From Pseudomonas sp. PSKL.D1 (GTDB taxonomy: Bacteria; Pseudomonadota; Gammaproteobacteria; Pseudomonadales; Pseudomonadaceae), in assembly GCF_028898945.1 (NCBI RefSeq), contig NZ_CP118607.1:3148001-3212000 (forward strand): a stretch of DNA of 64,000 nucleotides, in the 5' to 3' direction. The notes beneath the pieces were generated by a model. That model was not told the origin of the DNA and did no database searches. It saw only the letters and a list, made by a program, of their open reading frames with translations. This document shows, piece by piece, positions 1 to 64,000 of the stretch. Made by a program: the position numbers and the translations under genes. Every line of letters starts with the position of its first letter. The stretch's first letter is position 1.

Positions 1-36
1 GGTTTCCTGGCAGCGGCCGATGATGGAAAACGTCAT
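1..36 (-). CDS. DUF1028 family protein, 5' end only (cut by window edge)
   Basis: Only the first 12 codons are present: on the minus strand an ATG at 36 follows an AGGAG Shine-Dalgarno 7 bases upstream and reads MTFSIIGRCQET. That matches the very conserved start of DUF1028 proteins (MTFSI.GRC..TG), an Ntn-hydrolase-like family often placed beside RidA and amine or uric-acid type catabolic genes. The gene is divergent from the flavin monooxygenase at 230 and shares a 193-base promoter region with it. Family call rests on a short stretch, so it is tentative. Confidence 0.6.
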   Translation of the reverse strand, partial: MTFSIIGRCQET

Positions 37-229
37 GTGAAGCTCCTGTTGTGGTGTCCGATGCCGGGCATTCTGTGCGCAACCTTATGCACCACGAAAC
101 CAACATTTTCCTGTGGGTTGAGCAGCTAAATACTAATTTCGCGATGCCCCCGGCATCCCTAGTCTGGCTCCAGGCAACGGCGGTCCTCCAAACCGACCTG
201 ACAAAAACCGCCTGAACAAGGGCTCGGAC

Positions 230-1549
230 ATGACACTGAACAACATCGAAATCGACACCCTCGTGGTCGGCGCCGGCCAGGCCGGCGTGGCCATGAGCGA
301 ACACTTGAGCAAGCTCGGCGTACCGCATCTGGTGCTGGAGCGCAAGCGCATCGCCGAGGCCTGGCGCACCGGCCGCTGGGACTCGCTGGTGGCCAACGGC
401 CCGGTCTGGCACGACCGCTTCCCGGGCCTGGAATTCAACCTCGACGCCGACGCCTTTGCCGGCAAGGACCAGGTTGCGGATTACTTCGAACAGTACGTAC
501 GTAAATACAACCTGCCAGTGCGCACCGGCATCGAAGTGAAAAAGGTGGTACGCAACGCAGACCGCCCGGGTTTCACCATCGAAACCAATGAAGGCGTGAT
601 TCGCGCCAACCGCGTGGTCGCCGCCACCGGCCCGTTCCAGCGCCCGGTCATCCCGGCCATTGCGCCCAAGGATGCCGGCCTGCACCAGATCCACTCCGCC
701 GCCTACTTCAACCCCGAGCAATTGCCCGAAGGTGCTGTGCTGGTGGTGGGTGCCGGGTCTTCCGGCGTGCAGATCGCTGAAGAACTGATGCGCGCCGGGC
801 GCCAGGTGTACCTGTCGGTCGGCGCCCACGACCGCCCGCCACGGGCCTACCGCAACCGCGACTTCTGCTGGTGGCTGGGCGTGCTGGGCGAATGGGACGC
901 GGAAATCGCCAAGCCCGGCCGTGAACACGTGACCATTGCCGTGAGTGGCGCCCGTGGCGGCCACACCGTGGACTTCCGCGCCCTCGCCCACCAAGGCATG
1001 ACCCTGGTCGGCCTGACCCAGTCGTTCGTAAACGGCGTGGCCCGCTTCCAGGACAACCTGGCCGAAAACATCCAGCGTGGCGATGAAAACTACCTGGCGC
1101 TGCTCGACGCCGCCGACGCCTACGTCGAGCGCAACGGCCTCGACCTGCCAGAAGAGCCCGAAGCCCGCAAACGCCTGCCAGACCCGGCCTGCATCACCCA
1201 GCCGCTGCAGCAGCTGGACCTGGCCCAGGCCGGCGTCACCAGCATCATCTGGGCCACCGGTTATGGCGTGGATTTCAGCTGGCTGCAGGTCGACACCTTC
1301 GACGCCAACGGCAAGCCCCAGCACCAGCGCGGCGTGGCCCGCGAGCCGGGTGTGTACTTCCTCGGCCTGCCGTGGCTGTCGCGCCGAGGCTCGTCGTTCA
1401 TCTGGGGCGTGTGGCACGACGCCAAGCACGTGGCCGGCCACATCGCCACCCAACGCACCTACCTGGCTTACCGCGACCGCGAGCAGCGCGAAGCGGATGA
1501 GCAGCAACCTTCCCCGATCAGCAACGTCAGCACCCTCGGAGCCCACTGA
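230..1549 (+). CDS. FAD/NAD(P)-dependent flavin monooxygenase family protein
   Basis: A 439-residue flavoprotein of the FMO/YUCCA-like group. Residues 14-19 form the first Rossmann motif (GAGQAG) for FAD. A second GAGSSG near 172-179 is the NAD(P)H site. The ATGY motif near 341-345 is typical of FMO-like and Baeyer-Villiger-like monooxygenases. It most likely oxygenates a nitrogen- or carbon-centred small metabolite in the cytoplasm; the substrate cannot be read from sequence. Its stop codon overlaps the ATG of the RidA gene by one base, so the two are co-translated, and DUF1028 is divergent. A RidA partner suggests that reactive imine/enamine or acylaminoacrylate-type products are formed. 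Confidence 0.85.
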   Translation: MTLNNIEIDTLVVGAGQAGVAMSEHLSKLGVPHLVLERKRIAEAWRTGRWDSLVANGPVWHDRFPGLEFNLDADAFAGKDQVADYFEQYVRKYNLPVRTGIEVKKVVRNADRPGFTIETNEGVIRANRVVAATGPFQRPVIPAIAPKDAGLHQIHSAAYFNPEQLPEGAVLVVGAGSSGVQIAEELMRAGRQVYLSVGAHDRPPRAYRNRDFCWWLGVLGEWDAEIAKPGREHVTIAVSGARGGHTVDFRALAHQGMTLVGLTQSFVNGVARFQDNLAENIQRGDENYLALLDAADAYVERNGLDLPEEPEARKRLPDPACITQPLQQLDLAQAGVTSIIWATGYGVDFSWLQVDTFDANGKPQHQRGVAREPGVYFLGLPWLSRRGSSFIWGVWHDAKHVAGHIATQRTYLAYRDREQREADEQQPSPISNVSTLGAH

Positions 1550-1965
1550 TGCCTACCCATACTCGCATCCGCATGTTCAACACCAAGGTAACCTACCCCA
1601 ACCAGACCCTGGACAACGACCTGTGCCAGGCAGTGCGGGCCGGTAACACGATTTACGTACGTGGCCAGGTTGGCACCGACTTCGAAGGCCGCCTGGTGGG
1701 CCTGGGCGACCCGCGCGCGCAGGCCGAGCAGGCCATGAAGAACGTCAAGCAACTGCTGGAAGAAGCCGGCTCGGACCTGTCGCACATCGTCAAGACCACC
1801 ACCTACATCACCGACCCACGCTTCCGTGAGCCGGTGTACAAGGAAGTGGGCAAATGGCTCAAGGGCGTGTTCCCGATTTCCACCGGGCTGGTGGTGGCGG
1901 GGTTGGCCCAGGCTGAGTGGTTGATGGAGATTGACGTGATTGCGGTGGTGCCGGATCTAGAGTGA
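1549..1965 (+). CDS. RidA family protein (YjgF/YER057c/UK114)
   Basis: A 138-residue protein with the RidA fold: an N-terminal strand pair (AGNTIYVRGQVGTDFEG), a central AQAEQAMKNVKQLLEEAG helix, and a C-terminal segment ending in VDVIAVV-like sequence (IDVIAVVPDLE). RidA proteins hydrolyse reactive imines/enamines to keto-acids; related clades act as aminoacrylate or aminomuconate-type deaminases in catabolic operons. The catalytic arginine common in true RidA (before the EIE/EID motif) is not obvious, since the segment reads AEWLMEIDVIAV, so this may be a non-canonical Rid subfamily. Start overlaps the upstream monooxygenase stop (TGATG). Confidence 0.85.
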   Translation: MPTHTRIRMFNTKVTYPNQTLDNDLCQAVRAGNTIYVRGQVGTDFEGRLVGLGDPRAQAEQAMKNVKQLLEEAGSDLSHIVKTTTYITDPRFREPVYKEVGKWLKGVFPISTGLVVAGLAQAEWLMEIDVIAVVPDLE

Positions 1966-1972
1966 TGCCATC

Positions 1973-1990
1973 GGGGGCGCTTTGCGCCCC
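1973..1990. terminator. GC-rich hairpin after ridA-like gene
   Basis: GGGGCGC (1974-1980) and GCGCCCC (1984-1990) form a 7-bp stem with a TTT loop, 8 bases after the stop of the RidA gene. There is no long T-run, so termination would be weak or Rho-assisted. Confidence 0.45.
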
Positions 1991-1993
1991 ATC

Positions 1994-2054
1994 GCGACTG
2001 AAGCCGCTCCTACAGGCCTGCGCAGTACCTGTAGGAGCGGCTTTAGCCGCGAAG
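1994..2054. repeat. REP element, inverted pair
   Basis: A 16-bp arm at 2001-2016 (AAGCCGCTCCTACAGG) is exactly repeated in inverse at 2028-2043, and the flanks extend the pairing to CGCG/CGCG-like ends. This is the P. putida-group REP core. It sits between convergent genes (ridA-like and a LysR gene) and could also act as a bidirectional terminator. Confidence 0.85.
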
Positions 2055-2058
2055 CTTT

Positions 2059-2970
2059 TTACATCCTCGCCAGTTCCTCTCGGCAAAACTCCACGAACAA
2101 CTGCGCCGGCTTGGTCAACTGCACCCGTTTCAACCACGCCGCCGCCAGCCCCGACAAGGCCACCGGTTCGGCAATGTCCACGGTCACCAGCTTCTGCCCG
2201 TCGTAGGTGCATTCCGAATGCGGCCGGGTCACCAGCAGCGAAAACCCGAACCCCTGCCCCACCATCCCGCGCACCATCTCGATCGACGGCGAGCTGAACA
2301 CGATGTTCGGCGTCAGGCCCAGTTCGTTGAACAGGCTGACGAAGTAGGTGCGGCTGGGCGCTACATCCAGCAGGATCATCGGCTCGGGGCACAGGTCGCG
2401 CAGCGACACTTGCGCCTGGCCAGCAAACCGGTGCTTCTCCGGCAACAGCACGTACGGCTTTTGCGGCGGCATCAAAGGTTCGGCCTCGATGGTGCCGTCC
2501 AGGTCGTGGTCGTAGAGAAACGCCAGGTCAAACGTACCCGCCGTCAGCCCCTGAATCAGGTCCTGCTGCTCGCCATCGCGCAGGCGGATGTCCACGCCCG
2601 GGTAGCGCAAGCGAAAACCGGCGATCAGGCGGGGCAAATACAACGGCGCCACGGTCTCGAAGCAACCGATGTCGATCTGCCCCGCCACGGTGTCGTTGTC
2701 GGCCAGGGCGTTCTGCTCGAACTCGTGGGCCATCTGCAGCAGCGACTTGGTCTTGGCATAGAAGCGCTTGCCGCTGGGGGTCAGCGACACGCCTTGGGCG
2801 TGGTGACGGATGAACAGCTGCACGCCAAAGCTTTCTTCCAGGCTTTTGATGGCGGTGGAGATCGACGGCTGGGCGATGTACAGCTGCCGCGAGGCTTCGG
2901 CAACACTGCCAGCCTCCACAGTGGTGACGAAATACTTGAGTTGACGCAAGGTGTAGGCAGCCACGGGCAC
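2059..2970 (-). CDS. LysR-family transcriptional regulator
   Basis: A 303-residue LysR protein with the winged helix-turn-helix at residues 7-65 (TLRQLKYFVTTVEAGSVAEASRQL, then QPSISTAIKSLE) and a periplasmic-binding-like effector domain in the remainder. The start is GTG at 2970 with a second in-frame GTG two codons later; no ATG precedes the HTH. It converges on the monooxygenase/ridA-like pair and follows the iron alcohol dehydrogenase on the same strand by 111 bases. Which of these neighbours it controls cannot be decided from position alone. Confidence 0.85.
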   Translation of the reverse strand: MPVAAYTLRQLKYFVTTVEAGSVAEASRQLYIAQPSISTAIKSLEESFGVQLFIRHHAQGVSLTPSGKRFYAKTKSLLQMAHEFEQNALADNDTVAGQIDIGCFETVAPLYLPRLIAGFRLRYPGVDIRLRDGEQQDLIQGLTAGTFDLAFLYDHDLDGTIEAEPLMPPQKPYVLLPEKHRFAGQAQVSLRDLCPEPMILLDVAPSRTYFVSLFNELGLTPNIVFSSPSIEMVRGMVGQGFGFSLLVTRPHSECTYDGQKLVTVDIAEPVALSGLAAAWLKRVQLTKPAQLFVEFCREELARM

Positions 2971-3081
2971 CTCTGTGGCGCCGGCCTGCGGCGCCGTGGA
3001 AATTGTCCTGCCACTTTACCTTGGCGCCAGGAGGTGCGGGCGAATGGGTGATGAAGGATTTGCCTATGGCTTGAGGATAAA

Positions 3082-4179
3082 TTACCTGCTGCCAGCGTTA
3101 GCGCCGATAAAATTGACCCCACGGGCACCTGCCAGCGCCTCGTTGACCAGCAAAGCAGCATCGGCCTGCCCTATGCCATAGTCGGCAAACTCCGTGCGTA
3201 CCCCCAACCCCTGCAAGAAAGCCTGCAAACGCGCCTGAGCCGCCTGCAAGTCGTCACCGAACACTCGCCGCAGCACCCGATCACGCCCGGCATCCTTGCC
3301 CCAGGCCAGGCCCAGCACAAACGGCAGGCTGAACGAGCAGGCAATGCCATGGGGCACGCCGTGGCGCAACGTCATCGGGTAAGAAATCGAGTGTGCCAGC
3401 GCCGTGCGCGTGTTGGAAAACGCCAGCCCGGCCTTTAGCGCCGCCAAGGCCATGCGCTCACGTAGCGACAGGTTGCCGAGGTCGCTGTACAGCATTGGCA
3501 GGCAATCGAGAATCTCGGCAATGGCTGACTCGGCAAAGGTGTCCGAGATGGGGTTGGCGTTGTGGTTCCAGATCGCTTCAAGGGCATGGGACAGCGCATC
3601 CAGGCCGCTGGCCAGTGTCACCCCGGCGGGTGCACTGAGCATCAAGTGCGGGTCGACCAACGCCAGCGACGGCCAGGTGCAGTCCAGGTGCAGCGAGTAT
3701 TTGCGCTGGTTAGCCGCATCCCACAGGGTCGCCCACGGCGTGACTTCACTGCCCGTGCCGGCGGTTGTGGGCACGGCGATCAGGCGCTTGCGGCGGGCCG
3801 GGGTGAATGGTTTGCCGCTGGCAAGCAGGGCCAGCAGTTCATCGAAGCGGCCACTGGCAGTACCGACCACCAGCGCCTTGGCCGTATCGATGGCACTGCC
3901 GCCACCCAACGCCAGCACCGTGTCGCAACCGCCTGGCGCGGCCCAGAACCGTTCGTGAACTGCTGCCAGCCAGGCGACATCCGGGTTGGGCTGCACATCC
4001 TCGATGATGCCGACCAGGCGCTCGCCGAGCATGGCCTGAACCCGCTCGACCAGCCCCAGGGCGCGTGCCTCGGGGAAGGTGACCAGCGCCACGCGCTGGC
4101 CAGTGGTAAGTTCTGCCAGGCGGTCGAAGCTACCGGAGCCAGCGTGGACGGCCACCGGGTTATGAAAGTGTGTAGGCAT
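3082..4179 (-). CDS. Iron-containing alcohol dehydrogenase, possibly phosphonate-linked
   Basis: A 365-residue group III alcohol dehydrogenase. The N-terminal Rossmann half has the GGGSAIDTAKAL nucleotide-binding loop; the C-terminal half has the metal ligands within SGLDALSHALEAIWNHNANP and RTALAHSISYPMTLRHGVPHG. Such enzymes reduce aldehydes or oxidise alcohols with NAD(P)H. It lies last in a minus-strand run phnD-phnC-phnE-adh, 27 bases after phnE, so it may act on what the importer brings in; reduction of phosphonoacetaldehyde or oxidation of a hydroxyalkyl phosphonate is the natural guess. No C-P lyase or phosphonatase gene is in the window. Function beyond the family is inference. Confidence 0.8.
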   Translation of the reverse strand: MPTHFHNPVAVHAGSGSFDRLAELTTGQRVALVTFPEARALGLVERVQAMLGERLVGIIEDVQPNPDVAWLAAVHERFWAAPGGCDTVLALGGGSAIDTAKALVVGTASGRFDELLALLASGKPFTPARRKRLIAVPTTAGTGSEVTPWATLWDAANQRKYSLHLDCTWPSLALVDPHLMLSAPAGVTLASGLDALSHALEAIWNHNANPISDTFAESAIAEILDCLPMLYSDLGNLSLRERMALAALKAGLAFSNTRTALAHSISYPMTLRHGVPHGIACSFSLPFVLGLAWGKDAGRDRVLRRVFGDDLQAAQARLQAFLQGLGVRTEFADYGIGQADAALLVNEALAGARGVNFIGANAGSR

Positions 4180-4206
4180 GATTAGTCCTTGGAAGGGGCC
4201 GCCGGC

Positions 4207-5025
4207 TCAGTGCCGGCCATTGTCCTGAATGGCCTTGCGCAAACGGCTCGAGACCAGGTCGGCCGCCACCACCATGAGGGTGATGACAATGATGCACGTG
4301 GCGGTTTCGGGGTACTTGAACAGCTTCAGGCTGCTGACCAGTTCAAAGCCCAGCCCGCCCGCGCCTACCATGCCCAGCACGGTGGCCGAGCGCAGGTTCA
4401 CTTCGAAACGGTAGAGGATCACGGCAATCCACGCGGTAATCACCTGTGGCACCACACCGAACACAATGACTTGCAGCGGGCGCGCACCGGTCGCGCGCAG
4501 GGCTTCGATTGGGCCCTGGTCGATTTCCTCGATGCTCTCGGCGAAGAATTTGCCCAGCATGCCCACGCCATGCACCGCCAGCGCCAGCACGCCAGGGAAT
4601 GGCCCAAGGCCGACCGCCGACACGAACACCAACGCCAGGATCAGCTCATTGATGCTGCGTGTGACGTTAAGCACCTGACGAGTGCCTTGATAGACCCAGC
4701 GGTTGCCGTGCAGGTTGCGGGCGGCCAGCAGCGCCAGCGGAATGGCGAAGACAATGCCCAGCAAGGTGCCCCAGATCGCGATCTGAACGGTTTCGAGCGC
4801 GGGCGCCAGCAGTTTGGGCAGGATGCTCAGGTCGGGTGGCAGCGAGCGGCTGACGAAGTCGCCAATCTGCGGCAAGCCACCGGCCAGCTCGCCCAGGCTC
4901 AGTTGCGCGCCTGTAGCGCTCCAGTGCAGCACCACGATAATTGCCAACAGCGTCACGGCCCCCACCGCCCAACCACGCAGGCTTTGCGGGGTGTTCACCA
5001 TCCAGCGGTAATCTTGATTGCGCAT
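4207..5025 (-). CDS. phnE: Phosphonate/phosphite-type ABC transporter permease PhnE
   Basis: A 272-residue inner-membrane permease with about six hydrophobic segments. One segment lies near the N-terminus (WAVGAVTLLAIIVVLHW). The remainder is a BPD transmembrane domain containing the EAA-like loop around EALRATGARPLQVIVFGVVPQV, which contacts the ATPase. The length matches PhnE. It starts 3 bases after phnC ends and is followed by the iron alcohol dehydrogenase, all on the minus strand. It works with PhnC and PhnD to import organophosphonates or phosphite. Confidence 0.88.
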   Translation of the reverse strand: MRNQDYRWMVNTPQSLRGWAVGAVTLLAIIVVLHWSATGAQLSLGELAGGLPQIGDFVSRSLPPDLSILPKLLAPALETVQIAIWGTLLGIVFAIPLALLAARNLHGNRWVYQGTRQVLNVTRSINELILALVFVSAVGLGPFPGVLALAVHGVGMLGKFFAESIEEIDQGPIEALRATGARPLQVIVFGVVPQVITAWIAVILYRFEVNLRSATVLGMVGAGGLGFELVSSLKLFKYPETATCIIVITLMVVAADLVSSRLRKAIQDNGRH

Positions 5026-5028
5026 GGT

Positions 5029-5823
5029 TCAGGCTCCCATCCGATTGGCGGCGCTCATTGGCAGCGGCGACGGGGCGCCCCCGGGCGCCGGGGCATCGAG
5101 CTGCGGGTAGATGCGCTGCAACGCGGCGTCATCCAACCCGGCGGCATCACCGTCGTAGACCAGCCGACCATGGGCCAGGCCGACAATACGGTCGCCAAAC
5201 TCACGGGCAAAATCCACCTGGTGCAGGTTGCACACCACCGTGATGCCCAGCTCGCGGCTGGCGTCACGCAAATACTGCATCACCAAGCGGGCGGTTTTCG
5301 GGTCAAGGCTGGCCACCGGCTCGTCCGCCAATATCACCTGGGGTTGTTGAGCCAGGGCACGGGCAATGCCAACCCGCTGCATCTGCCCGCCCGACAACGC
5401 ATCGGTGCGCGCATCGGCCTTGTGCGACAGCTCCACCCGGCGCAGGCACTGCAGGGCGAGTTCCACGTCGCTGCGCTGGAACAGTTGCAGGACCGATGCC
5501 AGCGTCGGCATGGCGCCCAGCCGGCCGGTGAGCACGTTCTTGAGCACCGACAGGCGTGGCACCACATTGTGGTGCTGGAAGATCATCGCCACCCGGCGCC
5601 GCAATGCCCGCTCGTCACGTGCCAGCATGGCGTCGATACCCGCCACCTGCAGATCGCCGCTGTCGGCGTGGGCCAGGCGGTTCATGCAGCGCAACAAGGT
5701 TGACTTGCCAGCACCGGACTGGCCCAGCACCACCACGAACTCGCCGGGTGCGATCGACAGGTCGATGCCACGCAGCACCGGGTTGTCAGCAAAGTGTTTG
5801 GTGAGTTGGCGTACGCGAATCAT
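5029..5823 (-). CDS. phnC: Phosphonate-type ABC transporter ATP-binding protein PhnC
   Basis: A 264-residue ABC ATPase. Walker A is GQSGAGKS near residue 34-41, the signature is LSGGQMQR, Walker B is VILADEPVASLDP, and the switch histidine is in VVCNLHQVDFA. VVCNLHQVD is characteristic of PhnC-type ATPases. The ATG overlaps the phnD stop (ATGA), so the two are translationally coupled. It energises uptake through PhnE. Confidence 0.9.
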   Translation of the reverse strand: MIRVRQLTKHFADNPVLRGIDLSIAPGEFVVVLGQSGAGKSTLLRCMNRLAHADSGDLQVAGIDAMLARDERALRRRVAMIFQHHNVVPRLSVLKNVLTGRLGAMPTLASVLQLFQRSDVELALQCLRRVELSHKADARTDALSGGQMQRVGIARALAQQPQVILADEPVASLDPKTARLVMQYLRDASRELGITVVCNLHQVDFAREFGDRIVGLAHGRLVYDGDAAGLDDAALQRIYPQLDAPAPGGAPSPLPMSAANRMGA

Positions 5824-6680
5824 TTCATGCCTCCCAGGTCCAGATCGAGCACCTGGGCAGTTTCGCGCACCACATCGTAGGCCGCGTCATTGGTGGGCTG
5901 AAAGCCATTGAGCATGCCCTGGTCGGTCCAGGCCACGTTCTTTACCTGGGCCATGGCGGCGGCGAGCTTGTGCTTCAACGCCGGGTCCAGGTTCTTGCGA
6001 AAAGCCATGGGCGACTCCGGAATTTCGGCCGAACTCCAGACCACGCGCAGGTCGTCCTTGCCCACCTCGCCCGCAGCGATGGCCGATGCCAGGATGCGGT
6101 CAGCCACCGCGGCGCCGTCGACCTTGCCGTTGGCCACGGCAAGGATGCTGGCATCGTGCGAACCAGAGAAAATCACCCGTTTGAACAGCTGCTCGGGCTG
6201 ATACCCGGCCTTTTCCACCCCTGCCTTGGGGAACAGGTGCCCCGACGCCGAACTGGGGTCCACGAAGGCAAAGGTATGGCCCTTGAAGTCAGCCAGCGAC
6301 TGGATTGGGCTGTCGCTGCGCACCACGATCACACTGCGGTAGGCGCTTTTGCCGGTCTTTTGGGTTTCGGCCACGGCAAACGCCTCGGCACCCGCCACCT
6401 GGCTGGCCAGCACGTAGGAAAACGGCCCGAGGTAGGCCACGTCCAGCTTGCCGGCGCGCAAGGCCTCGATCACCCCGTTGTAGTCCGTGGCCACAAAAGG
6501 CTCCACCGGCATGCCCAAGTGCTGCTGCAACTGGTCGAGTACCTGCTTGCTGCCCTCGATCATGGCCTGGGAATCCTCCGACGGGATCAGGCCGATACGC
6601 ACTGCGTCAGCAGCCTGCGCGCTGTGGCTGGCCAGCAGCGCCACGCTGGCGGCAAGCATCAGTTTTCTTATCAGGTTCAT
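5820..6680 (-). CDS. phnD: Phosphate/phosphonate ABC transporter periplasmic binding protein PhnD
   Basis: A 286-residue secreted protein: signal peptide at residues 1-23 (MNLIRKLMLAASVALLASHSAQA), then a PhnD-type fold with IGLIPSEDSQAMIEGSKQVLDQL, YNGVIEALRAGKLDVAYLGPFSYVLA and FAFVDPSSASGHLFP. The SxSSG-like segment (SSASGHL) binds the phosphonate/phosphite group in this family. It is first in the phnDCE-adh operon and divergent from a LysR gene across 111 bases, which likely holds both promoters. No convincing Pho box was found there, so control by the LysR protein rather than PhoB is plausible. Confidence 0.88.
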   Translation of the reverse strand: MNLIRKLMLAASVALLASHSAQAADAVRIGLIPSEDSQAMIEGSKQVLDQLQQHLGMPVEPFVATDYNGVIEALRAGKLDVAYLGPFSYVLASQVAGAEAFAVAETQKTGKSAYRSVIVVRSDSPIQSLADFKGHTFAFVDPSSASGHLFPKAGVEKAGYQPEQLFKRVIFSGSHDASILAVANGKVDGAAVADRILASAIAAGEVGKDDLRVVWSSAEIPESPMAFRKNLDPALKHKLAAAMAQVKNVAWTDQGMLNGFQPTNDAAYDVVRETAQVLDLDLGGMK

Positions 6681-6791
6681 GGCATTTCCGGCATGTGGTT
6701 GGGGATGCGTCCTACCCTAGGCCGGTAATGTGAACGTCATGCCATCGATTCAATATGCGTTTACTGGCTAAAGCATTGAAAGGATCTATGG

Positions 6792-7646
6792 ATGTCCAAC
6801 AGCAAGCTGCGCGCCTTCCTCGCCGTGGCCCGGCATGGCAGTTTCAGTGCAGGCGCCCGTGCGCTGGGCCTGAGTCAACCGACCCTCACTACCCAGGTGC
6901 AAGCCCTGGAGCGCCAGCACAACCTTGAACTGTTCCACCGCCGCGGCCGGCGCATCGAGCTGACAACTGTTGGCCGCCAGTTACTGCCGCTCGCCCAGCA
7001 ATTGCTGGCCCTTGAGGCCGAAGCCAGCGGCCTGCTGCGCGACGCTGGCACCTTAAGCCGAGGGCAATTGCAACTGGGCGCCGTGGGGCCGTTTCATGTG
7101 ATCGAGATGGTCGATGCCTACCGCCGTGCCTACCCGCAGATCGACCTGTCCATCCGCATCGGAAACTCCGCCTCAGTGCTGGCAGACCTTGAAAACTACG
7201 TGATCGATGTGGGGGTGCTGGCCGGGCTGCATCCCGACCCCGCGTTCCATTCCGTGCTGTACGCCCGCCATCCGGTGATCCTGTTTGCCCACATCGACCA
7301 CCCGCTGGCCAAACACCACAGCGTGCGCCTGGAGGCGCTGCAGGGCCAGGCCATGCTGCGCCGTGAGCAGGGCTCGACTACCCGGGCAGCCTTCGAGCGG
7401 GTGTTGCACGAGCGTGACGTCTCCCCACGCATGCTCATGGATATCGGCAGCCGCGAGGCGCTGCGTGAAGCGGTTGCGCGAGGTATTGGGCTGGGCGTGG
7501 TATCGGAGGCCGAATTCGTGCCAGGGCCACGGCTCAAGGCGATACGCATTGAGGGGGATCCGGTGTTTACCGAGACGTATGTGTATTGTTTGACCGAGCG
7601 GTTGGGGAGCCAGGTGATTGATAGTTTTCTGGGGATGGCGTGCTGA
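6792..7646 (+). CDS. LysR-family regulator divergent from phnDCE
   Basis: A 284-residue LysR protein. The HTH is at the extreme N-terminus (KLRAFLAVARHGSFSAGARALGLSQPTLTTQVQALE), followed by a CysB-like effector-binding domain. The ATG at 6792 leaves almost no extension before the HTH, and an AGGATC stretch upstream serves as the ribosome site. It is divergent from phnD, the standard layout for a local LysR activator. LysR genes of this sort accompany 2-aminoethylphosphonate and phosphite importers in several pseudomonads; regulation of phnDCE-adh is inferred from position. Confidence 0.85.
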   Translation: MSNSKLRAFLAVARHGSFSAGARALGLSQPTLTTQVQALERQHNLELFHRRGRRIELTTVGRQLLPLAQQLLALEAEASGLLRDAGTLSRGQLQLGAVGPFHVIEMVDAYRRAYPQIDLSIRIGNSASVLADLENYVIDVGVLAGLHPDPAFHSVLYARHPVILFAHIDHPLAKHHSVRLEALQGQAMLRREQGSTTRAAFERVLHERDVSPRMLMDIGSREALREAVARGIGLGVVSEAEFVPGPRLKAIRIEGDPVFTETYVYCLTERLGSQVIDSFLGMAC

Positions 7647-7827
7647 ATCATGGGTGCTCCCCACCCTTGAAGAAACGGGCTTAGTCAGCGAAAAGGCAGA
7701 GTCCGAGGGCAACCAAGCACACAAGTCGAATTTTCCTACAGCATTTTGGGAAGCCCGAAGCTCCTCGGTGAATGCATTCCTCGTTAGGGTTTGGCACATG
7801 GTTTTCAACCCCGGCAAGGAGCTACCC

Positions 7828-9180
7828 ATGAACTTCAGCAAACTGGTCGACATCCTCATCCGCGAGGAACTGCCCAACCCCGACTTCGGCTGCATGGCCT
7901 GCGAGCGTTCCGGCCTGCCCATCCTGCTGTTGCGCACCGCGGATACCTTGCAGCGCGGGGCGTTACGGGCCACCGAAGGCGTGATGATCAGTGCCGAGGC
8001 AGCGCGCACCCTGGCCAGTGACGGGATGCGCAGCTTGCGCGGGGCGGCGACCAATACCAACAGCGCGGGGTTGATGATGGCGCTGGGGATTCTCTGGTTT
8101 CATCAGGACGGGTTGCGCAGGAACTATGAGGCGCTGCAGCAAGGGGCGCAGGACAATCCCGAGGCCCTGGCGGCGATCTGGTCATCGTCGATTGGTTTGA
8201 TCGGGGCCAGTGTTGAGACGACGGGTTTTGCAATCAAGCTGTTACAGCCAAAGCTGAAGTGGCCCGGCGTTGGAGTAACGGTGTCGTTGGGGGAAAGTCT
8301 GGTGCGGTTCGGGGCGGCAGTTGCCGCGACGGCGGGTTTTATGGATGCAGTGTTATTCAGATTCGCCGCCATGCGGACTGAAAAGCAAGGCGACACAATA
8401 TCGAAAAGACTTTACAACGTAGGCGTGGGGTTATCGACCCTCTCTGCAATTGCAGCAATTTTTGCTGCAGCAACCGGATTCGCTTTAGCACCTATTGTTA
8501 TCGCCGTTACGCTTAGCCTCGCCGCATACGGTCTTGCTTCTACTGCGAAAAAGACGGAATCATCCTTGACGGAGCTTTGGGCTCGACGAACCAAGTGGGG
8601 TTTACCGACTGAACATCGCCGCTGGCTTAACCCATCGGATCTGGATTCAGCCATTGGCGAGTTAAACGCTGCATCACTCGGAGTCAGCGCTGAGGCTTCG
8701 ATCAATATTCAGTTCATGCAGGATTCAAGTACCCATAGCCCCGGGGCACTGGGCATTGCTCTTGGCGACCACACTGCCGTGCCGGCAGCATTCATGCTCG
8801 TCCTCAACATCACCGCCCCCCATTTCACGCGTGAAGACTCACGATACGAATGGCAACTGACCCTTTATCAAGGCGGCTCGTATGGAGGCCCTATCGTCAT
8901 TGATGGCAGTAGCGACAGCCCTGAACAACTCACACTTACCGCCACGCGTATTTCTGACACTTTCTCCACATCACCAGCAGAAATAACACCACGAATCAAT
9001 GTTCACCCCGAAAGCAAGACGCTTAATATCCAAGTGGCGCTACCCCTCACACACGACCATACGATTAATGCAATCGACCTTTCCTTCACCTATTGGCCAG
9101 ACAGTCACGACCAATCGGGATATGCAAAAATCACCAATAAACACGACGAGATCAACAACATGAGAAGGGTGGTACTATGA
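7828..9180 (+). CDS. Shortened VasX/BTH_I2691-like type VI secretion effector candidate
   Basis: The start at 7828 (MNFSKLVDILIREELP) has AAGGAG upstream; this gives 450 residues. Residues ~18-35 (DFGCMACERSGLPILLLR) resemble the Cys-pair opening of VasX and BTH_I2691-type T6SS effectors (C.AC.R.GLPILPVR). The middle is strongly hydrophobic, with probable membrane helices near 130-150, 165-190 and 205-240 (STLSAIAAIFAAATGFALAP then VIAVTLSLAAYGLAST). The C-terminal ~170 residues are soluble. Full effectors of this type are roughly twice as long; here the N-terminal motif runs almost straight into the membrane region, as if the middle were deleted. GC drops after about 8.3 kb. The stop overlaps the next gene (ATGA). 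Confidence 0.6.
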   Translation: MNFSKLVDILIREELPNPDFGCMACERSGLPILLLRTADTLQRGALRATEGVMISAEAARTLASDGMRSLRGAATNTNSAGLMMALGILWFHQDGLRRNYEALQQGAQDNPEALAAIWSSSIGLIGASVETTGFAIKLLQPKLKWPGVGVTVSLGESLVRFGAAVAATAGFMDAVLFRFAAMRTEKQGDTISKRLYNVGVGLSTLSAIAAIFAAATGFALAPIVIAVTLSLAAYGLASTAKKTESSLTELWARRTKWGLPTEHRRWLNPSDLDSAIGELNAASLGVSAEASINIQFMQDSSTHSPGALGIALGDHTAVPAAFMLVLNITAPHFTREDSRYEWQLTLYQGGSYGGPIVIDGSSDSPEQLTLTATRISDTFSTSPAEITPRINVHPESKTLNIQVALPLTHDHTINAIDLSFTYWPDSHDQSGYAKITNKHDEINNMRRVVL

Positions 9181-9944
9181 GGCGACCTAAATTGACTCCG
9201 CCTTGCCCTGCCTGGAAGGAAGACCTCAATGCGCCTTGGGAAATAACTCAAACTCCCGGATTCCTTGGCAGAAAAACACCAAACAACCAGACCGACGCCT
9301 ACTTGGAAATACCTAGGAAAACACTTGCCTACAGAGGACTTTTGTTGTTCATAAGCGTGATATCCGGCTTCTTATTACTTCCCATGCCGAAATCAATCTA
9401 TGAAAGTTTTTTTATTCCTGATTACTCACACATACCGACAGGAACTTTTGCATTAGCCGTGGGCGTTTGGGGAGTGGCCGTCGCACTAAAGATGGGCACT
9501 TCCCCCCCACGCGACGAACCCATCCGCTTCAATCGCGCCCGCCAAAAAATCTACGCCTACAACTTTCACTACCGATGGTGGAACCCCTTCGAAAAATGGG
9601 AAGTGCGCCCCGTAAGCTACGACTGGTCCCAAGTCCGCGCGGAACGCTGGTCACGCGCCGGTGCAATGAACGGTGGCGCTTACTTCAGCTGGGGCGTAGT
9701 CCTCTCCATCGTTGAACCGGGTACCAACAACGTTATTGACCGCTTCCAACTCAGCACAATGGATGCCGACCCTGAGACGTGGGCCTACATCTGCACCTAC
9801 ATGCAGGAAGGCCCTTCAGCGCTGCCGCCACCAGGCCCACCCAAGGATCACAATGATGTCCTGTGGTGCGAATTTGCCTTGCGCCTGGCGCCGAAGGTGG
9901 GGTGGCCAGCTGAAATGGATCTGGAGTCCAGGACCGCTCCTTGA
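9177..9944 (+). CDS. DUF6708-like membrane protein, putative partner/immunity of upstream effector
   Basis: A 255-residue protein with two hydrophobic helices near residues 60-80 (GLLLFISVISGFLLLPMP) and 95-115 (IPTGTFALAVGVWGVAVALKMG). These are followed by PIRFNRARQKIYAYNFHYRWWNPFEKW, the signature I associate with DUF6708 proteins found beside T6SS effectors. The start codon overlaps the stop of the upstream gene (ATGA), so the two are translationally coupled. Low-GC codon use near its 5' end resembles the end of its neighbour rather than the flanking metabolic genes. A role as immunity protein is inferred from pairing and membrane placement only. Confidence 0.6.
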   Translation: MRRPKLTPPCPAWKEDLNAPWEITQTPGFLGRKTPNNQTDAYLEIPRKTLAYRGLLLFISVISGFLLLPMPKSIYESFFIPDYSHIPTGTFALAVGVWGVAVALKMGTSPPRDEPIRFNRARQKIYAYNFHYRWWNPFEKWEVRPVSYDWSQVRAERWSRAGAMNGGAYFSWGVVLSIVEPGTNNVIDRFQLSTMDADPETWAYICTYMQEGPSALPPPGPPKDHNDVLWCEFALRLAPKVGWPAEMDLESRTAP

Positions 9945-10038
9945 TCAGTAGCCCGGCATAAGCTGTGGGTGGTGGTGTGAGATAACGGGCGCAGCGTACG
10001 AAAGCAGAGGCTGCGCCCGCTCAACAGTTGCCCCCACC

Positions 10039-10950
10039 TCAATCATGCCCCAACTCCCCCTGCACCCACTCCAGAAACCGCCGCACCCGTGGCAACTCCG
10101 CATGCCCGCGCGGAAACACCAGGTGATGGGCACTCACCGGGCTGGCCTGGTCCTCACCAAACACCGGTACCAACTGCCCTCGGGCCACATAGTCCTGGGA
10201 CAGCAACGAACTCTCCAACGCAAACCCATACCCATGGCTGGCGGCCTCGAGGCTCATGTACGACCGGTCAAAACTCAAGGCGAACGGCGCCTGCGGCAAT
10301 GACACCCCCTGCTGGGCAAACCACTGCGGCCACTGCACCAGCGCCGACTCCGACAGGATCAGGTTCTGCCCCAGCAAATCGCCCGCCCCCCGAATCGGCT
10401 GGCGTGCCAGCAGGCTGGGGGCCGCCAGCACCGTGGCGCGCTCGTGGCGGATGGTGCGCACTTCCAGGCTGGGCCAGTTGGGGTAGCCGTGGCGGATGTC
10501 CAGATCGATCTGGTGGCGGCCAAAGTGCAAGGCCTCGTAGGAGCAGGACAGGTTGATCTGGATGTCCGGGTGGCTGGCGCGGAACTGTTCCAGCCGCGGC
10601 AGCAGCCAGAGCAGGCCAAAGCTTGGCGCCGAGTGCAGGCGCAGGCAGTCAAAGCCCACGGCGCTGCCGGCACGTTCGGTGGCCACGGCCAGGCTCTGCA
10701 GAATGCCGGACACCTCACGCAGGTACTGCTCGCCCGCGGCCGTGAGGTTGACGCCCTTGGCCGTGCGCAAGAACAACGGCCGCCCAATCAATGCCTCCAG
10801 GTTGGCGATCTGGTGGCTCACCGCCGATGGCGTGAGGTTCAACTGTTCGGCGGCACGGGCCACGTTGCCAAAGCGTGCAGCCTGCTCAAAGGCCTGAATC
10901 GCTTTCAGCGGCGGTAACTGCAAGGGCTTCTTGCCCGGTTCGTGTTTCAT
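10039..10950 (-). CDS. LysR-family regulator (GcvA-like)
   Basis: A 303-residue protein from ATG 10950; an upstream extension to 11040 is possible but would overlap the promoter zone. The HTH (LPPLKAIQAFEQAARFGNVARAAEQLNLTPSAVSHQIANLE) has the GcvA-type L.AF.AAAR pattern, and the effector domain begins near residue 95. It is divergent from the SDR/MFS/transketolase cluster at 11091, with AATTTTTTTCAGCATAGGCTGAAA in between. That segment contains TTTCAGC-ATAG-GCTGAAA, an inverted repeat at 10977-10994 that is a good candidate operator. Probably activates the divergent operon. Confidence 0.85.
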   Translation of the reverse strand: MKHEPGKKPLQLPPLKAIQAFEQAARFGNVARAAEQLNLTPSAVSHQIANLEALIGRPLFLRTAKGVNLTAAGEQYLREVSGILQSLAVATERAGSAVGFDCLRLHSAPSFGLLWLLPRLEQFRASHPDIQINLSCSYEALHFGRHQIDLDIRHGYPNWPSLEVRTIRHERATVLAAPSLLARQPIRGAGDLLGQNLILSESALVQWPQWFAQQGVSLPQAPFALSFDRSYMSLEAASHGYGFALESSLLSQDYVARGQLVPVFGEDQASPVSAHHLVFPRGHAELPRVRRFLEWVQGELGHD

Positions 10951-10976
10951 GGTTTTCCTAGCCAGTGCTGAATTTT

Positions 10977-10994
10977 TTTCAGCATAGGCTGAAA
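10977..10994. promoter_or_regulatory. Inverted repeat between lysR and SDR gene, candidate LysR site
   Basis: TTTCAGC (10977-10983) and GCTGAAA (10988-10994) are perfect inverted arms separated by ATAG, 27 bases upstream of the LysR start and about 97 bases before the SDR start. Position and symmetry suit a LysR autoregulatory/activation site. Confidence 0.5.
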
Positions 10995-11090
10995 GGCACT
11001 GCGTTGCCCAGTGCCCGCCCGAGTACCAAGCTGTGCCCATCGGTTCTGCCTGAACCCCTGCTCACAACAACAATCAATGGAGCACTGCCC

Positions 11091-11840
11091 ATGCTACTCG
11101 AAGGCAAGATTGCAATCGTCACCGGCGCCGCCTCTGCCCGCGGAATCGGCCGCGCCACTGCCCAGGCCTTTGCCGCCCACGGCGCCAAGGTGGCCATCCT
11201 CGACCTCGACCGCGATGCCGCCGCCCAGGCCGCCGCCGACCTTGGCACTGGCCACCTGGGCCTGGCCGCCAACGTGGCAGATGAAGCCCAGGTGCGTGAT
11301 GCCGTGGCACAGGTGCTGGCTCACTTTGGCCGCATCGATGTGCTGGTGAACAATGCCGGCATCACGCAGCCGGTAAAAACCCTGGAGATCACGGGCAAGG
11401 ACTACGACCGCATCCTTGACGTCAACCTGCGCGGCACCTTGCTGATGTCCCAGGCGGTGATCCCAGGCATGCGTGCCCAGCGCTCGGGCAGCATCATCTG
11501 CATGTCGTCGGTGTCGGCCCAGCGCGGCGGCGGCATTTTCGGTGGCCCGCACTACAGCGCCGCCAAGGCTGGCGTGCTCGGCCTGGGCAAAGCCATGGCG
11601 CGTGAGCTGGGGCCGGACAATGTGCGCGTCAACGCCATCACCCCGGGGCTGATCCACACCGACATCACCGGCGGCCTCATGCAGGATGAGCGTCGCCATG
11701 CCATCATCGAGGGCATCCCCCTGGGCCGCCTGGGCGAGGCCCGCGATGTGGCCAATGCGGCGCTGTTCCTGGCCAGCGACTTGTCCAGCTACCTGACCGG
11801 CATCACGCTGGACGTCAACGGGGGCATGCTGATCCACTGA
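11091..11840 (+). CDS. Short-chain dehydrogenase/reductase (SDR)
   Basis: A 249-residue classical SDR. The cofactor motif TGAASARGIGRA lies near residues 11-22; the NNAG motif follows (VLVNNAGITQP); the active-site Ser is in IICMSSVSAQRG; and the catalytic YxxxK is in HYSAAKAG. The C-terminus ends VNGGMLIH, as in sugar- and polyol-acting SDRs. The start at 11091 (MLLEGKIAIVTGA) with TGGAGC upstream is preferred to an earlier ATG. Likely oxidises a polyol or sugar acid imported by the adjacent MFS protein and handed to the split transketolase. Confidence 0.87.
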   Translation: MLLEGKIAIVTGAASARGIGRATAQAFAAHGAKVAILDLDRDAAAQAAADLGTGHLGLAANVADEAQVRDAVAQVLAHFGRIDVLVNNAGITQPVKTLEITGKDYDRILDVNLRGTLLMSQAVIPGMRAQRSGSIICMSSVSAQRGGGIFGGPHYSAAKAGVLGLGKAMARELGPDNVRVNAITPGLIHTDITGGLMQDERRHAIIEGIPLGRLGEARDVANAALFLASDLSSYLTGITLDVNGGMLIH

Positions 11841-11915
11841 CCGCTGCACCCCGATGTTTCGCATCTGAGCCCCGCCCCGGCGGGGCAATCGATAACAACA
11901 AGAGATCAGATCGAC

Positions 11916-13214
11916 ATGACCACCCTAGCCCTCGACGCGGCCACGGCCGCGCGCAGCAATGCCTATCGCAAGACGGCCTGGCGGCTGATGCCGTTTCTCA
12001 TGTTGTGTTACCTGTGCGCCTACCTCGACCGGGTCAACGTCGGCTTCGCCAAACTGCAGATGATGGACGACCTGGCGCTGTCAGAAGCCGTGTATGGCCT
12101 GGGCGCCGGCATGTTTTTCATTGGCTACTTCCTGTGCGAGGTGCCGAGCAACATCATCTTGCACAAGGTAGGCGCGCGGCGCTGGATCGCCCGCATCATG
12201 ATCACCTGGGGCATCATTTCGGCACTGTTCGCCTTTGTCGAAACGGCCTGGCAGTTCTATGTGCTGCGGTTTTTCCTCGGTGTGGCCGAAGCGGGGCTTG
12301 CGCCGGGCCTGCTGCTGTACCTGACGTACTGGTTCCCGTCCTACCGGCGGGCGAAGATGACCGCCTTGTGGTTCATCGCCATCCCGCTGTCGGGCATGGT
12401 CGGCGGGCCGTTGTCGGGCTGGATCATGGAGCGTTTTGCCGGGGTGCATGGCTGGGCCGGCTGGCAGTGGATGTTCGTGCTGGAAGCAGTGCCCACGGTG
12501 CTGGTCGGCATTTTGGTGCTCAGCTACCTCAAGGACGGCGTCGACCAGGCCCATTGGCTCAATGATGACGAAAAGGCGCTGGTGCGCAAGGAGCTGGCCG
12601 AAGACGAACAACACAAGGTGCAGCACGGTTCGGTGGCCGATTTCATCCGCGACCGGCGCCTGTGGCTGTTGGCGGGCATCTACTTCTGCGTGGTCATGGG
12701 CCAGTACGCGATCACCTTCTGGCTGCCGACCCTGGTGCGCAATGCCGGCGTCAGCGAGCCGTTGCACATCGGCCTGCTCACCAGCCTGCCCTACCTGTGT
12801 GCCATCGGCGCCATGCTGTTGGCCGGGCGCAGCGGCGACCGCCACCGCGAACGGCGCTGGCATCTGGCGGTGCCGATGCTGGCCGGCGCCCTGGGCTTGA
12901 GCCTGGCGGCGGTGTTCGCCAGCCACCTTAGCCTGTCGATTCTCAGCTTGTGCCTGGCGGCATCCGGCATTTTGTCGGCTTCGTCGCTGTTCTGGATGCT
13001 GCCCACCACGCTACTGGGTGGTGTTTCTGCGGCCGCCGGGATCGCAGCGGTAAACAGCTTCGCCAACCTGGCCGGGTTTTGCTCGCCCTTTCTCATCGGC
13101 TGGCTCACCAGCACCTTGGGCAACAACGCCATCGGCATGTACCTGATCACCGGCGTGCTGGTGTTTGGCGCAACCCTGGTGTTCCGCGTACCGGCCAGCC
13201 TGGTCAACCGTTAA
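11916..13214 (+). CDS. MFS transporter, anion:cation symporter (ACS) type
   Basis: A 432-residue 12-helix transporter. The opening AWRLMPFLMLCYLCAYLDRVNVGFAKLQM is the hallmark of the ACS/tartrate-hexuronate-phthalate subgroup, followed by GAGMFFIGYFLCEVPSNIIL and the RFFLGVAEAGLAPGLLLYLTYW signature. It sits between the SDR and the transketolase pair in the same direction. Substrate is probably a small carboxylated sugar derivative or polyol acid, judged from family and context only. Confidence 0.87.
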   Translation: MTTLALDAATAARSNAYRKTAWRLMPFLMLCYLCAYLDRVNVGFAKLQMMDDLALSEAVYGLGAGMFFIGYFLCEVPSNIILHKVGARRWIARIMITWGIISALFAFVETAWQFYVLRFFLGVAEAGLAPGLLLYLTYWFPSYRRAKMTALWFIAIPLSGMVGGPLSGWIMERFAGVHGWAGWQWMFVLEAVPTVLVGILVLSYLKDGVDQAHWLNDDEKALVRKELAEDEQHKVQHGSVADFIRDRRLWLLAGIYFCVVMGQYAITFWLPTLVRNAGVSEPLHIGLLTSLPYLCAIGAMLLAGRSGDRHRERRWHLAVPMLAGALGLSLAAVFASHLSLSILSLCLAASGILSASSLFWMLPTTLLGGVSAAAGIAAVNSFANLAGFCSPFLIGWLTSTLGNNAIGMYLITGVLVFGATLVFRVPASLVNR

Positions 13215-13236
13215 TTCCTCACAAGGAGTCACCCCC

Positions 13237-14085
13237 ATGAATGCCGTACCCGCTACCCCGGGTGCGCGGCCTCTGGCTGCGCGCGCCCACAACATCCGTC
13301 GCCATGCCTTGCGCATGGGCCAGGTTCAGGGCCAGGGCTACATTGGCCAGGCACTTGGCGCCGCCGACCTGCTGGCCGTGGCCTACTTCCATGCCCTGCG
13401 CCTGGACCCGGCCAACCCCGATTGGGAGCAGCGTGACCGCTTCTACCTGTCCATCGGCCATTACGCCATTGCCCTGTACGCCGCGCTGATCGAAGCCGGG
13501 GTCATTCCCGAAGCAGAACTGGAAACCTACGGCAGCGACGACAGCCGCCTGCCCATGTCGGGCATGGCCGCCTACACCCCCGGCATGGAAATCACCGGGG
13601 GCTCGCTGGGCCACGGCCTGGGAATTGCCGTAGGTGCCTGCCTGGGCCTGAAGCGCAAGCAATCGGGCAGTTGGGTGTACAACCTGTTATCAGACGGCGA
13701 GCTGAACGAAGGCTCCACCTGGGAAGCGGCGATGTCCGCCAGCCACTGGAAGCTCGACAACCTGATCGCCCTCATCGACGTCAACAACCAGCAGGCGGAC
13801 GGCCATTCCAGCGAGATACTGGCCTTCGAGCCGATCGTCGAGCGCTGGCAGGCCTTTGGCTGGTATGTGCAGCGGGTAGACGGCAATGACCTCGAAGCGC
13901 TGGTAAAGGCCTTCGACCAGGCCCGGGCACACACGGCACCGCAACCCCGGGTGATCATCTGCGACACGCGCATGGGCAAGGGGGTGCCCTTTCTCGAGAA
14001 CCGCGACAAAACCCACTTCATCCGTGTGGACGAACACGAATGGGCACTTGCCCTGCAAGCACTGGACGCCGGGAGCCACGCATGA
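13237..14085 (+). CDS. Transketolase-like, N-terminal (ThDP-binding) subunit
   Basis: A 282-residue half transketolase. It holds the thiamine diphosphate motif GDGELNEGSTWEAAMSASHW...DVNNQ (GDG then NN about 28 residues on) and the early HxxHA-like substrate residues around SIGHYAIALYAAL. The ATG at 13237 has a clear AAGGAG 8 bases upstream, so the longer open frame to 13165 is not used. It overlaps the C-terminal subunit by 4 bases (ATGA). Split transketolases of this size occur in dedicated catabolic clusters for sugars such as apiose and in some 1-deoxy-sugar routes, rather than in central metabolism. Confidence 0.88.
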   Translation: MNAVPATPGARPLAARAHNIRRHALRMGQVQGQGYIGQALGAADLLAVAYFHALRLDPANPDWEQRDRFYLSIGHYAIALYAALIEAGVIPEAELETYGSDDSRLPMSGMAAYTPGMEITGGSLGHGLGIAVGACLGLKRKQSGSWVYNLLSDGELNEGSTWEAAMSASHWKLDNLIALIDVNNQQADGHSSEILAFEPIVERWQAFGWYVQRVDGNDLEALVKAFDQARAHTAPQPRVIICDTRMGKGVPFLENRDKTHFIRVDEHEWALALQALDAGSHA

Positions 14086-15080
14086 ACAGCCAGACCGCAC
14101 CCACCAAACGCCTGACCACCTCGGCGATGATCGCCTCGATTGCCGCCGAAGGCCAACCCACCCGGCCCGCACCGTTTGGCCATGCGCTGGCCGCGCTGGC
14201 CGAGCAGCGCCAGGACATCGTGGGCCTGAGCGCCGACCTGTCCAAGTACACCGACCTGCACATTTTCGCCAAGGCCCACCCCGAGCGCTTCTACCAGATG
14301 GGCATGGCCGAACAACTGTTGATGAGTGCCGCCGCCGGCATGGCCCGCGAAGGCATGACGCCGTTTGCCACCACGTACGCGGTGTTTGCTTCACGGCGCG
14401 CCTACGACTTCATCTGCATGGCCATTGCCGAGGAAAACCTCAACGTCAAGATCGTCTGTGCCCTGCCCGGCCTGACCACCGGGTACGGCCCCAGCCACCA
14501 GGCCACTGACGACCTGGCGATCATGCGCGCCATGCCCAACCTGATGGTGGTCGACCCCTGCGATGCCCTGGAAATCGAGCAGGCGGTACCGGCCATCGCG
14601 GCCCACCAGGGCCCGGTGTACATGCGCCTGCTGCGCGGTAATGTACCGTTGGTGCTGGACCGCTATGACTATCGCTTCCAGCTGGGCAAGGCGCAGGTGG
14701 TGCGCGGCGGGCGCGATGTGCTGGTGATCGCCAGCGGCCTGATGACCATGCGTGCACTGGAGGCCGCTGAGCAGTTGCACAGGGACGGTGTGGATGTGTC
14801 GGTGCTGCATGTACCTACCATCAAGCCATTGGATGAAGCCACGATCCTCGCTGAAGCCCGCAAGCCCGGGCGGTTGGTGGTGACTGCCGAGAACCATTCG
14901 ATCATCGGCGGGCTGGGGGAAGCCGTTGCCGGGGTATTGCTGCGCAACGGAGTAACGCCGACCTTCCGCCAGATCGCCCTGCCGGATGCATTCCTCGATG
15001 CCGGTGCGTTACCGACCTTGCATGAGCGGTACGGGATTTCCACCGAGGCGGTGGCGCGGCAGATCAAAGGCTGGTTGTAG
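14082..15080 (+). CDS. Transketolase-like, C-terminal subunit
   Basis: A 332-residue pyrimidine-binding and C-terminal half of transketolase. The Glu needed to activate ThDP lies in FYQMGMAEQLLMSAAAGMA, followed by GMTPFATTYAVFASRRAYDFI, and the C-terminal Rossmann-like domain ends with GRLVVTAENHSIIGGLGEAVAG. It must pair with the upstream subunit to form an active enzyme. Translational coupling (ATGA) suggests equimolar production. Downstream are a REP element and unrelated genes, so it probably ends the operon. Confidence 0.88.
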   Translation: MNSQTAPTKRLTTSAMIASIAAEGQPTRPAPFGHALAALAEQRQDIVGLSADLSKYTDLHIFAKAHPERFYQMGMAEQLLMSAAAGMAREGMTPFATTYAVFASRRAYDFICMAIAEENLNVKIVCALPGLTTGYGPSHQATDDLAIMRAMPNLMVVDPCDALEIEQAVPAIAAHQGPVYMRLLRGNVPLVLDRYDYRFQLGKAQVVRGGRDVLVIASGLMTMRALEAAEQLHRDGVDVSVLHVPTIKPLDEATILAEARKPGRLVVTAENHSIIGGLGEAVAGVLLRNGVTPTFRQIALPDAFLDAGALPTLHERYGISTEAVARQIKGWL

Positions 15081-15110
15081 GCTAGTTACCACAGTACCAA
15101 CCGGGCCTTT

Positions 15111-15224
15111 GTAGGAGCGGCCTCGTCTCGCGAAAGGGCTGCGCAGCAGCCCCAGACTTCAGCTTCGCAGCCGATATTGCCGGGGCCGCTTTGCGGCCCT
15201 TTCGCGACACAAGGCCGCTCCCAC
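15111..15224. repeat. REP element pair
   Basis: Left copy 15111-15152 (GTAGGAGCGGCC... to GCAGCCC) and inverted right copy 15184-15224 (GGGCCGCTTTGCGGCCC... to GGCCGCTCCCAC) flank 30 bases. Each copy has its own internal hairpin. It fills the gap after the transketolase operon and may end its transcription. Confidence 0.85.
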
Positions 15225-15303
15225 ATGGCCGCGTTACTGCCTGGTCAAACCGCTCAAACCGGCTTTACTCATGGATAAACAACAGCAATAACGGTGTGCA
15301 TCC

Positions 15304-15690
15304 ATGAAGATCGTTGTCACCAGCATTCTCGTTGACGACCAGGCCAAGGCATTGGCCTTCTACCATTACGTGCTTGGCTTTGAGCCCAAGGACGACATCC
15401 CGCTGGGCCAGCACCGCTGGCTCACGCTGACCTCTCCGCATGAACCAAACGGCGTGCAACTGGTGCTGGAGCCTGACATCCACCCCGCCGCCAAAACCTA
15501 CAAGGCAGCCTTGCGCCAGGACGGCATCCCGGCCACCTCCTTTGGCGTGCGCGATATCCAGGCGGAGTACACGCGCCTGTGCAAGGCGGGCGTCAAGTTT
15601 ACCCAGGAGCCAACCAACCGTGGCCCGGTCACTGTCGCGGTATTCGACGACACATGCGGAAACCTGATACAAATCGCCCAGAAACACTGA
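15304..15690 (+). CDS. VOC-family protein (glyoxalase/dioxygenase fold)
   Basis: A 128-residue single-domain vicinal-oxygen-chelate protein. It opens with MKIVVTSILVDDQAKALAFYHYVLGFEPKDD and ends with GPVTVAVFDDTCGNLIQIAQ, where the terminal Glu/Gln metal ligand is usually in GN.I.L.q. Small VOC proteins include glyoxalase-like, antibiotic-binding and uncharacterised metal enzymes; nothing narrows this one. It precedes an unrecognised gene by 37 bases. Confidence 0.8.
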   Translation: MKIVVTSILVDDQAKALAFYHYVLGFEPKDDIPLGQHRWLTLTSPHEPNGVQLVLEPDIHPAAKTYKAALRQDGIPATSFGVRDIQAEYTRLCKAGVKFTQEPTNRGPVTVAVFDDTCGNLIQIAQKH

Positions 15691-15727
15691 ACCGAACCGC
15701 CCCTGTGCGCGATAACAAGGAAAACAA

Positions 15728-16297
15728 ATGCGCCACGAATTCAGCGAAGTCCTCAACGACCTGGTCGACTATTTTTTGCTGGGCGATATCCAGCTGCTTG
15801 AAACGTTCAAACACGAAAATGACCTGCCAGACGACCTGGCTTATGAATTCACCCACAACGACAGCGGTGACAAAGCCGTGCGCGAGGGGGTGGTGCTGCC
15901 ATTGGCCGGGGTCGATAACCTGCCCTACCGCATCCTGTTCACCCTCGACGACTACACACCCGCGCTACTGGAAGCGGGAAGCCGCCTCAAGCATCGGCGC
16001 AATGGTTACGTGCTGCATGTCGAGAACCGCGCCGTGATGCTGTACACCTGGCGCATCCTGCAGCATTTCACCAACAAGACACTGGGCGACTTGATGGCCC
16101 GTTATCAAGTACCGGGGCGGCCGATCATCGAGCTTGAAAATGGCTGGTATGACGTTGAGGTGCTGGGTGGGGCGGTGGTTCGGGATGGGCTGTACGAGCC
16201 GGCGTTCGAGTTTGTGATGAAGAAGCGCTGGAGCCGGGGTGAGGCCAAGGGAGTGGATACCGGGTATGCCTTTAGCCTGCGGGGCTATTTCGGTTGA
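15728..16297 (+). CDS. Unrecognised conserved-looking protein, 189 residues
   Basis: A soluble, acidic 189-residue protein with no signal peptide or membrane helix. It starts MRHEFSEVLNDLVDYFLLGDIQLLETFK and has a mixed alpha/beta pattern, with an aromatic-rich end (GLYEPAFEFVMKKRWSRGEAKGVDTGYAFSLRGYF). Codon use is normal for this genome, and AACAAGGAA provides a ribosome site 8 bases upstream. It may be co-transcribed with the VOC gene. I do not recognise its family and propose no function. Confidence 0.7.
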   Translation: MRHEFSEVLNDLVDYFLLGDIQLLETFKHENDLPDDLAYEFTHNDSGDKAVREGVVLPLAGVDNLPYRILFTLDDYTPALLEAGSRLKHRRNGYVLHVENRAVMLYTWRILQHFTNKTLGDLMARYQVPGRPIIELENGWYDVEVLGGAVVRDGLYEPAFEFVMKKRWSRGEAKGVDTGYAFSLRGYFG

Positions 16298-16312
16298 GTT
16301 TTCCTGTGCCGC

Positions 16313-16384
16313 CCTCTTCGCGGCTAGAGCCGCTCCTACAGGGCCTGCGCTTTACCTGTAGGAGCGGCTTTAGCCGCGAAGAGG
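16313..16384. repeat. Long REP inverted repeat (30-bp arms), bidirectional terminator candidate
   Basis: Arms 16313-16342 and 16355-16384 are inverted copies with a single mismatch (G at 16327 against T at 16370) and a 12-base loop. It lies between the convergent unknown gene and MHS transporter. Immediately after, GCCTGACCTG (16384-16393) pairs with CAGGTCAGGC (16401-16410), a second hairpin reaching into the transporter stop codon. Both would block transcription read-through. Confidence 0.85.
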
Positions 16385-16404
16385 CCTGACCTGCTTACGC
16401 CAGG

Positions 16405-18084
16405 TCAGGCATGGTTAATATCCCGGTCCTTGGTTTCCGGCAGGAAGAAAATCCCCAGCACCGCCGTCATCACCGCAATCACGATCGGGTACCACAACCC
16501 GTAATAGATGTCCCCGGTAGCCGCCACCATGGCAAACGCCACCGTCGGCAGGAAGCCGCCGAACCAGCCGTTACCGATGTGGTACGGCAGTGACATCGAG
16601 GTGTAGCGGATGCGCGCCGGAAACAGCTCCACCAGCCACGCGGCGATCGGCCCGTAAACCATGGTCACGTAGATCACCAGAATGGTCAGCAGCAACAGCA
16701 CCATCGGGTAGTGGATCTTCGCCGGGTCGGCTTTTTCCGGGTAGCCCGCTTCTTTCAGCGCACCGCCCAGGGTGGCCGTGAAGGCATCGCTCTGGGCCTT
16801 GAAGTCCGCCCCCGCGAGGGCGCTGCCCTCGAAGCTCGGGATCACCCGTTCGCCGATGCGGATCTGCGCCACACTGCCCGGCTCGGCCGCCTGGTTCTCG
16901 TAGGGGATGGCACGCTTGGCCAGCAGGCTCTTGGCGATGTCGCAGGAACTGGTGAATTTGGCCTTGCCCACCGGGTCGAACTGGAACGCACATTGGGCAG
17001 GGTCGGCCACCACCACGACCGGGTTTTGCTCCTGGGCAACGAACACGTCCGGGTTGCCGTACTCGGTCAGCGCCTTGAAGATCGGGAAGTAAGTGAGCGC
17101 CGCGATGATGCAGCCGGCCATGATGATCTTCTTGCGGCCGATGCGGTCTGACAGGCTGCCAAAGAAGATGAAGAACGGCGTGCCGATCAACAGCGACCCG
17201 GCAATCAACAGGTTGGCGGTTTGCGGGTCGATCTTGAGCATCTGCAGCAGGAAGAACAACGCATAGAACTGCCCGGTGTACCACACCACCGCCTGCCCGG
17301 CCGTGCCGCCCAGCAGCGCCATGATCACCACTTTCAGGTTGTCCCAACGGCCAAACGACTCGGTCAGCGGCGCCTTCGACGCCTTGCCCTCGGCCTTCAT
17401 TTTCATGAACACCGGCGACTCGTTGAGCTGCAGGCGGATGTACACCGAAATCGCCAGCAGGATGATCGACAGCAGGAACGGAATGCGCCAGCCCCAGGCT
17501 TCGAACGCCTCGGTGCCCAGCGCCGTGCGGCACGCCAGGATCACCAGCAGCGACAGGAACAGCCCCAATGTGGCGGTGGTCTGGATCCACGCGGTGAAAA
17601 ACCCGCGCCGCCCTTTGGGTGCATGTTCGGCCACATAGGTGGCCGCACCGCCATACTCACCGCCCAGCGCCAGGCCCTGCAGCAGGCGCAGGGTGATCAG
17701 GATGACCGGTGCCGCGACCCCGATCGTCGCGTAACTGGGCAGCAACCCCACCACCGCGGTGGAAATACCCATGATCACGATGGTGATCAGGAAGGTGTGC
17801 TTGCGCCCGATCATGTCGCCCAGGCGGCCGAACACGATGGCACCGAATGGCCGCACGGCAAAGCCCGCCGCAAACGCCAGCAAGGCAAAGATGAACGAGG
17901 TGGTTTCGTTGACACCGGCAAAAAAGTGCTTGGCGATGATGGCCGCCAACGAGCCATACAGGTAGAAGTCGTACCATTCGAACACGGTGCCCAGGGAGGA
18001 CGCGAAGATGACCTTGCGCTCCTCCTTGGTGATGCCCCGTTGGGGCGCGCTACTGCCCGTGGATGCGCTGTCGGTTATCGCCAT
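16405..18084 (-). CDS. MFS transporter, metabolite:H+ symporter (MHS) type with large central loop
   Basis: A 559-residue transporter. It has the MHS signatures ASSLGTVFEWYDFYLYGSLAA and RPFGAIVFGRLGDMIGRKHTFL, plus GLALGGEYGGAATYVAEHAP. Relatives are proline/betaine, alpha-ketoglutarate and shikimate importers of about 430 residues. The extra length is a soluble stretch near residues 345-460 containing two cysteines (AQCAFQF and SSCDIA) between late helices; this long-loop form is known in Pseudomonas but its substrate is not. Stands alone, convergent with the upstream gene. Confidence 0.85.
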   Translation of the reverse strand: MAITDSASTGSSAPQRGITKEERKVIFASSLGTVFEWYDFYLYGSLAAIIAKHFFAGVNETTSFIFALLAFAAGFAVRPFGAIVFGRLGDMIGRKHTFLITIVIMGISTAVVGLLPSYATIGVAAPVILITLRLLQGLALGGEYGGAATYVAEHAPKGRRGFFTAWIQTTATLGLFLSLLVILACRTALGTEAFEAWGWRIPFLLSIILLAISVYIRLQLNESPVFMKMKAEGKASKAPLTESFGRWDNLKVVIMALLGGTAGQAVVWYTGQFYALFFLLQMLKIDPQTANLLIAGSLLIGTPFFIFFGSLSDRIGRKKIIMAGCIIAALTYFPIFKALTEYGNPDVFVAQEQNPVVVVADPAQCAFQFDPVGKAKFTSSCDIAKSLLAKRAIPYENQAAEPGSVAQIRIGERVIPSFEGSALAGADFKAQSDAFTATLGGALKEAGYPEKADPAKIHYPMVLLLLTILVIYVTMVYGPIAAWLVELFPARIRYTSMSLPYHIGNGWFGGFLPTVAFAMVAATGDIYYGLWYPIVIAVMTAVLGIFFLPETKDRDINHA

Positions 18085-18296
18085 GGGTTGTCTCCGTCTT
18101 GTTTTTATCGCAGGCCGGAGTACCTCACACCCACACGTACCGTCGCACCCCAGGCCCTAGGGCTTGCATTGGTTGCGCGAAGCACGACGAGGCAGGCCGC
18201 CTCGGATCGCAGCAAGGTCAACTGAAGCATAATCGGCTTTGGCAAGATATCCACTTGCCAGCATCGCCGAATGCCATCACCCCAAACGGCAGTGCA

Positions 18297-18713
18297 TCAC
18301 GCGGTCGGCACCGGCCCTTTGAGCTCGACCTGATTGCCGTCGGGGTCGAAGCAATACAGCGACAGGCCCTCCCCCTCGGCACCATAGCGCCTCTCGGCAG
18401 GCTCCACCTTGATCCCGGCCGCTTGCAGGTAGGTCGTCAGCGCCGGTTCGTCGAACGGTTCGACGCGCAGGCAGAAGTGGTGCAGGTTGCGCCCTTCGCT
18501 GCCCGGCGCGGCACCACCCGCACTGCCCAAGGGGCCATCAAGGGTAACCAGGTCAATCATGGCAGTGCCGGTGGCCAGGTGGACCATGCCCAGGTCTTCA
18601 CGTACCCGGCTGACGGTGCACCCCAGTAGGTCACGGTAGAAAGCCACGCTGCGCTCCAGGTTGCTGACGCGCAATACCAGGTGGTCGATGTGCTTGATGT
18701 GGAAAGGTCGCAT
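18297..18713 (-). CDS. VOC-family protein
   Basis: A 138-residue vicinal-oxygen-chelate protein. The first metal His is in IKHIDHLVLRV, a second is in LHHFCLRV, and the Glu ligand is in CFDPDGNQVELKGP. The conserved D(Y/F)DPDGN.(I/V)E(L/F) ending is typical of glyoxalase I-like/fosfomycin-resistance-like proteins. Its upstream neighbour is an alpha/beta hydrolase on the same strand, 60 bases away. Substrate unknown. Confidence 0.82.
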   Translation of the reverse strand: MRPFHIKHIDHLVLRVSNLERSVAFYRDLLGCTVSRVREDLGMVHLATGTAMIDLVTLDGPLGSAGGAAPGSEGRNLHHFCLRVEPFDEPALTTYLQAAGIKVEPAERRYGAEGEGLSLYCFDPDGNQVELKGPVPTA

Positions 18714-18773
18714 GCCGGGTCTCCTTGTGTGGGCAGTGGCGCGGTACGCTCACCACCATAGCCCACTCGCCAC

Positions 18774-19700
18774 CTATTCGTTGACCTGGCGCTGCAGCAG
18801 CCCGCCTTCGTGCCGGGCAAGGGTTCGCAACAACTGATCGACCAGCGCGCGGTCCGGCGCCTCAAGGTGGAAATGGTGCCCGCCGGGGTGCCACGAAACC
18901 TTGGCCTGGGCCGGCAATGACGCCTCACGCAGGGCGAAGACATCGCCACTGAACGCGCCCTGCCGGCCCAGCATGAGGTACAGGGGGCAGCGGATTTCCC
19001 TCAGCAGTTCGCACGCCTCGCGTTCGGTCAGTGGCATGGGTTCGGGCAGGACCAGGCGCGGGTCATGGCGCCAGCAGTAACCATCACCCACCTGCAGCAA
19101 GTCGCGCAGGGCCAGCAGCCGCGCGGCATCCTCCGACAACTCGCCATCCAGGCGTCTGCGCCGTTGTTCCAGGGCTGTCTGCACGGTGTCGAAGCGGCTG
19201 CCATCGGGTTCGCTGAACCCTTGCAACTGGCTGCGCTGCACCATGCGTTTGAGCCGGTAGGCACGTGCCAGGTGATGCACGCGGTCATCCTCGGCAACGG
19301 TGAACGGTGCGCCCATGCCGTCGAGGAAGGTCATGCTGACGATGCCACTGGTCATGGCGGCGAGCAACGAGGCAACGCCGGTCCCCATGCCATGTGCCAA
19401 CACATGAAACTGCCCGAGGCCCAGGCTTTCGGTTACCGCCAGCATGTCCTCGGCGTGCTCCCACAGGTAATAGCCACTGTCGTGCCGCCGGTGGTCGGAG
19501 CGGCCGTGCCCGACCAGGTCGGGGGCGATCACGAAACAGCCGTCGAGCTGAGGGGCCAGGCGTTCGAACGATGCGGCGTTGTCCAGCCAACCATGCAAGG
19601 CCAACACCGGGATCCCCTCCTCCGGCCCCCAGCAGCGCACGGCGATTTCAATGCCGTCGAGGTCCAGCAAATGATCCTTGGGACTGAATGGCAAACCCAT
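18774..19700 (-). CDS. Alpha/beta hydrolase
   Basis: A 308-residue cytoplasmic alpha/beta hydrolase. The oxyanion strand is HGWLDNAASFERLAP. The nucleophile elbow normally reading GxSxG appears as AHGMGTGVAS, so the usual Ser is replaced by Met in HGMGTG; this is either an atypical elbow or loss of the usual nucleophile. The catalytic His candidate is in WHPGGHHFHLEAP and the acid is probably near LMLGRQG. MhpC/epoxide-hydrolase-like overall. Divergent from the NEL gene, and upstream of the VOC gene. Confidence 0.8.
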   Translation of the reverse strand: MGLPFSPKDHLLDLDGIEIAVRCWGPEEGIPVLALHGWLDNAASFERLAPQLDGCFVIAPDLVGHGRSDHRRHDSGYYLWEHAEDMLAVTESLGLGQFHVLAHGMGTGVASLLAAMTSGIVSMTFLDGMGAPFTVAEDDRVHHLARAYRLKRMVQRSQLQGFSEPDGSRFDTVQTALEQRRRRLDGELSEDAARLLALRDLLQVGDGYCWRHDPRLVLPEPMPLTEREACELLREIRCPLYLMLGRQGAFSGDVFALREASLPAQAKVSWHPGGHHFHLEAPDRALVDQLLRTLARHEGGLLQRQVNE

Positions 19701-19891
19701 GCTTTCTCTCCCTGACTGGGCCTGGCGCGTGCTCGTCAGGCCTGCAAGTTACCTTGGCGCACCTCAACGGCTGCTGCTGGTCCGTCGCCGACAGTTACGT
19801 ACACCAGACCGACCCATGCGGGCATCTATCTACCGCACCCTTGGCACCCCAACGGTATTCCATAACGCCTCCCTCTCACCGGAGCGCGCAC

Positions 19892-22800
19892 ATGAGCCGT
19901 CCCCCATTCCACCTGCAACAAATCACCCGCACCCTGCCCGCCTGGAGCAAGGCACTGCATCGCGACCACGCCACACGCATCATGCAAAGCCTGAAAAAGG
20001 ACTACCTTGACGCCGATGGCGTTGCCTACGAGTGGTACAGCTCCGCTGAAGACTTGACCCGCCAGGCGTTGCTCGGCGCCATTGCCGTGCGTGATGCCAG
20101 CCGCAAGGCACTGCATGACGCGCTGGCGCCGTTGCAAGGCATGACCGAATTCTGCACACCGCTGCTGCAGAAACGGCTGGCGCTGGATGTGTCTGTTGAC
20201 CAAGCGCAGTACGTTTATCAGCGCGTAAAGGTCAAACACGGTGTGACGGTCCCCAACACCCCGCCGCCGCTGTTCCAGCCAGGCGATATCGAGCCTGACG
20301 GTGATCCACAGCTGCGCAGCCTGCTGGAAGCGGCATTGCACAATTTCGAAGGTACCACGGACACCACAACCCTCAGCCGGCTGCAAACTAGCGCACAAAA
20401 CACCCAGCCACTCGAAGGCCTGACCCTGGCCGACTTCATCGACCACTGCCGTGAGCTTGACCTGGGAAAACGCTACCAGGTGCACCTGGCCGAGGTGTTC
20501 GAGGGCGAAAACAAAAGCGCGCTACGCGCCTTGGCCATCAAAGCCAGGCAGGATGAATTTCGCGTGCAGGCGCGTATCGCCAGTTGCAAGAACAACCTCA
20601 GCCCGATGGCATCGATGGCCTTGCACGACCTGTGTTCCGACACAGCCACGGTGGCCTACAACGGCCGCCCCCTGGAGTGCAGCCAGGTCCAGTTGCTCAA
20701 CGTCCCGATCCATGAAGTGTTGTTCATCGCGCCCGCTGTGAATGGCGAGCACGATCCAGTCTTTCTCTACAACCCGATCGATGATGACCCCATCCAAGAG
20801 TTCGCGTCGCTGGGCCTGGCCCGTAAGTACTTGCGCGAAAAGCTGGTGGCCACCGACTACCGCAACCGCTTCGTCGCCCTTGCCCCGCAACAGCAGCAGG
20901 CGGAACTGAAGCTGCGCTTGCGTCGGGCACTGTTCAGCAATGCCGACCAGGCGGACGCGCTGCTGGAGCCGCGCAGCTCTATTCACCTGGAATCCATTTT
21001 CACGCCGTTGCCAGGCAAGCCGTGGGCGAAGCTTGAGGCGAATCATCTGGTCAGGCTCAAATCGGACGCCCGCTGGATTGCAGTGCCAACCGCGGACGTC
21101 GATGCCAATGTGCGACTGAAAAACCTCGAGTACTGGTTCGACATGGGTATGACCGTGTTCAACATCGCCGCCATGTTCGTACCGGGGCTGAACACCCTCA
21201 TGCTGACGCTGGGGGCTGCGCAGATCATGGGCAGCGTGTTCCACGGCATCGAGGCCTGGGAGGCCGGCGACAACGCAGAAGCGCTGGCCCAGTTGCAATC
21301 GATCCTGGTGAATGTTGCCGTGGTGGGTGCGATCGGTGTGGGTGCGTCGGTACTGAGATCTTCCGGCTTTGTCGATGGCATGCGCAGCATTCTCAAGGAC
21401 GGGCGCGAGTATCTGTGGAGCCCTACCCTGAAGGGTTATGACACATTGCAATCGATACCCGAGCACCTGGAAGCCGACAGCCAAGGCCGCTACACGGTGG
21501 AGAACCAGAAATTCATCAGGATGGACAGCAAACTCTACGAACAGGTAGAGGATACAAACCACTGGCGGCTCGCCCACCCGCAAGACCCGCAAGCATACCG
21601 CCCCGAGATGCTGGACAACGGTGAAGGCGCCTGGCGAGCAGTACACGAACAACCACTACTTTGGGAAGAACCGCAATTGCTCAAGCGCCTGGGGCCGATC
21701 AGCAACGGGCTGGCAGACGCAGACCTGGACGCGGCATTGCAGTGTTCCGGGGTGCAGGGCGACGTGCTGCGCTATACCCAAAGCGCCGCGCTGCAACCTC
21801 CGGCACTGCTTGCCGACATCCTGGACCGCCTCAGGTGCGACCAGCAAGCAGACGACATCATCGACCGCGTGCGCAATGGCAAGCCTCTCGCTGCCTACAA
21901 GAACTTCGCCCTGCCCAGCGTGACTGAACTGGAGGGCTGGCCCGAGGACCATGTCATCAAGGCCTACCATGGGCCGGAAAGCTGGGGAGATTACGCAATC
22001 TACGGCCCTTCGGAGGCTGAATACACAGTCGAGATCGAGGTAAACCGCGGTGAGCTGGAGCAAGGCCAGCTCAGTGACCGCATTGTCGAACAACTGGAGG
22101 AGGACGCCATGAACGGATTGCTGCCGGAGGGTACTCCAGCAGCAGAACGTGCCAAAACCTTGAGCAACAAACTCGCGCAACATCTGGAGAACAACCGCCA
22201 GGCCCTGTTCGAACGCCTGTATACCTACCGGCCCCCGAAGCTGAGTGCCGAAGCCCAGACCCTGGCCAACCAGTTCAAAGGCTTGCCCCCGCGCGCAGTC
22301 GAGCAAATCATGGCGCGCGCCAGTGCCAGTGAGCGTCAGCGCCTGGCCAGCGGCCGCGTGCCGCTTCGCATTGCTGAAGAAGCGCGCGTGCTCCAGGCAC
22401 AGGCTCGGTTGGGCAAGGCGCTGCTGGGGCTGTATCGCCCTGGGCTGGCCAATGCTGACAGCGCACTGCTGGATGCCAGGCTCACAACCGAACATCCGCT
22501 CAGCACGGCCAACCAGCGCTTTCAGCTTGCCGTAGCCGACCGTGCAAAGGCCGCCACGCTGATCGGCCAACAACCGATCCGGCCGGGCTATCGCTCGCCA
22601 ATGCACCTGGCGGGCGGGCGCCTGGGCTATCCACTGAGCGGCAGACTTAACTGGATCAGCACCGCCGGCAGCCGACTGCGGGAGCTCTACCCCAACCTCA
22701 GCAGGGAACAACGTAACGCCCTGCTTGGGCAACTGCGCCTGAGAGGCGATGTGGCCCCCCAGCTCAGAGCCCTGGAACTTGAACGCAACACCCTCGACAG

Positions 22801-24733
22801 GGCCCTGCAAGATTGGGAAAAGCAAGCACCGGTGGACCAGCAAGCGGCACGCAGGCACGCCCGTGAGCTGATCAACGGGGCATGGCGCCGTGACCAGCCA
22901 GACACCCTGACAATAGATGCACTACAAGTTGACACGTTGCCATCGCTGCCCGCGCGTTTCGACCACATCACCAGCATGCAACTGCGCAACCTGGGCCTTA
23001 CGCAACTGCCTGAATCGTTCTTCCAAAGCTTCCCGCAGCTCCAAACCCTGCGTCTGGCGCAAAACCCCGAGATGGACTTCGATAGCCTGTTCAGGGCCTT
23101 GCGGTTCACTCCTGAATTGCAAACGCTGGAGCTGGGCAACAACCGCATCGGTATCTTCAGCGACGTGATGCGCGAGCACCTGGCCGGGCTTGGCAGGCTG
23201 CGTCGTTTGAGTTTACGGCGCAACGACTTGCGACTCACCGAAGCCGACCTGAACACCCTCAAACAGCTCCCACTCGAGGCGCTGGACCTGGAAAACAATC
23301 GCATCCATCTGAATGCCGACCTGGCCAGCCACTTCAATGGCCTGATTAAACTGCAAGACCTGCGTCTGACCAACAACCCGCTGCAGCACGGCCCCGACCT
23401 GACCGGCCTGACCCAACTGCGCAACCTGCAATTGCGAAATTGCTACCTGCAAGACTGGCCACAGGGGCTTACACAACGGATGTCACAGCCGGACCTGAAG
23501 CTCAACAATCTGGACCTGAGCGCCAACCCGATCCGCGAAGTACCGGACCTGGATCAAGTGCTGGCCAGCCCCTTTGCCAACGCCCTGCGCCGCACTTCCA
23601 ACCGGGCATACTGGGAATTCAACGAAAACGATCTGGAGGCAGCAACCAATCAGCGCTTGCGCGCAGTGGGCGCCAGGATAGCCAGACGAGAAATGGACAT
23701 CGAAGGCAACCGCTGGTTGCAGGACGCCAGCGAAGCCCGGTTGCAGTTGTGGGAAGACATGTTTGAAACGCACGAGTACCCGCATCTGGAGTGGGCCATC
23801 AGGCGCTCGGGCGACACACTACAAGCAACCGCCAACCCCCGAGGAATGGCGCAGCAGGTGTGGCAACTGCTGACTCAGGCATCGCAAGACCAGGCATTGC
23901 GCGAGCACCTGGAAAGCGTGGCAGCAGAGTTCCCGGCAACCTGCGAGGACGCAGGCGCCGACGCGCTCAGCACCCTTGAAGTGGAAGCGCTTTCCTACCG
24001 CGAGCTGGCCGAGGACTCGAACATCACCCCTTACCTGTTCAATTTCATGCGCAAGCTCTACCGTAGGGACCGGGTCAATTACCTTGCCGAGCGCATCCAA
24101 CTCAACCGTCTGGAGCGCCAGAGCCAGCTACAGGCTCCAGGCGAAACAGCGGATGCCACCAACCTCCCGGCACTGGATACACTCGATGACATCACTGACG
24201 AAGCCTTGTTGGCAGGTGGCGTTGACCTGATCGAAATGCGTCTGGCGCTTCGCCAGGCACTGGCAGAAGTGCTCGACTTCCCGGAGCCGAGCCAGGGCAT
24301 GATGTACCGGGAGACCGCGCAAATTTCCACGACGGTCGAATTCAACGTGGAGCAGGCAGTCACCGCACTTGACCGTGCCCCCATCAAGCGCAGGGGCTGG
24401 ATCGCCCTGCAGCCCGCTTGGCAGCGGCTGTTGAAACAGCGCTTCACCAGCCGCTTCAGCACGCTGGAGGAACGCTGGCTTGCTGGGTACGACTACCTGC
24501 AGTACTGCCTGGATGCAGGCAGCGATAGCGTTACAGCGCTGGATGAGGTTGTGGTGACCGCGCTCACCGAGCACCTGCCGGAATCACCGCTGGATGCCGG
24601 TGGCCAATTGCGCAGGGTAAGCCTGAACAGTCATCAATACAACGAAGCGGCCAAAAGCCTCAAGTCAGGGCTTGAACAGCAGCAAAACGCTTTGTACAAA
24701 ACCCTGACCGACGAGCAGGACTCCAACAGCTGA
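19892..24733 (+). CDS. Giant NEL-type E3 ubiquitin ligase effector candidate (DUF6543-LRR-NEL)
   Basis: 1613 residues from ATG 19892 (MSRPPFHLQQITRTLPAWSK), with GGAG upstream; the frame is open further 5' but overlaps the divergent hydrolase. Layout: an N-terminal ~900-residue DUF6543/dermonecrotic-toxin-like region with a hydrophobic hairpin near 420-490; leucine-rich repeats at about 1022-1219 (LQTLRLAQNPEM, LQTLELGNNRI, LEALDLENNRIHL, LQDLRLTNNPL); then a NEL domain. The NEL catalytic motif CED is at Cys1351 (FPATCEDAGADALSTLE), as in IpaH/SspH enzymes, which transfer ubiquitin to host proteins. No Sec signal. Delivery by type III or type VI secretion is unknown. Convergent with the helicase gene, 6 bases apart. 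Confidence 0.85.
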   Translation: MSRPPFHLQQITRTLPAWSKALHRDHATRIMQSLKKDYLDADGVAYEWYSSAEDLTRQALLGAIAVRDASRKALHDALAPLQGMTEFCTPLLQKRLALDVSVDQAQYVYQRVKVKHGVTVPNTPPPLFQPGDIEPDGDPQLRSLLEAALHNFEGTTDTTTLSRLQTSAQNTQPLEGLTLADFIDHCRELDLGKRYQVHLAEVFEGENKSALRALAIKARQDEFRVQARIASCKNNLSPMASMALHDLCSDTATVAYNGRPLECSQVQLLNVPIHEVLFIAPAVNGEHDPVFLYNPIDDDPIQEFASLGLARKYLREKLVATDYRNRFVALAPQQQQAELKLRLRRALFSNADQADALLEPRSSIHLESIFTPLPGKPWAKLEANHLVRLKSDARWIAVPTADVDANVRLKNLEYWFDMGMTVFNIAAMFVPGLNTLMLTLGAAQIMGSVFHGIEAWEAGDNAEALAQLQSILVNVAVVGAIGVGASVLRSSGFVDGMRSILKDGREYLWSPTLKGYDTLQSIPEHLEADSQGRYTVENQKFIRMDSKLYEQVEDTNHWRLAHPQDPQAYRPEMLDNGEGAWRAVHEQPLLWEEPQLLKRLGPISNGLADADLDAALQCSGVQGDVLRYTQSAALQPPALLADILDRLRCDQQADDIIDRVRNGKPLAAYKNFALPSVTELEGWPEDHVIKAYHGPESWGDYAIYGPSEAEYTVEIEVNRGELEQGQLSDRIVEQLEEDAMNGLLPEGTPAAERAKTLSNKLAQHLENNRQALFERLYTYRPPKLSAEAQTLANQFKGLPPRAVEQIMARASASERQRLASGRVPLRIAEEARVLQAQARLGKALLGLYRPGLANADSALLDARLTTEHPLSTANQRFQLAVADRAKAATLIGQQPIRPGYRSPMHLAGGRLGYPLSGRLNWISTAGSRLRELYPNLSREQRNALLGQLRLRGDVAPQLRALELERNTLDRALQDWEKQAPVDQQAARRHARELINGAWRRDQPDTLTIDALQVDTLPSLPARFDHITSMQLRNLGLTQLPESFFQSFPQLQTLRLAQNPEMDFDSLFRALRFTPELQTLELGNNRIGIFSDVMREHLAGLGRLRRLSLRRNDLRLTEADLNTLKQLPLEALDLENNRIHLNADLASHFNGLIKLQDLRLTNNPLQHGPDLTGLTQLRNLQLRNCYLQDWPQGLTQRMSQPDLKLNNLDLSANPIREVPDLDQVLASPFANALRRTSNRAYWEFNENDLEAATNQRLRAVGARIARREMDIEGNRWLQDASEARLQLWEDMFETHEYPHLEWAIRRSGDTLQATANPRGMAQQVWQLLTQASQDQALREHLESVAAEFPATCEDAGADALSTLEVEALSYRELAEDSNITPYLFNFMRKLYRRDRVNYLAERIQLNRLERQSQLQAPGETADATNLPALDTLDDITDEALLAGGVDLIEMRLALRQALAEVLDFPEPSQGMMYRETAQISTTVEFNVEQAVTALDRAPIKRRGWIALQPAWQRLLKQRFTSRFSTLEERWLAGYDYLQYCLDAGSDSVTALDEVVVTALTEHLPESPLDAGGQLRRVSLNSHQYNEAAKSLKSGLEQQQNALYKTLTDEQDSNS

Positions 24734-24739
24734 CACCTG

Positions 24740-27244
24740 CTACTGGCCGCGCAGGTCTTCGAAGAAGGCTTGCCGGCCGTCCACCTGGCTCGACGCACGC
24801 GATACAACCGGCGCGTCGCCGTTAGCCGCTTCAACATGCCAGTAACAGTGGCTGACCGCGCGCGTTACCGCCACATACGCCAAGCGCTGCACTTCCTCCT
24901 TCTGCGCCGTGTCAAACGGCTGGGCATCACCACCACGGCCCAGGCCCGCCTGGCGGTATACCTGGTTCTTGTAGGGCGAACTGGTGAGGTACTGGCAGTC
25001 ACCGAGCATGAACACGGCATCCGCCTGCAGCCCCTTGGCACTGTGGTAAGTCAGCTGGCGCAAGCGCCGTTGCTCGGCGGGCAATGCCGCTTCGGCCTGC
25101 AGCACGCTGTGCAGGTGATCGTTCATTACCGCTTTGTCGCTGCCTTTGCGGTACAGCATCATCACCGACTCACCGCGCTCATAGTGCTCCAGCAGGGTCT
25201 GGCCGAGCGCCGCTTCGTCACGGTCGAACACTTTCACCGGCGTGCCCGGCAGTTGCGCCGCCGGCCCAGCAGCCCGTGCCTTCTTGCCGACGATGGCGGG
25301 TGCCCCTTTGACCAGGTGCTCGGCCGCGTCGATCACCTGTTGCTGGCACCTGTAATTGTCGACCAGCATGACGCGGGTATTGGCCGGTGACGGGAAGGCC
25401 TTGGTGAACTCCATGAAGTACTTGGGCGAACTGCCCCGCCAGCCGTAAATGGACTGCCAGTCATCCCCTACACACAACAACGAGGCGTGGCCAGCATTGC
25501 GCCCTATGTGCATGGCTGGGCCTCGGCGGCGGATTTCGCGCAGGCTGGCACGCAGCCAGCTAACGATTTGCGGCGACACATCCTGGAACTCATCGATCAT
25601 CAGGTGGGCCAGTGGCCGCAGCAGCGGGTCGGGGAGCAGGTGCAGGTTTTCCGGATTGTTCTCACCAAACAGGGCGAACATGCGGTTGTAGCTCATCACA
25701 GGCGGCGACTGCTTGAGCAAGTGCGCTTCCAGTGCCTTCCAGTACAGGGCCAACGCCTCAAAAAACAGCGCGTCGCTGTCACCTGCCGGGAAGCTCATGG
25801 CGGCCACGGCTGTGTTGACCTCCAGCCCGAGGTTCTCGATGAAGTTGGCCGCACCGACAAATGCATCGAGCAATGGCGCCGGGGCCAGTTCACCCTTGAC
25901 CTTGTATTCGAAGCCGGGGCCGGCCACCGCGTCGCCCGCCAGCGAAGCGGCCAGGCGCCGCGCCATGGCATAGTTGTCGAGCCAGATCAGCGGCTTGTCG
26001 CAGAACGCCTGCAGCAGGGTACGCTTCACGGCCCATTCGGCGCGCACCGCAAGCTTGGCCCCCGGGCGTTGGTACTGGGCACTCTCCGACGGGTCAAAGC
26101 CTAACACCACCCAGGCGCCAAGGCCCTCCAGGCGGCCATGCACATGGAAGCGCTGGCCACGGATCTCGACGGTTTCGCGGCATGGCTCTATGCCTTTGAT
26201 CGGCCAGGCGCCTGCTCCAAACCACAAATCTTCGATCACGTCACACAACTCTTCATCGCGCTGGGCCGCGAGTTGCGTTACCTGCACGCGCTTTTGCACG
26301 TCGGGGTGGTCCGGGTCCAGCGGTTTGAGTTGCAGGGCCTCGCGGCGCAGTGTGGCCACGATGTCGGCAAACCTAGCGCTGGCATGGTGCAGATCGCTGT
26401 AGCACTGGTTCAGCTGCTGGCGCTGGGCATCGTTCAGGCGCAGGTCGAACGGGTTGCTGTCGGCGTCCGCTTCGCGGCCGCCTGGCAGCTCATTGCCCAG
26501 GGTTTCAAAGGCGCGTACCTGGTTGAAGCCCGGCAAACTGCGCACCAGCGGCAGGATGCGAGAGTGAAAGGTGCGTACCAGCTCGCGGGCGCTGGCCGGC
26601 GGCAGGTCGAGCTGCCAAAGGGCGAACACCTGCAACAGGCGCTTGATGAAGTCTTTGCGCGACTCGCGGGTGAAGGTCACCACGGTCATCGCATCCAGCT
26701 CGTAACCCAGGTAGTGGCGCAACAGCAGAATACGCAGCACCAGGGACGTGGACTTGCCCGCCCCGGCACCTGCCACCACGCAGGTAGATGGCGTGTCACT
26801 GAAAATCAGCTTCCACTGCGCGGCACTGGGCTGCGCGTCGGCGGGCAGGCGCTGCGCCACATCGGCCTTGAAGCGTTTTTTCAGTTCGGCCGTCAACGGC
26901 AGGCGCCAGTCGTCAAACAAGTTGTCATCCTGCCCTGGCACTGCAGCGCCATCAGGGCGCATGTCGCGGATCACCAGAACGTGGCGGCCCGCTTCATACC
27001 CCTCGGCTCGCCCGTGTTCGAAGCCTTCACGCAGCCCGTCGGCATGACCGCTGCGCTGGCCGGTGGCATGGCCCAGGAACCAGGAATCGCGGTGTTGCGC
27101 CTGCAGCCGGGTCAGGCCACGGCCAAGCAGGCGCGCGGCCAGCCGGCGGAACCAGGGCAACTGGGCGGGCGGGGTCAGTTCGGCGGGGGCCTGGGGTTGC
27201 TCGTGGGCCACGGTCACTCCGTTGAAAGTCGAAACAGCGGCCAT
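24740..27244 (-). CDS. UvrD/Rep-like superfamily 1 DNA helicase
   Basis: About 834 residues from ATG 27244 (an upstream TTG at 27262 is possible). Motif I is VVAGAGAGKST, then VVTFTRESRKDFIKRLL (Ia). Motif II is LMIDEFQDVSP, motif III is CVGDDWQSIYGWRGSSP, motif IV is LVDNYRC, motif V is TYHSAKGLQADAVFML, and motif VI is YVAVTRAVSHCYW. This resembles the HelD/UvrD-Rep family with an N-terminal extension of ~140 residues and a long insert between motifs Ia and II. It unwinds DNA 3' to 5', probably in repair. The neighbours give no further clue. Confidence 0.87.
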   Translation of the reverse strand: MAAVSTFNGVTVAHEQPQAPAELTPPAQLPWFRRLAARLLGRGLTRLQAQHRDSWFLGHATGQRSGHADGLREGFEHGRAEGYEAGRHVLVIRDMRPDGAAVPGQDDNLFDDWRLPLTAELKKRFKADVAQRLPADAQPSAAQWKLIFSDTPSTCVVAGAGAGKSTSLVLRILLLRHYLGYELDAMTVVTFTRESRKDFIKRLLQVFALWQLDLPPASARELVRTFHSRILPLVRSLPGFNQVRAFETLGNELPGGREADADSNPFDLRLNDAQRQQLNQCYSDLHHASARFADIVATLRREALQLKPLDPDHPDVQKRVQVTQLAAQRDEELCDVIEDLWFGAGAWPIKGIEPCRETVEIRGQRFHVHGRLEGLGAWVVLGFDPSESAQYQRPGAKLAVRAEWAVKRTLLQAFCDKPLIWLDNYAMARRLAASLAGDAVAGPGFEYKVKGELAPAPLLDAFVGAANFIENLGLEVNTAVAAMSFPAGDSDALFFEALALYWKALEAHLLKQSPPVMSYNRMFALFGENNPENLHLLPDPLLRPLAHLMIDEFQDVSPQIVSWLRASLREIRRRGPAMHIGRNAGHASLLCVGDDWQSIYGWRGSSPKYFMEFTKAFPSPANTRVMLVDNYRCQQQVIDAAEHLVKGAPAIVGKKARAAGPAAQLPGTPVKVFDRDEAALGQTLLEHYERGESVMMLYRKGSDKAVMNDHLHSVLQAEAALPAEQRRLRQLTYHSAKGLQADAVFMLGDCQYLTSSPYKNQVYRQAGLGRGGDAQPFDTAQKEEVQRLAYVAVTRAVSHCYWHVEAANGDAPVVSRASSQVDGRQAFFEDLRGQ

Positions 27245-27427
27245 GTTGGCCGCATCCGCCAAAAATCGCCAGCGAATGCTTGCAGATCAGTGGATTAGGC
27301 GATGAATCGCAGGTTGGATGGCATATTAATACATCTATGTTATCGATTTTTATTAGCCGATATTTACGCTTATTTTCGATCTTTCTTTGCCGCATCATGG
27401 CCCCATTCCACCGATTCAAGGAGCACG

Positions 27428-28129
27428 ATGATGCTGCAACTGCGACCCTTTAAAAGCCTCGGCCATGCCAACCACGGCTGGCTGGACGCCCACCACCACT
27501 TTTCGTTCGCCGAATACTACGACCCGGCGCGCATGCACTGGGGCAACCTGAGGGTCTGGAACGATGACCTGATTGCCGCCGGCAGTGGCTTCCCACCACA
27601 CCCGCACCGGGACATGGAAATCATCACCTATGTACGCGAAGGTGCCATCACCCACCAGGACAGCCTGGGTAACAAAGGCCGCACCGAAGCGGGCGATGTT
27701 CAGGTGATGAGTGCCGGTACCGGCATCGTGCACAGCGAGTACAACCTGGAAGACGTCGACACCCGCATCTTCCAGATCTGGATCGTGCCGGAGCGCGTTG
27801 GCGATGCGCCGTCGTGGGGTTCACGGCCCTTCCCCAAAGGGGAGCGCGGCGAAGGCTTCGTCACCTTGGCCAGCGGCCGCGCCGGTGATGAGGACAGCCT
27901 GCAGATTCGTACCGATGCGCGCCTGGTGGCCGCTACCTTGCGCGCCGGCGAAACCGCCGAATACCGCTTCGATGCAGGCCGCAGGGGTTACCTGGTGCCA
28001 GCCAAAGGCCTGATTGAAGTCAATGGATTGCGGGTCGAGGGGCGCGATGGTGTTGCCATCGAACAGGAAGAGGTGCTGCGGGTGACAGCGATCGATGACA
28101 GCGAGATCGTACTGGTCGATGTGGCTTGA
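27428..28129 (+). CDS. Pirin family protein
   Basis: A 233-residue bicupin. The N-terminal cupin carries the metal motif GFPPHPHRDMEIITYVREGAITHQDSLG and ends in MSAGTGIVHSEYN, both diagnostic of pirins such as YhhW, which can act as quercetin 2,3-dioxygenases. The His ligands (HPHRD, THQD) are present. The start is ATG at 27428, with a second ATG in the next codon; CAAGGAGC is the ribosome site, and the extended upstream frame through AT-rich DNA is not credible. Followed by a hairpin at 28144-28175. Confidence 0.88.
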   Translation: MMLQLRPFKSLGHANHGWLDAHHHFSFAEYYDPARMHWGNLRVWNDDLIAAGSGFPPHPHRDMEIITYVREGAITHQDSLGNKGRTEAGDVQVMSAGTGIVHSEYNLEDVDTRIFQIWIVPERVGDAPSWGSRPFPKGERGEGFVTLASGRAGDEDSLQIRTDARLVAATLRAGETAEYRFDAGRRGYLVPAKGLIEVNGLRVEGRDGVAIEQEEVLRVTAIDDSEIVLVDVA

Positions 28130-28143
28130 ATGAAGGTGATGAA

Positions 28144-28175
28144 CCTGTAGGCGCGGGCCTGCCCACGCCTACAGG
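28144..28175. terminator. Hairpin between pirin gene and pgm
   Basis: CCTGTAGGCG (28144-28153) pairs with CGCCTACAGG (28166-28175), with further GGGC/GCCC pairing in the loop. It lies between the convergent pirin and phosphoglucomutase genes and is shaped like half of a REP unit. Confidence 0.6.
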
Positions 28176-28189
28176 GTTTCACTCAACCC

Positions 28190-29827
28190 TTAGGCCAGCG
28201 CAGCATCCACAAGCACTTGCGCCTCAGCCACCAGCCGCTGCAGGTGTGCTTCGTCGATGAAGCTCTCGGCGTAAATCTTGTAGATGTCTTCGGTACCCGA
28301 AGGGCGCGCGGCAAACCAGCCGTTGGCAGTCATCACCTTCAAACCGCCGATGGCCTGGCCATTGCCTGGGGCATGGCTGAGAATCTGCGTGATCGGCTCG
28401 CCGGCCAGCTCGGTCGACTTGACCTGCTCGGGCGCCAGCTTGCTCAGCAATGCCTTCTGGCGGGCATCGGCCTTGGCCTCGACACGGGTGGCGTACGGCT
28501 TGCCCAGTGCTTCGGTGAGGTCGGCATAGGCCTGGCTCGGGTTACGCCCGGTGCGGGCGGTCATTTCGGCCGCGAGGAGCGCCGGGATCAGCCCGTCTTT
28601 GTCCGTGGCCCACACCGAACCGTCCTTGCGCAGGAACGAGGCGCCTGCGCTCTCCTCCCCGCCAAAGCCCAGCGAACCTTCGAACAAACCTTGGGCGAAG
28701 AATTTGAAGCCAACCGGCACTTCATGCAGCTTGCGGCCCAGGCGTTCGGTGACGCGATCGATCAGGCCGCTGGACACCACGGTCTTGCCCACGGCGGCGT
28801 CGGCACGCCATTGCGGGCGATTGCGGTACAGGTAGTCGATGGCCACGGCCAGGTAGTTGTTTGGCTGCAGCAAGCCGTCCGGTGTGACGATGCCGTGGCG
28901 GTCATGGTCGGGGTCGCAGGCAAAGGCAACGTCGAAACGCTCGCGCAGGCCGATGAGGCCTTGCATGGCATACGGGGAGGATGGGTCCATGCGAATCTGG
29001 CCGTCCCAGTCGACGGTCATGAAGCGGAAGGTTGGGTCGACCTCGGTGTTCACCACTTCGAGGTTCAACTGGTAGCGCTCGGCGATGGCCGACCAGTAGC
29101 GCACCCCTGCCCCGCCCAGCGGGTCGACGCCCAGGCGCAGGTTGGCGCCACGGATGACGTCGAAATCGATGACGTTCTCAAGGTCGGCCACATAATTGGC
29201 CACATAGTCGTGACGCTGGGTAGTCGCGGCCACCAGCGCCTGGCTGTGGTCCATGCGTTTGACACCCACCAGCCCGGCAGCCAGCAGTTCGTTGGCCTTG
29301 GCTTCGACCCATTTGGTCACATCGCTGTCGGCCGGGCCGCCATTGGGCGGGTTGTACTTGAAACCACCGCTTTGCGGCGGGTTATGCGACGGGGTGATGA
29401 CGATACCGTCGGCCAGGCCCTGCTCACGGCCGCGGTTGTAACAGAGGATGGCGTGGGATACAGCCGGGGTTGGCGTGTACTCGTCGTCTTTGGACAAGCG
29501 CACCTGCACACCATTGGCAGCCAGTACTTCCAGTGCGCTGGCAGCGGCCGGGGCGGACAACGCGTGGGTGTCAGCACCAATGAACAGCGGGCCGTCAATG
29601 CCCTTTTCCTGGCGATACAGGCAAATGGCCTGGGTAATCGCCAGCACATGGTCTTCGTTGAAACTCAGGTCGAATGAGCTGCCCCGGTGCCCCGAGGTGC
29701 CGAAGGCCACACGCTGGGCCGCCACGGAGGCGTCAGGGCGACCGGTGTAGTAGGCGGTGAGCAGGCGGGGGATATCGACCAGCACGCTGGCCGGAGCCGG
29801 CTTGCCTGCCAAAGGACTGAGCGTCAT
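28190..29827 (-). CDS. pgm: Phosphoglucomutase, alpha-D-glucose phosphate-specific
   Basis: A 545-residue alpha-D-phosphohexomutase, the usual bacterial Pgm length. The phospho-serine loop is [13 protein letters not shown], the Mg2+ loop is [12 protein letters not shown], the sugar-binding loop is [11 protein letters not shown], and the phosphate-binding loop is [16 protein letters not shown]. Interconverts glucose-1-phosphate and glucose-6-phosphate for glycogen, trehalose and surface-sugar metabolism. Stands alone; the start is ATG 29827. Confidence 0.95.
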
Positions 29828-29911
29828 GCAAAAACCTCGAGTTCAACGAATGTTGGGGTTGGAACACGCAGTGTACTGGGAGTTGCAGCACCTTGCGACG
29901 GTCCGTCGGGA

Positions 29912-32173
29912 TTATTCGCTGGCCGTGCGCCACCATCCCGGGAACATCTGCTGCACCCGCGGTTCGGCAAAACGCTCGTCAATCAGCACCAGCACACCAC
30001 GGTCCTGATCACCGCGGATGACGCGGCCTGCCGCCTGGATTACCTTGCGCACACCCGGGTATAGATAGGCGTAGTCGAACCCGGCCCCGAACTGCTGGCC
30101 CAGGCGCTGTTTGAACTGTTCGTTGACCGGGTTTACCTGCGGCAGGCCCAGCGTGGCGACGAACGCCCCGATCAACCGTGTGCCGGGCAGGTCGACCCCT
30201 TCCCCGAAAGCGCCCCCCAGTACCGCAAAGCCAACCCCGCAGCCATCGGCCACGAAGCGCTCAAGAAAGCCCTGACGTGCCGCCTCGTCCATCCCCGGCG
30301 CCTGGGCCCAGTACGGAATGCCCGGGTGCTGCGCCGCAAGCTGGGTGGCAACCTGCTGCAGGTATTCGAAGCTGCTGAAAAACGCCAGGTAGTTGCCTGG
30401 CTGGCGTTGATACTGCCCGGCAATGAGCTCAACGATAGGCGCCAGCGATACCTGGCGCTGGTGATAGCGGGTAGACACATGGCTGGCGATGCGCACTTGA
30501 AGTTGTTCGGCCCGAAATGGCGCCGCCACTTCCAGCCAGGCCGTGTCGGCCGGCATGCCCAGCAGGTCGGTGTAGAAGTGCCGCGGGCTGAGCGTGGCGG
30601 AAAACAGCGTCACGTTGCGTGCGGCCTGCATGCGCGGGCCAAGCAGGCGAGCCGGGTTGATGTTGCGCAGGCACAGGTTTGCCAGGCGTCGCTTGCGTGG
30701 GCCGTCGCGTACGCTGATATCAAACAGGAAATGCGCGTCGAACAGTTCGGCAACGCGGTTGAACTGCAAGGCCTGGTAAAAAAACTGCAAGACCTGGGTG
30801 TCCATGGCGGCGGGCGCTACGTTCAATTGCTCCTGAATCAACCCGATACACTGTTGCAACGCCCCCAGAAAGGCGCTCGGCAATTGGTCGCACGCGTGGT
30901 AAGGGGCACGTTGCGCCTTGTAAAGCGCATTCCACTGGCGGTTGAGCCGGTCCAGCGCACTGACCAGCCCGTGGGGTTTACTTTGACGCAAAGCCAGCAG
31001 TTGGCCTTGGTCCAGGCTGGCGCTGTACATGGCGCGCCCGCGCTCCACCAGATTGTGTGCTTCGTCCACCAATACCGCCACACGCCACTGATTGGCCTGG
31101 GTTAGCCCATGCAGCAGGGCATGGGCGTCGAAGTAGTAGTTGTAGTCGGCTACCAGCACATCAACCCAGCGGGCCATCTCCTGCCCCAGGTAGTACGGGC
31201 ACACCTGATGCGCCAACGCCACCTCGCGCAGGCCAGCCCGGTCCAGCAGAGGCAGCCTGCCAGCGGCCTCTCGGGCAGCGGGTAGCCGGTCGTAGAAACC
31301 TTGGGCCAATGGGCATGACTCGCCATGGCAGGCCTTGTCCGGATGCTCGCACGCCTTGTCCCGGGCAATCAGCTCCAGCGTACGCAGGGCTGGCTGTGGG
31401 GTGGCCTGGGTGATCTGGCGCAAGGCATCGAGCGCAAGCGCCCTGCCCGGGGTCTTGGCCGTCAGGAAAAACACCTTGTCGAGCTGCTGTGGCACCATGG
31501 CCTTGAGCAAGGGGAACAACGTGCCCAAGGTTTTGCCGATACCCGTGCTGGCCTGGGCCATCAGGCAGCGGCCCGTGCTGACCGCCTTGTACAGGGTTTC
31601 GGCCAGTTGCCGCTGACCCTGGCGAAACTGTGGGTAGGGAAAACCCAGCGCCTGCAGCCCCTGATCGCGCTCGGCCAGGCGTTGCGCCTGGGTGTGGGCC
31701 CAGGTCAGAAAGCGCTCGCACTGGGTTTCGAAAAAGGTTTGCAGGGCTGCGGCGCTGTGGTGCTCGCTGATCAGCGTCTGGCGGTCGTTGTCCACATCCA
31801 GGTACACGAGGGCCAGATTGATGCCCGGCAATTGCCTGGCCTGGCACATCAACCAGCCATACACCTTGGCCTGAGCCCAATGCAGTTGCCGGTGATTGGC
31901 CGGTTGTTTTGCCAGGTCACCCCGGTAGGTCTTGATCTCTTCGAGACGGTTGTGGGCAGGGTCATAACCGTCGGCCCTGCCGCGCACACGCAAGCCTTTG
32001 TACTCGCCCTCAAGCTGGACTTCCGCTTCATAGCTTGCCGCACGACGGGCCACCACGCGGCGGTGGCCTTCGATGCCTTCCTGGGCCGTGGGGGACGGCG
32101 TGAAGCGCAGGTCCAGGTCGCCAACCTTGGCACTGAACTCGCACAAGGCACGTACTGCCACGCGGTAACTCAC
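29912..32173 (-). CDS. PD-(D/E)XK nuclease fused to DinG/Rad3-type iron-sulfur helicase
   Basis: 753 residues from GTG 32173, which overlaps the upstream nuclease stop (GTGA) and has GGAG 9 bases before it; another GTG exists at 32200. Residues ~60-115 carry RecB/Cas4-like nuclease motifs (GRADGYDP, EEIKTYRG, QAKVYGWLM). Residues ~205-215 are Walker A (ASTGIGKT). Four cysteines (KACEHPDKACHGESC and VCPYY) resemble the Fe-S cluster of XPD/DinG helicases. The DEAH box is VLVDEAHNLVERG, and the C-terminal motif is AAGRVIRGDQDRGVLVLID. It is a predicted 5' to 3' DNA helicase-nuclease, co-translated with a FAN1 nuclease, so interstrand crosslink or replication repair is the likely task. Confidence 0.88.
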   Translation of the reverse strand: MSYRVAVRALCEFSAKVGDLDLRFTPSPTAQEGIEGHRRVVARRAASYEAEVQLEGEYKGLRVRGRADGYDPAHNRLEEIKTYRGDLAKQPANHRQLHWAQAKVYGWLMCQARQLPGINLALVYLDVDNDRQTLISEHHSAAALQTFFETQCERFLTWAHTQAQRLAERDQGLQALGFPYPQFRQGQRQLAETLYKAVSTGRCLMAQASTGIGKTLGTLFPLLKAMVPQQLDKVFFLTAKTPGRALALDALRQITQATPQPALRTLELIARDKACEHPDKACHGESCPLAQGFYDRLPAAREAAGRLPLLDRAGLREVALAHQVCPYYLGQEMARWVDVLVADYNYYFDAHALLHGLTQANQWRVAVLVDEAHNLVERGRAMYSASLDQGQLLALRQSKPHGLVSALDRLNRQWNALYKAQRAPYHACDQLPSAFLGALQQCIGLIQEQLNVAPAAMDTQVLQFFYQALQFNRVAELFDAHFLFDISVRDGPRKRRLANLCLRNINPARLLGPRMQAARNVTLFSATLSPRHFYTDLLGMPADTAWLEVAAPFRAEQLQVRIASHVSTRYHQRQVSLAPIVELIAGQYQRQPGNYLAFFSSFEYLQQVATQLAAQHPGIPYWAQAPGMDEAARQGFLERFVADGCGVGFAVLGGAFGEGVDLPGTRLIGAFVATLGLPQVNPVNEQFKQRLGQQFGAGFDYAYLYPGVRKVIQAAGRVIRGDQDRGVLVLIDERFAEPRVQQMFPGWWRTASE

Positions 32174-33822
32174 GCCGCGTCGCTCCACTGCACATGGCAC
32201 ACCGCAACCGGCAAGCCATGTTCGGCGCAGAAGGCCAGCCAGCGCAGTTGGTTGTCCTGCAGGCGATCGCCCGGCCCTTTGACCTCGATCATGCGGTACC
32301 GCCCTTGCTCAGGCCAGAACTGAATCAGGTCCGGCATGCCGGCGCGGTTGCTGCGAATGTCTTGCAACAAGCGCAGAAAACACTGTTTCAGGTGCTGGGC
32401 GGGCAGGCACGCCAGCGCTTGGTCGAGCAGCGTCTCGTCCAGCATCGACCAGAACACGAAGGGCGACTGCAAGCCGTGTTTGGCTACGTAACAACCCTCA
32501 ATGGCCTGACGATGGGTCCCTTCATCAAGGTGGCCCAGGCAGGCATCGAACAGCGCAGCGCGGCGCTGATAAAAGTCACTGTCGTGCAAGTCCTGGGGGG
32601 CCGCCTGAAACGGGTTGAAAAACGCACCGGGCACCGGGGCGAAAATCGCGTCCCAGCACAGCAGGCCGAACAGGCTGTTGAACAGTGTGTTTTCCACAAA
32701 ATGAACGTGGCCACCGGCGTGCACCTGCAGGTGTTGGCGCACCGCTTCCTCGACCCCCAGTGCCGCACATTCACGGGGTAGAACCAGTTCGATGACCTCC
32801 GGCGAGGTGGCGCGCTTGCGCCGCCCGGGCGGCCCGCCGAGCTTGCGTGCCAGGCGTGGCAGCATCCGCTCCAGTGCCTGGGTTTCCAGGGCATTGGCGG
32901 GGGCGCTGGCCATTGCCTGGGCCAGTTCATGGGCCTGCAGCCAACGCTCGCTGCGCTCAAGCACCCGTACCTGACGGATGCGCGCCTGAGCATGGCTGCT
33001 GCGGGCATATACTGCCAGCGCCTGCTCCCAATCGCCCAAACGCTCACATTGCTGGCCCAGGGCGAATAACAAGCGCGCATGGCGCCGGGCAAGCCACGGG
33101 TTGTCGCTGGCAAAGCCCGCCAGAGCCGCCGCAATCGTTGCCGGCGCTTCACCCTGCTCCAAGCGCTGGGCACAATCGTGCAGGGCCATGGCCTGGTCGA
33201 CCTCGCTGCGCCGCTGCAAGGCACGAGAGCCGGCACTGAATGGCACGGTTTCGAAGCGCAATAGCCCCATATCGGCCAGCACGAACTCCGACCAGTCCTG
33301 ATACAGGTTGCCGAAAAAAAGCAATCGCATGCGGTCGCACAGCGGCTGCAGACACCATTGCAGAATCTGCACGGGGGCGTCTGCAAACCAGTCGCCCAAG
33401 GGCCTTGGCGGCAGGGACAAGGCCTGCAATTGCAACATCAAGTCTGCTTTGGAGGCGCGCGGGCGGCTGAGCTGCCCGGCAAAGCACTGTGCCAGCTCGT
33501 CCTTGCGCAGCAATGCGAACAGTTGCTCCAGGCTCAGCGTTTGCGGCTCGCGCACCCACCCCAATGCCTGCAGGGGCTGCAAGGCCTGCCGGGGATCGCC
33601 GACTTCGTCGTAGTCGAGCCTGTCACTGCGAAACAGCTCGCCCTTGCGCATGACCATACGCACCATCAACGCCTGAGCCGGTTGATCAAGCCTGACAAAC
33701 GCCTGCATGAATGCCTGCTCCTGCTCATCGAGCAGGTCGGCATAACGTTGTTCCACCCACGACAGCACCTGGCGGAAGTTGTGCAGGTAATACAGGGGGT
33801 CGTCAACGGAGTGGGCAATCAC
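32170..33822 (-). CDS. FAN1-type structure-specific nuclease (VRR-NUC)
   Basis: A 550-residue homologue of bacterial FAN1, whose Pseudomonas aeruginosa form is structurally known. The N-terminal half is a helical SAP/TPR-like DNA-binding part (ALMVRMVMRKGELFRSDRLDYDEVGDP; TPR-like helices in the middle). The C-terminal VRR-NUC domain has GMPDLIQFWPEQG then IEVKGPGDRLQDNQLRWL, giving the PD...(D/E)xK metal site. It cleaves 5'-flap and crosslink-bearing DNA. The start is a GTG at 33822. Overlaps the helicase gene by 4 bases. Confidence 0.9.
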   Translation of the reverse strand: MIAHSVDDPLYYLHNFRQVLSWVEQRYADLLDEQEQAFMQAFVRLDQPAQALMVRMVMRKGELFRSDRLDYDEVGDPRQALQPLQALGWVREPQTLSLEQLFALLRKDELAQCFAGQLSRPRASKADLMLQLQALSLPPRPLGDWFADAPVQILQWCLQPLCDRMRLLFFGNLYQDWSEFVLADMGLLRFETVPFSAGSRALQRRSEVDQAMALHDCAQRLEQGEAPATIAAALAGFASDNPWLARRHARLLFALGQQCERLGDWEQALAVYARSSHAQARIRQVRVLERSERWLQAHELAQAMASAPANALETQALERMLPRLARKLGGPPGRRKRATSPEVIELVLPRECAALGVEEAVRQHLQVHAGGHVHFVENTLFNSLFGLLCWDAIFAPVPGAFFNPFQAAPQDLHDSDFYQRRAALFDACLGHLDEGTHRQAIEGCYVAKHGLQSPFVFWSMLDETLLDQALACLPAQHLKQCFLRLLQDIRSNRAGMPDLIQFWPEQGRYRMIEVKGPGDRLQDNQLRWLAFCAEHGLPVAVCHVQWSDAA

Positions 33823-33928
33823 GAGGCAGGGTCAGGTAGCGGATATCGACACTGTTTATACATACAGATAAACGTGATTGGCAAGCATCCGGCTACCGGC
33901 TGTCGCTCTGCCGACGAACGGCGAGAAG

Positions 33929-34414
33929 TTACAGGGGCATAACCATCTCATGCCACGCCATGCCGCCATGGTCCGACGGCGAGGGCTGCACGTATTGGTA
34001 ACCCATCTTCTGGTACAGCTCCACATGTTGCTGCTTGCACATCAGGTGAATGGCTTGCTTGCTCTCAGCCACCATCTGCTCGATGAACGCGTTCATCAGA
34101 AGCTTCGCGTAGCCCTTGCCCTGATGGGCCGGGTCCACCACCACCGACATGATCACCACATTGGGGGCCAGCGGGTCATGGCCTATCAGCTCCTTGAACG
34201 ACTCATCGGACATTACCACTTCATGGGCACAACCACTGTTGATGAAACCGACAATGTCGCCGTCCACTTCAAGAATGAGGAAACCTTCCGGATACTGGGC
34301 AATGCGCGTGGCGATCTTTTCGAGGGTTGCCGCCTCATCGCCTTCATACGCAGCGGTCTCGATCTGAAAGCAGCGTTCGGCGTCCCGCGGGCTGGGGTGG
34401 CGCAAGGTGCTCAT
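33929..34414 (-). CDS. GNAT-family N-acetyltransferase
   Basis: A 161-residue GNAT protein. The acetyl-CoA loop is VVDPAHQGKGYAKLLMNAF (Q-x-x-G-x-G/A form QGKGYA), preceded by VVIMSVVVDP. The end reads HVELYQKMGYQYVQPS, typical of the aralkylamine/polyamine-acetyltransferase branch. The start ATG 34414 has GGAG upstream; the earlier extension is unlikely. Stands alone between the FAN1 and MocR genes. Confidence 0.85.
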   Translation of the reverse strand: MSTLRHPSPRDAERCFQIETAAYEGDEAATLEKIATRIAQYPEGFLILEVDGDIVGFINSGCAHEVVMSDESFKELIGHDPLAPNVVIMSVVVDPAHQGKGYAKLLMNAFIEQMVAESKQAIHLMCKQQHVELYQKMGYQYVQPSPSDHGGMAWHEMVMPL

Positions 34415-34481
34415 GCAGGGCTCCTGAGAAATGAAAGGCCGCCATGATAAAACAACCCTGCCCCGCAAACGCCAATAATTG

Positions 34482-35828
34482 CTACCCTTCGACCGCAAGC
34501 TGCCGACCGCGGCGCCCGCCCAGCGCCTGCGCCAACCTCTCGATGGCTTCACGCAGGCTGTGGGGATCATCACTCACCCACGTCAACGCCAGGTACTGCC
34601 GGTAGTGCCTTTGTAGGCTGAAGCGGGTACCCGCCACCGCCTGCAGTGCCGACCCCGCCATCAAGGTTGCCAGGCGATCACAATCCACCGGTTGCAACAG
34701 CCGCACCCACACGCTATTCCCGCCTTCGGGCATCACCAACACCACTTGTTTACCAAGGTGGCGCGCCAGCATGGTGCAGAGCTGGGCCATTCTCCCGCGC
34801 CGCTCCCACCGTGCGCGCACCAGGTGTTCGTCGATTTCACCTTTGGCGAGCATCTGTGCCAAGGCCTGCTGGCGCAACGGTGCAATCTGGAATGCACGCT
34901 GCGTGAACGCGTCGACCAGCGTTTCCTGCGTGCCCAGCACGTAGGCGTATGGCGCCTCGGCACCCAAGGCCACCTCCAGCGAGCCCATCACCAACAACCA
35001 TTGAGGGTCGACCCAGTCGCGTAACCTGGTCCCAGGCGGTGCCACATGGCAGTGCTCGCTGTCCAGGTCATTTTCCACCAGCCAGACTGCGTATCTGCCG
35101 AGCAGTTGGGCAACCTGCTGCTGCGCATGCCTGGGCATCAGCCGCCCGGCCGGCATGCTCAGGCACGAAGGCATCACCACAATGCGCACAGGCTCGCGTG
35201 CAAGCAAGCGAGCCAGGCTGGCAATGTCAGGGCTGCCGTCGTGATCAAAGGGTATTTCAAATACACGCATGCCATGGCTCTGCAGCGCCCGCAACACGCG
35301 CCAACAACATGGGGAAGCCACAAGTGCCGCCCCCCCTTGCAACCCCAGCGCTGTCACCAGCAATTCAAGCAGCGCCTGTACATCAGGGGCCACATGCACA
35401 TCTTCAGGCCGCCAACAGTAACGGGAAGATTGGGTGTAACGTTCTGCCAGCACCGTACGCAGTCGTGCCCCGCTTGCGCATTCCTGCCTTGAAGCGGTGC
35501 GCGAACGATGCCGCGCCAGGCGCCGCTCGTGGGCCAACAGGCTTTGCTGCAGGGCAGACTGTGCGGTTGGTGCGTGGCTCAGGGCCGTTTGATCACCTCC
35601 CACAGGCCTGCCCTGTATCTGGGCGAAATAGCCGGATTTGGGCACTGACCGCACCCTCCCTTCGTGCTCAAGCAGGCCATAAGCCGTTTGCACCGTGGCC
35701 AATGACACGCGAAGCGATTTGGCCAGTGCGCGCAACGATGGCAAACGCACTTCGCCCCCGTACTGGGCGCCCTCGATCAGCCCTTCCAGATAATGGTAGA
35801 CCGCCTGATAGGCGAACTGGCGCCCCAT
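34482..35828 (-). CDS. MocR/PdxR-like regulator (GntR HTH plus aminotransferase-like domain) lacking the PLP lysine
   Basis: A 448-residue protein. The GntR winged helix is at residues 1-70 (GEVRLPSLRALAKSLRVSLATVQTAYGLLEHEG). A fold-type I aminotransferase-like domain follows, with VWLVENDLDSEH in place of the usual EDDYDSEF. Where working MocR proteins have the Schiff-base lysine (GTFSKTL), this one reads MGSLEVALG near residues 281-289, with no Lys. It therefore probably cannot bind PLP covalently and may sense something else or act without ligand. Its ATG overlaps the stop of the unknown gene upstream (TGATG), so the two are one unit. Confidence 0.8.
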   Translation of the reverse strand: MGRQFAYQAVYHYLEGLIEGAQYGGEVRLPSLRALAKSLRVSLATVQTAYGLLEHEGRVRSVPKSGYFAQIQGRPVGGDQTALSHAPTAQSALQQSLLAHERRLARHRSRTASRQECASGARLRTVLAERYTQSSRYCWRPEDVHVAPDVQALLELLVTALGLQGGAALVASPCCWRVLRALQSHGMRVFEIPFDHDGSPDIASLARLLAREPVRIVVMPSCLSMPAGRLMPRHAQQQVAQLLGRYAVWLVENDLDSEHCHVAPPGTRLRDWVDPQWLLVMGSLEVALGAEAPYAYVLGTQETLVDAFTQRAFQIAPLRQQALAQMLAKGEIDEHLVRARWERRGRMAQLCTMLARHLGKQVVLVMPEGGNSVWVRLLQPVDCDRLATLMAGSALQAVAGTRFSLQRHYRQYLALTWVSDDPHSLREAIERLAQALGGRRGRQLAVEG

Positions 35829-37291
35829 CAGGATGCAGCCTCACAGCTCGGTACACGTGGCCCGGGCTGGCGCCTGAGCAGTTCCAGGTGAACGTCGCGG
35901 CGCGCCAGGTTTGCCAGCAAGCGCCGAGCACCACGCTGCACCCGCCCGTCATAAATGGCGCGCAAATGCGAGATTCCCAGGCCGCTGGTGTTCACCAGCC
36001 AGTCCCTGACCGCATCCGGGCATGCTTTGCCCTGCAAGGCGCGATGGAGGTAAGGCAACGCGACCAGCATGTCGGCATGCCGGCATTGCAAAAAGCGTTC
36101 AAGCCCCCGCCCTTGATCAGCAAATGGGCTGTAGAGCATGCAGACCAATTGCGTCTGCTCGATCCCGTACGCTTTGGCGAAGCGCAGGGGCTGAGCCACA
36201 GGGCGATTTTTAGTGCCCTTCTGGCACGCCAGCCGCAGGGTTTCCTTACGTGCGGCGGGGGCGATACATTGAACCCGCATTTCATGCAGTTGTGCTGCCG
36301 CCAGTGGGTCGAGAAACACGGCCAAGGGCAGTGTTTCCTGTGCGGGCTCGAAACGACATCCCAGCATGTGGTCCAGCCCACCTTCGCTGAGCATGTGGGG
36401 AAACAGGTCGTCAATGGCGATAAGCTGCACCGGGGCATGCTCGCAAGGCGTGGCAACTGTGAGGTCTGCCTGCTCGACGGGCAATACCGCCGTGGCGTGA
36501 AGCCGGCCCAAACGCCCGAACAGAGTGGCCATGCACTGGTGGACGTTGGCGGTATTGGGTTCACCGGCCAGGCGCATGCTCCTGCGCGCCCAGGCCAGAA
36601 AGTGCCGCCGCTGCCGCGCTGGCAACGCGGTCACAAGCCCCCCCACGCTTTGTTCCTCGAGCGCGCCATGCAAGGCATCCGCCAGCTCCAGATGCATGCG
36701 GCTGCCCAGCAGGGCTTCTGGCCTTGAATCGACCAGGTGACCAAACAGCAACAACGCCTCGCGAGCCAATGGCCACTGCCTGCCGGCTCCGCTCGGCCGG
36801 CTGCAGAAGCGCCGCGTTCTGCCACCCTCGATCATGTCCATTTGTACACGTGGATCATCGTGCATGAACAAGGCGTTGAAACAACGCTCATGGTGTTCCA
36901 GCAGCGCCCCGCTGATGGCTGGCAGGCTGGTAACCAGCACCCGCAAGTGAAAGGTTGCGGGTGCACGCAAGGCGATGCTGAGCTGCGCAGCACGCAGAAT
37001 GGCCAACATCCGGGCACTGCGGCGATCCCCACTGTGCACCACCAGCAATCGGAAACTGCCAATGCCGTTCGGGCCACCCGCCATGACCAGAAAGCGCTGA
37101 ATAAGCAACTGCAAAGAAGCACGCTGGGCAAGTGTCATATGGCCCAACAAACGCTCCAGTACTTGTTGGTGAATGTAGTGCATCGCCTGGTCGTGGATAT
37201 TACTCACTTGCCACCTCATCACTTCATTCGCTGCATATCCCCCTGAAAGGTGATAAGCAGTGAATTTATTTTGAAGAAATTTCCCACACAT
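35828..37291 (-). CDS. Unrecognised 487-residue protein coupled to MocR-like regulator
   Basis: ATG 37291 gives 487 residues, but the first 24 lie in AT-rich sequence without a ribosome site; ATG 37219 (MRWQVSNIHDQAMHYIHQQV) is a reasonable alternative start. The protein is soluble, rich in Arg, His and Leu (RMLAILRAAQLSIALRAPATFHLRVLVTSLP; RQRRHFLAWARRSMRLAG), and has no signal peptide, membrane helix or motif I know. It shares a one-base stop/start overlap with the downstream MocR-like gene. About 390 bases of non-coding sequence precede it. No function proposed. Confidence 0.7.
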   Translation of the reverse strand: MCGKFLQNKFTAYHLSGGYAANEVMRWQVSNIHDQAMHYIHQQVLERLLGHMTLAQRASLQLLIQRFLVMAGGPNGIGSFRLLVVHSGDRRSARMLAILRAAQLSIALRAPATFHLRVLVTSLPAISGALLEHHERCFNALFMHDDPRVQMDMIEGGRTRRFCSRPSGAGRQWPLAREALLLFGHLVDSRPEALLGSRMHLELADALHGALEEQSVGGLVTALPARQRRHFLAWARRSMRLAGEPNTANVHQCMATLFGRLGRLHATAVLPVEQADLTVATPCEHAPVQLIAIDDLFPHMLSEGGLDHMLGCRFEPAQETLPLAVFLDPLAAAQLHEMRVQCIAPAARKETLRLACQKGTKNRPVAQPLRFAKAYGIEQTQLVCMLYSPFADQGRGLERFLQCRHADMLVALPYLHRALQGKACPDAVRDWLVNTSGLGISHLRAIYDGRVQRGARRLLANLARRDVHLELLRRQPGPRVPSCEAAS

Positions 37292-37683
37292 TATTGGGAA
37301 ACAATGAAGTGACCAAGGCCTGTCGCCAAGCCATTGAGACGAAAGATCCAGCGCGCAGACTTACCACCCCCTCAAACAGCACATCACCGGCCTTACCACT
37401 TTGCATTCCGCGCTCCTTGCGCCAACCTTCACCGCGCCATTATCGAGAGTAGCCGAGCGATTAAAAGATACAGATAAGAGTAAAAAAACCATTCAGCAAA
37501 GTGCACGAGCACACTGAACGGCACGGTGAAATGCTTCAATCAAAAAGACTTTTCAGGATGTGATTAAACATTTGCTTACATCAACAGGCAGGGAGGCCTT
37601 ATTTTCATTAGTTTATGTACGACACCCCTATAAACGCAAAACCCGGGTTCACACCCGGGTTTGCATCTTGCATTCGGCCTGCT
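37292..37683. other. Non-coding AT-richer interval
   Basis: A 392-base stretch between the divergent-facing ends of the unknown gene's promoter and the 3' end of the quinone-oxidoreductase gene. It probably contains the promoter of the MocR unit near its left end. Short T- and A-runs (AAAGATACAGATAAGAGTAAAAAAACC around 37463) and the hairpin at 37639-37662 are the only structures seen. No supported gene. Confidence 0.6.
37639..37662 (-). terminator. Intrinsic terminator of the quinone-oxidoreductase gene
   Basis: AAACCCGGG (37639-37647) pairs with CCCGGGTTT (37654-37662) across a 6-base loop. Read on the minus strand it lies 22 bases after the stop at 37684 and is followed by TTGCGTTTATAG, a short interrupted T-tract. 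Confidence 0.75.
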
Positions 37684-38706
37684 TCAGCCCTTGCCCATGT
37701 CCAGCACCACTCGCCCGCCGCAGGGGCACTCGTCCATATAGCGATGGGCCTCGACCACTTCGCTGAACGGATACTCCTTGATGATCAACGGGGTCACCAG
37801 CTGATCGGCCGTAAACTGGTTGATGTCCCGAAGGGCCCGATGCAAGGCGACCTGATCCTGGCTGATGCCAAGCTCCGGTTTGCCCGTGAAGTTGCCGATG
37901 CAGTGCACATGAAACTGAATGTTCTTCTGGAAGGCGGCGCAGGCAGGAAATGGCGTCTGGTTGCCACCTTGCAGGCCGTAAAGCACCAGGTTGCCACGCG
38001 GCGCCAGCACATCCCCGAGCAGCGACATCTGCGGCCCCCCCATGCCATCGAGGACCATGTCCACACCCCGGCCATCGGTGTACTTGCCAACCTGCATGAC
38101 CAAGTCCTGCTCTTCGGTGACAATCACCTTGTCAGCACCAAGCCCAAGCAGATAGTCGCGTTGCTCCGGGTCTTTGGTGGCAGCAAACACTTTCAACCCC
38201 AACGCCTTGCCCAACTGCACGAATGCAGGCCCCGCACAATGGCTGGCATCGGTCACCAACGCTGTTTGCCCAGCCTTGGCTCGCGCCAGGTCAACGTAGG
38301 CAAAGTAAGCGATGAGCAACGGCGTGTAATGCACGCTGGCCTCAATCGGCGTGAGAATGTCGGGGTAAACGGTAATGGCCGTGCGTGGCAGCACGATCAC
38401 ATCGCCATACACGGGGTGCTCATTGGCACTGGTGGCCGGGAAGCTCGCGACACGGTCGCCCACGGCAATGTCGTCCACGCCCTCGCCGACCGCAGTCACC
38501 ACACCTGCCATCTCGTGGCCGATCCCCGCGGGCAGACGTGCCTGTGAAGGCGCCAGGTTCTGCCGCCAAAGCACGTCATACCAGCTAACACCGATCGCCT
38601 CGACGCGGATCTGCACCTCGCCTACGGCAGGTGTCGGTTCGGCCTGCTCCTCGCAACGGAGCACATCGGCAGGGCCGAACTTGTGGAAACGGATCATGCG
38701 GGACAT
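37684..38706 (-). CDS. Zinc-independent quinone oxidoreductase-like MDR alcohol dehydrogenase
   Basis: A 340-residue medium-chain dehydrogenase/reductase: GroES-like domain (GIGHEMAGVVTAVGEGVDDIAVGDRVASFP), then a Rossmann part with GQTALVTDASHCAGPAFVQLGKALG in place of the usual AGVG, where Asp-Ala-Ser-His-Cys occupies the loop. No structural zinc cysteine set. The C-terminus ends AHRYMDECPCGGRVVLDMGKG. Most similar in plan to NADPH:quinone reductases. Divergent from a LysR gene across 206 bases. Confidence 0.83.
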   Translation of the reverse strand: MSRMIRFHKFGPADVLRCEEQAEPTPAVGEVQIRVEAIGVSWYDVLWRQNLAPSQARLPAGIGHEMAGVVTAVGEGVDDIAVGDRVASFPATSANEHPVYGDVIVLPRTAITVYPDILTPIEASVHYTPLLIAYFAYVDLARAKAGQTALVTDASHCAGPAFVQLGKALGLKVFAATKDPEQRDYLLGLGADKVIVTEEQDLVMQVGKYTDGRGVDMVLDGMGGPQMSLLGDVLAPRGNLVLYGLQGGNQTPFPACAAFQKNIQFHVHCIGNFTGKPELGISQDQVALHRALRDINQFTADQLVTPLIIKEYPFSEVVEAHRYMDECPCGGRVVLDMGKG

Positions 38707-38912
38707 CGCATACCTCGCCTGTGTGAATCTCGTATTACCACGGACTTTATCCGGGCTTTTGCCGTTAGACCATCAGTGGCTATTAATAGTCGACATGCCT
38801 GTCATCGATTGGGCACCCCACATTCCTGTGCATTGGCCCCCGGAAAACGATGCAGGGTAACAGCCTTTAGCCTTAAGATTCACCCCTGCCCCACTTTAGG
38901 CGAAGCGCACCG

Positions 38913-39827
38913 ATGAATCGAAACGACCTGCGTCGTGTAGACCTCAACCTGCTGATCGTGTTTGAAACGCTGATGCACGAACGCAGCGTGACCCGGGCTG
39001 CCGAGAAACTGTTCCTCGGCCAGCCTGCGATCAGCGCGGCCCTCTCACGCTTGCGCGGCCTGTTCGATGACCCGCTGTTCGTGCGCACCGGCCGCAGCAT
39101 GGAGCCGTCGGCACGGGCCCATGAGATTTTCGCGCTGCTGTCGCCGGCACTGGACTCAATCTCCACCGCCGTGAGCCGCGCTGCCGAATTCGACCCGGCC
39201 ACCAGCAACGCCGTGTTCCGCATCGGCCTGTCGGACGATGCCGAATTCGCCCTGCTGCCGCTGTTGCTAAAACGCATTCGCGCCGAAGCGCCCGGGATTG
39301 TGCTGGTGGTGCGCCGGGTCAACTACCTGTTGATGCCCACGCTGTTGGCCTCGGGTGAGATTTCCGTGGGCGTGAGCTACACCAGCGAGCTGCCCGCCAA
39401 CGCCAAACGCAAGGTGCTGCGCCGCAGTAAACCTAAGCTGCTGCGAGCCGACAGCGTGCCTGGCAGCATCACCCTCGACGACTTCTGCGCCAGGCCCCAT
39501 GCGCTAGTGTCGTTTGCCGGTGACCTGTCCGGTTTTATCGACGAGTCCCTGGAAGAAATCGGCCGCAAGCGCCATGTGGTGCTGGCGGTGCCGCAGTTCA
39601 ACGGGCTGGGGAGTTTGTTGGCTGGGACCGATATCGTGGCCACCGTGCCGGATTACACCGCGGATGCCCTGACGGCAGCGGGTGGCTTGCGGGCTGAAGA
39701 CCTGCCGCTGGAGGTGCGCACGTTTGAGCTGCACATGGCGTGGCGTGGGGCGCAGGATAATGACCCGGCGGAGAAGTGGTTGCGGTCGCGGATTCAGATG
39801 TTCTTCGGGGATCCCGATAGCTTGTGA
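38913..39827 (+). CDS. LysR-family regulator
   Basis: A 304-residue NodD/LinR-like LysR protein. The HTH is RRVDLNLLIVFETLMHERSVTRAAEKLFLGQPAISAALSRLR, followed by DDPLFVRTGRSMEPSARA, which is diagnostic of this branch. Effector domain from about residue 95. Divergent from the oxidoreductase gene at 38706, which it probably controls. It is the last gene before the integrase and marks the left edge of the probable acquired region. Confidence 0.87.
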   Translation: MNRNDLRRVDLNLLIVFETLMHERSVTRAAEKLFLGQPAISAALSRLRGLFDDPLFVRTGRSMEPSARAHEIFALLSPALDSISTAVSRAAEFDPATSNAVFRIGLSDDAEFALLPLLLKRIRAEAPGIVLVVRRVNYLLMPTLLASGEISVGVSYTSELPANAKRKVLRRSKPKLLRADSVPGSITLDDFCARPHALVSFAGDLSGFIDESLEEIGRKRHVVLAVPQFNGLGSLLAGTDIVATVPDYTADALTAAGGLRAEDLPLEVRTFELHMAWRGAQDNDPAEKWLRSRIQMFFGDPDSL

Positions 39828-39939
39828 CTTACTTCCATCAAGATCCATAAATACCAATAAAATCAGTATTTTTGCCTGACTCTACGTCCAAGTCCGTCCG
39901 TCGTTTTCCCATTTCCAATACGCTTGCGGGTATATTTTT

Positions 39940-39971
39940 GGGTACTTTTTCCATTTCGAAAAAAAGTACCC
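39940..39971. promoter_or_regulatory. Perfect inverted repeat directly before integrase start
   Basis: GGGTACTTTTT (39940-39950) and AAAAAGTACCC (39961-39971) are exact inverted arms of 11 bp with a 10-base spacer, ending 4 bases before the integrase ATG. There is no Shine-Dalgarno outside it. It could be a binding site (integrase or excisionase), part of an attachment site, or an RNA hairpin limiting integrase translation. Confidence 0.6.
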
Positions 39972-39975
39972 GCAC

Positions 39976-41241
39976 ATGACGACTTCCCTCCCCACGCCTG
40001 CATTGCGGCGTAAACTCAGCGATGCCTTCTTGCGTGCCATTGCTGAACCCGGCAAGTACGCCGACGGCGAGGTTCCCGGTCTTTACCTGCATGTTCAGGC
40101 CTCGCAGAAGTCGAACAAGCCTGCCGCGAAATACTGGCGGATGAGGTATCGCCTGAACGGCAAGGAAAACGTGTACGCGATCGGCCGTTATCCCGACATT
40201 GGCTTGAAAGATGCCCGCGACCTGGCCCGAGCCGCGCGCCAGAACGTAGCTCATCACATCGCCCCGCTGAAGGCCAAACGCAAGAAAATCGCCGATCAGC
40301 TACTGAATGAGGAACGCACATTCAGTTACGTCGCCGAACAGTGGCTGGCCTTCAAGTCGCACGACCTCGTGAACAAATCCCTCGCGGGCTTTCGCGGCGC
40401 TTTGAACAATCACATCCTGCCCACGATCGGCAACATTCCCGTCAGCGAGATCAAACTGGACCACATCATCGAAATCATCGCTAACCTGCGCCGAGCACGC
40501 ACACTGGCCATGGCCAAGCGCGTGCGTACCATCATCCGTGCCGTGCTCGGTTTCGCTGAGGGCCGTGGCTGGGTGGAGCGTAACGTTGCCCTGAGCAACA
40601 CCGAGGAGCTCAAGGTTCGCCATGTGGTGACCAGTAATCCAGCGATCGAACGACCAGCCGATTTGGGTCACCTCCTGCTTCGTCTGGATGAGCTCAGCCC
40701 GAGCAGCGTGAGCACTGCGATGCGCTTGCTGGTCATGCTGCCGGTTCGCCCCGGCGAGCTGGTGAAAATGCGTTGGGAAGACATCGATCTGGTCAGCGCC
40801 GACTGGCGCTATGTAGTAGGGAAAACCCGCCATCTGGATAAGAGCAAACACATCGTGCCACTGCCGGAGCAAGCCCTTGTGCTGTTGCGTGAACTACATG
40901 AACGGCGGGTGGTGGATGAAGCGGGCAATGGCTGGGTCTTTGTATCGCCGGTCTACCCAGGCTATCCAGTTGACGCCACATCCCTGGCCAAGGGCTACCA
41001 GCGGATCTGGCCGGAATACCGCATCACTGCGCACGGCTTCCGCGCCACCTACCGCACTATCGCTCACGAGCATTTAGGTATCGATCCGATTGTACTGGAG
41101 TTGTCGTTATCGCACCGCATGCCAGGTGCACTGGGTGCCGTGTATGCCCGCGCGCAATTGCTGCCGCAGCGTCGGGAGGCAGCACAGCAATGGACGGATT
41201 ACTTAGATCGGTTACGCAAGAGTGCTGCACTGGCTGAGTAA
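39976..41241 (+). CDS. Tyrosine recombinase/integrase (DUF4102 type)
   Basis: A 421-residue P4-like integrase. The N-terminal DUF4102 arm-binding domain includes YADGEVPGLYLHVQ and AIGRYPDIGLKDARDLA. A core-binding domain lies near residues 115-200. The catalytic domain has Arg in LPVRPGELVKMRWEDID, His-x-x-Arg in HGFRATYRT, the second His in LSHRMPGALGAVYAR, and Tyr in that same AVYAR motif. All catalytic residues are present, so it may be active. No tRNA gene is adjacent, so the attachment site is unidentified. It faces into the catabolic island. Confidence 0.9.
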   Translation: MTTSLPTPALRRKLSDAFLRAIAEPGKYADGEVPGLYLHVQASQKSNKPAAKYWRMRYRLNGKENVYAIGRYPDIGLKDARDLARAARQNVAHHIAPLKAKRKKIADQLLNEERTFSYVAEQWLAFKSHDLVNKSLAGFRGALNNHILPTIGNIPVSEIKLDHIIEIIANLRRARTLAMAKRVRTIIRAVLGFAEGRGWVERNVALSNTEELKVRHVVTSNPAIERPADLGHLLLRLDELSPSSVSTAMRLLVMLPVRPGELVKMRWEDIDLVSADWRYVVGKTRHLDKSKHIVPLPEQALVLLRELHERRVVDEAGNGWVFVSPVYPGYPVDATSLAKGYQRIWPEYRITAHGFRATYRTIAHEHLGIDPIVLELSLSHRMPGALGAVYARAQLLPQRREAAQQWTDYLDRLRKSAALAE

Positions 41242-41800
41242 GTTCAGGTGCGCATGCGGGGGTTGAATCACTGTGAGAACGATGAATGCGAAGCGGGAAA
41301 CGAGACTCGCATCGGGCCTGCGAGCCGTTGAAAGCAAAGGGTTTCAGCCGTTCCCAAAATGGGAATAGCCTTGATTCTGGACTCAATTTTCCTCGATGAC
41401 AACCATAAGGCGTCACTGCCCTCGTGCCTCACGCGAGCGTGCTCACAAAAACACCTCGCCATGTGACCAACGCCGCTTCCTGCCTACCGTTGCCACTCGC
41501 GATCAAAGCACTGCGTCTTTCGCAGTCAAATCAGCAATCTGCTCGGAATCTGCGCCGAGATGCGATGAGGCGAACGAGATACGACCTGGAGTACAGCTGA
41601 ACGTGGCTCGAGTAAATCTTCTTTGGCGTCCTATGACCGGGTGCTCAACCTAAGCGATGGGCTCCTCGGACTGGCAGTGTGGATCATCGAACATCCCATC
41701 CACTCGACATGAAGCCGCACAAAGTCGAGGACAGATCACTAAAGCCATATAAAACAACAACTTATGTCAATCTATCTCTATAGATATATAGACACGCTAA
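41242..41800. other. Non-coding interval between integrase and IS element
   Basis: 559 bases without a supportable gene on either strand. The last 60 bases are AT-rich (TCTATCTCTATAGATATATAGACACG), and the region ends at the CTAA target site of the IS element. Confidence 0.6.
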
Positions 41801-42986
41801 GGATTCTCCGGTCAAGTCAACACAGGCCATCTGACCTGTGCTGAAATAGCCCTCCGTCCAACTGCCCTCTACAAGCCCGCCATCCCATGAGTCAGATGAG
41901 CTTTTCCGATTTCGAGTACGCCGGTAAGCGCAAGCAAACCCGGCGTAAGCGTTTCCTGGCCGAGATGGAGCAGGTGGTTCCGTGGAGCGGGTTGGTAGCG
42001 TTGATCGAGCCTCACTACCCAAAGGCTGTTGGTGGCCGCAAGCCGTATCCACTGGAAACCATGCTGCGCATTCACCTGCTGTAGAACTGGTTCTCGTTGA
42101 GCGATCCAGCCATGGAAGAGGCGCTATACGAGATTACTTCGATGCGCCAGTTTGCTCGTCTGACGCTCAGCGCTCCGATCCCCGAAGACACGACGATCAT
42201 GAATTTCCGGCACCTGCTGGAGAAGCATCAGTTGGCGGCGGGCATTCTGGAAACCATCAACAATTACCTGCGAGACAAGGGCCTGTCGTTGCACCAGGGC
42301 ACCACTGTCGACGCCACCATCATCCACGCGCCCAGTTCGACCAAGAACAAGGAAGGCAAGCGCGCCCCTGAAATGCATCAAACGAAGAGGGGCAACCAGT
42401 ACTTCTTTGGCATGAAGGCCCACATCGGCGCGGATGCTGAATCGGGTCTGGTGCATCACGTTCATGGCACCGCCGCAAACGTGGCCGACGTAACGGAAGT
42501 TGCACAACTGCTGCATGGCGCAGAGAACGTTGTCTGCGCCGACGCGGGCTACACCGGCGTTGAGAAAAGGCCAGAGCATGAAGGGCGGCCAGTGATTTAG
42601 CAGATTGCGGCTCGTCGTAGCACCTACAAGCACTTGAGCAAACGCAGCGTGCTCTACAAAGCCAAGCGCAAGATCGAAAAGGCCAAGGCGCAAGTGCGTG
42701 CGAAAGTGGAGCACCCGTTCCGGGTGATCAAACGCCAGTTCGGCTATGTAAAAACTCGTTTTCGCGGCTTGGCCAAGAACACAGCGCAACTGACTACGCT
42801 GTTTGCCCTGTCGAATCTGTGGATGGTGCGCCGGCAATTATTGCCTGCTGCGGGAGAGGTGCGCCCGTGAGTGCAGATAACCAAGGCTTTGCCTTAGTTA
42901 TTCAATAATCAGCGGCTGAAAATCGGGCTTTTCGGCATCCCCAAGCCGTCCATTTCCGGCTGAGGAGCAACTTGTTCGGAGTTTCC
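41801..42986 (+). mobile_element. IS5-family insertion sequence, degenerate
   Basis: Left end GGATTCTCCGGTCAAGT (41801-41817) and right end, read inversely from 42986, GGAAACTCCGAACAAGT match at 13 of 17 positions. The outside tetranucleotides are CTAA on the left (41797-41800) and CTAG on the right (42987-42990), the CTAR target preferred by many IS5 elements. The 1186-bp length fits. It contains one transposase gene broken by two TAG codons. Confidence 0.75.
41887..42870 (+). pseudogene. IS5-family transposase with two in-frame TAG stops
   Basis: One reading frame of 328 codons holds the N-terminal DUF772-like domain (YPKAVGGRKPYPLETMLRIHLL). It also holds the DDE domain ([18 protein letters not shown] with the first Asp, [15 protein letters not shown] with the second, and [18 protein letters not shown] with the Glu). 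Frame integrity is broken only by TAG at 42082-42084 (position normally Gln in LQNWF) and TAG at 42598-42600 (position usually Trp or similar). With no frameshift, the gene is recently inactivated, or readable in an amber-suppressing strain. Confidence 0.88.
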
Positions 42987-43079
42987 CTAGCGAACATGCT
43001 CGACGCTACCAAACTCCCTATGGGTGCACCTTGCCTGTCGCGAAGAAGCAAAAAGCTCGCTCCGCTGGCTAGCGAGAGA

Positions 43080-44273
43080 TCAGCATGGTTCGCCCTCGTT
43101 AACCCTCGAATCCTGGCGCAGCACCATTGCCACACTCGCCGCCGCCAGCACCAGCAGCGTCGATGTCGCGAGCAGCAAACCACCCACACCGGCACCGGCG
43201 GCCAATATCTGCCCTGCCAGTAGCGGCCCGCTCATCGATCCCAGGCGGCCAACCGCAACTGCCACGCCGACTCCAGTAGCGCGCACATCGTCCGGGTACA
43301 AGCGTGGTGCCAACGCATAGAGAATCAACTGCCCGCCTACGGCACAGGCGCCGGCTAGCGCCCCGGCCACATAGAGCAGATGCAGTTGTTTGAGATAACC
43401 CAGCGCTGCAAGCGCGAGCAACATGCCGGGGTAGACCATCGCCACCGCCAGCAGTGAACGCTGGCGATCCATCAAGCGGCCGGCCACCAACACGCCAGCA
43501 ACGCCGCCGAGGTTGAACAGTACCTGGACAAAGGAGCTATCGAGTCGGCTGAGCTCGCGCCCGGCCAGCAGTGTGGGCAGCCAGTTGAGCAGCATGTAGA
43601 GGATCATCAGTGTGCAGAAGCAACTGCACCAGAGCAGCAAAGTGCTGCGGCTTTGCTGGCGACCAAGCACTACATTGGTACTTTGCGACAAGGTCAGCGG
43701 TCGGCTAACCAGAGGCCGGGACTCAGGCAGCCACAGCATCAGCAGCCCGGCGATCAGCAGCGGCGCAATGCCGCCGACATAGAACACCAGCCGCCATTCA
43801 CCGACCGGCGCGAACATGCCAATCAGTGCCGCGCAGGCACCGCCCAGCGGTACGCCGCAGTAGGTCAGGCTGACCGCCATATTGCGCGAATCGCGACTGG
43901 CGACTTCCGAGGACAAGGCAATCAGGATCGGCAGTGCCGCGCCCATACCCAGACCGGTGACCAGGCGCGCAATCAGCAACTGCGTGTAGCTGGCGCTGTT
44001 GGCGGTCAGGAGTGAGAACAGGCCGAACAGGCTCACGGCAGCAATCAGCACACGCCTGCGTCCCAGCCGGTCGGCCAGCCAGCCACCAGCCAGGGCGCCG
44101 GGCAGCAAACCCACCAGGCCGGCGGTGAAGGCCCAGCCGAGGGCCGCTGGCGACAGATTGAACTCACGAATCAGGTGGGGAGCTGCAATACCTGTGGCCT
44201 GTAGATCCAGGCCTTCGAGCAAGGCCACGACAAAACAGAGCGCAATGGTGCGCACGGTGGATGGAGTAGACAT
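43080..44273 (-). CDS. MFS transporter, aromatic acid:H+ symporter (AAHS) type
   Basis: A 397-residue transporter with the AAHS opening ALLEGLDLQATGIAAPHLIREFNLSPAALGW and WLADRLGRRRVLIAA loop 2-3 motif. It is close in plan to MhpT/HcaT and PcaK, importers of phenylpropanoids and hydroxybenzoates. It lies downstream of the fcs-vdh-ech genes on the same strand, beyond a broken thiolase gene, and would bring ferulate/coumarate or a related acid into the cytoplasm. Twelve hydrophobic segments can be counted. The start is ATG 44273, following GAGG. Confidence 0.85.
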   Translation of the reverse strand: MSTPSTVRTIALCFVVALLEGLDLQATGIAAPHLIREFNLSPAALGWAFTAGLVGLLPGALAGGWLADRLGRRRVLIAAVSLFGLFSLLTANSASYTQLLIARLVTGLGMGAALPILIALSSEVASRDSRNMAVSLTYCGVPLGGACAALIGMFAPVGEWRLVFYVGGIAPLLIAGLLMLWLPESRPLVSRPLTLSQSTNVVLGRQQSRSTLLLWCSCFCTLMILYMLLNWLPTLLAGRELSRLDSSFVQVLFNLGGVAGVLVAGRLMDRQRSLLAVAMVYPGMLLALAALGYLKQLHLLYVAGALAGACAVGGQLILYALAPRLYPDDVRATGVGVAVAVGRLGSMSGPLLAGQILAAGAGVGGLLLATSTLLVLAAASVAMVLRQDSRVNEGEPC

Positions 44274-44326
44274 AGGAACCTCGGTTTTATTGTTGTAGGA
44301 GGGGTGGCATCAGGGCGTAATTACGC

Positions 44327-44899
44327 TCAGGTGCCGGCAGGGTTTTCCAGCAGTACCTCTTCACGCTGCAGGCCCTAACGCCGCGCCAGGTTATGCGCCA
44401 TGTCGATCATGGTCTGCCCAATGGCCGGATCGAGTAGCGCCTCCCAGAGGAAATCTTTGAAGCCCACCGGCGTACCGAGAAGAAAACCGCCGCGGTGCTC
44501 ATAGCTGGCAATTGGGTTACGCGACATCGATTCGACCGCAACACAAAGCGCCAGCCGGAATGTGCACTTCTCCACCTGGTTGCCTGCCTGGCGTAACAGC
44601 TCCAGGCCGATACCACAGATTCGCTGTACGGCCAGCGCCGGCACCTGCAGAGGCACGTCAGCGTAAAAGCCGATATGCTGCGGCAACATGTAGGCATCGG
44701 AACTGGCCTGGGCCAGGCTGCCGGCCAGCAAGCTGTCGACCTGCTCCGCGCCGATGCCGGCACGTGCAAGCACACTTCGCGCAGCGTGAATACCTAGATC
44801 AATAGGCGAGACCTGGGCCAGCGCCCCGCCGTAGTCGATCCAAGGCGTGCACGCTGCTAGCAACGCGACCTGCTCGAAGAACTCGAACTACCCGCTCAT
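44327..44899 (-). pseudogene. Thiolase (acetyl-CoA acetyltransferase) remnant, 3' deleted, two TAG codons
   Basis: The ATG at 44899 overlaps the fcs stop (ATGA). The frame reads MSG, then TAG (44888-44890), then FEFFEQVALLAACTPWIDYGG and a normal thiolase N-domain with the acyl-accepting Cys in VQRICGIGLELLRQAG. A second TAG (44375-44377) falls where thiolases have Tyr (NLARR*GLQREEV). The frame then leaves the family after REEV and ends at 44327, so the C-terminal half with the His and second Cys is missing. It is a relic of the aat gene that accompanies ferulate genes in some Pseudomonas clusters. Not functional as a thiolase. Confidence 0.8.
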
Positions 44900-46773
44900 G
44901 CATCCTCCTCGACCACTGCGCCGTTAGCGCCGGGGTCTGTATACAGGGCATCGACCAGGGCAACGCGGCGGCTCAATACTACGCGCTGGTTAAGCGACCC
45001 CTTGTCGGTGACCTCGCCAGCATCCAGGCTCGGTGCCTCGGTCATCGGGCAGAGCCAGGCGATGCGCGAGGCCAACCCGGTAGCGTCGCGGTTCAGCTCG
45101 GCCAGCAGACTAGATAGCCAGTGCCGTACGGGAACTGCCGACAGCACCTCGCCGACATCGGCGTCATCCGCCAGCCCGGCCAATTCGCGGCAGGCCGGCA
45201 GGTACGGGAACAACAGCAGACCGAGGCGCTGGCGATCCGGGCCGGTTACCACCACATCCTGCACATAAGGTGCGCCTTGTAGCACAACCCGAGTACGCAG
45301 CGGGCCGACGCTGACGAATACGCCGGTGGACAGCTTGAAGTCCTCGGCAATACGCCCGTCGAACATCAATCCCAGCTGCGGTTGCTCGGGATCGGCAAAC
45401 TTCAGTGCATCGCCAGAGCGATAGAAGCCTTCCTCGTCGAAGGCATCGAGAGTCTGCTGCCACGAACGCCAGTAGCCCGACATGATGTGCGGGCCGCGGA
45501 AGCGCCCCTCCAGCTTGCCCTCGACCGGGACAAGTTTCACCTCACAACCAGGCGCCGGCAGGCCGATATAACCGGCCATGGACAGGGGGCCGGTGGTGAA
45601 GGTGCAGGACGGCGAGGCCTCAGTCATTCCCAGGCCGGCCATCATGCGAATACGCTCGCCGCAGTGTTGCTCGGCCGCACGATCAAGACGATCCCAGACG
45701 CTCTGCGACAACCCGGCGGCCGCGAAGAACAGTAGCTTGATACGCGAGAAGAAGCTGTCGCGCAGCTCGGAGTCGCACTCCAGCGCCCCGACCAGCTCTT
45801 CCCAACCTTTAGGCACGGTGAGGTAGGCCGTAGGTGCAATCTCTTTGAGGTTGCGCAAAGTTTCCGCCATGCCCTGCGGCGTTGGCTTGCCACCATCGAT
45901 ATACAGACTGCCGCCGTTGTACAGCACGATGCCTACGTTGTGGCTGCCTCCGAACGTGTGGTTCCACGGCAGCCAGTCGACCAGCACCGGCGGCTCGACG
46001 GCGAACTCGGGAAAGGTCTGTAGCAGCATTTGCTGATTGGCGCAGAGCATACGTTGGGTGGTCGGTACGGCCTTGGGCAACTTGGTTGAACCGGAGGTGA
46101 AAAGAAACTTGGCGATGCTGTCGGCATCCGTACCGGCGAACGCCAGGTCAGCCAGGGTGCAGTCACTCTGCTGCAATAGGCTGGCGAAGCGCTCGCAGAC
46201 CCGACCGGGTAGTTCGCCACGGGTGAATACGAGCGGGGTCTCCACAGGGCTCAGCGCCTCGATGGCACGCTGGAATGGCGTGGCATCGGCGGCAAAGATC
46301 AGCCCTGGCTGTAGCAGCTCGAAGATATGCCGCAGCTTGGCCAGATCCTGCGAAAGCAGGGCGTAGGCCGGCGATACCGGGCAATAGGGAATGCCCGCAT
46401 ACATGGCGGCGAAGGCCAGCTGCAGGTGTTCCAGATCATTGCCGGAGAGGATCACCAGCGGCCGTTCGGCGGACAGGCCATAGCGGAGCAACGACTGCGC
46501 CAGGGCACGCACATTGACCAGCATCTGCCGATAGCTGATGCGCTGCCATTGGCCTTCACTATCGCGCTGGGCCACCAGGGTCGTATCCGGTTTCAATTCG
46601 GCCCAATGCAGCAGGCGGTCGAGCAGGTGTCCGGGATAGGGTTGCAAGGGCTCGTCGGCAAGCAGGTAGAACTCGCCACCAGTGCCGGGGGTGATGGTCA
46701 CCGAAGGTTGGCCGATGGCGACCTGGCGATAGCGTGGCGCCTCAGAGCGCTGCGCTGTTGCTTCAACATTCAC
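44896..46773 (-). CDS. fcs: Feruloyl-CoA synthetase
   Basis: A 625-residue ANL-superfamily acyl-CoA ligase. The phosphate loop is KFLFTSGSTKLPKAVPTTQ, the core motif GLGMTEASPSCTF, the hinge Asp region YRSGDALKF, and the C-terminal Lys in EVTDKGSLNQR. It activates ferulate, p-coumarate or caffeate to the CoA thioester. The start is GTG 46773 with AGGAAAGGCG upstream. It follows vdh on the minus strand by 121 bases. Length and motifs match the Pseudomonas Fcs branch. Confidence 0.92.
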   Translation of the reverse strand: MNVEATAQRSEAPRYRQVAIGQPSVTITPGTGGEFYLLADEPLQPYPGHLLDRLLHWAELKPDTTLVAQRDSEGQWQRISYRQMLVNVRALAQSLLRYGLSAERPLVILSGNDLEHLQLAFAAMYAGIPYCPVSPAYALLSQDLAKLRHIFELLQPGLIFAADATPFQRAIEALSPVETPLVFTRGELPGRVCERFASLLQQSDCTLADLAFAGTDADSIAKFLFTSGSTKLPKAVPTTQRMLCANQQMLLQTFPEFAVEPPVLVDWLPWNHTFGGSHNVGIVLYNGGSLYIDGGKPTPQGMAETLRNLKEIAPTAYLTVPKGWEELVGALECDSELRDSFFSRIKLLFFAAAGLSQSVWDRLDRAAEQHCGERIRMMAGLGMTEASPSCTFTTGPLSMAGYIGLPAPGCEVKLVPVEGKLEGRFRGPHIMSGYWRSWQQTLDAFDEEGFYRSGDALKFADPEQPQLGLMFDGRIAEDFKLSTGVFVSVGPLRTRVVLQGAPYVQDVVVTGPDRQRLGLLLFPYLPACRELAGLADDADVGEVLSAVPVRHWLSSLLAELNRDATGLASRIAWLCPMTEAPSLDAGEVTDKGSLNQRVVLSRRVALVDALYTDPGANGAVVEEDA

Positions 46774-46894
46774 TTCGCCTTTCCTCTGATACAGCGCCTG
46801 CGGCGGGCCTCTGGAGCCACGCCGGACGCAAGGATTGTTTTTATTCTCTTACGCGGAGCGGCACCGACCGGCGCGCCCCTTAACAACAGCAAGC

Positions 46895-48343
46895 TCAGAT
46901 CGGGTAGTGACGCGACCCGTTCTGCACCGTCACCCAGCGCAACTGGGTGAAGTAATCGATCGACGCGCGGCTACCGAAGCTGCCGTAGCCGCTGGACTTC
47001 ACCCCGCCGAAAGGCATCTGCGCCTCGTCGTGCACGGTCGGCCCATTGATATGGCAGATACCCGATTCAAGCCGCTGCGCCAGCGTCAACGCACGCGACA
47101 CATCGCGGCTGAAGATCGCTGCCGACAGACCGAACTCGGAGTCATTGGCCAAACGCAGCAGTTCCTCGTCGCCCGCACCGCGCAGCACCACCGCGACCGG
47201 GCCGAAAGACTCCTCGTGATACAGACGCATGTCCGCCGTCACCTCATCCAACAACACCGGCTGCATGATGCTGCCCTGCACGCCACCACCGGCGACCAGG
47301 CAGGCGCCCTTGGCAAGCGCATCATCGACCAGCGCCTGGATACGCTGGCCGGCTGCCGCGTCGATCAGTGAACCGAGCACGGACTTGCCGTCCTGCGGGT
47401 CGCCTGCACGCAGCTTGGAAACCCGGAATGCCAGCTTGATCACGAAGGCATCGGCCACTCTGGCGTCGACGATCAAGCGCTCGGTGGACATGCAGATCTG
47501 CCCCTGGTTGAAGTAGGCACCGAACACCGCAGCATCGACCGCCGCATCCAGATCGGCATCGTCCAGAACGAGCAACGGCGCCTTGCCGCCCAGCTCCAGC
47601 AGTGCCGGCTTCAGGTGCCGCGCCGACAGCTCTCCGACGATTCGCCCGACATGGGTGGAACCGGTGAAATTGACCCGACGCACCAGCGGATTGGCGATCA
47701 GCCGCTCCACAATGGCCGGTGCATCTTCCGGTGCGTTGCTGATGATGTTGACCACGCCATCGCCCAGCCCGGCCTCGTACAGCACCTGGCCGATCAATCG
47801 GTGGGTGGTGGGACTCAGCTCGGAAGCCTTGAGCACCACCGTGTTGCCGCAGGCCAGCGGCATGGCCAAGGCGCGCACGCCGAGAATCACCGGGGCGTTC
47901 CACGGCGCGATGCCGAGCACCACGCCGCATGGCTGGCGCAGCCCCATAGCGAAACTGCCGGGCACATTGGAGGGGATGACCTCGCCGAGAATCTGCGTGG
48001 TCATCGCCGCCGCCTCGCGCAGCATCCCGGCGGCCAACTGTACGTTGAAGCCATACCAGTTGGCTGCCGCGCCGGTTTCACTGGCTGCCGCCATGAACTC
48101 GGGCGAACGGGCCTCCATCAGCTCCGCCGCCTTGAGCAGGCGCAAGCGGCGCTCGCCTGGCGGCAGAGCGGCCCAGGCTGTGAATGCCGCCTGCGCGGCG
48201 GCCACGGCCGCATCGGCATCTTCCAAGGTAGCGGCGGCGACCCGCGCCACCACTTCCCCGGTCAGCGGGCTACGGCGTTCGAAAGTACGACCATTGGCGG
48301 CTGGGCGCGCCTGGCCGGCGATCAGCAGGGACACATCGTTCAT
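46895..48343 (-). CDS. vdh: Vanillin dehydrogenase
   Basis: A 482-residue aldehyde dehydrogenase. It contains Cys284 in NQGQICMSTERLIVD, the base Glu in LELGGKAPLLVLDDAD, and the cofactor segment FTGSTHVGRIVGE. The PMPFGGVKSSGYGSFGSRASIDYFTQ-type ending (QMPFGGVKSSGYG) is typical of salicylaldehyde/vanillin dehydrogenases. It oxidises vanillin or 4-hydroxybenzaldehyde, made by the hydratase-lyase, to the acid. Between ech and fcs on the minus strand. Confidence 0.92.
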   Translation of the reverse strand: MNDVSLLIAGQARPAANGRTFERRSPLTGEVVARVAAATLEDADAAVAAAQAAFTAWAALPPGERRLRLLKAAELMEARSPEFMAAASETGAAANWYGFNVQLAAGMLREAAAMTTQILGEVIPSNVPGSFAMGLRQPCGVVLGIAPWNAPVILGVRALAMPLACGNTVVLKASELSPTTHRLIGQVLYEAGLGDGVVNIISNAPEDAPAIVERLIANPLVRRVNFTGSTHVGRIVGELSARHLKPALLELGGKAPLLVLDDADLDAAVDAAVFGAYFNQGQICMSTERLIVDARVADAFVIKLAFRVSKLRAGDPQDGKSVLGSLIDAAAGQRIQALVDDALAKGACLVAGGGVQGSIMQPVLLDEVTADMRLYHEESFGPVAVVLRGAGDEELLRLANDSEFGLSAAIFSRDVSRALTLAQRLESGICHINGPTVHDEAQMPFGGVKSSGYGSFGSRASIDYFTQLRWVTVQNGSRHYPI

Positions 48344-48379
48344 GGAGCAACCTCTCGTTCGGCAGACGTTGGGGCAGAC

Positions 48380-49210
48380 TCAGCGCTTGTAGGCTTCGAG
48401 GCCCGGCTTGATGCTCTTGTCGTCGAGGAACTGCTTCATACCCTGCTCACGGCCGCCTTCCGGATCGAGCAGACGGGACTGATCGAGCTTGGCGTACAGG
48501 TAGTCCTCGTTCTGCTCCCAGGTCAGCTCGCGGCAACGCTTGAAGCCGATCTTGGCCGCGCGCAGTACCACCGGATTCTTGTCCAGCAGATTCTCTGCCA
48601 GCTCACTGGTCACCTCGCGCAGTTGCGCCAGCGGCACGCTCTGGTTGACCAGGCCCATGGCCGCAGCCTTTTGCCCGTCGAAGGTCTTGCCAGTCATGAT
48701 GTAGTACAGCGCCTCGCGGTGGCCGCAGGTGTCGGCCATCGCCTTGCTGACAAGGTTGCCCGGCGGAATGCCCCAGTTGATTTCCGACAGGCCGAAGGTC
48801 GCCTCGTCGGCACAGATGGCCAAATCGCAGGCCACCAGCGGGCTGAAGCCACCGCCGAAGCACCAGCCATTGACCATGGCGATGGTCGGCTTGGTGTACA
48901 TACGCAGCAGTTTCCACTGCCATTGCGAGGCCTCGCGGCGGATCTTCTCCTGGAGGATTTCCGGGCCTGCATCGATCTCGCGGAAGTACTCCTTAAGGTC
49001 CATGCCTGCGGTCCAGGATTCACCAGCCCCGGTCAGCACCAGTACACGCGCTTCGGCGTCCTGCTCCAGGGTCTCCAGCACCTCGACCATCTCGCGGTTG
49101 AGCGTCGGGCTCATGGCATTGCGCTTCTCCGGGCGGTTGAGGGTTACCCAGGCGATGCCCGCGTCCAGTTCAACCTTCACGGTCTGCCAACGGCCTTCAT
49201 AGCTGCTCAT
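48380..49210 (-). CDS. ech: Hydroxycinnamoyl-CoA hydratase-lyase (enoyl-CoA hydratase/aldolase)
   Basis: 276 residues from ATG 49210, the exact length of characterised Pseudomonas feruloyl-CoA hydratase-lyases; GAGGTG lies 7 bases upstream, and a GTG at 49219 is less likely. Crotonase-fold motifs are MVNGWCFGGGFSPLVACDLA (oxyanion hole) and ATFGLSEINWGIPPGN with the catalytic Glu. It hydrates feruloyl-CoA and splits it to vanillin plus acetyl-CoA. First gene of the ech-vdh-fcs run; its promoter carries MarR-type operators. Confidence 0.93.
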   Translation of the reverse strand: MSSYEGRWQTVKVELDAGIAWVTLNRPEKRNAMSPTLNREMVEVLETLEQDAEARVLVLTGAGESWTAGMDLKEYFREIDAGPEILQEKIRREASQWQWKLLRMYTKPTIAMVNGWCFGGGFSPLVACDLAICADEATFGLSEINWGIPPGNLVSKAMADTCGHREALYYIMTGKTFDGQKAAAMGLVNQSVPLAQLREVTSELAENLLDKNPVVLRAAKIGFKRCRELTWEQNEDYLYAKLDQSRLLDPEGGREQGMKQFLDDKSIKPGLEAYKR

Positions 49211-49260
49211 GTGACTCACCTCTTGTTTTGTTTGGGTGAGGCAAAGCTATGCCGACAAAT

Positions 49261-49279
49261 TAGTTATGTCAATTAACTA
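49261..49279. promoter_or_regulatory. Candidate MarR operator upstream of ech
   Basis: TAGTTA (49261-49266) and TAACTA (49274-49279) are perfect inverted arms with a 7-base spacer, 50 bases upstream of the ech start on the minus strand. The arm resembles that of the palindrome in front of the divergent marR gene (ATTAGT/ACTAAT). Confidence 0.6.
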
Positions 49280-49394
49280 TTCTTCAAAAAAAACACTCGC
49301 CATGATCCGTTTACAACAGAAACCCCATAAAAAAACGGATAAATGGCAGCTTTAGCAAATGCAAAGCTGGGCATTCACCGACACAATGATTAAA

Positions 49395-49407
49395 ATTAGT
49401 AACTAAT
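49395..49407. promoter_or_regulatory. Candidate MarR operator upstream of marR
   Basis: ATTAGT-A-ACTAAT is a perfect 13-base palindrome ending 19 bases before the marR start, suitable for autoregulation. With the site at 49261 it would let one repressor govern both divergent transcripts. Confidence 0.6.
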
Positions 49408-49426
49408 TCAGCCAACGAGGCCATCC

Positions 49427-49894
49427 ATGCCCCGCAAGCCCAAGGAATCAGTCGCCCAACCCATGCAGGAGCCGCTGGACAGCTTACTCAACAACCTGGT
49501 CGGCTACGTGATGCGCCGCGCGCAAATGAAGATCACCCAGCACCTGACCAATCGCCTGGAAGAACACGACATCCGTCCTGCCCAGTTCACCGCGCTGAGC
49601 ATCATCGAACAGTCACCAGGACTAATGCAGGCAGATCTGGCCAAGGCCTTGGCGATCGAGCCGCCGCAAACAGTGCTGATGATCAATAAGCTGGAGAGTC
49701 GCGGCCTGGCCATGCGCGTGCGCAGCAATCCGGACAAGCGCTCATATGGCCTATTCCTGAGCAAGGCCGGCGAACAATTGCTGGCGCAACTCAAGGACCT
49801 GGCCGCGCAGAGTGACCTGGAAAGCACCGCAGCACTGAGCGATTCAGAGCGCGAACAGCTGCTGACCCTGCTGCACAAGCTCTATCGTGACTGA
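49427..49894 (+). CDS. MarR-family regulator of the ferulate genes
   Basis: A 155-residue MarR protein. The winged helix includes PAQFTALSIIEQSPGLMQADLAKALAIEPPQTVLMINKLESRGLAMRVRSNPDKRSYGLFLSKAG. It is divergent from ech. MarR repressors released by hydroxycinnamoyl-CoA thioesters (FerC/FerR/CouR type) control these pathways in several bacteria, and position plus two matching palindromes suggest the same here. Ligand identity is inferred. Confidence 0.87.
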   Translation: MPRKPKESVAQPMQEPLDSLLNNLVGYVMRRAQMKITQHLTNRLEEHDIRPAQFTALSIIEQSPGLMQADLAKALAIEPPQTVLMINKLESRGLAMRVRSNPDKRSYGLFLSKAGEQLLAQLKDLAAQSDLESTAALSDSEREQLLTLLHKLYRD

Positions 49895-49904
49895 GTCATA
49901 GACC

Positions 49905-50507
49905 TCAGGGTGCCAGCCCGTCGAACAGGGTTTGGGTCAGTTGGCGGATGCGCCTCTCATGCGCGAACAGATCCGGCACCTGGTCCTGGACCAGGCGCAT
50001 GAACAGCACCGAGCTGTAGTCGTTGAGGAAGTCGGCCACGAAGTCGACATCCAAATCCTTTCTGAGCAGGCCGCGCGCCTGCAACTCGCGCAACAGGTCG
50101 CCGACCTGCTGGACCAGGCGTGAATTTAGCTGAGCCGCTGCTTCGGGGCGCTGGGTGAGCAGCCCCAGCGGCAATAGCTCACGCCAGATGGCCACTGGCA
50201 GCGCCTCCAGCTCCTGGCGGATGATCTGCGATTCCAGGTGACACATGGCATCGACCGCATTGTCGAAAGCCGGCATCTGCAACCGCGCGTCCGACACCGC
50301 GCGCTGATCTGCCTTTTCCAGCAGCGCCAGCAGGATGTCCTGCTTGCTACCGAAGTAGTTAAACACCGTGGGCGTGGACACCCCCGCCTGCACCGCGATC
50401 TGTTCGACCGTGGTCGAGGAAAAGCCCTGCCCCTCGAACAACGCCAATGCTGCCCCAACGATTGCCTCCCGACGCTGCTCCTTCTGCCGCTGCCGCAATC
50501 CGCTCAT
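49905..50507 (-). CDS. TetR-family regulator
   Basis: A 200-residue TetR protein: HTH at residues 10-55 (RREAIVGAALALFEGQGFSSTTVEQIAVQAGVSTPTVFNYFGSKQDIL), then an all-helical ligand domain. Divergent from the NylB-like hydrolase gene at 50635 across 127 AT-rich bases that contain a 17-bp perfect palindrome. It probably represses the hydrolase-to-amidohydrolase run. Its stop is 10 bases from the stop of the convergent marR gene. Confidence 0.87.
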   Translation of the reverse strand: MSGLRQRQKEQRREAIVGAALALFEGQGFSSTTVEQIAVQAGVSTPTVFNYFGSKQDILLALLEKADQRAVSDARLQMPAFDNAVDAMCHLESQIIRQELEALPVAIWRELLPLGLLTQRPEAAAQLNSRLVQQVGDLLRELQARGLLRKDLDVDFVADFLNDYSSVLFMRLVQDQVPDLFAHERRIRQLTQTLFDGLAP

Positions 50508-50564
50508 ACCGTCCCTCCTAAAGGCTCTTCTAAGGCCTTGATTCTAGTAAATTTTCAATTTCGA

Positions 50565-50581
50565 TCAAATATTTTATTTGA
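50565..50581. promoter_or_regulatory. Candidate TetR operator
   Basis: TCAAATA-TTT-TATTTGA is a perfect inverted repeat in the divergent TetR/NylB-like promoter region, 54 bases before the hydrolase start. Length and symmetry suit a TetR dimer. Confidence 0.6.
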
Positions 50582-50634
50582 CTATAAATTTTTATGATTA
50601 TAAAAAAAAGGCACTAACAGCGGAGAGAGTTTCC

Positions 50635-51867
50635 ATGAGTACCGATTTCGCCCTAGCGCTTCGCGGCGCGTATCACGCCAGCGCCACCCCGATGCAGCCG
50701 TTGATGCAAGGCTTCCCGCCGCCCGCGGAGCAGCGCGTGACCTGGCACAACTTCATGACGCCGCCCCACAACCGCTGGGCTTTCCACAACCTGGGGCGCA
50801 TCCGCCCGAACATCAGCGTCGAGCGCGGTGCCGGCCAGGTTCGCTCACTGCCCGTCGCCCCTTACGACATCGATGGTTTTTCCTTCCAAAGCGCGGCCGG
50901 GCACGAAGTGCATCTGTCGGAGCATCTCAGCGCTACGCATACCGATGGCTGGCTGGTGCTGAAGGACGGACAGATCGTCCACGAGCTCTACGCCAACGGT
51001 CATCAGGAACATAAGCGCCACATCATGTTCTCCGTGACCAAGTCGCTGATCGGCATGAAAGCGCAGGAGCTGGTACAGAGCGGTCAGCTGGACGACCAGG
51101 CCCTTGCCTCCCACTACGTTCCCGAATTTGCCGGCAGCGCCTTTGGCGATGCCAGCGTGCGTCAGCTGATGGACATGGCCGTGGGCATCGACTATGACGA
51201 GGTCTACGACGATCCGAATTCCGGTAGTTCGCAGTTCGGCTACGCCTGTGGCCTCACCCCGCCGCCGCCCGGCATCAAAGCCTGCCAGTCGCTCTACGAA
51301 TACCTGCCAGCCACGCGCAAACTTGGTGAGCATGGCGGTTTCTTCCACTATGTCACCGCCACCACCGAAGCCCTAGGCTGGGTCATGGAGCGCGCCAGCG
51401 GGCGTAGCTGCGCCGCGATGCTTGGCGATATCTGGTCAGAGCTGGGCTGCGAGCGCGATGGCTTCTTCGTCGCCGACCCCTGGGGGCGCAATGTCACTGG
51501 CTGCGGCTTCAACGCGACCCTGCGAGACATGGCCCGCTATGGCGAATTGCTGCTGAGCAAGGGCAACTGCAGGGGCGATCAGCTTATCTCGGCCGATGCC
51601 ATCGGTGCCGTTCTGGCCGGCGGAGACCCGGCAATCTACGCCGCCAATGAAAGCTTCGCCCAATGGAGCCCAGGCGCTAGCTACAAGAGTCAGTGGTACG
51701 TCTATCCAAATGAAGCCCTGCTCGCGGTCGGCATCCACGGCCAGTACCTGTACGTGGACTTCAAGCATGGGGTAGTGATCGTCAAGCAATCGTCCATGCC
51801 GGTAGCCGAAAGCATTCTGGATATCGACACGGTGCGCCTGATACGCGCGCTGGCCCGTACTCTCTAG
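50635..51867 (+). CDS. Serine hydrolase of the NylB/EstB (class C beta-lactamase-like) family
   Basis: 410 residues from ATG 50635 with GGAGAGAG upstream. The SxxK motif SVTKS places nucleophile Ser133 and Lys136; Tyr239 (GGFFHYVTATTEALGW) is the third catalytic residue; and VGIHGQYLYVD stands where beta-lactamases have KTG. Several stretches (PPHNRWAFHNLGRIRP, YVPEFAGSAFGDASVRQLMDM, IDYDEVYDDP) align closely with 6-aminohexanoate-dimer hydrolase NylB, an amidase that also cleaves esters. No signal peptide, so cytoplasmic. First gene of the TetR-flanked run, 25 bases before the binding-protein gene. Confidence 0.88.
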   Translation: MSTDFALALRGAYHASATPMQPLMQGFPPPAEQRVTWHNFMTPPHNRWAFHNLGRIRPNISVERGAGQVRSLPVAPYDIDGFSFQSAAGHEVHLSEHLSATHTDGWLVLKDGQIVHELYANGHQEHKRHIMFSVTKSLIGMKAQELVQSGQLDDQALASHYVPEFAGSAFGDASVRQLMDMAVGIDYDEVYDDPNSGSSQFGYACGLTPPPPGIKACQSLYEYLPATRKLGEHGGFFHYVTATTEALGWVMERASGRSCAAMLGDIWSELGCERDGFFVADPWGRNVTGCGFNATLRDMARYGELLLSKGNCRGDQLISADAIGAVLAGGDPAIYAANESFAQWSPGASYKSQWYVYPNEALLAVGIHGQYLYVDFKHGVVIVKQSSMPVAESILDIDTVRLIRALARTL

Positions 51868-51892
51868 TCGTCGATCAGCAAGGAGACGTTCC

Positions 51893-52996
51893 ATGAAAAA
51901 ACCATTCAGCACATGCACGGCAGCACTGCTGCTGAGCGCTACCTGCCTCTGGGCGAACGCAGCGCCAGCCGGAGGCGAGCTGCGCATCTACAACTGGATC
52001 GAGTACCTGCCCAAGGACGTCTTGCAGGACTTCCAGAAAGAGTCGGGCATCAAGGTCATCTACGATGTTTTCGACAGTCCGCAAACGCTCGAAGCACGTT
52101 TGCTGACCGGCACTGCCGGCTACGACGTGGCCTTTCCCAGTAGCAGCCAGGTGCCTAACCTGATCGGGGCTGGTGCACTCCAGCCGCTGCAGCGCCAGCA
52201 GCTACCGCATTGGCAGCAACTCGACGCACAGTTCATGCACCAGCGCGAGAACATCGACCCCGGCAACCGTTACTCGGTACCCTATCTCTGGGGCAGTACC
52301 CTGCTCGGCTACAACCAGGCCAAGGTCGAAGCCGTGCTGGGTAAGGGTGTCGACATGCGCGACTACGACCTGATATTCAAGCCCGAGAACATCGCCAAGC
52401 TCAGCCAGTGTGGCGTGGCAATCCTCGATAGCCCGACCGAGATTGTACCGATCACCCTGCGCTACCTGGGCCTCAACCCCAACAGTACCGACCCGGACGA
52501 CTTCGCCAAGGCAGAGGCCGCGCTCAAAGCCATTCGCCCGTACGTACGCTACTTCAACTCGGCAAAGTACCCGCAGGATTTGGCCAACGGCGACATCTGC
52601 GTGGCTCTGGGCTGGTCCGGCGGCATGCTGGCGGCTCGCAACATGGCGCTGGCCGCAAACAACGGTAACGACATTCGTATGGCACTACCGCGTCAGGGCA
52701 CGCTGATGTGGTCGGATGACATGGTCATCCCCAAGGATGCACAGAACCTCAAGCAGGCCCACGCCTTCATCGACTACCTGCTGCGTCCAGAAGTGATTGC
52801 CCGGGTGACCAACCAGATCGGCTACCCCAACCCCAACACGGCCAGCACGGCGCTGGTCGCCCCGGAGTTGCTCAATGAGAAGAACCTGTTCGTTCCGGAA
52901 GAAGATCGCCACCAGCTGTTCCAGGTCGAGCCGCCACACCGCAAAGTTCTGCGCCTGATGACCCGTCTGTGGAACCGGGTGCGCTCCGATGTCTGA
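51893..52996 (+). CDS. PotF/SpuD-like polyamine-type periplasmic binding protein
   Basis: 367 residues with a Sec signal peptide (residues 1-24, MKKPFSTCTAALLLSATCLW..A). The mature part follows PotF closely: LRIYNWIEYLPKDVLQDFQKESGIKVIYDVFDS, LIFKPENIAKL, and YFNSAKYPQDLANGDICVALGW. Ligand-pocket differences from PotF as I remember it: W35 and Y38 kept, Ser replaced by Ile36, and the Asp of GWAGD is Gly244 here. The ligand is thus probably amine-containing but not a free diamine. No permease or ATPase genes accompany it, so it must borrow a transporter or act as a sensor partner. Overlaps the next gene by 8 bases. Confidence 0.85.
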   Translation: MKKPFSTCTAALLLSATCLWANAAPAGGELRIYNWIEYLPKDVLQDFQKESGIKVIYDVFDSPQTLEARLLTGTAGYDVAFPSSSQVPNLIGAGALQPLQRQQLPHWQQLDAQFMHQRENIDPGNRYSVPYLWGSTLLGYNQAKVEAVLGKGVDMRDYDLIFKPENIAKLSQCGVAILDSPTEIVPITLRYLGLNPNSTDPDDFAKAEAALKAIRPYVRYFNSAKYPQDLANGDICVALGWSGGMLAARNMALAANNGNDIRMALPRQGTLMWSDDMVIPKDAQNLKQAHAFIDYLLRPEVIARVTNQIGYPNPNTASTALVAPELLNEKNLFVPEEDRHQLFQVEPPHRKVLRLMTRLWNRVRSDV

Positions 52997-53450
52997 ACCC
53001 AAGCTGCACCTGGCCATGTGCCTGAACGTGTGGATCGGCCCTGGCATCGACCGAGGCCTCAGCGAGCACGGCTTGCGCATCGATTACCCGATTCTCGGCG
53101 GGCGCTTTGCCGGACCTGGCCTCACCGGGGAGATACCTTTGGAAGGCGCCGACTACTACTTGGAGCGCGCCGATGGCAATGGTGTGCTGAATGCCCAATA
53201 CGGCCTGCGCTGCGATGACGGCGCCCTGATCAAAGTGCACAACCGCGGCTTGCTAATTCTGTCGGACAAGGGGCATGAACTGGCGCGCGATACCTGGCCA
53301 ATACCGGACAGCGAGTACCGCTGCCGCTGCACACCGCAGTTCACTACCGACAGCCCACGCTACCGCTGGCTGACGCAGCACCTGTTCCTCGGCGTCATCA
53401 CCTACCCCACCGAACACGGGGTATGGATCGAATGCTACCGGGTCGACTAA
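52989..53450 (+). CDS. DUF3237 family protein (cytoplasmic form)
   Basis: A 153-residue protein without signal peptide. It has the DUF3237 core: IDYPILGGRFAGPGLTGEIPLEGADYYLERADG, then LNAQYGLRCDDGALIKVHNRGL, and a C-terminal LFLGVITYPTEHGVWIECYRV. The family is a beta-barrel of unknown activity that occurs in aromatic and amide catabolic operons. ATG lies inside the end of the binding-protein gene, so it is translationally coupled. A second, secreted copy lies at 56490. Confidence 0.83.
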   Translation: MSEPKLHLAMCLNVWIGPGIDRGLSEHGLRIDYPILGGRFAGPGLTGEIPLEGADYYLERADGNGVLNAQYGLRCDDGALIKVHNRGLLILSDKGHELARDTWPIPDSEYRCRCTPQFTTDSPRYRWLTQHLFLGVITYPTEHGVWIECYRVD

Positions 53451-53628
53451 CCCAGCATCTAGGCAACCACCTCACCAGCACTGACAACACCAAGCCTTAG
53501 CCACTTTCGGTTCGACTCAGCACGAGCCACATGCATCCTCATGCCCGAAAAAGTGAGCAGGCAGATAACAAGAAATGCAGATCCACTTCATCTCTGCCAG
53601 ATAAATCAGAACAATGGAGCAGAAGTAC

Positions 53629-54471
53629 ATGAACAAGATTGCAACCTGGGGGTTGGCCAGCAGCCTACTCGCCCTTTCCATCTCCGCTCAGGCCGTCGAC
53701 CTGACCCCGGAAACCATGCTGGACATCAACCTCGGCATCGCCAGTGACTGGCGCGTAGGTGGCCTCTCGCTGAACATGGGCGGCGCGCCCGTCTACCAGG
53801 GCAACGCGACCCTGGTGCACAAGCTGAGCGGCCTTTACTTGGGTGCCTATGCTGTATCCGTCGACATGGATACCGAGGCCAACCGCGAGATGGGCTACTA
53901 CGTCGGCATCGCCCGCCCGATCACCGAGGACGCTCGTTTCTCGCTGACCTACATTCGCTACGAATACCCCGGCGACAGCTGGATCAACTTCGACGAACTC
54001 ATCGGCACCCTCAGCTACCGCCAGGCCACTATCGGCGTGAAGTACGCCTGGGACCTGCAGACACCCAAGCCGATTGAGGAGGCCAACGAGCAAATCGCCG
54101 CAGCCCACGCGGCACAGGCCGCTGGACACATTCCAGCGTCAGTACAGCTGCCAGGGCTCATTCCGGAGCGCGACCCACACCGCACCATCGGTTGGGCCGA
54201 ATACGACTTCTACCTGCCCTATGCGACCAAACTTAACGTGCGTTATGGCCACACCTGGACCCCGGACGAGAATGCCTGGACCTCGGCCAGCGGCAAAACC
54301 CGCAGCGGCTACAGCGACTGGGGGGTATCGCTGACCAAGCGCATGTGGGACATCGAGTGGAAGGCCGCCTATATCGACACCGATCTGTCGAAGGCTGAGT
54401 GCCAGAACAACTTCGGCGAGGGCGGCGACTGCCAGGCCACCGTGGTGTTCTCAGCGATGAAGAATTTCTGA
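53629..54471 (+). CDS. TorF-family putative outer-membrane porin
   Basis: 280 residues from ATG 53629 (GGAG 10 bases upstream), with signal peptide MNKIATWGLASSLLALSISAQA. The mature part has alternating beta strands (LGIASDWRVGGLSLNMGGAPVYQ, LYLGAYAVSVD, RFSLTYIRYEY, ATIGVKYAWDL) and a final strand ending in Phe (VVFSAMKNF), the usual signal for outer-membrane barrel insertion. TorF/Gcw_chp proteins are presumed pores. Probably admits the substrate of this gene run. Confidence 0.8.
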   Translation: MNKIATWGLASSLLALSISAQAVDLTPETMLDINLGIASDWRVGGLSLNMGGAPVYQGNATLVHKLSGLYLGAYAVSVDMDTEANREMGYYVGIARPITEDARFSLTYIRYEYPGDSWINFDELIGTLSYRQATIGVKYAWDLQTPKPIEEANEQIAAAHAAQAAGHIPASVQLPGLIPERDPHRTIGWAEYDFYLPYATKLNVRYGHTWTPDENAWTSASGKTRSGYSDWGVSLTKRMWDIEWKAAYIDTDLSKAECQNNFGEGGDCQATVVFSAMKNF

Positions 54472-54551
54472 CTAGCCACCGAGCGAAGCGCCAAACCAGC
54501 GCTGTCGCCCGATGCATTTAAAGACAATCCATTCAAGACTGAGGCTCAGTT

Positions 54552-56423
54552 ATGCAGATCACCCCTATCAAGCAAGCACTCGGCCTGAGCGCCCTCTGCG
54601 TAGCGCTGCTGATGGCCGGCTGTAACACCCAACCGCCGATGGACGGCCCACCTCCTTCCGATCGCAGCTTCCAGGCCTTCTGGGGCAAGCGCATCACCGG
54701 CTATATCACCGCAGCCGACGGCACCGAGTTGCGCTACTCGGTACTGCTTCCCAAGGGCGAAGGCAAGTTTCCGGTGCTGATCCGCTACAGCGGCTATGAC
54801 TCCGGCAGCATCGGTGGCTCGGCCTACCTGGCCGACAACGAAACCTTCTCGGTGGCCATGGACAAGGATCTGGTTGAACGCGGCTACGCCGTGATGGGCG
54901 TGCAGGCCCGAGGCACCGGTTGCTCCCAGGGCACCTTCGACTTCCTCGGCCCGCAGTACGGCACCGACGGTCGCAGCGCCGTGGAGTTCGCCGCCCAGCA
55001 GAGCTGGTCCAACGGCAGTGTAGGCATGTTCGGCTGGTCCTGGGCCGGGATGTCGCAGTTAATGACCGCCAGCGAACGCCCCAAGGGGCTCAAAGCCATC
55101 GCCCCCGGCATGATCCTCGGCGACCCGCGTGGCGACAGCTGGGCCCCAGGCGGCGTCCCCAACCAAGAGTTCACCACCACCTGGCACTGGTTCGTCGACA
55201 TGCGCTGGGACGCTGTCAAGGCCAGCGCCCAGACAGAGAAGGACGAACGCTGCCTGGCTCAGGTAGAAGAGAATAAGGCCAAGGTGGTCAGTTCCTCGCT
55301 GATGTACAACCTGATCCGCCACCCGCTGCGCGATGATTGGACCAAACAGCGCGAGCCGCGCAATCGCGCCAACGAGGTACAGGTGCCGGTGCTGTCCATG
55401 CAGAGCTGGCAGGACGAAGCGGTACTGGCCCGCGAAGGCTTCTACCAGGAACGCCTCGACCCGAAACTGCTGTGGATGGTGCAAACCAGCGGTGGCCACA
55501 ATCTCTACGAGTCGGAGCGCTTCCGGAAGGAGAAGCTGTACCCCTTCCTCGACCATTTCGTGAAGGGTGAGCACAACGGTTTCGAGAGCGCCAAACAACT
55601 GGAAATCTGGCAGGAAACCGTGGCAGACGTCCGCGAGGGACGCCATCAACCGAACGAGACGGCTCACCCGAGCTGGACCATCGAGCGCGACCACTACCCA
55701 CTTGCGGTCAAGCCTGTGAGCTTCGCCCTGAGCGAGGACGGTGAGCTGATCGAGGGGGGTCAGGGCAGCGGCGAGCCGGACGCCTACCTCTATCCGATCC
55801 CCGGCCCGGACGTGAACACCTACCTCAAGGACAACGCCTGGGGCTGGCAACACCCGCTGTGGAAACAGGGTAGCCTGGCCTACACCAGCGCGCCGTTCGA
55901 GCGTGACTTCCTCAGCTACGGCACCGCCAGCGCAGACATCTGGCTGTCCACCTTCCTGGCGCCTGATGCGGACGTGCAGGTCACCATCACCGAAGTGCGC
56001 CCGGACGACAAAGAAGTCTTCGTCCAGCGTGGCTGGTTGCGCATGTCCAACCGCATGCTGGATAAGAGCAAGTCCACTGAGCTGCGCCCCTGGCTGGTCG
56101 ACGAGCCGGACGCTATCCAGCCGATGCTACCGAATGTGCCAGCCCTAGGCCGCGTGGAAATTCCGCCGTTCTCCCACCCGTTCCGCAAGGGTTCCAAGCT
56201 ACGCATCTGGATCGACGCGCCCTCGCGCACGGGTGGCTACGGTTTCGCCTACTACTCGCTGCAGAGTCGCAACAGCGTGTACCACGACGCGCAGCACCCG
56301 TCGCGCCTGGTACTGGGTGAGCTGACCGACGTATCCGTACCGGAAGCGCTGCCAGCATGCGACACCCTGCTCAAGCAGCCCTGTCGCCACAACCCGCTGT
56401 CGGCCTTCAGCCGCCCGCTCTGA
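54552..56423 (+). CDS. CocE/NonD-family hydrolase, lipoprotein
   Basis: 623 residues. The signal peptide ends in a lipobox (LLMAGCNTQ, Cys near residue 25), so the enzyme is anchored in a membrane facing the periplasm or surface. The N-terminal alpha/beta hydrolase has the nucleophile elbow FGWSWAGM; an X-Pro dipeptidyl-peptidase-like C-terminal jelly roll begins near residue 400 (FERDFLSYGTASADIWLSTFLAPDADVQVTITEV). Relatives split cocaine and other aromatic esters, glutaryl amides and X-Pro peptides. A catalytic His candidate is in TSGGHNLYES. It could open an ester or amide conjugate before uptake. Confidence 0.87.
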   Translation: MQITPIKQALGLSALCVALLMAGCNTQPPMDGPPPSDRSFQAFWGKRITGYITAADGTELRYSVLLPKGEGKFPVLIRYSGYDSGSIGGSAYLADNETFSVAMDKDLVERGYAVMGVQARGTGCSQGTFDFLGPQYGTDGRSAVEFAAQQSWSNGSVGMFGWSWAGMSQLMTASERPKGLKAIAPGMILGDPRGDSWAPGGVPNQEFTTTWHWFVDMRWDAVKASAQTEKDERCLAQVEENKAKVVSSSLMYNLIRHPLRDDWTKQREPRNRANEVQVPVLSMQSWQDEAVLAREGFYQERLDPKLLWMVQTSGGHNLYESERFRKEKLYPFLDHFVKGEHNGFESAKQLEIWQETVADVREGRHQPNETAHPSWTIERDHYPLAVKPVSFALSEDGELIEGGQGSGEPDAYLYPIPGPDVNTYLKDNAWGWQHPLWKQGSLAYTSAPFERDFLSYGTASADIWLSTFLAPDADVQVTITEVRPDDKEVFVQRGWLRMSNRMLDKSKSTELRPWLVDEPDAIQPMLPNVPALGRVEIPPFSHPFRKGSKLRIWIDAPSRTGGYGFAYYSLQSRNSVYHDAQHPSRLVLGELTDVSVPEALPACDTLLKQPCRHNPLSAFSRPL

Positions 56424-56437
56424 TGCTGTGACGCAAC

Positions 56438-56461
56438 GCCACCCGTGTCGCAACGGGTGGC
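56438..56461. terminator. Hairpin between CocE-like and DUF3237 genes
   Basis: GCCACCCG (56438-56445) pairs with CGGGTGGC (56454-56461). There is no T-run, and a gene follows 29 bases on, so it may attenuate or protect mRNA rather than stop transcription. Confidence 0.45.
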
Positions 56462-56489
56462 TCTTCAACCAAGATTCGGGAGCGAACAG

Positions 56490-57080
56490 ATGAATGCATT
56501 AAACACCCGCCGCAACACACTGCGCCTGATCGGCGCCCTCTGTCTGACCCTGGCCACAGCCTGGTTGCCGCAGGCCCAGGCCAGCGAGCTGAAAGAGAAG
56601 ATCCCCAACCGCCTGACCGAGGAGTTGGTCATGCAAATCAACGTCAAGCTCGGCCCGCGCGAAGAGATGGGCAAGGGCCCGGACGGCACGCGTATCAACT
56701 ACCCGATCATCGGCGGCACATTTGTCGGCAAGGGCATGAAGGGCACAGTGATACCTGGTGGTGCCGACATGTCGGTAATCCGCGAGGACGGCGTCTCCAT
56801 GATCAACGCGCTGTACCGCCTGAAGACCGATGACGGGCAGATCATCATCATCGACAACGCCGGCATCTGGCGCCTCAACGAGTCCGGCCTGGCCAAGAAA
56901 GCTAAGGGACTGGAGCTGCGCGACATGAAGGAAAGCGACTTCTACTGCCGCACCACGCCCAAGTTCAAAACCCAGCCGGGCAAGCATGCTTGGCTCAACG
57001 ACTACATCTTCACCGGCACCATCGATGGCGTCAGCGAGCATGAAGTGCTGATCAGCGTGTACCAAATCGGCGGCGAATGA
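56490..57080 (+). CDS. DUF3237 family protein (exported form)
   Basis: 196 residues from ATG 56490 (GGGAGCG upstream). The signal peptide spans about residues 1-34 (TLRLIGALCLTLATAWLPQAQA). It has the DUF3237 core RINYPIIGGTFVGKGMKGTVIPGGADMSVIREDG, then ALYRLKTDDGQIIIIDNAGIW. Compared with the cytoplasmic copy at 52989 it keeps the YPI(I/L)GG.F.G.G..G and GAD motifs. Having one copy on each side of the inner membrane in one operon is unusual. Function unknown. Confidence 0.83.
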   Translation: MNALNTRRNTLRLIGALCLTLATAWLPQAQASELKEKIPNRLTEELVMQINVKLGPREEMGKGPDGTRINYPIIGGTFVGKGMKGTVIPGGADMSVIREDGVSMINALYRLKTDDGQIIIIDNAGIWRLNESGLAKKAKGLELRDMKESDFYCRTTPKFKTQPGKHAWLNDYIFTGTIDGVSEHEVLISVYQIGGE

Positions 57081-57088
57081 TGACGCCA

Positions 57089-57121
57089 GGGCGCAGACGT
57101 TTAGCTCCTTGGTCTGCGCCC
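57089..57121 (+). terminator. Hairpin after exported DUF3237 gene
   Basis: GGGCGCAGAC (57089-57098) pairs perfectly with GTCTGCGCCC (57112-57121) over a 13-base loop, 8 bases after the stop. Only a weak pyrimidine tract follows (CGACTTCCTCTCC). Confidence 0.55.
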
Positions 57122-57178
57122 GACTTCCTCTCCTCGTTTTAGCCACCCACCGAGCCAAGCAGTACAGAGAGACTCGTC

Positions 57179-58813
57179 ATGTCCATCCTGAGAAAGGTCG
57201 CCATTGAGCGACGCCTGTGGCTGATTCTGCTCGTGGCCTTGCTGACAAACGCTCTGCTGATGGCCCTGGCCCTGCGCCAGATCCACGAGGGGCTGTATGG
57301 CACCAAGGTCTACCAGATCCAGACTGCCGTAGAAAATACCAATGGCATCCTCCAGCGCTTCTATCAGTTGGAAAAGAAAGGACTGTTGAGCCGGGATGAT
57401 GCCCAGTCCCAGGCTCGCGAGATGATCCGAAGCCTGCGTTACGGCGGCAACGAATACTTCTTCATCCAGAACCTGCAGCAACGCATGCTGCTCCATCCCA
57501 TGAAGCCCGAGATCGAAGGCCGCGACGTCGGCGATCTGAAAGACGCCAAAGGCGTATCGATCAACCGAGAGATGGTCAGAGTTGCCCAGGCCTCAGGGCA
57601 CGGTATTGTCGAGTACAGCTGGCCAAAGCCAGGCTCGGTTCAGCCGGCGGACAAGATTTCCTATATCAGCCTGTTCGAACCCTGGGGCTGGATTCTCGGC
57701 ACTGGCGCCTACATCGACGATATCCAGGCGATATTCTTTGGGGAAGTTATCAGGCTGGGCGGCATCGGTTTGGGCATCACTCTGCTGCTGACCCTGGTCA
57801 CCGCGCTGATCTCACGCAGCATTACCCGGCCACTGTGCAATACCGTGCAGGCAATGGCCGAGATTTCCCGAGGCAATGGTGACTTGACCCGCCAATTAGC
57901 AACTGACGGCCGTGACGAACTTTCCGGTCTGGCCAAGGACTTCAACCGCTTCACCAAAACCGTGCGCGGTCTGATCGGCGAAATACTGGAATCCGCCAGC
58001 GCCACCGACGAGGCCGCCCGAACCATTCAGCACAACGCCACCTCGGCCAGGGCTCAGAGCGACCTGCAGGCGCGGCAGGTCACCCTGATCGCCACTGCAC
58101 TCAACGAAGTGACCTACAGCATCCAGGACGTTGCCGGTAATGCCGAAGCTTCGGCCAGGGAAGTGGCCAATGCCGAGCTACAGGCACTTGACGGTCTGCA
58201 TAACGTAGAACTCACCCTCAATGAAATCGCCTCGCTTTCGTCGCTCATCAGCCAGGGCGTGGAAACTATTCATTCGCTGGCCGAGCAAAACGAACGCATC
58301 AGTTCGGTACTGGCCTTCGTCCGCTCGATTGCCGAACAGACCAACCTGCTCGCGCTTAACGCTGCCATCGAGGCCGCCCGGGCTGGCGAGCAGGGCCGCG
58401 GGTTCGCTGTGGTCGCCGACGAGGTACGGTTACTGGCGCAAAAGACCCAGGATGCCACCGCTGAAATTCAGACGATGATCGGCGAACTGCGCGTCAGCAG
58501 CAGCTCTGCGGTCAACATGATCGGCGACACCCACAGACTGTCCGAGCGCACCGTGACCCAGGCCAACTTGGCCGGGCAATGCCTGCAGGCCATCGTCGAC
58601 TCGCTGCGCGCGATTACCACGCAGGGTCACAGCGTTGCCGAGGCTACACGCCAGCAATCCCTGGCCGTTGAAGACATCAATCAGAACCTGGCCACCGCCT
58701 CCGTACAAGCGCAGGAGGCCGCCCAGTTCGCCAAGCTCACACGCGGACTGAGCGACAGCTTGCAAGCGACCTCCAGCGACCTCCAGCACGCGCTCAAGCG
58801 CTTCACGTTCTAA
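57179..58813 (+). CDS. Methyl-accepting chemotaxis protein with sCache_2 sensor
   Basis: A 544-residue chemoreceptor. TM1 is at residues 12-32 (LWLILLVALLTNALLMALAL). The periplasmic sCache_2 domain includes GGNEYFFIQNLQQRMLLHPMKPEIEGRDV and the FEPWGWILGTGAYIDDI ending. TM2 is near 190-210, then HAMP (SITRPLCNTVQAMAEISRGNGDLTRQL). The signalling hairpin is AEQTNLLALNAAIEAARAGEQGRGFAVVADEVRLLAQ. sCache_2 receptors usually sense small carboxylates. It has no C-terminal methyltransferase-docking pentapeptide. Its place in the run suggests taxis toward the pathway's substrate or product. Confidence 0.9.
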   Translation: MSILRKVAIERRLWLILLVALLTNALLMALALRQIHEGLYGTKVYQIQTAVENTNGILQRFYQLEKKGLLSRDDAQSQAREMIRSLRYGGNEYFFIQNLQQRMLLHPMKPEIEGRDVGDLKDAKGVSINREMVRVAQASGHGIVEYSWPKPGSVQPADKISYISLFEPWGWILGTGAYIDDIQAIFFGEVIRLGGIGLGITLLLTLVTALISRSITRPLCNTVQAMAEISRGNGDLTRQLATDGRDELSGLAKDFNRFTKTVRGLIGEILESASATDEAARTIQHNATSARAQSDLQARQVTLIATALNEVTYSIQDVAGNAEASAREVANAELQALDGLHNVELTLNEIASLSSLISQGVETIHSLAEQNERISSVLAFVRSIAEQTNLLALNAAIEAARAGEQGRGFAVVADEVRLLAQKTQDATAEIQTMIGELRVSSSSAVNMIGDTHRLSERTVTQANLAGQCLQAIVDSLRAITTQGHSVAEATRQQSLAVEDINQNLATASVQAQEAAQFAKLTRGLSDSLQATSSDLQHALKRFTF

Positions 58814-58830
58814 CCCCGAACCCTGTTTCA

Positions 58831-58849
58831 CCGACGCTACACGCGTCGG
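58831..58849 (+). terminator. Hairpin after chemoreceptor gene
   Basis: CCGACGC (58831-58837) and GCGTCGG (58843-58849) form a 7-bp stem with a 5-base loop, 17 bases after the stop. There is no T-tract, so a strong terminator is doubtful. Confidence 0.4.
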
Positions 58850-58877
58850 CGTGCTTTGCCATGAGCCTATAAAAACT

Positions 58878-60623
58878 ATGAAAAGACTCGCCACCACACT
58901 TACCGCCCACTCCCTTTTGCAGGCCTCACTCTCAGCACACGCAGCGGCTGACCTGGTTCTGGTTAATGGCCGCATATTCACCACCGAGCAAACCCAGCCA
59001 CAGGTTCAGGCTATGGCGATCCAGGGCGAGACCATCCTGGCCATCGGAAGCAATAATGAGGTTATGGCTCTGGCTGATAACAACACAGAGATACTCGATG
59101 TCGCCAGCAAACGGGTCATGCCCGGACTGATCGACACCCACTCGCATGCCATCTACGGCGGCCTGTCGCTGTCTTCCGCAAGCATGAAAGATACAGTCGT
59201 CGATCTGCCTGAACTGGAATAGCGCCTGCGCCAGTGGTGCCACGACGGCAGTGCCCGACTGGGCCCGGAGATTCTCCAGGTGCAGGGCATCAACTCCAAA
59301 TACTGGGCGCGCGTGGAGGAATTGGGTCAGCGCTTCAATCACGGTGAGTGGGCCGACACGCCGCTAACCCTGATGGGCAGCGACCATCACACCGCGTGGG
59401 TCAATGCCCGCATGATGCAGATGGCGGGTGTCGGTCAACCTCTGCTGGCCAGTCTCCCGGAAGCCGAGCGCGGAACCATCGGCGTGCTCGCCAATGGTCA
59501 GCCCAGCGGCTTTCTGGTCGATGCCGGTTGGGATCGAGTCTCTGCCATATTGCCACCGATAGATACAGCAACCTTGATGAAGGGCGCCCAGGCGGCAGTG
59601 CGCTACTACACCAGCGTCGGCGTCACCGGCTGGATGGATCCGGCAGCCAATGCCTCTCCAGGTCAGGCAGTGTTCAATATCAAACCGACCGAACACAGTA
59701 CCGGTGTACTCCCTGGCTACAAAGCACTGGCGGAAAAAGGTCGCCTTTACGCCCACGTGGCCGCACTACTGGTAACTAACCCCAAGAGTCGCCCAGCAGA
59801 CCTGGAGGTGTTGGAGAAAGTCCGCCAACAGTTCGCAGGCGTGCCCAACCTGACGCTGCCCGGGGTGAAGATCTTCGCTGATGGAGTTCTAGAGTTCCCC
59901 GCACAAAGCGCCGCGCTGATCGATCCGTACAACAACAGCCACAAACAGGGCGAACTGCTGATCGACCCGCAACACTTCGGCGAACTGGTCACCGCAGTCG
60001 ACCAGCGTGGCTGGTTGATGCACATCCATGCCGTGGGTGATCGCGCCGTGCGCGAGTCCTTAAATGGCTTCGAACAGGTGCGCGAGGCTGACAACAGCGG
60101 CGTTGCCCACTCGATCACCCACTTGCAGCTGGTTCATCCGTGCGAGATCGCCCGCTTCAAGAAACTCAACTTGATTGCCTCAATGCAGCTTCTGTGGGCC
60201 ACGGCGGACGAGTACGCCATCGACATGGTCAAGCCGTACGTCAGCGCTTTCGCCTACCACTATCAGTACCCGGCCCGCTCGTTGCTGAAGGCCGGAGCCA
60301 CCATCGCCGGCGCCAGTGATTGGCTGGTATCCCCTGCCAACCCCTGGCTGGCCATCGCCCGGGCCACCACACGCCAGGGCAACAAGGGCGTACTCAACGA
60401 CAGCGAAACCATTACCCGCGACGTGATGTTCTACGCCTACACCCTAAACGCCGCCAAGACCCTACGTCTTGACGACCGCATCGGCTCACTGGTCAAAGGC
60501 AAGTCGGCAGACTTCGCCATTCTCGATCGGGATGTGTTCAGCGTGAACGAACAGGCACTAAGCGAAACGCAGGTGCTGGCAACCTATTTTGCGGGCCGGA
60601 AGGCGTATCAACGGCAAAGGTGA
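58878..60623 (+). pseudogene. YtcJ-like amidohydrolase interrupted by one in-frame TAG
   Basis: One frame of 582 codons runs from ATG 58878 to TGA 60623, broken only by TAG at 59220-59222 (DLPELE*RLRQW). Metal-dependent amidohydrolase residues are all present: HSH in LIDTHSHAIYGG before the stop, and after it Lys in LPGVKIFADGV, His in LMHIHAVGDRA and Asp in GASDWLVSPAN. A weak signal-like N-terminus (residues 1-23) precedes DLVLVNGRIFTTE. The family hydrolyses amide or cyclic amide bonds, often extracytoplasmically. Either a fresh nonsense mutation or a gene read through by amber suppression; the domain downstream looks undecayed. Confidence 0.85.
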
Positions 60624-60966
60624 GGCTGCGCAGAGCGACGTGTAAACCGCAGTGGTTAACAGATCAAAAAACTGGTTTTCGCGTACGGATTGCCCGGCTG
60701 AGGCAGAGTAGAAGAATCGGTGAAGGGCTTGCCATAACGAGGATATAAAGAGGAATGATTGCATGTGTCGGTGCTCGTCGAGATGATGAGGTGTATGAGG
60801 CTGCGGCTTGACATATTGATCAAAAAGCCTCGTATTAACGGGGCTTTTTTTATTTCGATGTATTTTCTATCGTCGTTAAGCTCTGCTTGCTGATCTACGC
60901 TACTGCCTCAATAGCAGCAACCGTTCAGACTACACGCCGACACGGCTCAAACTGCCCCTGGAGCCG
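60624..60966. other. Intergenic interval closing the catabolic island
   Basis: 343 bases without a supportable gene. It contains the strong bidirectional hairpin at 60822-60849 and AT-rich flanks. No tRNA or obvious attachment-site copy was found here. Confidence 0.6.
60822..60849. terminator. Strong intrinsic terminator, probably bidirectional
   Basis: AAAAAGCCTCG (60822-60832) pairs with CGGGGCTTTTT (60839-60849), an 11-bp stem with one G-U pair and a TATTAA loop, followed by further Ts (TTTTTTTATTT). It serves the amidohydrolase side on the plus strand and the pxp operon on the minus strand. Confidence 0.85.
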
Positions 60967-61746
60967 CTAGCTGAATTTTGGATTTTGACTCAATGGCCGC
61001 AGCAGCCAACCGTGCTCAACTAAAACAGCTTTCACTTTCGATGCCATCTCAACCGACTCAGGGGAATCGCCGTGAACGCAGATGCTGTCGATTTGCACTG
61101 GCATCCGCTTTCCGCTGACGGTAGTAATGCTCTGGGTTTCTATCATTTCCAAAACACGTTGGGCAGCTAGCTCCGCATCATGGATTACCGCTCCCTCCAG
61201 TTTCCTTGACAGTAGATAACCACTGTCATCGTAAGCGCGATCTGCGAAGACTTCCCTCGCAATCTTCAAGCCGGCTCGCTCAGCTACTTGCTCGGTCAAA
61301 CTATAAGGCGGGATGACGAAGGTAAGGCTTTCATCTACCCGAAGCACGGCATTCACAATGGCTTGAGATAAGCCCTCGTCAATGGCCGCCATGTTCCCGA
61401 GCGCCCCGTGAGCCTTGAAGTGAGTGACCTTACCCCCATGCATCTTGGCCACTGCTTGGAGTGCGCCTATCTGGTAAGCGATGATCTGCTCTACATCCTC
61501 CGGCTTCTGTCCAGGTATCTGCCGACGACCAAAACCCCATAAATCCATGAACCCTGGGTGAGCACCGATATCCACCCCTTCTGCGATTGCCTTCGTAACC
61601 GTGTCTCGCATGACAAGTGGATCACCCGCGTGGAAGCCACAAGCGACGTTCGCAGAAGTCACGATCTTCAGAAGTGCGGCGTCATCGCCCATGGTGTAAG
61701 GACCAAAGCTTTCGCCCATATCCGAGTTGAGATCGATGATTTTCAT
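60967..61746 (-). CDS. pxpA: 5-oxoprolinase subunit PxpA (LamB/YcsF family)
   Basis: A 259-residue LamB/YcsF protein. It has LNSDMGESFGPYTMGDDAALLKIVTSANVACGFHAGDP at the start, then VDIGAHPGFMDLWGFGRR, and the CVHGDSPESVEMASKVKAVL ending. With PxpB and PxpC it forms the ATP-dependent 5-oxoprolinase that opens pyroglutamate to glutamate. Last in the operon; the ATG overlaps the carrier-like gene's stop by 4 bases. Codon use is less GC-rich than in the first 40 kb, hinting at a different origin. Confidence 0.93.
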   Translation of the reverse strand: MKIIDLNSDMGESFGPYTMGDDAALLKIVTSANVACGFHAGDPLVMRDTVTKAIAEGVDIGAHPGFMDLWGFGRRQIPGQKPEDVEQIIAYQIGALQAVAKMHGGKVTHFKAHGALGNMAAIDEGLSQAIVNAVLRVDESLTFVIPPYSLTEQVAERAGLKIAREVFADRAYDDSGYLLSRKLEGAVIHDAELAAQRVLEMIETQSITTVSGKRMPVQIDSICVHGDSPESVEMASKVKAVLVEHGWLLRPLSQNPKFS

Positions 61747-62177
61747 GAGTGGTTCCTTTCGGTGAAAACGCTGACTAATGGAGCGGCGTAGCCCACAGTC
61801 GCCAAGGGCTTGGCGATTACTTCAGCTACGACGCCGCCCACATCACAGGTGACGGGGAACAGCAGCTCGCCGACCTTAAGGAAAGCAATTACTTTTCCGG
61901 CTTCGAAATGATCACCAGCCTTTAGCGATTCGCTAGGGGCGGATGGGTGAAATGGTAGGAATAAACCGAACCCCGGGCTTGTGATTGTCTGCACCGATTC
62001 CTCTACAGCGTTGGCCGTTGAGCTCAGCACTGGCGCAATCGCAACGGCGGGCAGAGAAGGCCCTGCCGCCTTTTCCACCCGTATTGAGAAACCGGGACCT
62101 TCCACCTCTAACTCGTTCATACCGCTCTTAGCGAAATGACGGCAGAGCTCTTCAATATCCGTTAGATTCATCGGCAT
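61743..62177 (-). CDS. Biotin-carrier-like protein lacking the MKM motif
   Basis: A 144-residue AccB-like protein. Its N-terminal helix (LTDIEELCRHFAKSGMNELEVEGPGFSIRVEKA) matches the BCCP lead segment, and a C-terminal lipoyl/biotinyl beta-barrel includes SLKAGDHFEAGKVIAFLKVGELLFPVTCDVGGVVAEV. Where a biotinylated Lys sits in (E/A)MKM, it has LKVGELL; by spacing from GGVV the acceptor position is Glu, not Lys. It is therefore probably not biotinylated. BCCP/BC genes often travel with pxpABC; no biotin carboxylase gene is visible before the window ends. Overlaps pxpC by 10 bases. Confidence 0.8.
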   Translation of the reverse strand: MPMNLTDIEELCRHFAKSGMNELEVEGPGFSIRVEKAAGPSLPAVAIAPVLSSTANAVEESVQTITSPGFGLFLPFHPSAPSESLKAGDHFEAGKVIAFLKVGELLFPVTCDVGGVVAEVIAKPLATVGYAAPLVSVFTERNHS

Positions 62178-63112
62178 ATCACCTCCCTCATACGCTTCAC
62201 CGCCGTGAGATAATTTGCATCAGCGGACTCAGCAGCAGCGGCTTCCTCCACGCTACATTCGACCAGGCGGACCTGCGTGCCAGCCGCAGAATGGGCGAGC
62301 AATCGCAGGTCGGATTCAATAACAGTTCCAAGGCGTGGGTACCCGCCAGAGGTTTGAGCATCCGCGAGCATCACAATAGGCTGCCCGTTCGGAGGTAGCT
62401 GCATTAAGCCAGGCAAGAATGCGTACGACAGCAGTTCTACGTTCTTACCAAGGTCCAACACGGGACCAACAAGCCCGTAACCGATTCGATTGCTCTGTCG
62501 AGACACTGTCCACTCGGTACTCCAAAACTCTCGACGAGCATTTGACGTCAGCTGCTCGAACTCGAAGCCAGGCATAAATCTTAAGCTCTTCAGAAGCTCT
62601 CGCTCAGGTGGGCAGGCGCCGAAGCTGCTGGTTGTTGGTACACCTCTGGCTTGTCCAAAGTGAAGTACATCACCAGTCTTGAGCATTCGGCCCTCATATC
62701 CTCCGAAGGCACCCTTCAGATCGGTGCTGGACGAGTGCAGGACTTGATGAACCGACACTCCTCCCTGGAGGCAAAGATATGCAATGCCGCCTGTTGGGCT
62801 TCCCGACAGGCGCAACACTTGGCCCTTGCGGGCCTGGGTGCACCACCAAGGCGGCAACACTAAGCCGTCCAAGGAAGCCTTTGCTGCTGCGCCGGTTACG
62901 GAAAATCTGCAATCGGCCCCGAACCGGATCTCGAACGGACAGATCAAAATCTCTATGGCGGGCGCGCTTTGATCGTTGCCCAACAGAACGTTACCTACCG
63001 ACAAAGCCAGCTGATCCAATGCGCCAGCCGTCCCTACACCTATACGCCGATATCCTGAGCGCCCGTTATCCTGGACAGTGGTGCCCGGCATGCATTTCAC
63101 AACTTCGATCAT
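62168..63112 (-). CDS. pxpC: 5-oxoprolinase subunit PxpC (KipA/biotin-dependent carboxyltransferase-like)
   Basis: A 314-residue KipA/AHS2 protein: PGTTVQDNGRSGYRRIGVGTAGALDQLALSVGNVLLGN at the start, then SNRIGYGLVGPVLDL and QPIVMLADAQTSGGYPRLGTV, all diagnostic. It partners PxpB; the two correspond to the two halves of the AHS domain in urea amidolyase. ATG 63112 overlaps the pxpB stop by 4 bases. Confidence 0.93.
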   Translation of the reverse strand: MIEVVKCMPGTTVQDNGRSGYRRIGVGTAGALDQLALSVGNVLLGNDQSAPAIEILICPFEIRFGADCRFSVTGAAAKASLDGLVLPPWWCTQARKGQVLRLSGSPTGGIAYLCLQGGVSVHQVLHSSSTDLKGAFGGYEGRMLKTGDVLHFGQARGVPTTSSFGACPPERELLKSLRFMPGFEFEQLTSNARREFWSTEWTVSRQSNRIGYGLVGPVLDLGKNVELLSYAFLPGLMQLPPNGQPIVMLADAQTSGGYPRLGTVIESDLRLLAHSAAGTQVRLVECSVEEAAAAESADANYLTAVKRMREVICR

Positions 63113-63768
63113 GCTGACACCTCCAAAATTTCAAACTGGACCCTATCACCGGGCGCGAGCAGAGCTGGCGGATCCAAACGATGATCAAAAAAGACTTGTT
63201 CGGTGGACCCGATCAAGTTCCAACCACTGGGCATGGTTGCAGCTATAACACCGGTTTGACTCCCACCAATAGCGACACTTCCAGCCTCGACTCGTTGGCG
63301 GGGAGCGCTACGCCGTGGAGCATGAAGCGCTGATTCCAGCCCTCCCAAGTAAGCAAAGCCTGGGTGGGCGCCCAAACAAAACACCGTGTACTGGGAACGC
63401 GCGTGGCGCTCAACGAATTGGTTGATAGACAACCCGGCGTGGCGGGCAAGTTCACTCAGATCTGCACCGCGGTCTCCCCCATAATGAACACCGATCTTGA
63501 TGCACCGACTCTCGCGTTGCTGGTTTTGATCGCTCGCCAAGTGCCATAGCTCAGGCAGCCGAGGGAAAGCATTTTCGCGAGCCTGTAGCGAATCGAAGAT
63601 GAGTAAAAGGTTATTCATTCCCGGCACGCTTTCAGTGAGGCCGGCCAATTCCTGGCTGAGGAGATCTAGGCCCCAGCAGATCTGCTGCACCTCCACAGAA
63701 GCCTGTGCCTGCTGACACTCAATAAGGACGGCACGGGTACCCATTCGGTGAAACTGCAGATTTTTCAT
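63109..63768 (-). CDS. pxpB: 5-oxoprolinase subunit PxpB (KipI/allophanate hydrolase subunit 1)
   Basis: A 219-residue KipI/AHS1 protein with the motif HYGGDRGADLSELARHAGLSINQFVERHARSQYTVFCLGAHPGFAYLGGLE and the GSVAIGGSQTGVIAATMPSGWNLIGST nucleotide-related segment. First visible gene of the overlapping pxpB-pxpC-carrier-pxpA operon. 232 bases of non-coding sequence upstream, to the window end, probably hold its promoter. Confidence 0.92.
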   Translation of the reverse strand: MKNLQFHRMGTRAVLIECQQAQASVEVQQICWGLDLLSQELAGLTESVPGMNNLLLIFDSLQARENAFPRLPELWHLASDQNQQRESRCIKIGVHYGGDRGADLSELARHAGLSINQFVERHARSQYTVFCLGAHPGFAYLGGLESALHAPRRSAPRQRVEAGSVAIGGSQTGVIAATMPSGWNLIGSTEQVFFDHRLDPPALLAPGDRVQFEILEVSA

Positions 63769-64000
63769 AGCATTTTCCCATCAGCTCGCATCAAGCATCA
63801 GCTTAATCGAGGCGTTTCACTCGCATCCGCCCCGTTAAGCTCAACTCATTTAGACCGTTGCCTCAATCGAAATTTCGGAGATCAACGCAACGGTATGGTG
63901 TATTGAACGATTAACCGGTTCTCATCCAAATCGTTTCCAAACGAAGACCGCACAGTCGCATTTCGCCAGCGAAGCGATAGATTTTTGAGCGGACCGCTTT
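63769..64000. other. Non-coding upstream region of pxp operon
   Basis: No gene or clear binding site recognised. Less GC-rich than the genes around it; ends at the window edge. Confidence 0.5.

Follow-up and report, generated by a model that had tools for sequence, protein, structure and literature searches.

A pme-related locus of Pseudomonas links a NylB-like hydrolase to hydroxycinnamate catabolism

Results

The locus described here spans positions 43080 to 60623 of a 64,000-nucleotide stretch of Pseudomonas sp. PSKL.D1 (contig NZ_CP118607.1; hereafter the window). Its left part is a minus-strand run in which ech, encoding p-hydroxycinnamoyl-CoA hydratase/lyase (48380..49219; equivalog NCBIfam PRK09120, 502 bits against a cut-off of 276), is joined by genes for an AMP-binding feruloyl/coumaroyl-CoA synthetase (fcs, 44896..46773) and an Aldedh-family vanillin/4-hydroxybenzaldehyde dehydrogenase (vdh, 46895..48343). 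The Fcs product scores 675 bits where its best NCBIfam model requires 777, Vdh lies under NCBIfam cut-offs in the best 25 of its 44 matches, and a solute-binding protein (SBP) encoded further along the locus reaches 363 of 636 bits against NCBIfam PotF; the names of these three therefore rest on family plus context. To the corresponding genes of two loci of the P. fluorescens SBW25 type (L063 and L064), fcs is 70 percent and vdh 81-82 percent identical. Behind fcs lies a truncated thiolase remnant (44354..44863, minus strand) that retains only Thiolase_N (44375-44863); it matches at 66 percent identity over residues 1-155, and its counterparts in two related loci match over 382 residues. Next in this direction is an MFS transporter gene (43080..44273, minus strand; Pfam MFS_1), probably for hydroxycinnamate uptake, relatives of which lie near the ech module in seven of 37 related loci searched with tblastn.

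Two regulator genes separate this run from a second one: a plus-strand gene for a MarR protein (49427..49894; Pfam MarR), probably the regulator of the ech operon and conserved next to ech in seven of the 37 loci by tblastn, and a minus-strand gene for a TetR_N protein (49905..50507), the counterpart of SBW25 PFLU3308. The original prediction had placed the two runs tail-to-tail, an arrangement that holds for marR and tetR, which converge, whereas the hydrolase run and the operon of fcs, vdh and ech are read in diverging directions. Ahead of the latter is a putative plus-strand promoter (50578..50606; TTGACT, 17 bases, TAAAAA), of which TTGAC and the downstream TAAAA are kept in 13/13 aligned upstream regions of the type A loci defined below.

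The second run lies wholly on the plus strand. A NylB-like serine hydrolase of the Beta-lactamase family, in which no signal peptide was seen (50635..51867), is followed directly by the PotF/SpuE-like periplasmic SBP (51893..52996), with no barrel gene between them. Next come a DUF3237 protein without a signal stretch (52989..53450; PF11578), a TorF-family outer-membrane porin (53614..54471; over the TIGR02001 cut-off) and a CocE/NonD-family hydrolase (54552..56423; over the TIGR00976 cut-off). Solved cocaine esterases match this last protein (E about 1e-16) over residues ~50-230 only, and its N-terminus adds a lipobox-like stretch, LLMAGC. A second DUF3237 protein (56445..57080; PF11578), probably exported given its hydrophobic N-terminal stretch, precedes a methyl-accepting chemotaxis protein with a single Cache domain (57179..58813; sCache_2, HAMP, MCPsignal) that is 72-89 percent identical to its counterparts in related loci L009-L012. 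The final gene, an amidohydrolase (~58878..60623), is broken by an in-frame TAG at 59220-59222 and open in two relatives (L010 and L012). The genes listed earlier for this region are thus all present, but the amidohydrolase is not intact, the start at 59280 assigned to it being an internal codon, and the truncated thiolase has to be added. Damage to these two genes, one at each end, suggests partial decay of the locus in this strain. Scans of the window with Rfam (gathering threshold) and ARAGORN returned no match.

The best PDB match of the hydrolase is 6-aminohexanoate-dimer hydrolase (1wyb, 198 bits). Its residues S133, K136, Y191 and Y239 align with S112, K115, Y170 and Y215 of NylB, which we take to be the catalytic residues in that numbering, with Y170 presumably important for amide cleavage; all four are kept in 43/43 aligned rows, the window included. 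The likeness to NylB and its variants thus comprises the family and these equivalents, whereas the match amounts to 198 bits only and the window hydrolase is set amid genes of hydroxycinnamate catabolism.

A nearer relative is the phenylpropanoid methyl esterase Pme (PFLU3311) of P. fluorescens SBW25, itself NylB-like (Wilson et al., ISME J 2025, PMC12642758). According to the available text of that paper, pme sits in a cluster with genes for a TetR regulator and a polyamine-type SBP next to ech-vdh-fcs; purified Pme hydrolyses MHPP, methyl cis/trans-p-coumarate and methyl ferulate; neither MHPP nor methyl p-coumarate supports growth of a pme deletion mutant; and the TetR matters for growth on the methyl esters. 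The same text reports no amide substrate for Pme. In a midpoint-rooted tree, the hydrolases separate into types A and B with 100/100 support, the window enzyme falling in type A and PFLU3311 being placed in type B through L063 and L064, which stand in for its sequence because they share its gene order (fcs-vdh-ech-marR-oprD-MFS-SDR-ALDH-sigma54-TetR-SBP-barrel-hydrolase, by comparison with Table 1 of PMC12642758). Judged by sequence, the window carries a type A locus, related to the pme cluster and sister to a described system. Whereas the original prediction knew of no described system with this gene set, the sister cluster was published in November 2025, and its purified enzyme demonstrates the predicted ester cleavage (PMC12642758).

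Comparison of the two clusters shows a common core and distinct additions. SBW25 (PFLU3308-3311; ech cluster PFLU3296-3303) shares the TetR, polyamine-type SBP and NylB-like hydrolase beside fcs-vdh-ech-marR; the window lacks the outer-membrane barrel and, in its run, the SDR/ALDH/sigma54 block, and its thiolase is truncated. Conversely, the TorF porin, CocE lipoprotein and second DUF3237 protein are type A extras over the pme type, and the window also has the chemoreceptor and the broken amidohydrolase. The barrel gene, to which PFLU3310 probably corresponds by position, occurs in 0/12 type A and 25/25 type B loci, and the CocE gene, by tblastn, in 12/12 and 0/25. The first DUF3237 gene went undetected by tblastn in 7/12 type A loci, and the SBP gene is kept in 12/12 type A and 24/25 type B loci. 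With type B enzymes the window hydrolase shares just 55-63 percent identity, so its substrate may differ from theirs.

Inspection of the SBP revealed an altered binding pocket. The protein matches 3ttl over its full length (E 1.5e-102) and shares with PotF, SpuD and SpuE (3ttl, 3ttk, 1a99) the aromatic box and the distal acids E185 and D278. In PotF, S38, D39 and D247 hold the proximal amine, E185 and D278 belong to the distal group, and the S38T/D39E/D247S variant abolishes putrescine binding (PMC8666671). At these proximal positions the window SBP reads I36, E37 and G244, and among the 39 distinct SBPs linked to the hydrolase, position 38 is I or L, 247 is G or A, and 277, an F in PotF by alignment, is S or A in 39/39. 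By contrast, W37, W244, W276, E185 and D278 (PotF numbering) are kept in 39/39, W276 being the residue of the PotF F276W variant. The 39 proteins form one clade, so the pocket change counts as one event that was then kept, not as 39. The altered pocket would suit a ligand that is cationic at one end and neutral at the other, for example a mono-acylated polyamine.

The association with hydroxycinnamate catabolism extends beyond this strain. Among 198 other Pseudomonas genomes, ech is present in 26/27 where the NylB-like hydrolase has an orthologue and in 27/171 where it has none (Fisher 9.7e-17, uncorrected for phylogeny), the orthologue cut of E <= 1e-140 lying at a gap between matches (1e-147 to 1e-90). 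It is likewise present in 34/35 genomes holding named loci, and one metagenome bin of 88 percent completeness accounts for the missing case in each count. The run is thus normally found with ech, as the prediction of a link to the fcs-vdh-ech module implies. Hydrolase and ech lie within 20 kb of each other in 10/27 genomes (binomial 6e-16 against an even spread), and 13/37 related loci have either VanA or two genes of the ech module at a distance of ~10 kb or less, arranged in no fewer than five different ways. Paralogues serve as a control: genomes with only paralogues of 32-43 percent identity have ech in 4/26 cases against 23/145, no excess, and 0/7 inspected paralogue loci had TetR, SBP or ech relatives nearby. 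Near the hydrolase itself, tblastn at a minimum of 45 percent identity finds the TetR in 37/37 and the SBP in 36/37 related loci, an arrangement that exceeds chance.

The link of the hydrolase run to hydroxycinnamate catabolism is therefore real; on the strength of co-occurrence, linkage and the paralogue control, we reject the idea that the hydrolase lies near the ech module by chance. The module is absent within 10 kb in 8/12 type A loci, and the listed neighbours of these eight, two of which in one locus are an ABC ATPase and a Fic protein, gave no clue to the substrate. Outside the genus, 0/368 other genomes of a class-wide sample held a hydrolase relative at E <= 1e-100 among the matches listed; the one named case beyond Pseudomonas is a Pokkaliibacter, in which ech is present.

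Discussion

We put at roughly three in four the probability that the type A locus frees hydroxycinnamic acids of plant origin, for example coumarate, from small ester- or amide-linked conjugates for the adjoining coumarate/ferulate pathway. In this scheme the TorF porin would admit a small conjugate, the CocE lipoprotein might trim it before it reaches the cytoplasm, the PotF-like SBP would bind it, and the NylB-like hydrolase would cleave it once it is in the cytoplasm. Fcs, Ech and Vdh would then convert the acid set free, here probably p-coumarate, to 4-hydroxybenzoate, with the TetR presumably controlling the hydrolase run and the MarR the ech operon. This genome holds no close relative of VanA (best match 34 percent identity over half of the protein) and does hold PobA, which makes coumaroyl conjugates likelier than feruloyl ones in this strain. 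The substrate of type A, the succession of steps and what CocE, DUF3237 and the SBP each contribute are our inferences. The route is supported by the genes present, by the almost invariable company of ech, by recurrent physical linkage, by the retained catalytic residues and by a sister type that has the pme gene order.

Which conjugate the route would serve is where the readings diverge. Type A may simply do the job of SBW25 Pme, with the SBP, porin, CocE and DUF3237 proteins as accessories, an account to which we give somewhat less than even odds. Cleavage of phenylpropanoid methyl esters by the sister enzyme, and its necessity for growth on MHPP and methyl p-coumarate (PMC12642758), speak for it, as does the identity of the catalytic residues in types A and B. 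Yet the SBP gene is kept in nearly all loci of both types, whereas its mutant, in Table 1 of that paper, suffers no fitness loss on any substrate, including the methyl esters (0.34, 0.64); the SBP pocket retains acids for which a neutral methyl ester has no use; and pme mutants in the pooled screen gained fitness on MHPP (+2.7), which the authors attribute to a toxic released C1 unit (PMC12642758). P. putida GM4FR and P. huaxiensis each carry both types, which also argues for different jobs, and the natural conjugate of type A may be a different, charged one. Such a mono-cationic substrate, whether a coumaroyl- or feruloyl-putrescine or -agmatine amide or a choline ester, with methyl esters as side substrates of a tolerant hydrolase, is a tentative proposal. 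It would account for a pocket whose proximal amine site is replaced while the distal acids and tryptophans persist in every linked SBP, and it accords with closest solved hydrolase relatives that cut amides, with retention of the NylB Y170 equivalent throughout the alignment, and with a glutamine-synthetase family gene, possibly for polyamine glutamylation, near type B loci L025 and L028. Against this, the SBPs record a single retained event, the D39 to E exchange, as in a PotD-like swap, may leave the site able to bind an amine, the window SBP has no ABC permease gene next to it, and polyamine catabolism genes are not recurrent neighbours, L025 and L028 being isolated cases among the ORFs scanned.

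The DUF3237 proteins invite a further reading, in which they would act as decarboxylases on coupled dimers such as 8-5 diferulate-type or hordatine-like conjugates. PinX, itself a DUF3237 protein, and the related PhcF and PhcG are reported to decarboxylate lignan/phenylcoumaran acids (PMC12607616, PMC12997858), and hordatine A is described as a coumaroylagmatine dehydrodimer (PMC13170813). DUF3237 is, however, a broad family, to which the window proteins are assigned by the PF11578 domain, and the patchy detection of the first DUF3237 gene among type A loci counts further against the idea, which we regard as improbable. That the hydrolase is an unrelated enzyme for nylon-dimer-type amides or oligomers, placed beside fcs-vdh-ech by accident, is more improbable by far: its best PDB matches are indeed 6-aminohexanoate-dimer hydrolases, but it co-occurs and is repeatedly linked with ech/vanA, and paralogues that lack the TetR-SBP neighbours do not co-occur with ech. 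We accordingly reject nylon-oligomer hydrolysis as its biological role.

Release of hydroxycinnamic acids from conjugates thus remains the reading that we favour for type A. More speculatively, and with the odds against us, the Pme family may not have evolved for methyl esters at all: the re-shaped PotF-like SBP might mark a Pseudomonas route for uptake and hydrolysis of cationic hydroxycinnamoyl conjugates, largely the phenolamides of plant defence, with type A as a second branch to which a lipoprotein esterase and an exported DUF3237 enzyme are peculiar. Among the matches listed from open-licence papers, no title dealt with bacterial phenolamide breakdown, most being plant papers, reviews or unrelated work, and none gave activity, expression or growth results for type A. 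The pocket prediction for the SBP makes the substrate question addressable by binding measurement. Since plant-derived nitrification inhibitors are removed by the pme cluster (PMC12642758), the true substrate range of the family bears on root-soil chemistry; and should that range include phenolamides, with which plants counter pathogens and insects, the family would constitute a bacterial route that destroys a major class of plant defence compounds.

Two gene runs and their damaged members

Pfam and NCBIfam searches of the window (C1:3148001-3212000 in a one-contig genome of 5.88 Mb) matched the genes listed for both runs in the original prediction, and the closest relatives of these genes among the sequences compared, by locus scan and by hydrolase and binding-protein trees, are from Pseudomonas. 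The fcs-vdh-ech genes lie on the minus strand with marR divergent from them; tetR, also on the minus strand, sits beside a plus-strand run comprising the NylB-like hydrolase (50635-51867), a PotF-like binding protein (SBP; 51893-52996), a DUF3237 protein, a TorF porin, a CocE lipoprotein, a second DUF3237 protein and a chemoreceptor. The amidohydrolase gene is interrupted by an in-frame TAG (59220-59222), and just the first part remains of a thiolase gene behind fcs.

Past the broken amidohydrolase, on the opposite strand, are LamB/YcsF and carboxyltransferase-domain genes of the 5-oxoprolinase type (pxpA/pxpC/pxpB; 60967-63768, minus). A phage-type integrase with an arm DNA-binding domain (39976-41241, plus) stands a few kilobases from the ferulate module, and three ORFs around it (35828-37291, minus; 37615-38547, plus; 42124-42837, minus) have no Pfam matches. 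A candidate NEL-family effector or toxin of 1681 residues is encoded at 19688-24733 (plus); it has ToxA_N (the N-terminal domain of dermonecrotic toxin), leucine-rich repeats and, at its C-terminus, an E3 ligase domain of the NEL type.

The hydrolase co-occurs with hydroxycinnamate catabolism

Among 198 Pseudomonas genomes, the window's own left out, the hydrolase is present in 27 at E <= 1e-140, a cut-off placed at a gap in the hit list. The co-occurrence with ech (E <= 1e-110) that had been suggested as a check was borne out: ech is found in 26 of these 27 genomes, against 27 of the 171 without the hydrolase (Fisher 9.7e-17, phylogeny uncorrected), and VanA in 25. In 10 of the 27, ech lies within 20 kb of the hydrolase; 10 linked cases under an even spread over 6.2 Mb have a binomial probability of 6e-16 (n = 26). 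A single scan of genome contigs with the window hydrolase as query gave 37 related loci (L-numbers below) from 35 genomes, 34 of which carry ech in a survey that left out L044, from the same strain as L012; this count shares genomes with the first, and neither is corrected for phylogeny. The exception, L026, belongs to a metagenome bin (G133, 88 percent complete) with the hydrolase at identical contig coordinates, so that the same bin is the sole ech-less bearer in both counts. Paralogues of 32-43 percent identity have no such link: ech occurs in 4 of the 26 genomes having these alone, and none of seven paralogue loci inspected holds TetR, SBP or ech relatives. In 368 other genomes sampled across the class, the hydrolase was not found at E <= 1e-100.

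Physical linkage takes several forms. The fcs-vdh-ech-marR module adjoins tetR in the window and L009, and likewise in L010 with VanAB in between; it lies behind the second DUF3237 gene in L015 and L016, and behind the SBP in L024 and L044. In L032, marR-ech-vdh-fcs and VanAB precede the hydrolase; L037 has the same arrangement, except that vdh has no match in the stretch from ech to fcs. VanAB is divergent from the hydrolase, with the ech module out of reach, in L029, L030, L031, L035 and L039. Altogether, 13 of the 37 loci have VanA or two genes of the ech module; within the flanks examined, 24 loci, including 8 of the 12 most window-like, have neither.

Two kinds of locus

Mapping the window genes onto the 37 loci separates them into types A and B. 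The 12 type A loci, with hydrolases at 70-85 percent identity to that of the window, carry CocE and the TorF porin in 12/12 and the second DUF3237 gene in 11/12, and none of the 12 has the outer-membrane barrel (Pfam Alginate_exp) found in all 25 type B loci, whose hydrolases are 56-62 percent identical and which lack CocE (0/25). TetR is present at every locus and the SBP at all but L025. Type A forms a single clade (100/100 support) in both the hydrolase and SBP trees, the rows of which include pairs that represent one genome twice (L013/L066, L012/L067, L014/L065). Type B is not one clade in the SBP tree because L041 and L042 have type B gene content yet branch with type A. Both types occur together in P. 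putida GM4FR (L013, L021) and P. huaxiensis (L012, L044).

Four type B loci with divergent VanAB (L030, L031, L035, L039) also carry, behind TetR, a XylR-like sigma-54 activator, an aldehyde dehydrogenase, an SDR and DUF1302, a block that resembles PFLU3305-3307 of SBW25 and possibly serves coniferyl alcohol/aldehyde oxidation. In three others (L038, L040, L043) an amino-acid permease gene adjoins the TetR gene (AA_permease in L040).

Counterparts of the NylB catalytic residues S112, K115, Y170 and Y215 are conserved in 43/43 rows, of which three duplicate a genome already represented. Y170 of NylB has a role in amide cleavage.

A characterised sister in P. fluorescens SBW25

In P. fluorescens SBW25, PFLU3308-3311 (TetR, polyamine SBP, a hypothetical protein and a serine hydrolase) adjoin the ech cluster (Wilson et al., ISME J 2025, PMC12642758). 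The closest characterised relatives of PFLU3311, the phenylpropanoid methyl esterase Pme, are 6-aminohexanoate-dimer hydrolases; the purified enzyme converts the methyl ester MHPP, methyl ferulate and methyl p-coumarate (cis and trans), and its deletion mutant does not grow on MHPP or methyl p-coumarate (PMC12642758). Growth on these two substrates also suffers when the TetR gene is disrupted; in a pooled screen pme mutants had fitness values of -2.3 on methyl p-coumarate and +2.7 on MHPP, and Table 1 gives no fitness loss for SBP (PFLU3309) and 3310 mutants (PMC12642758). The Results and Discussion of that paper report no amide substrate, and the sole word beginning with 'amide' in its text stands in the nylon-hydrolase sentence (PMC12642758).

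Loci L063 and L064 keep thirteen SBW25 pme/ech-region genes in unchanged order (PFLU3304 outside the comparison; identity is 38 percent for the porin query and 50-51 percent for the MFS query), and by position their hydrolases therefore represent Pme. Because these fall in type B in the hydrolase tree, the window locus is a sister of the pme cluster and, strictly speaking, does not count as one itself.

An altered binding pocket and the likely substrates

In all 39 distinct linked SBPs (merged from 42 rows, some of them identical; PotF residues as named in PMC8666671), S38 is replaced by I/L, D39 by E and D247 by G/A, position 277 is S/A, and W37, W244, W276, E185 and D278 are retained. Of 250 PotF relatives, 96 percent or more conserve D247, and S38T/D39E/D247S abolishes putrescine binding by PotF (PMC8666671); in the strain's own genome, six of eight paralogues, the top eight among eleven other hits, keep D247. 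Since the linked SBPs form a single clade, the pocket change counts as one ancestral event, retained since. Its simplest reading is a ligand with an amine or other cation at the distal end and a neutral proximal end; given the PotD-like residues of the swap (E at 39, S at 247), however, a proximal amine might still be held. The own-genome paralogue nearest the pme-linked SBPs in the tree (L074 2145-3248; C1:5827144-5828247) has S at position 247, and its ligand may also be unusual.

In its general form, the proposal that a hydroxycinnamoyl conjugate is captured and cleaved to feed Fcs-Ech-Vdh is well supported by ech co-occurrence (26/27) and the linked loci. The ester branch of the original prediction stands as already known, having been demonstrated in the sister pme cluster (PMC12642758); the candidate polyamine-amide branch draws indirect support from the predicted SBP pocket. 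Among DUF3237 proteins is PinX, a decarboxylase related to PhcF/PhcG, in lignan and phenylcoumaran breakdown (PMC12607616, PMC12997858), which makes coupled dimers conceivable substrates too. In this strain's own genome PobA is present above the family cut-off and no close VanA was found (best match 34 percent over half the protein); coumaroyl conjugates would therefore be used fully, and feruloyl conjugates perhaps only as far as vanillate.
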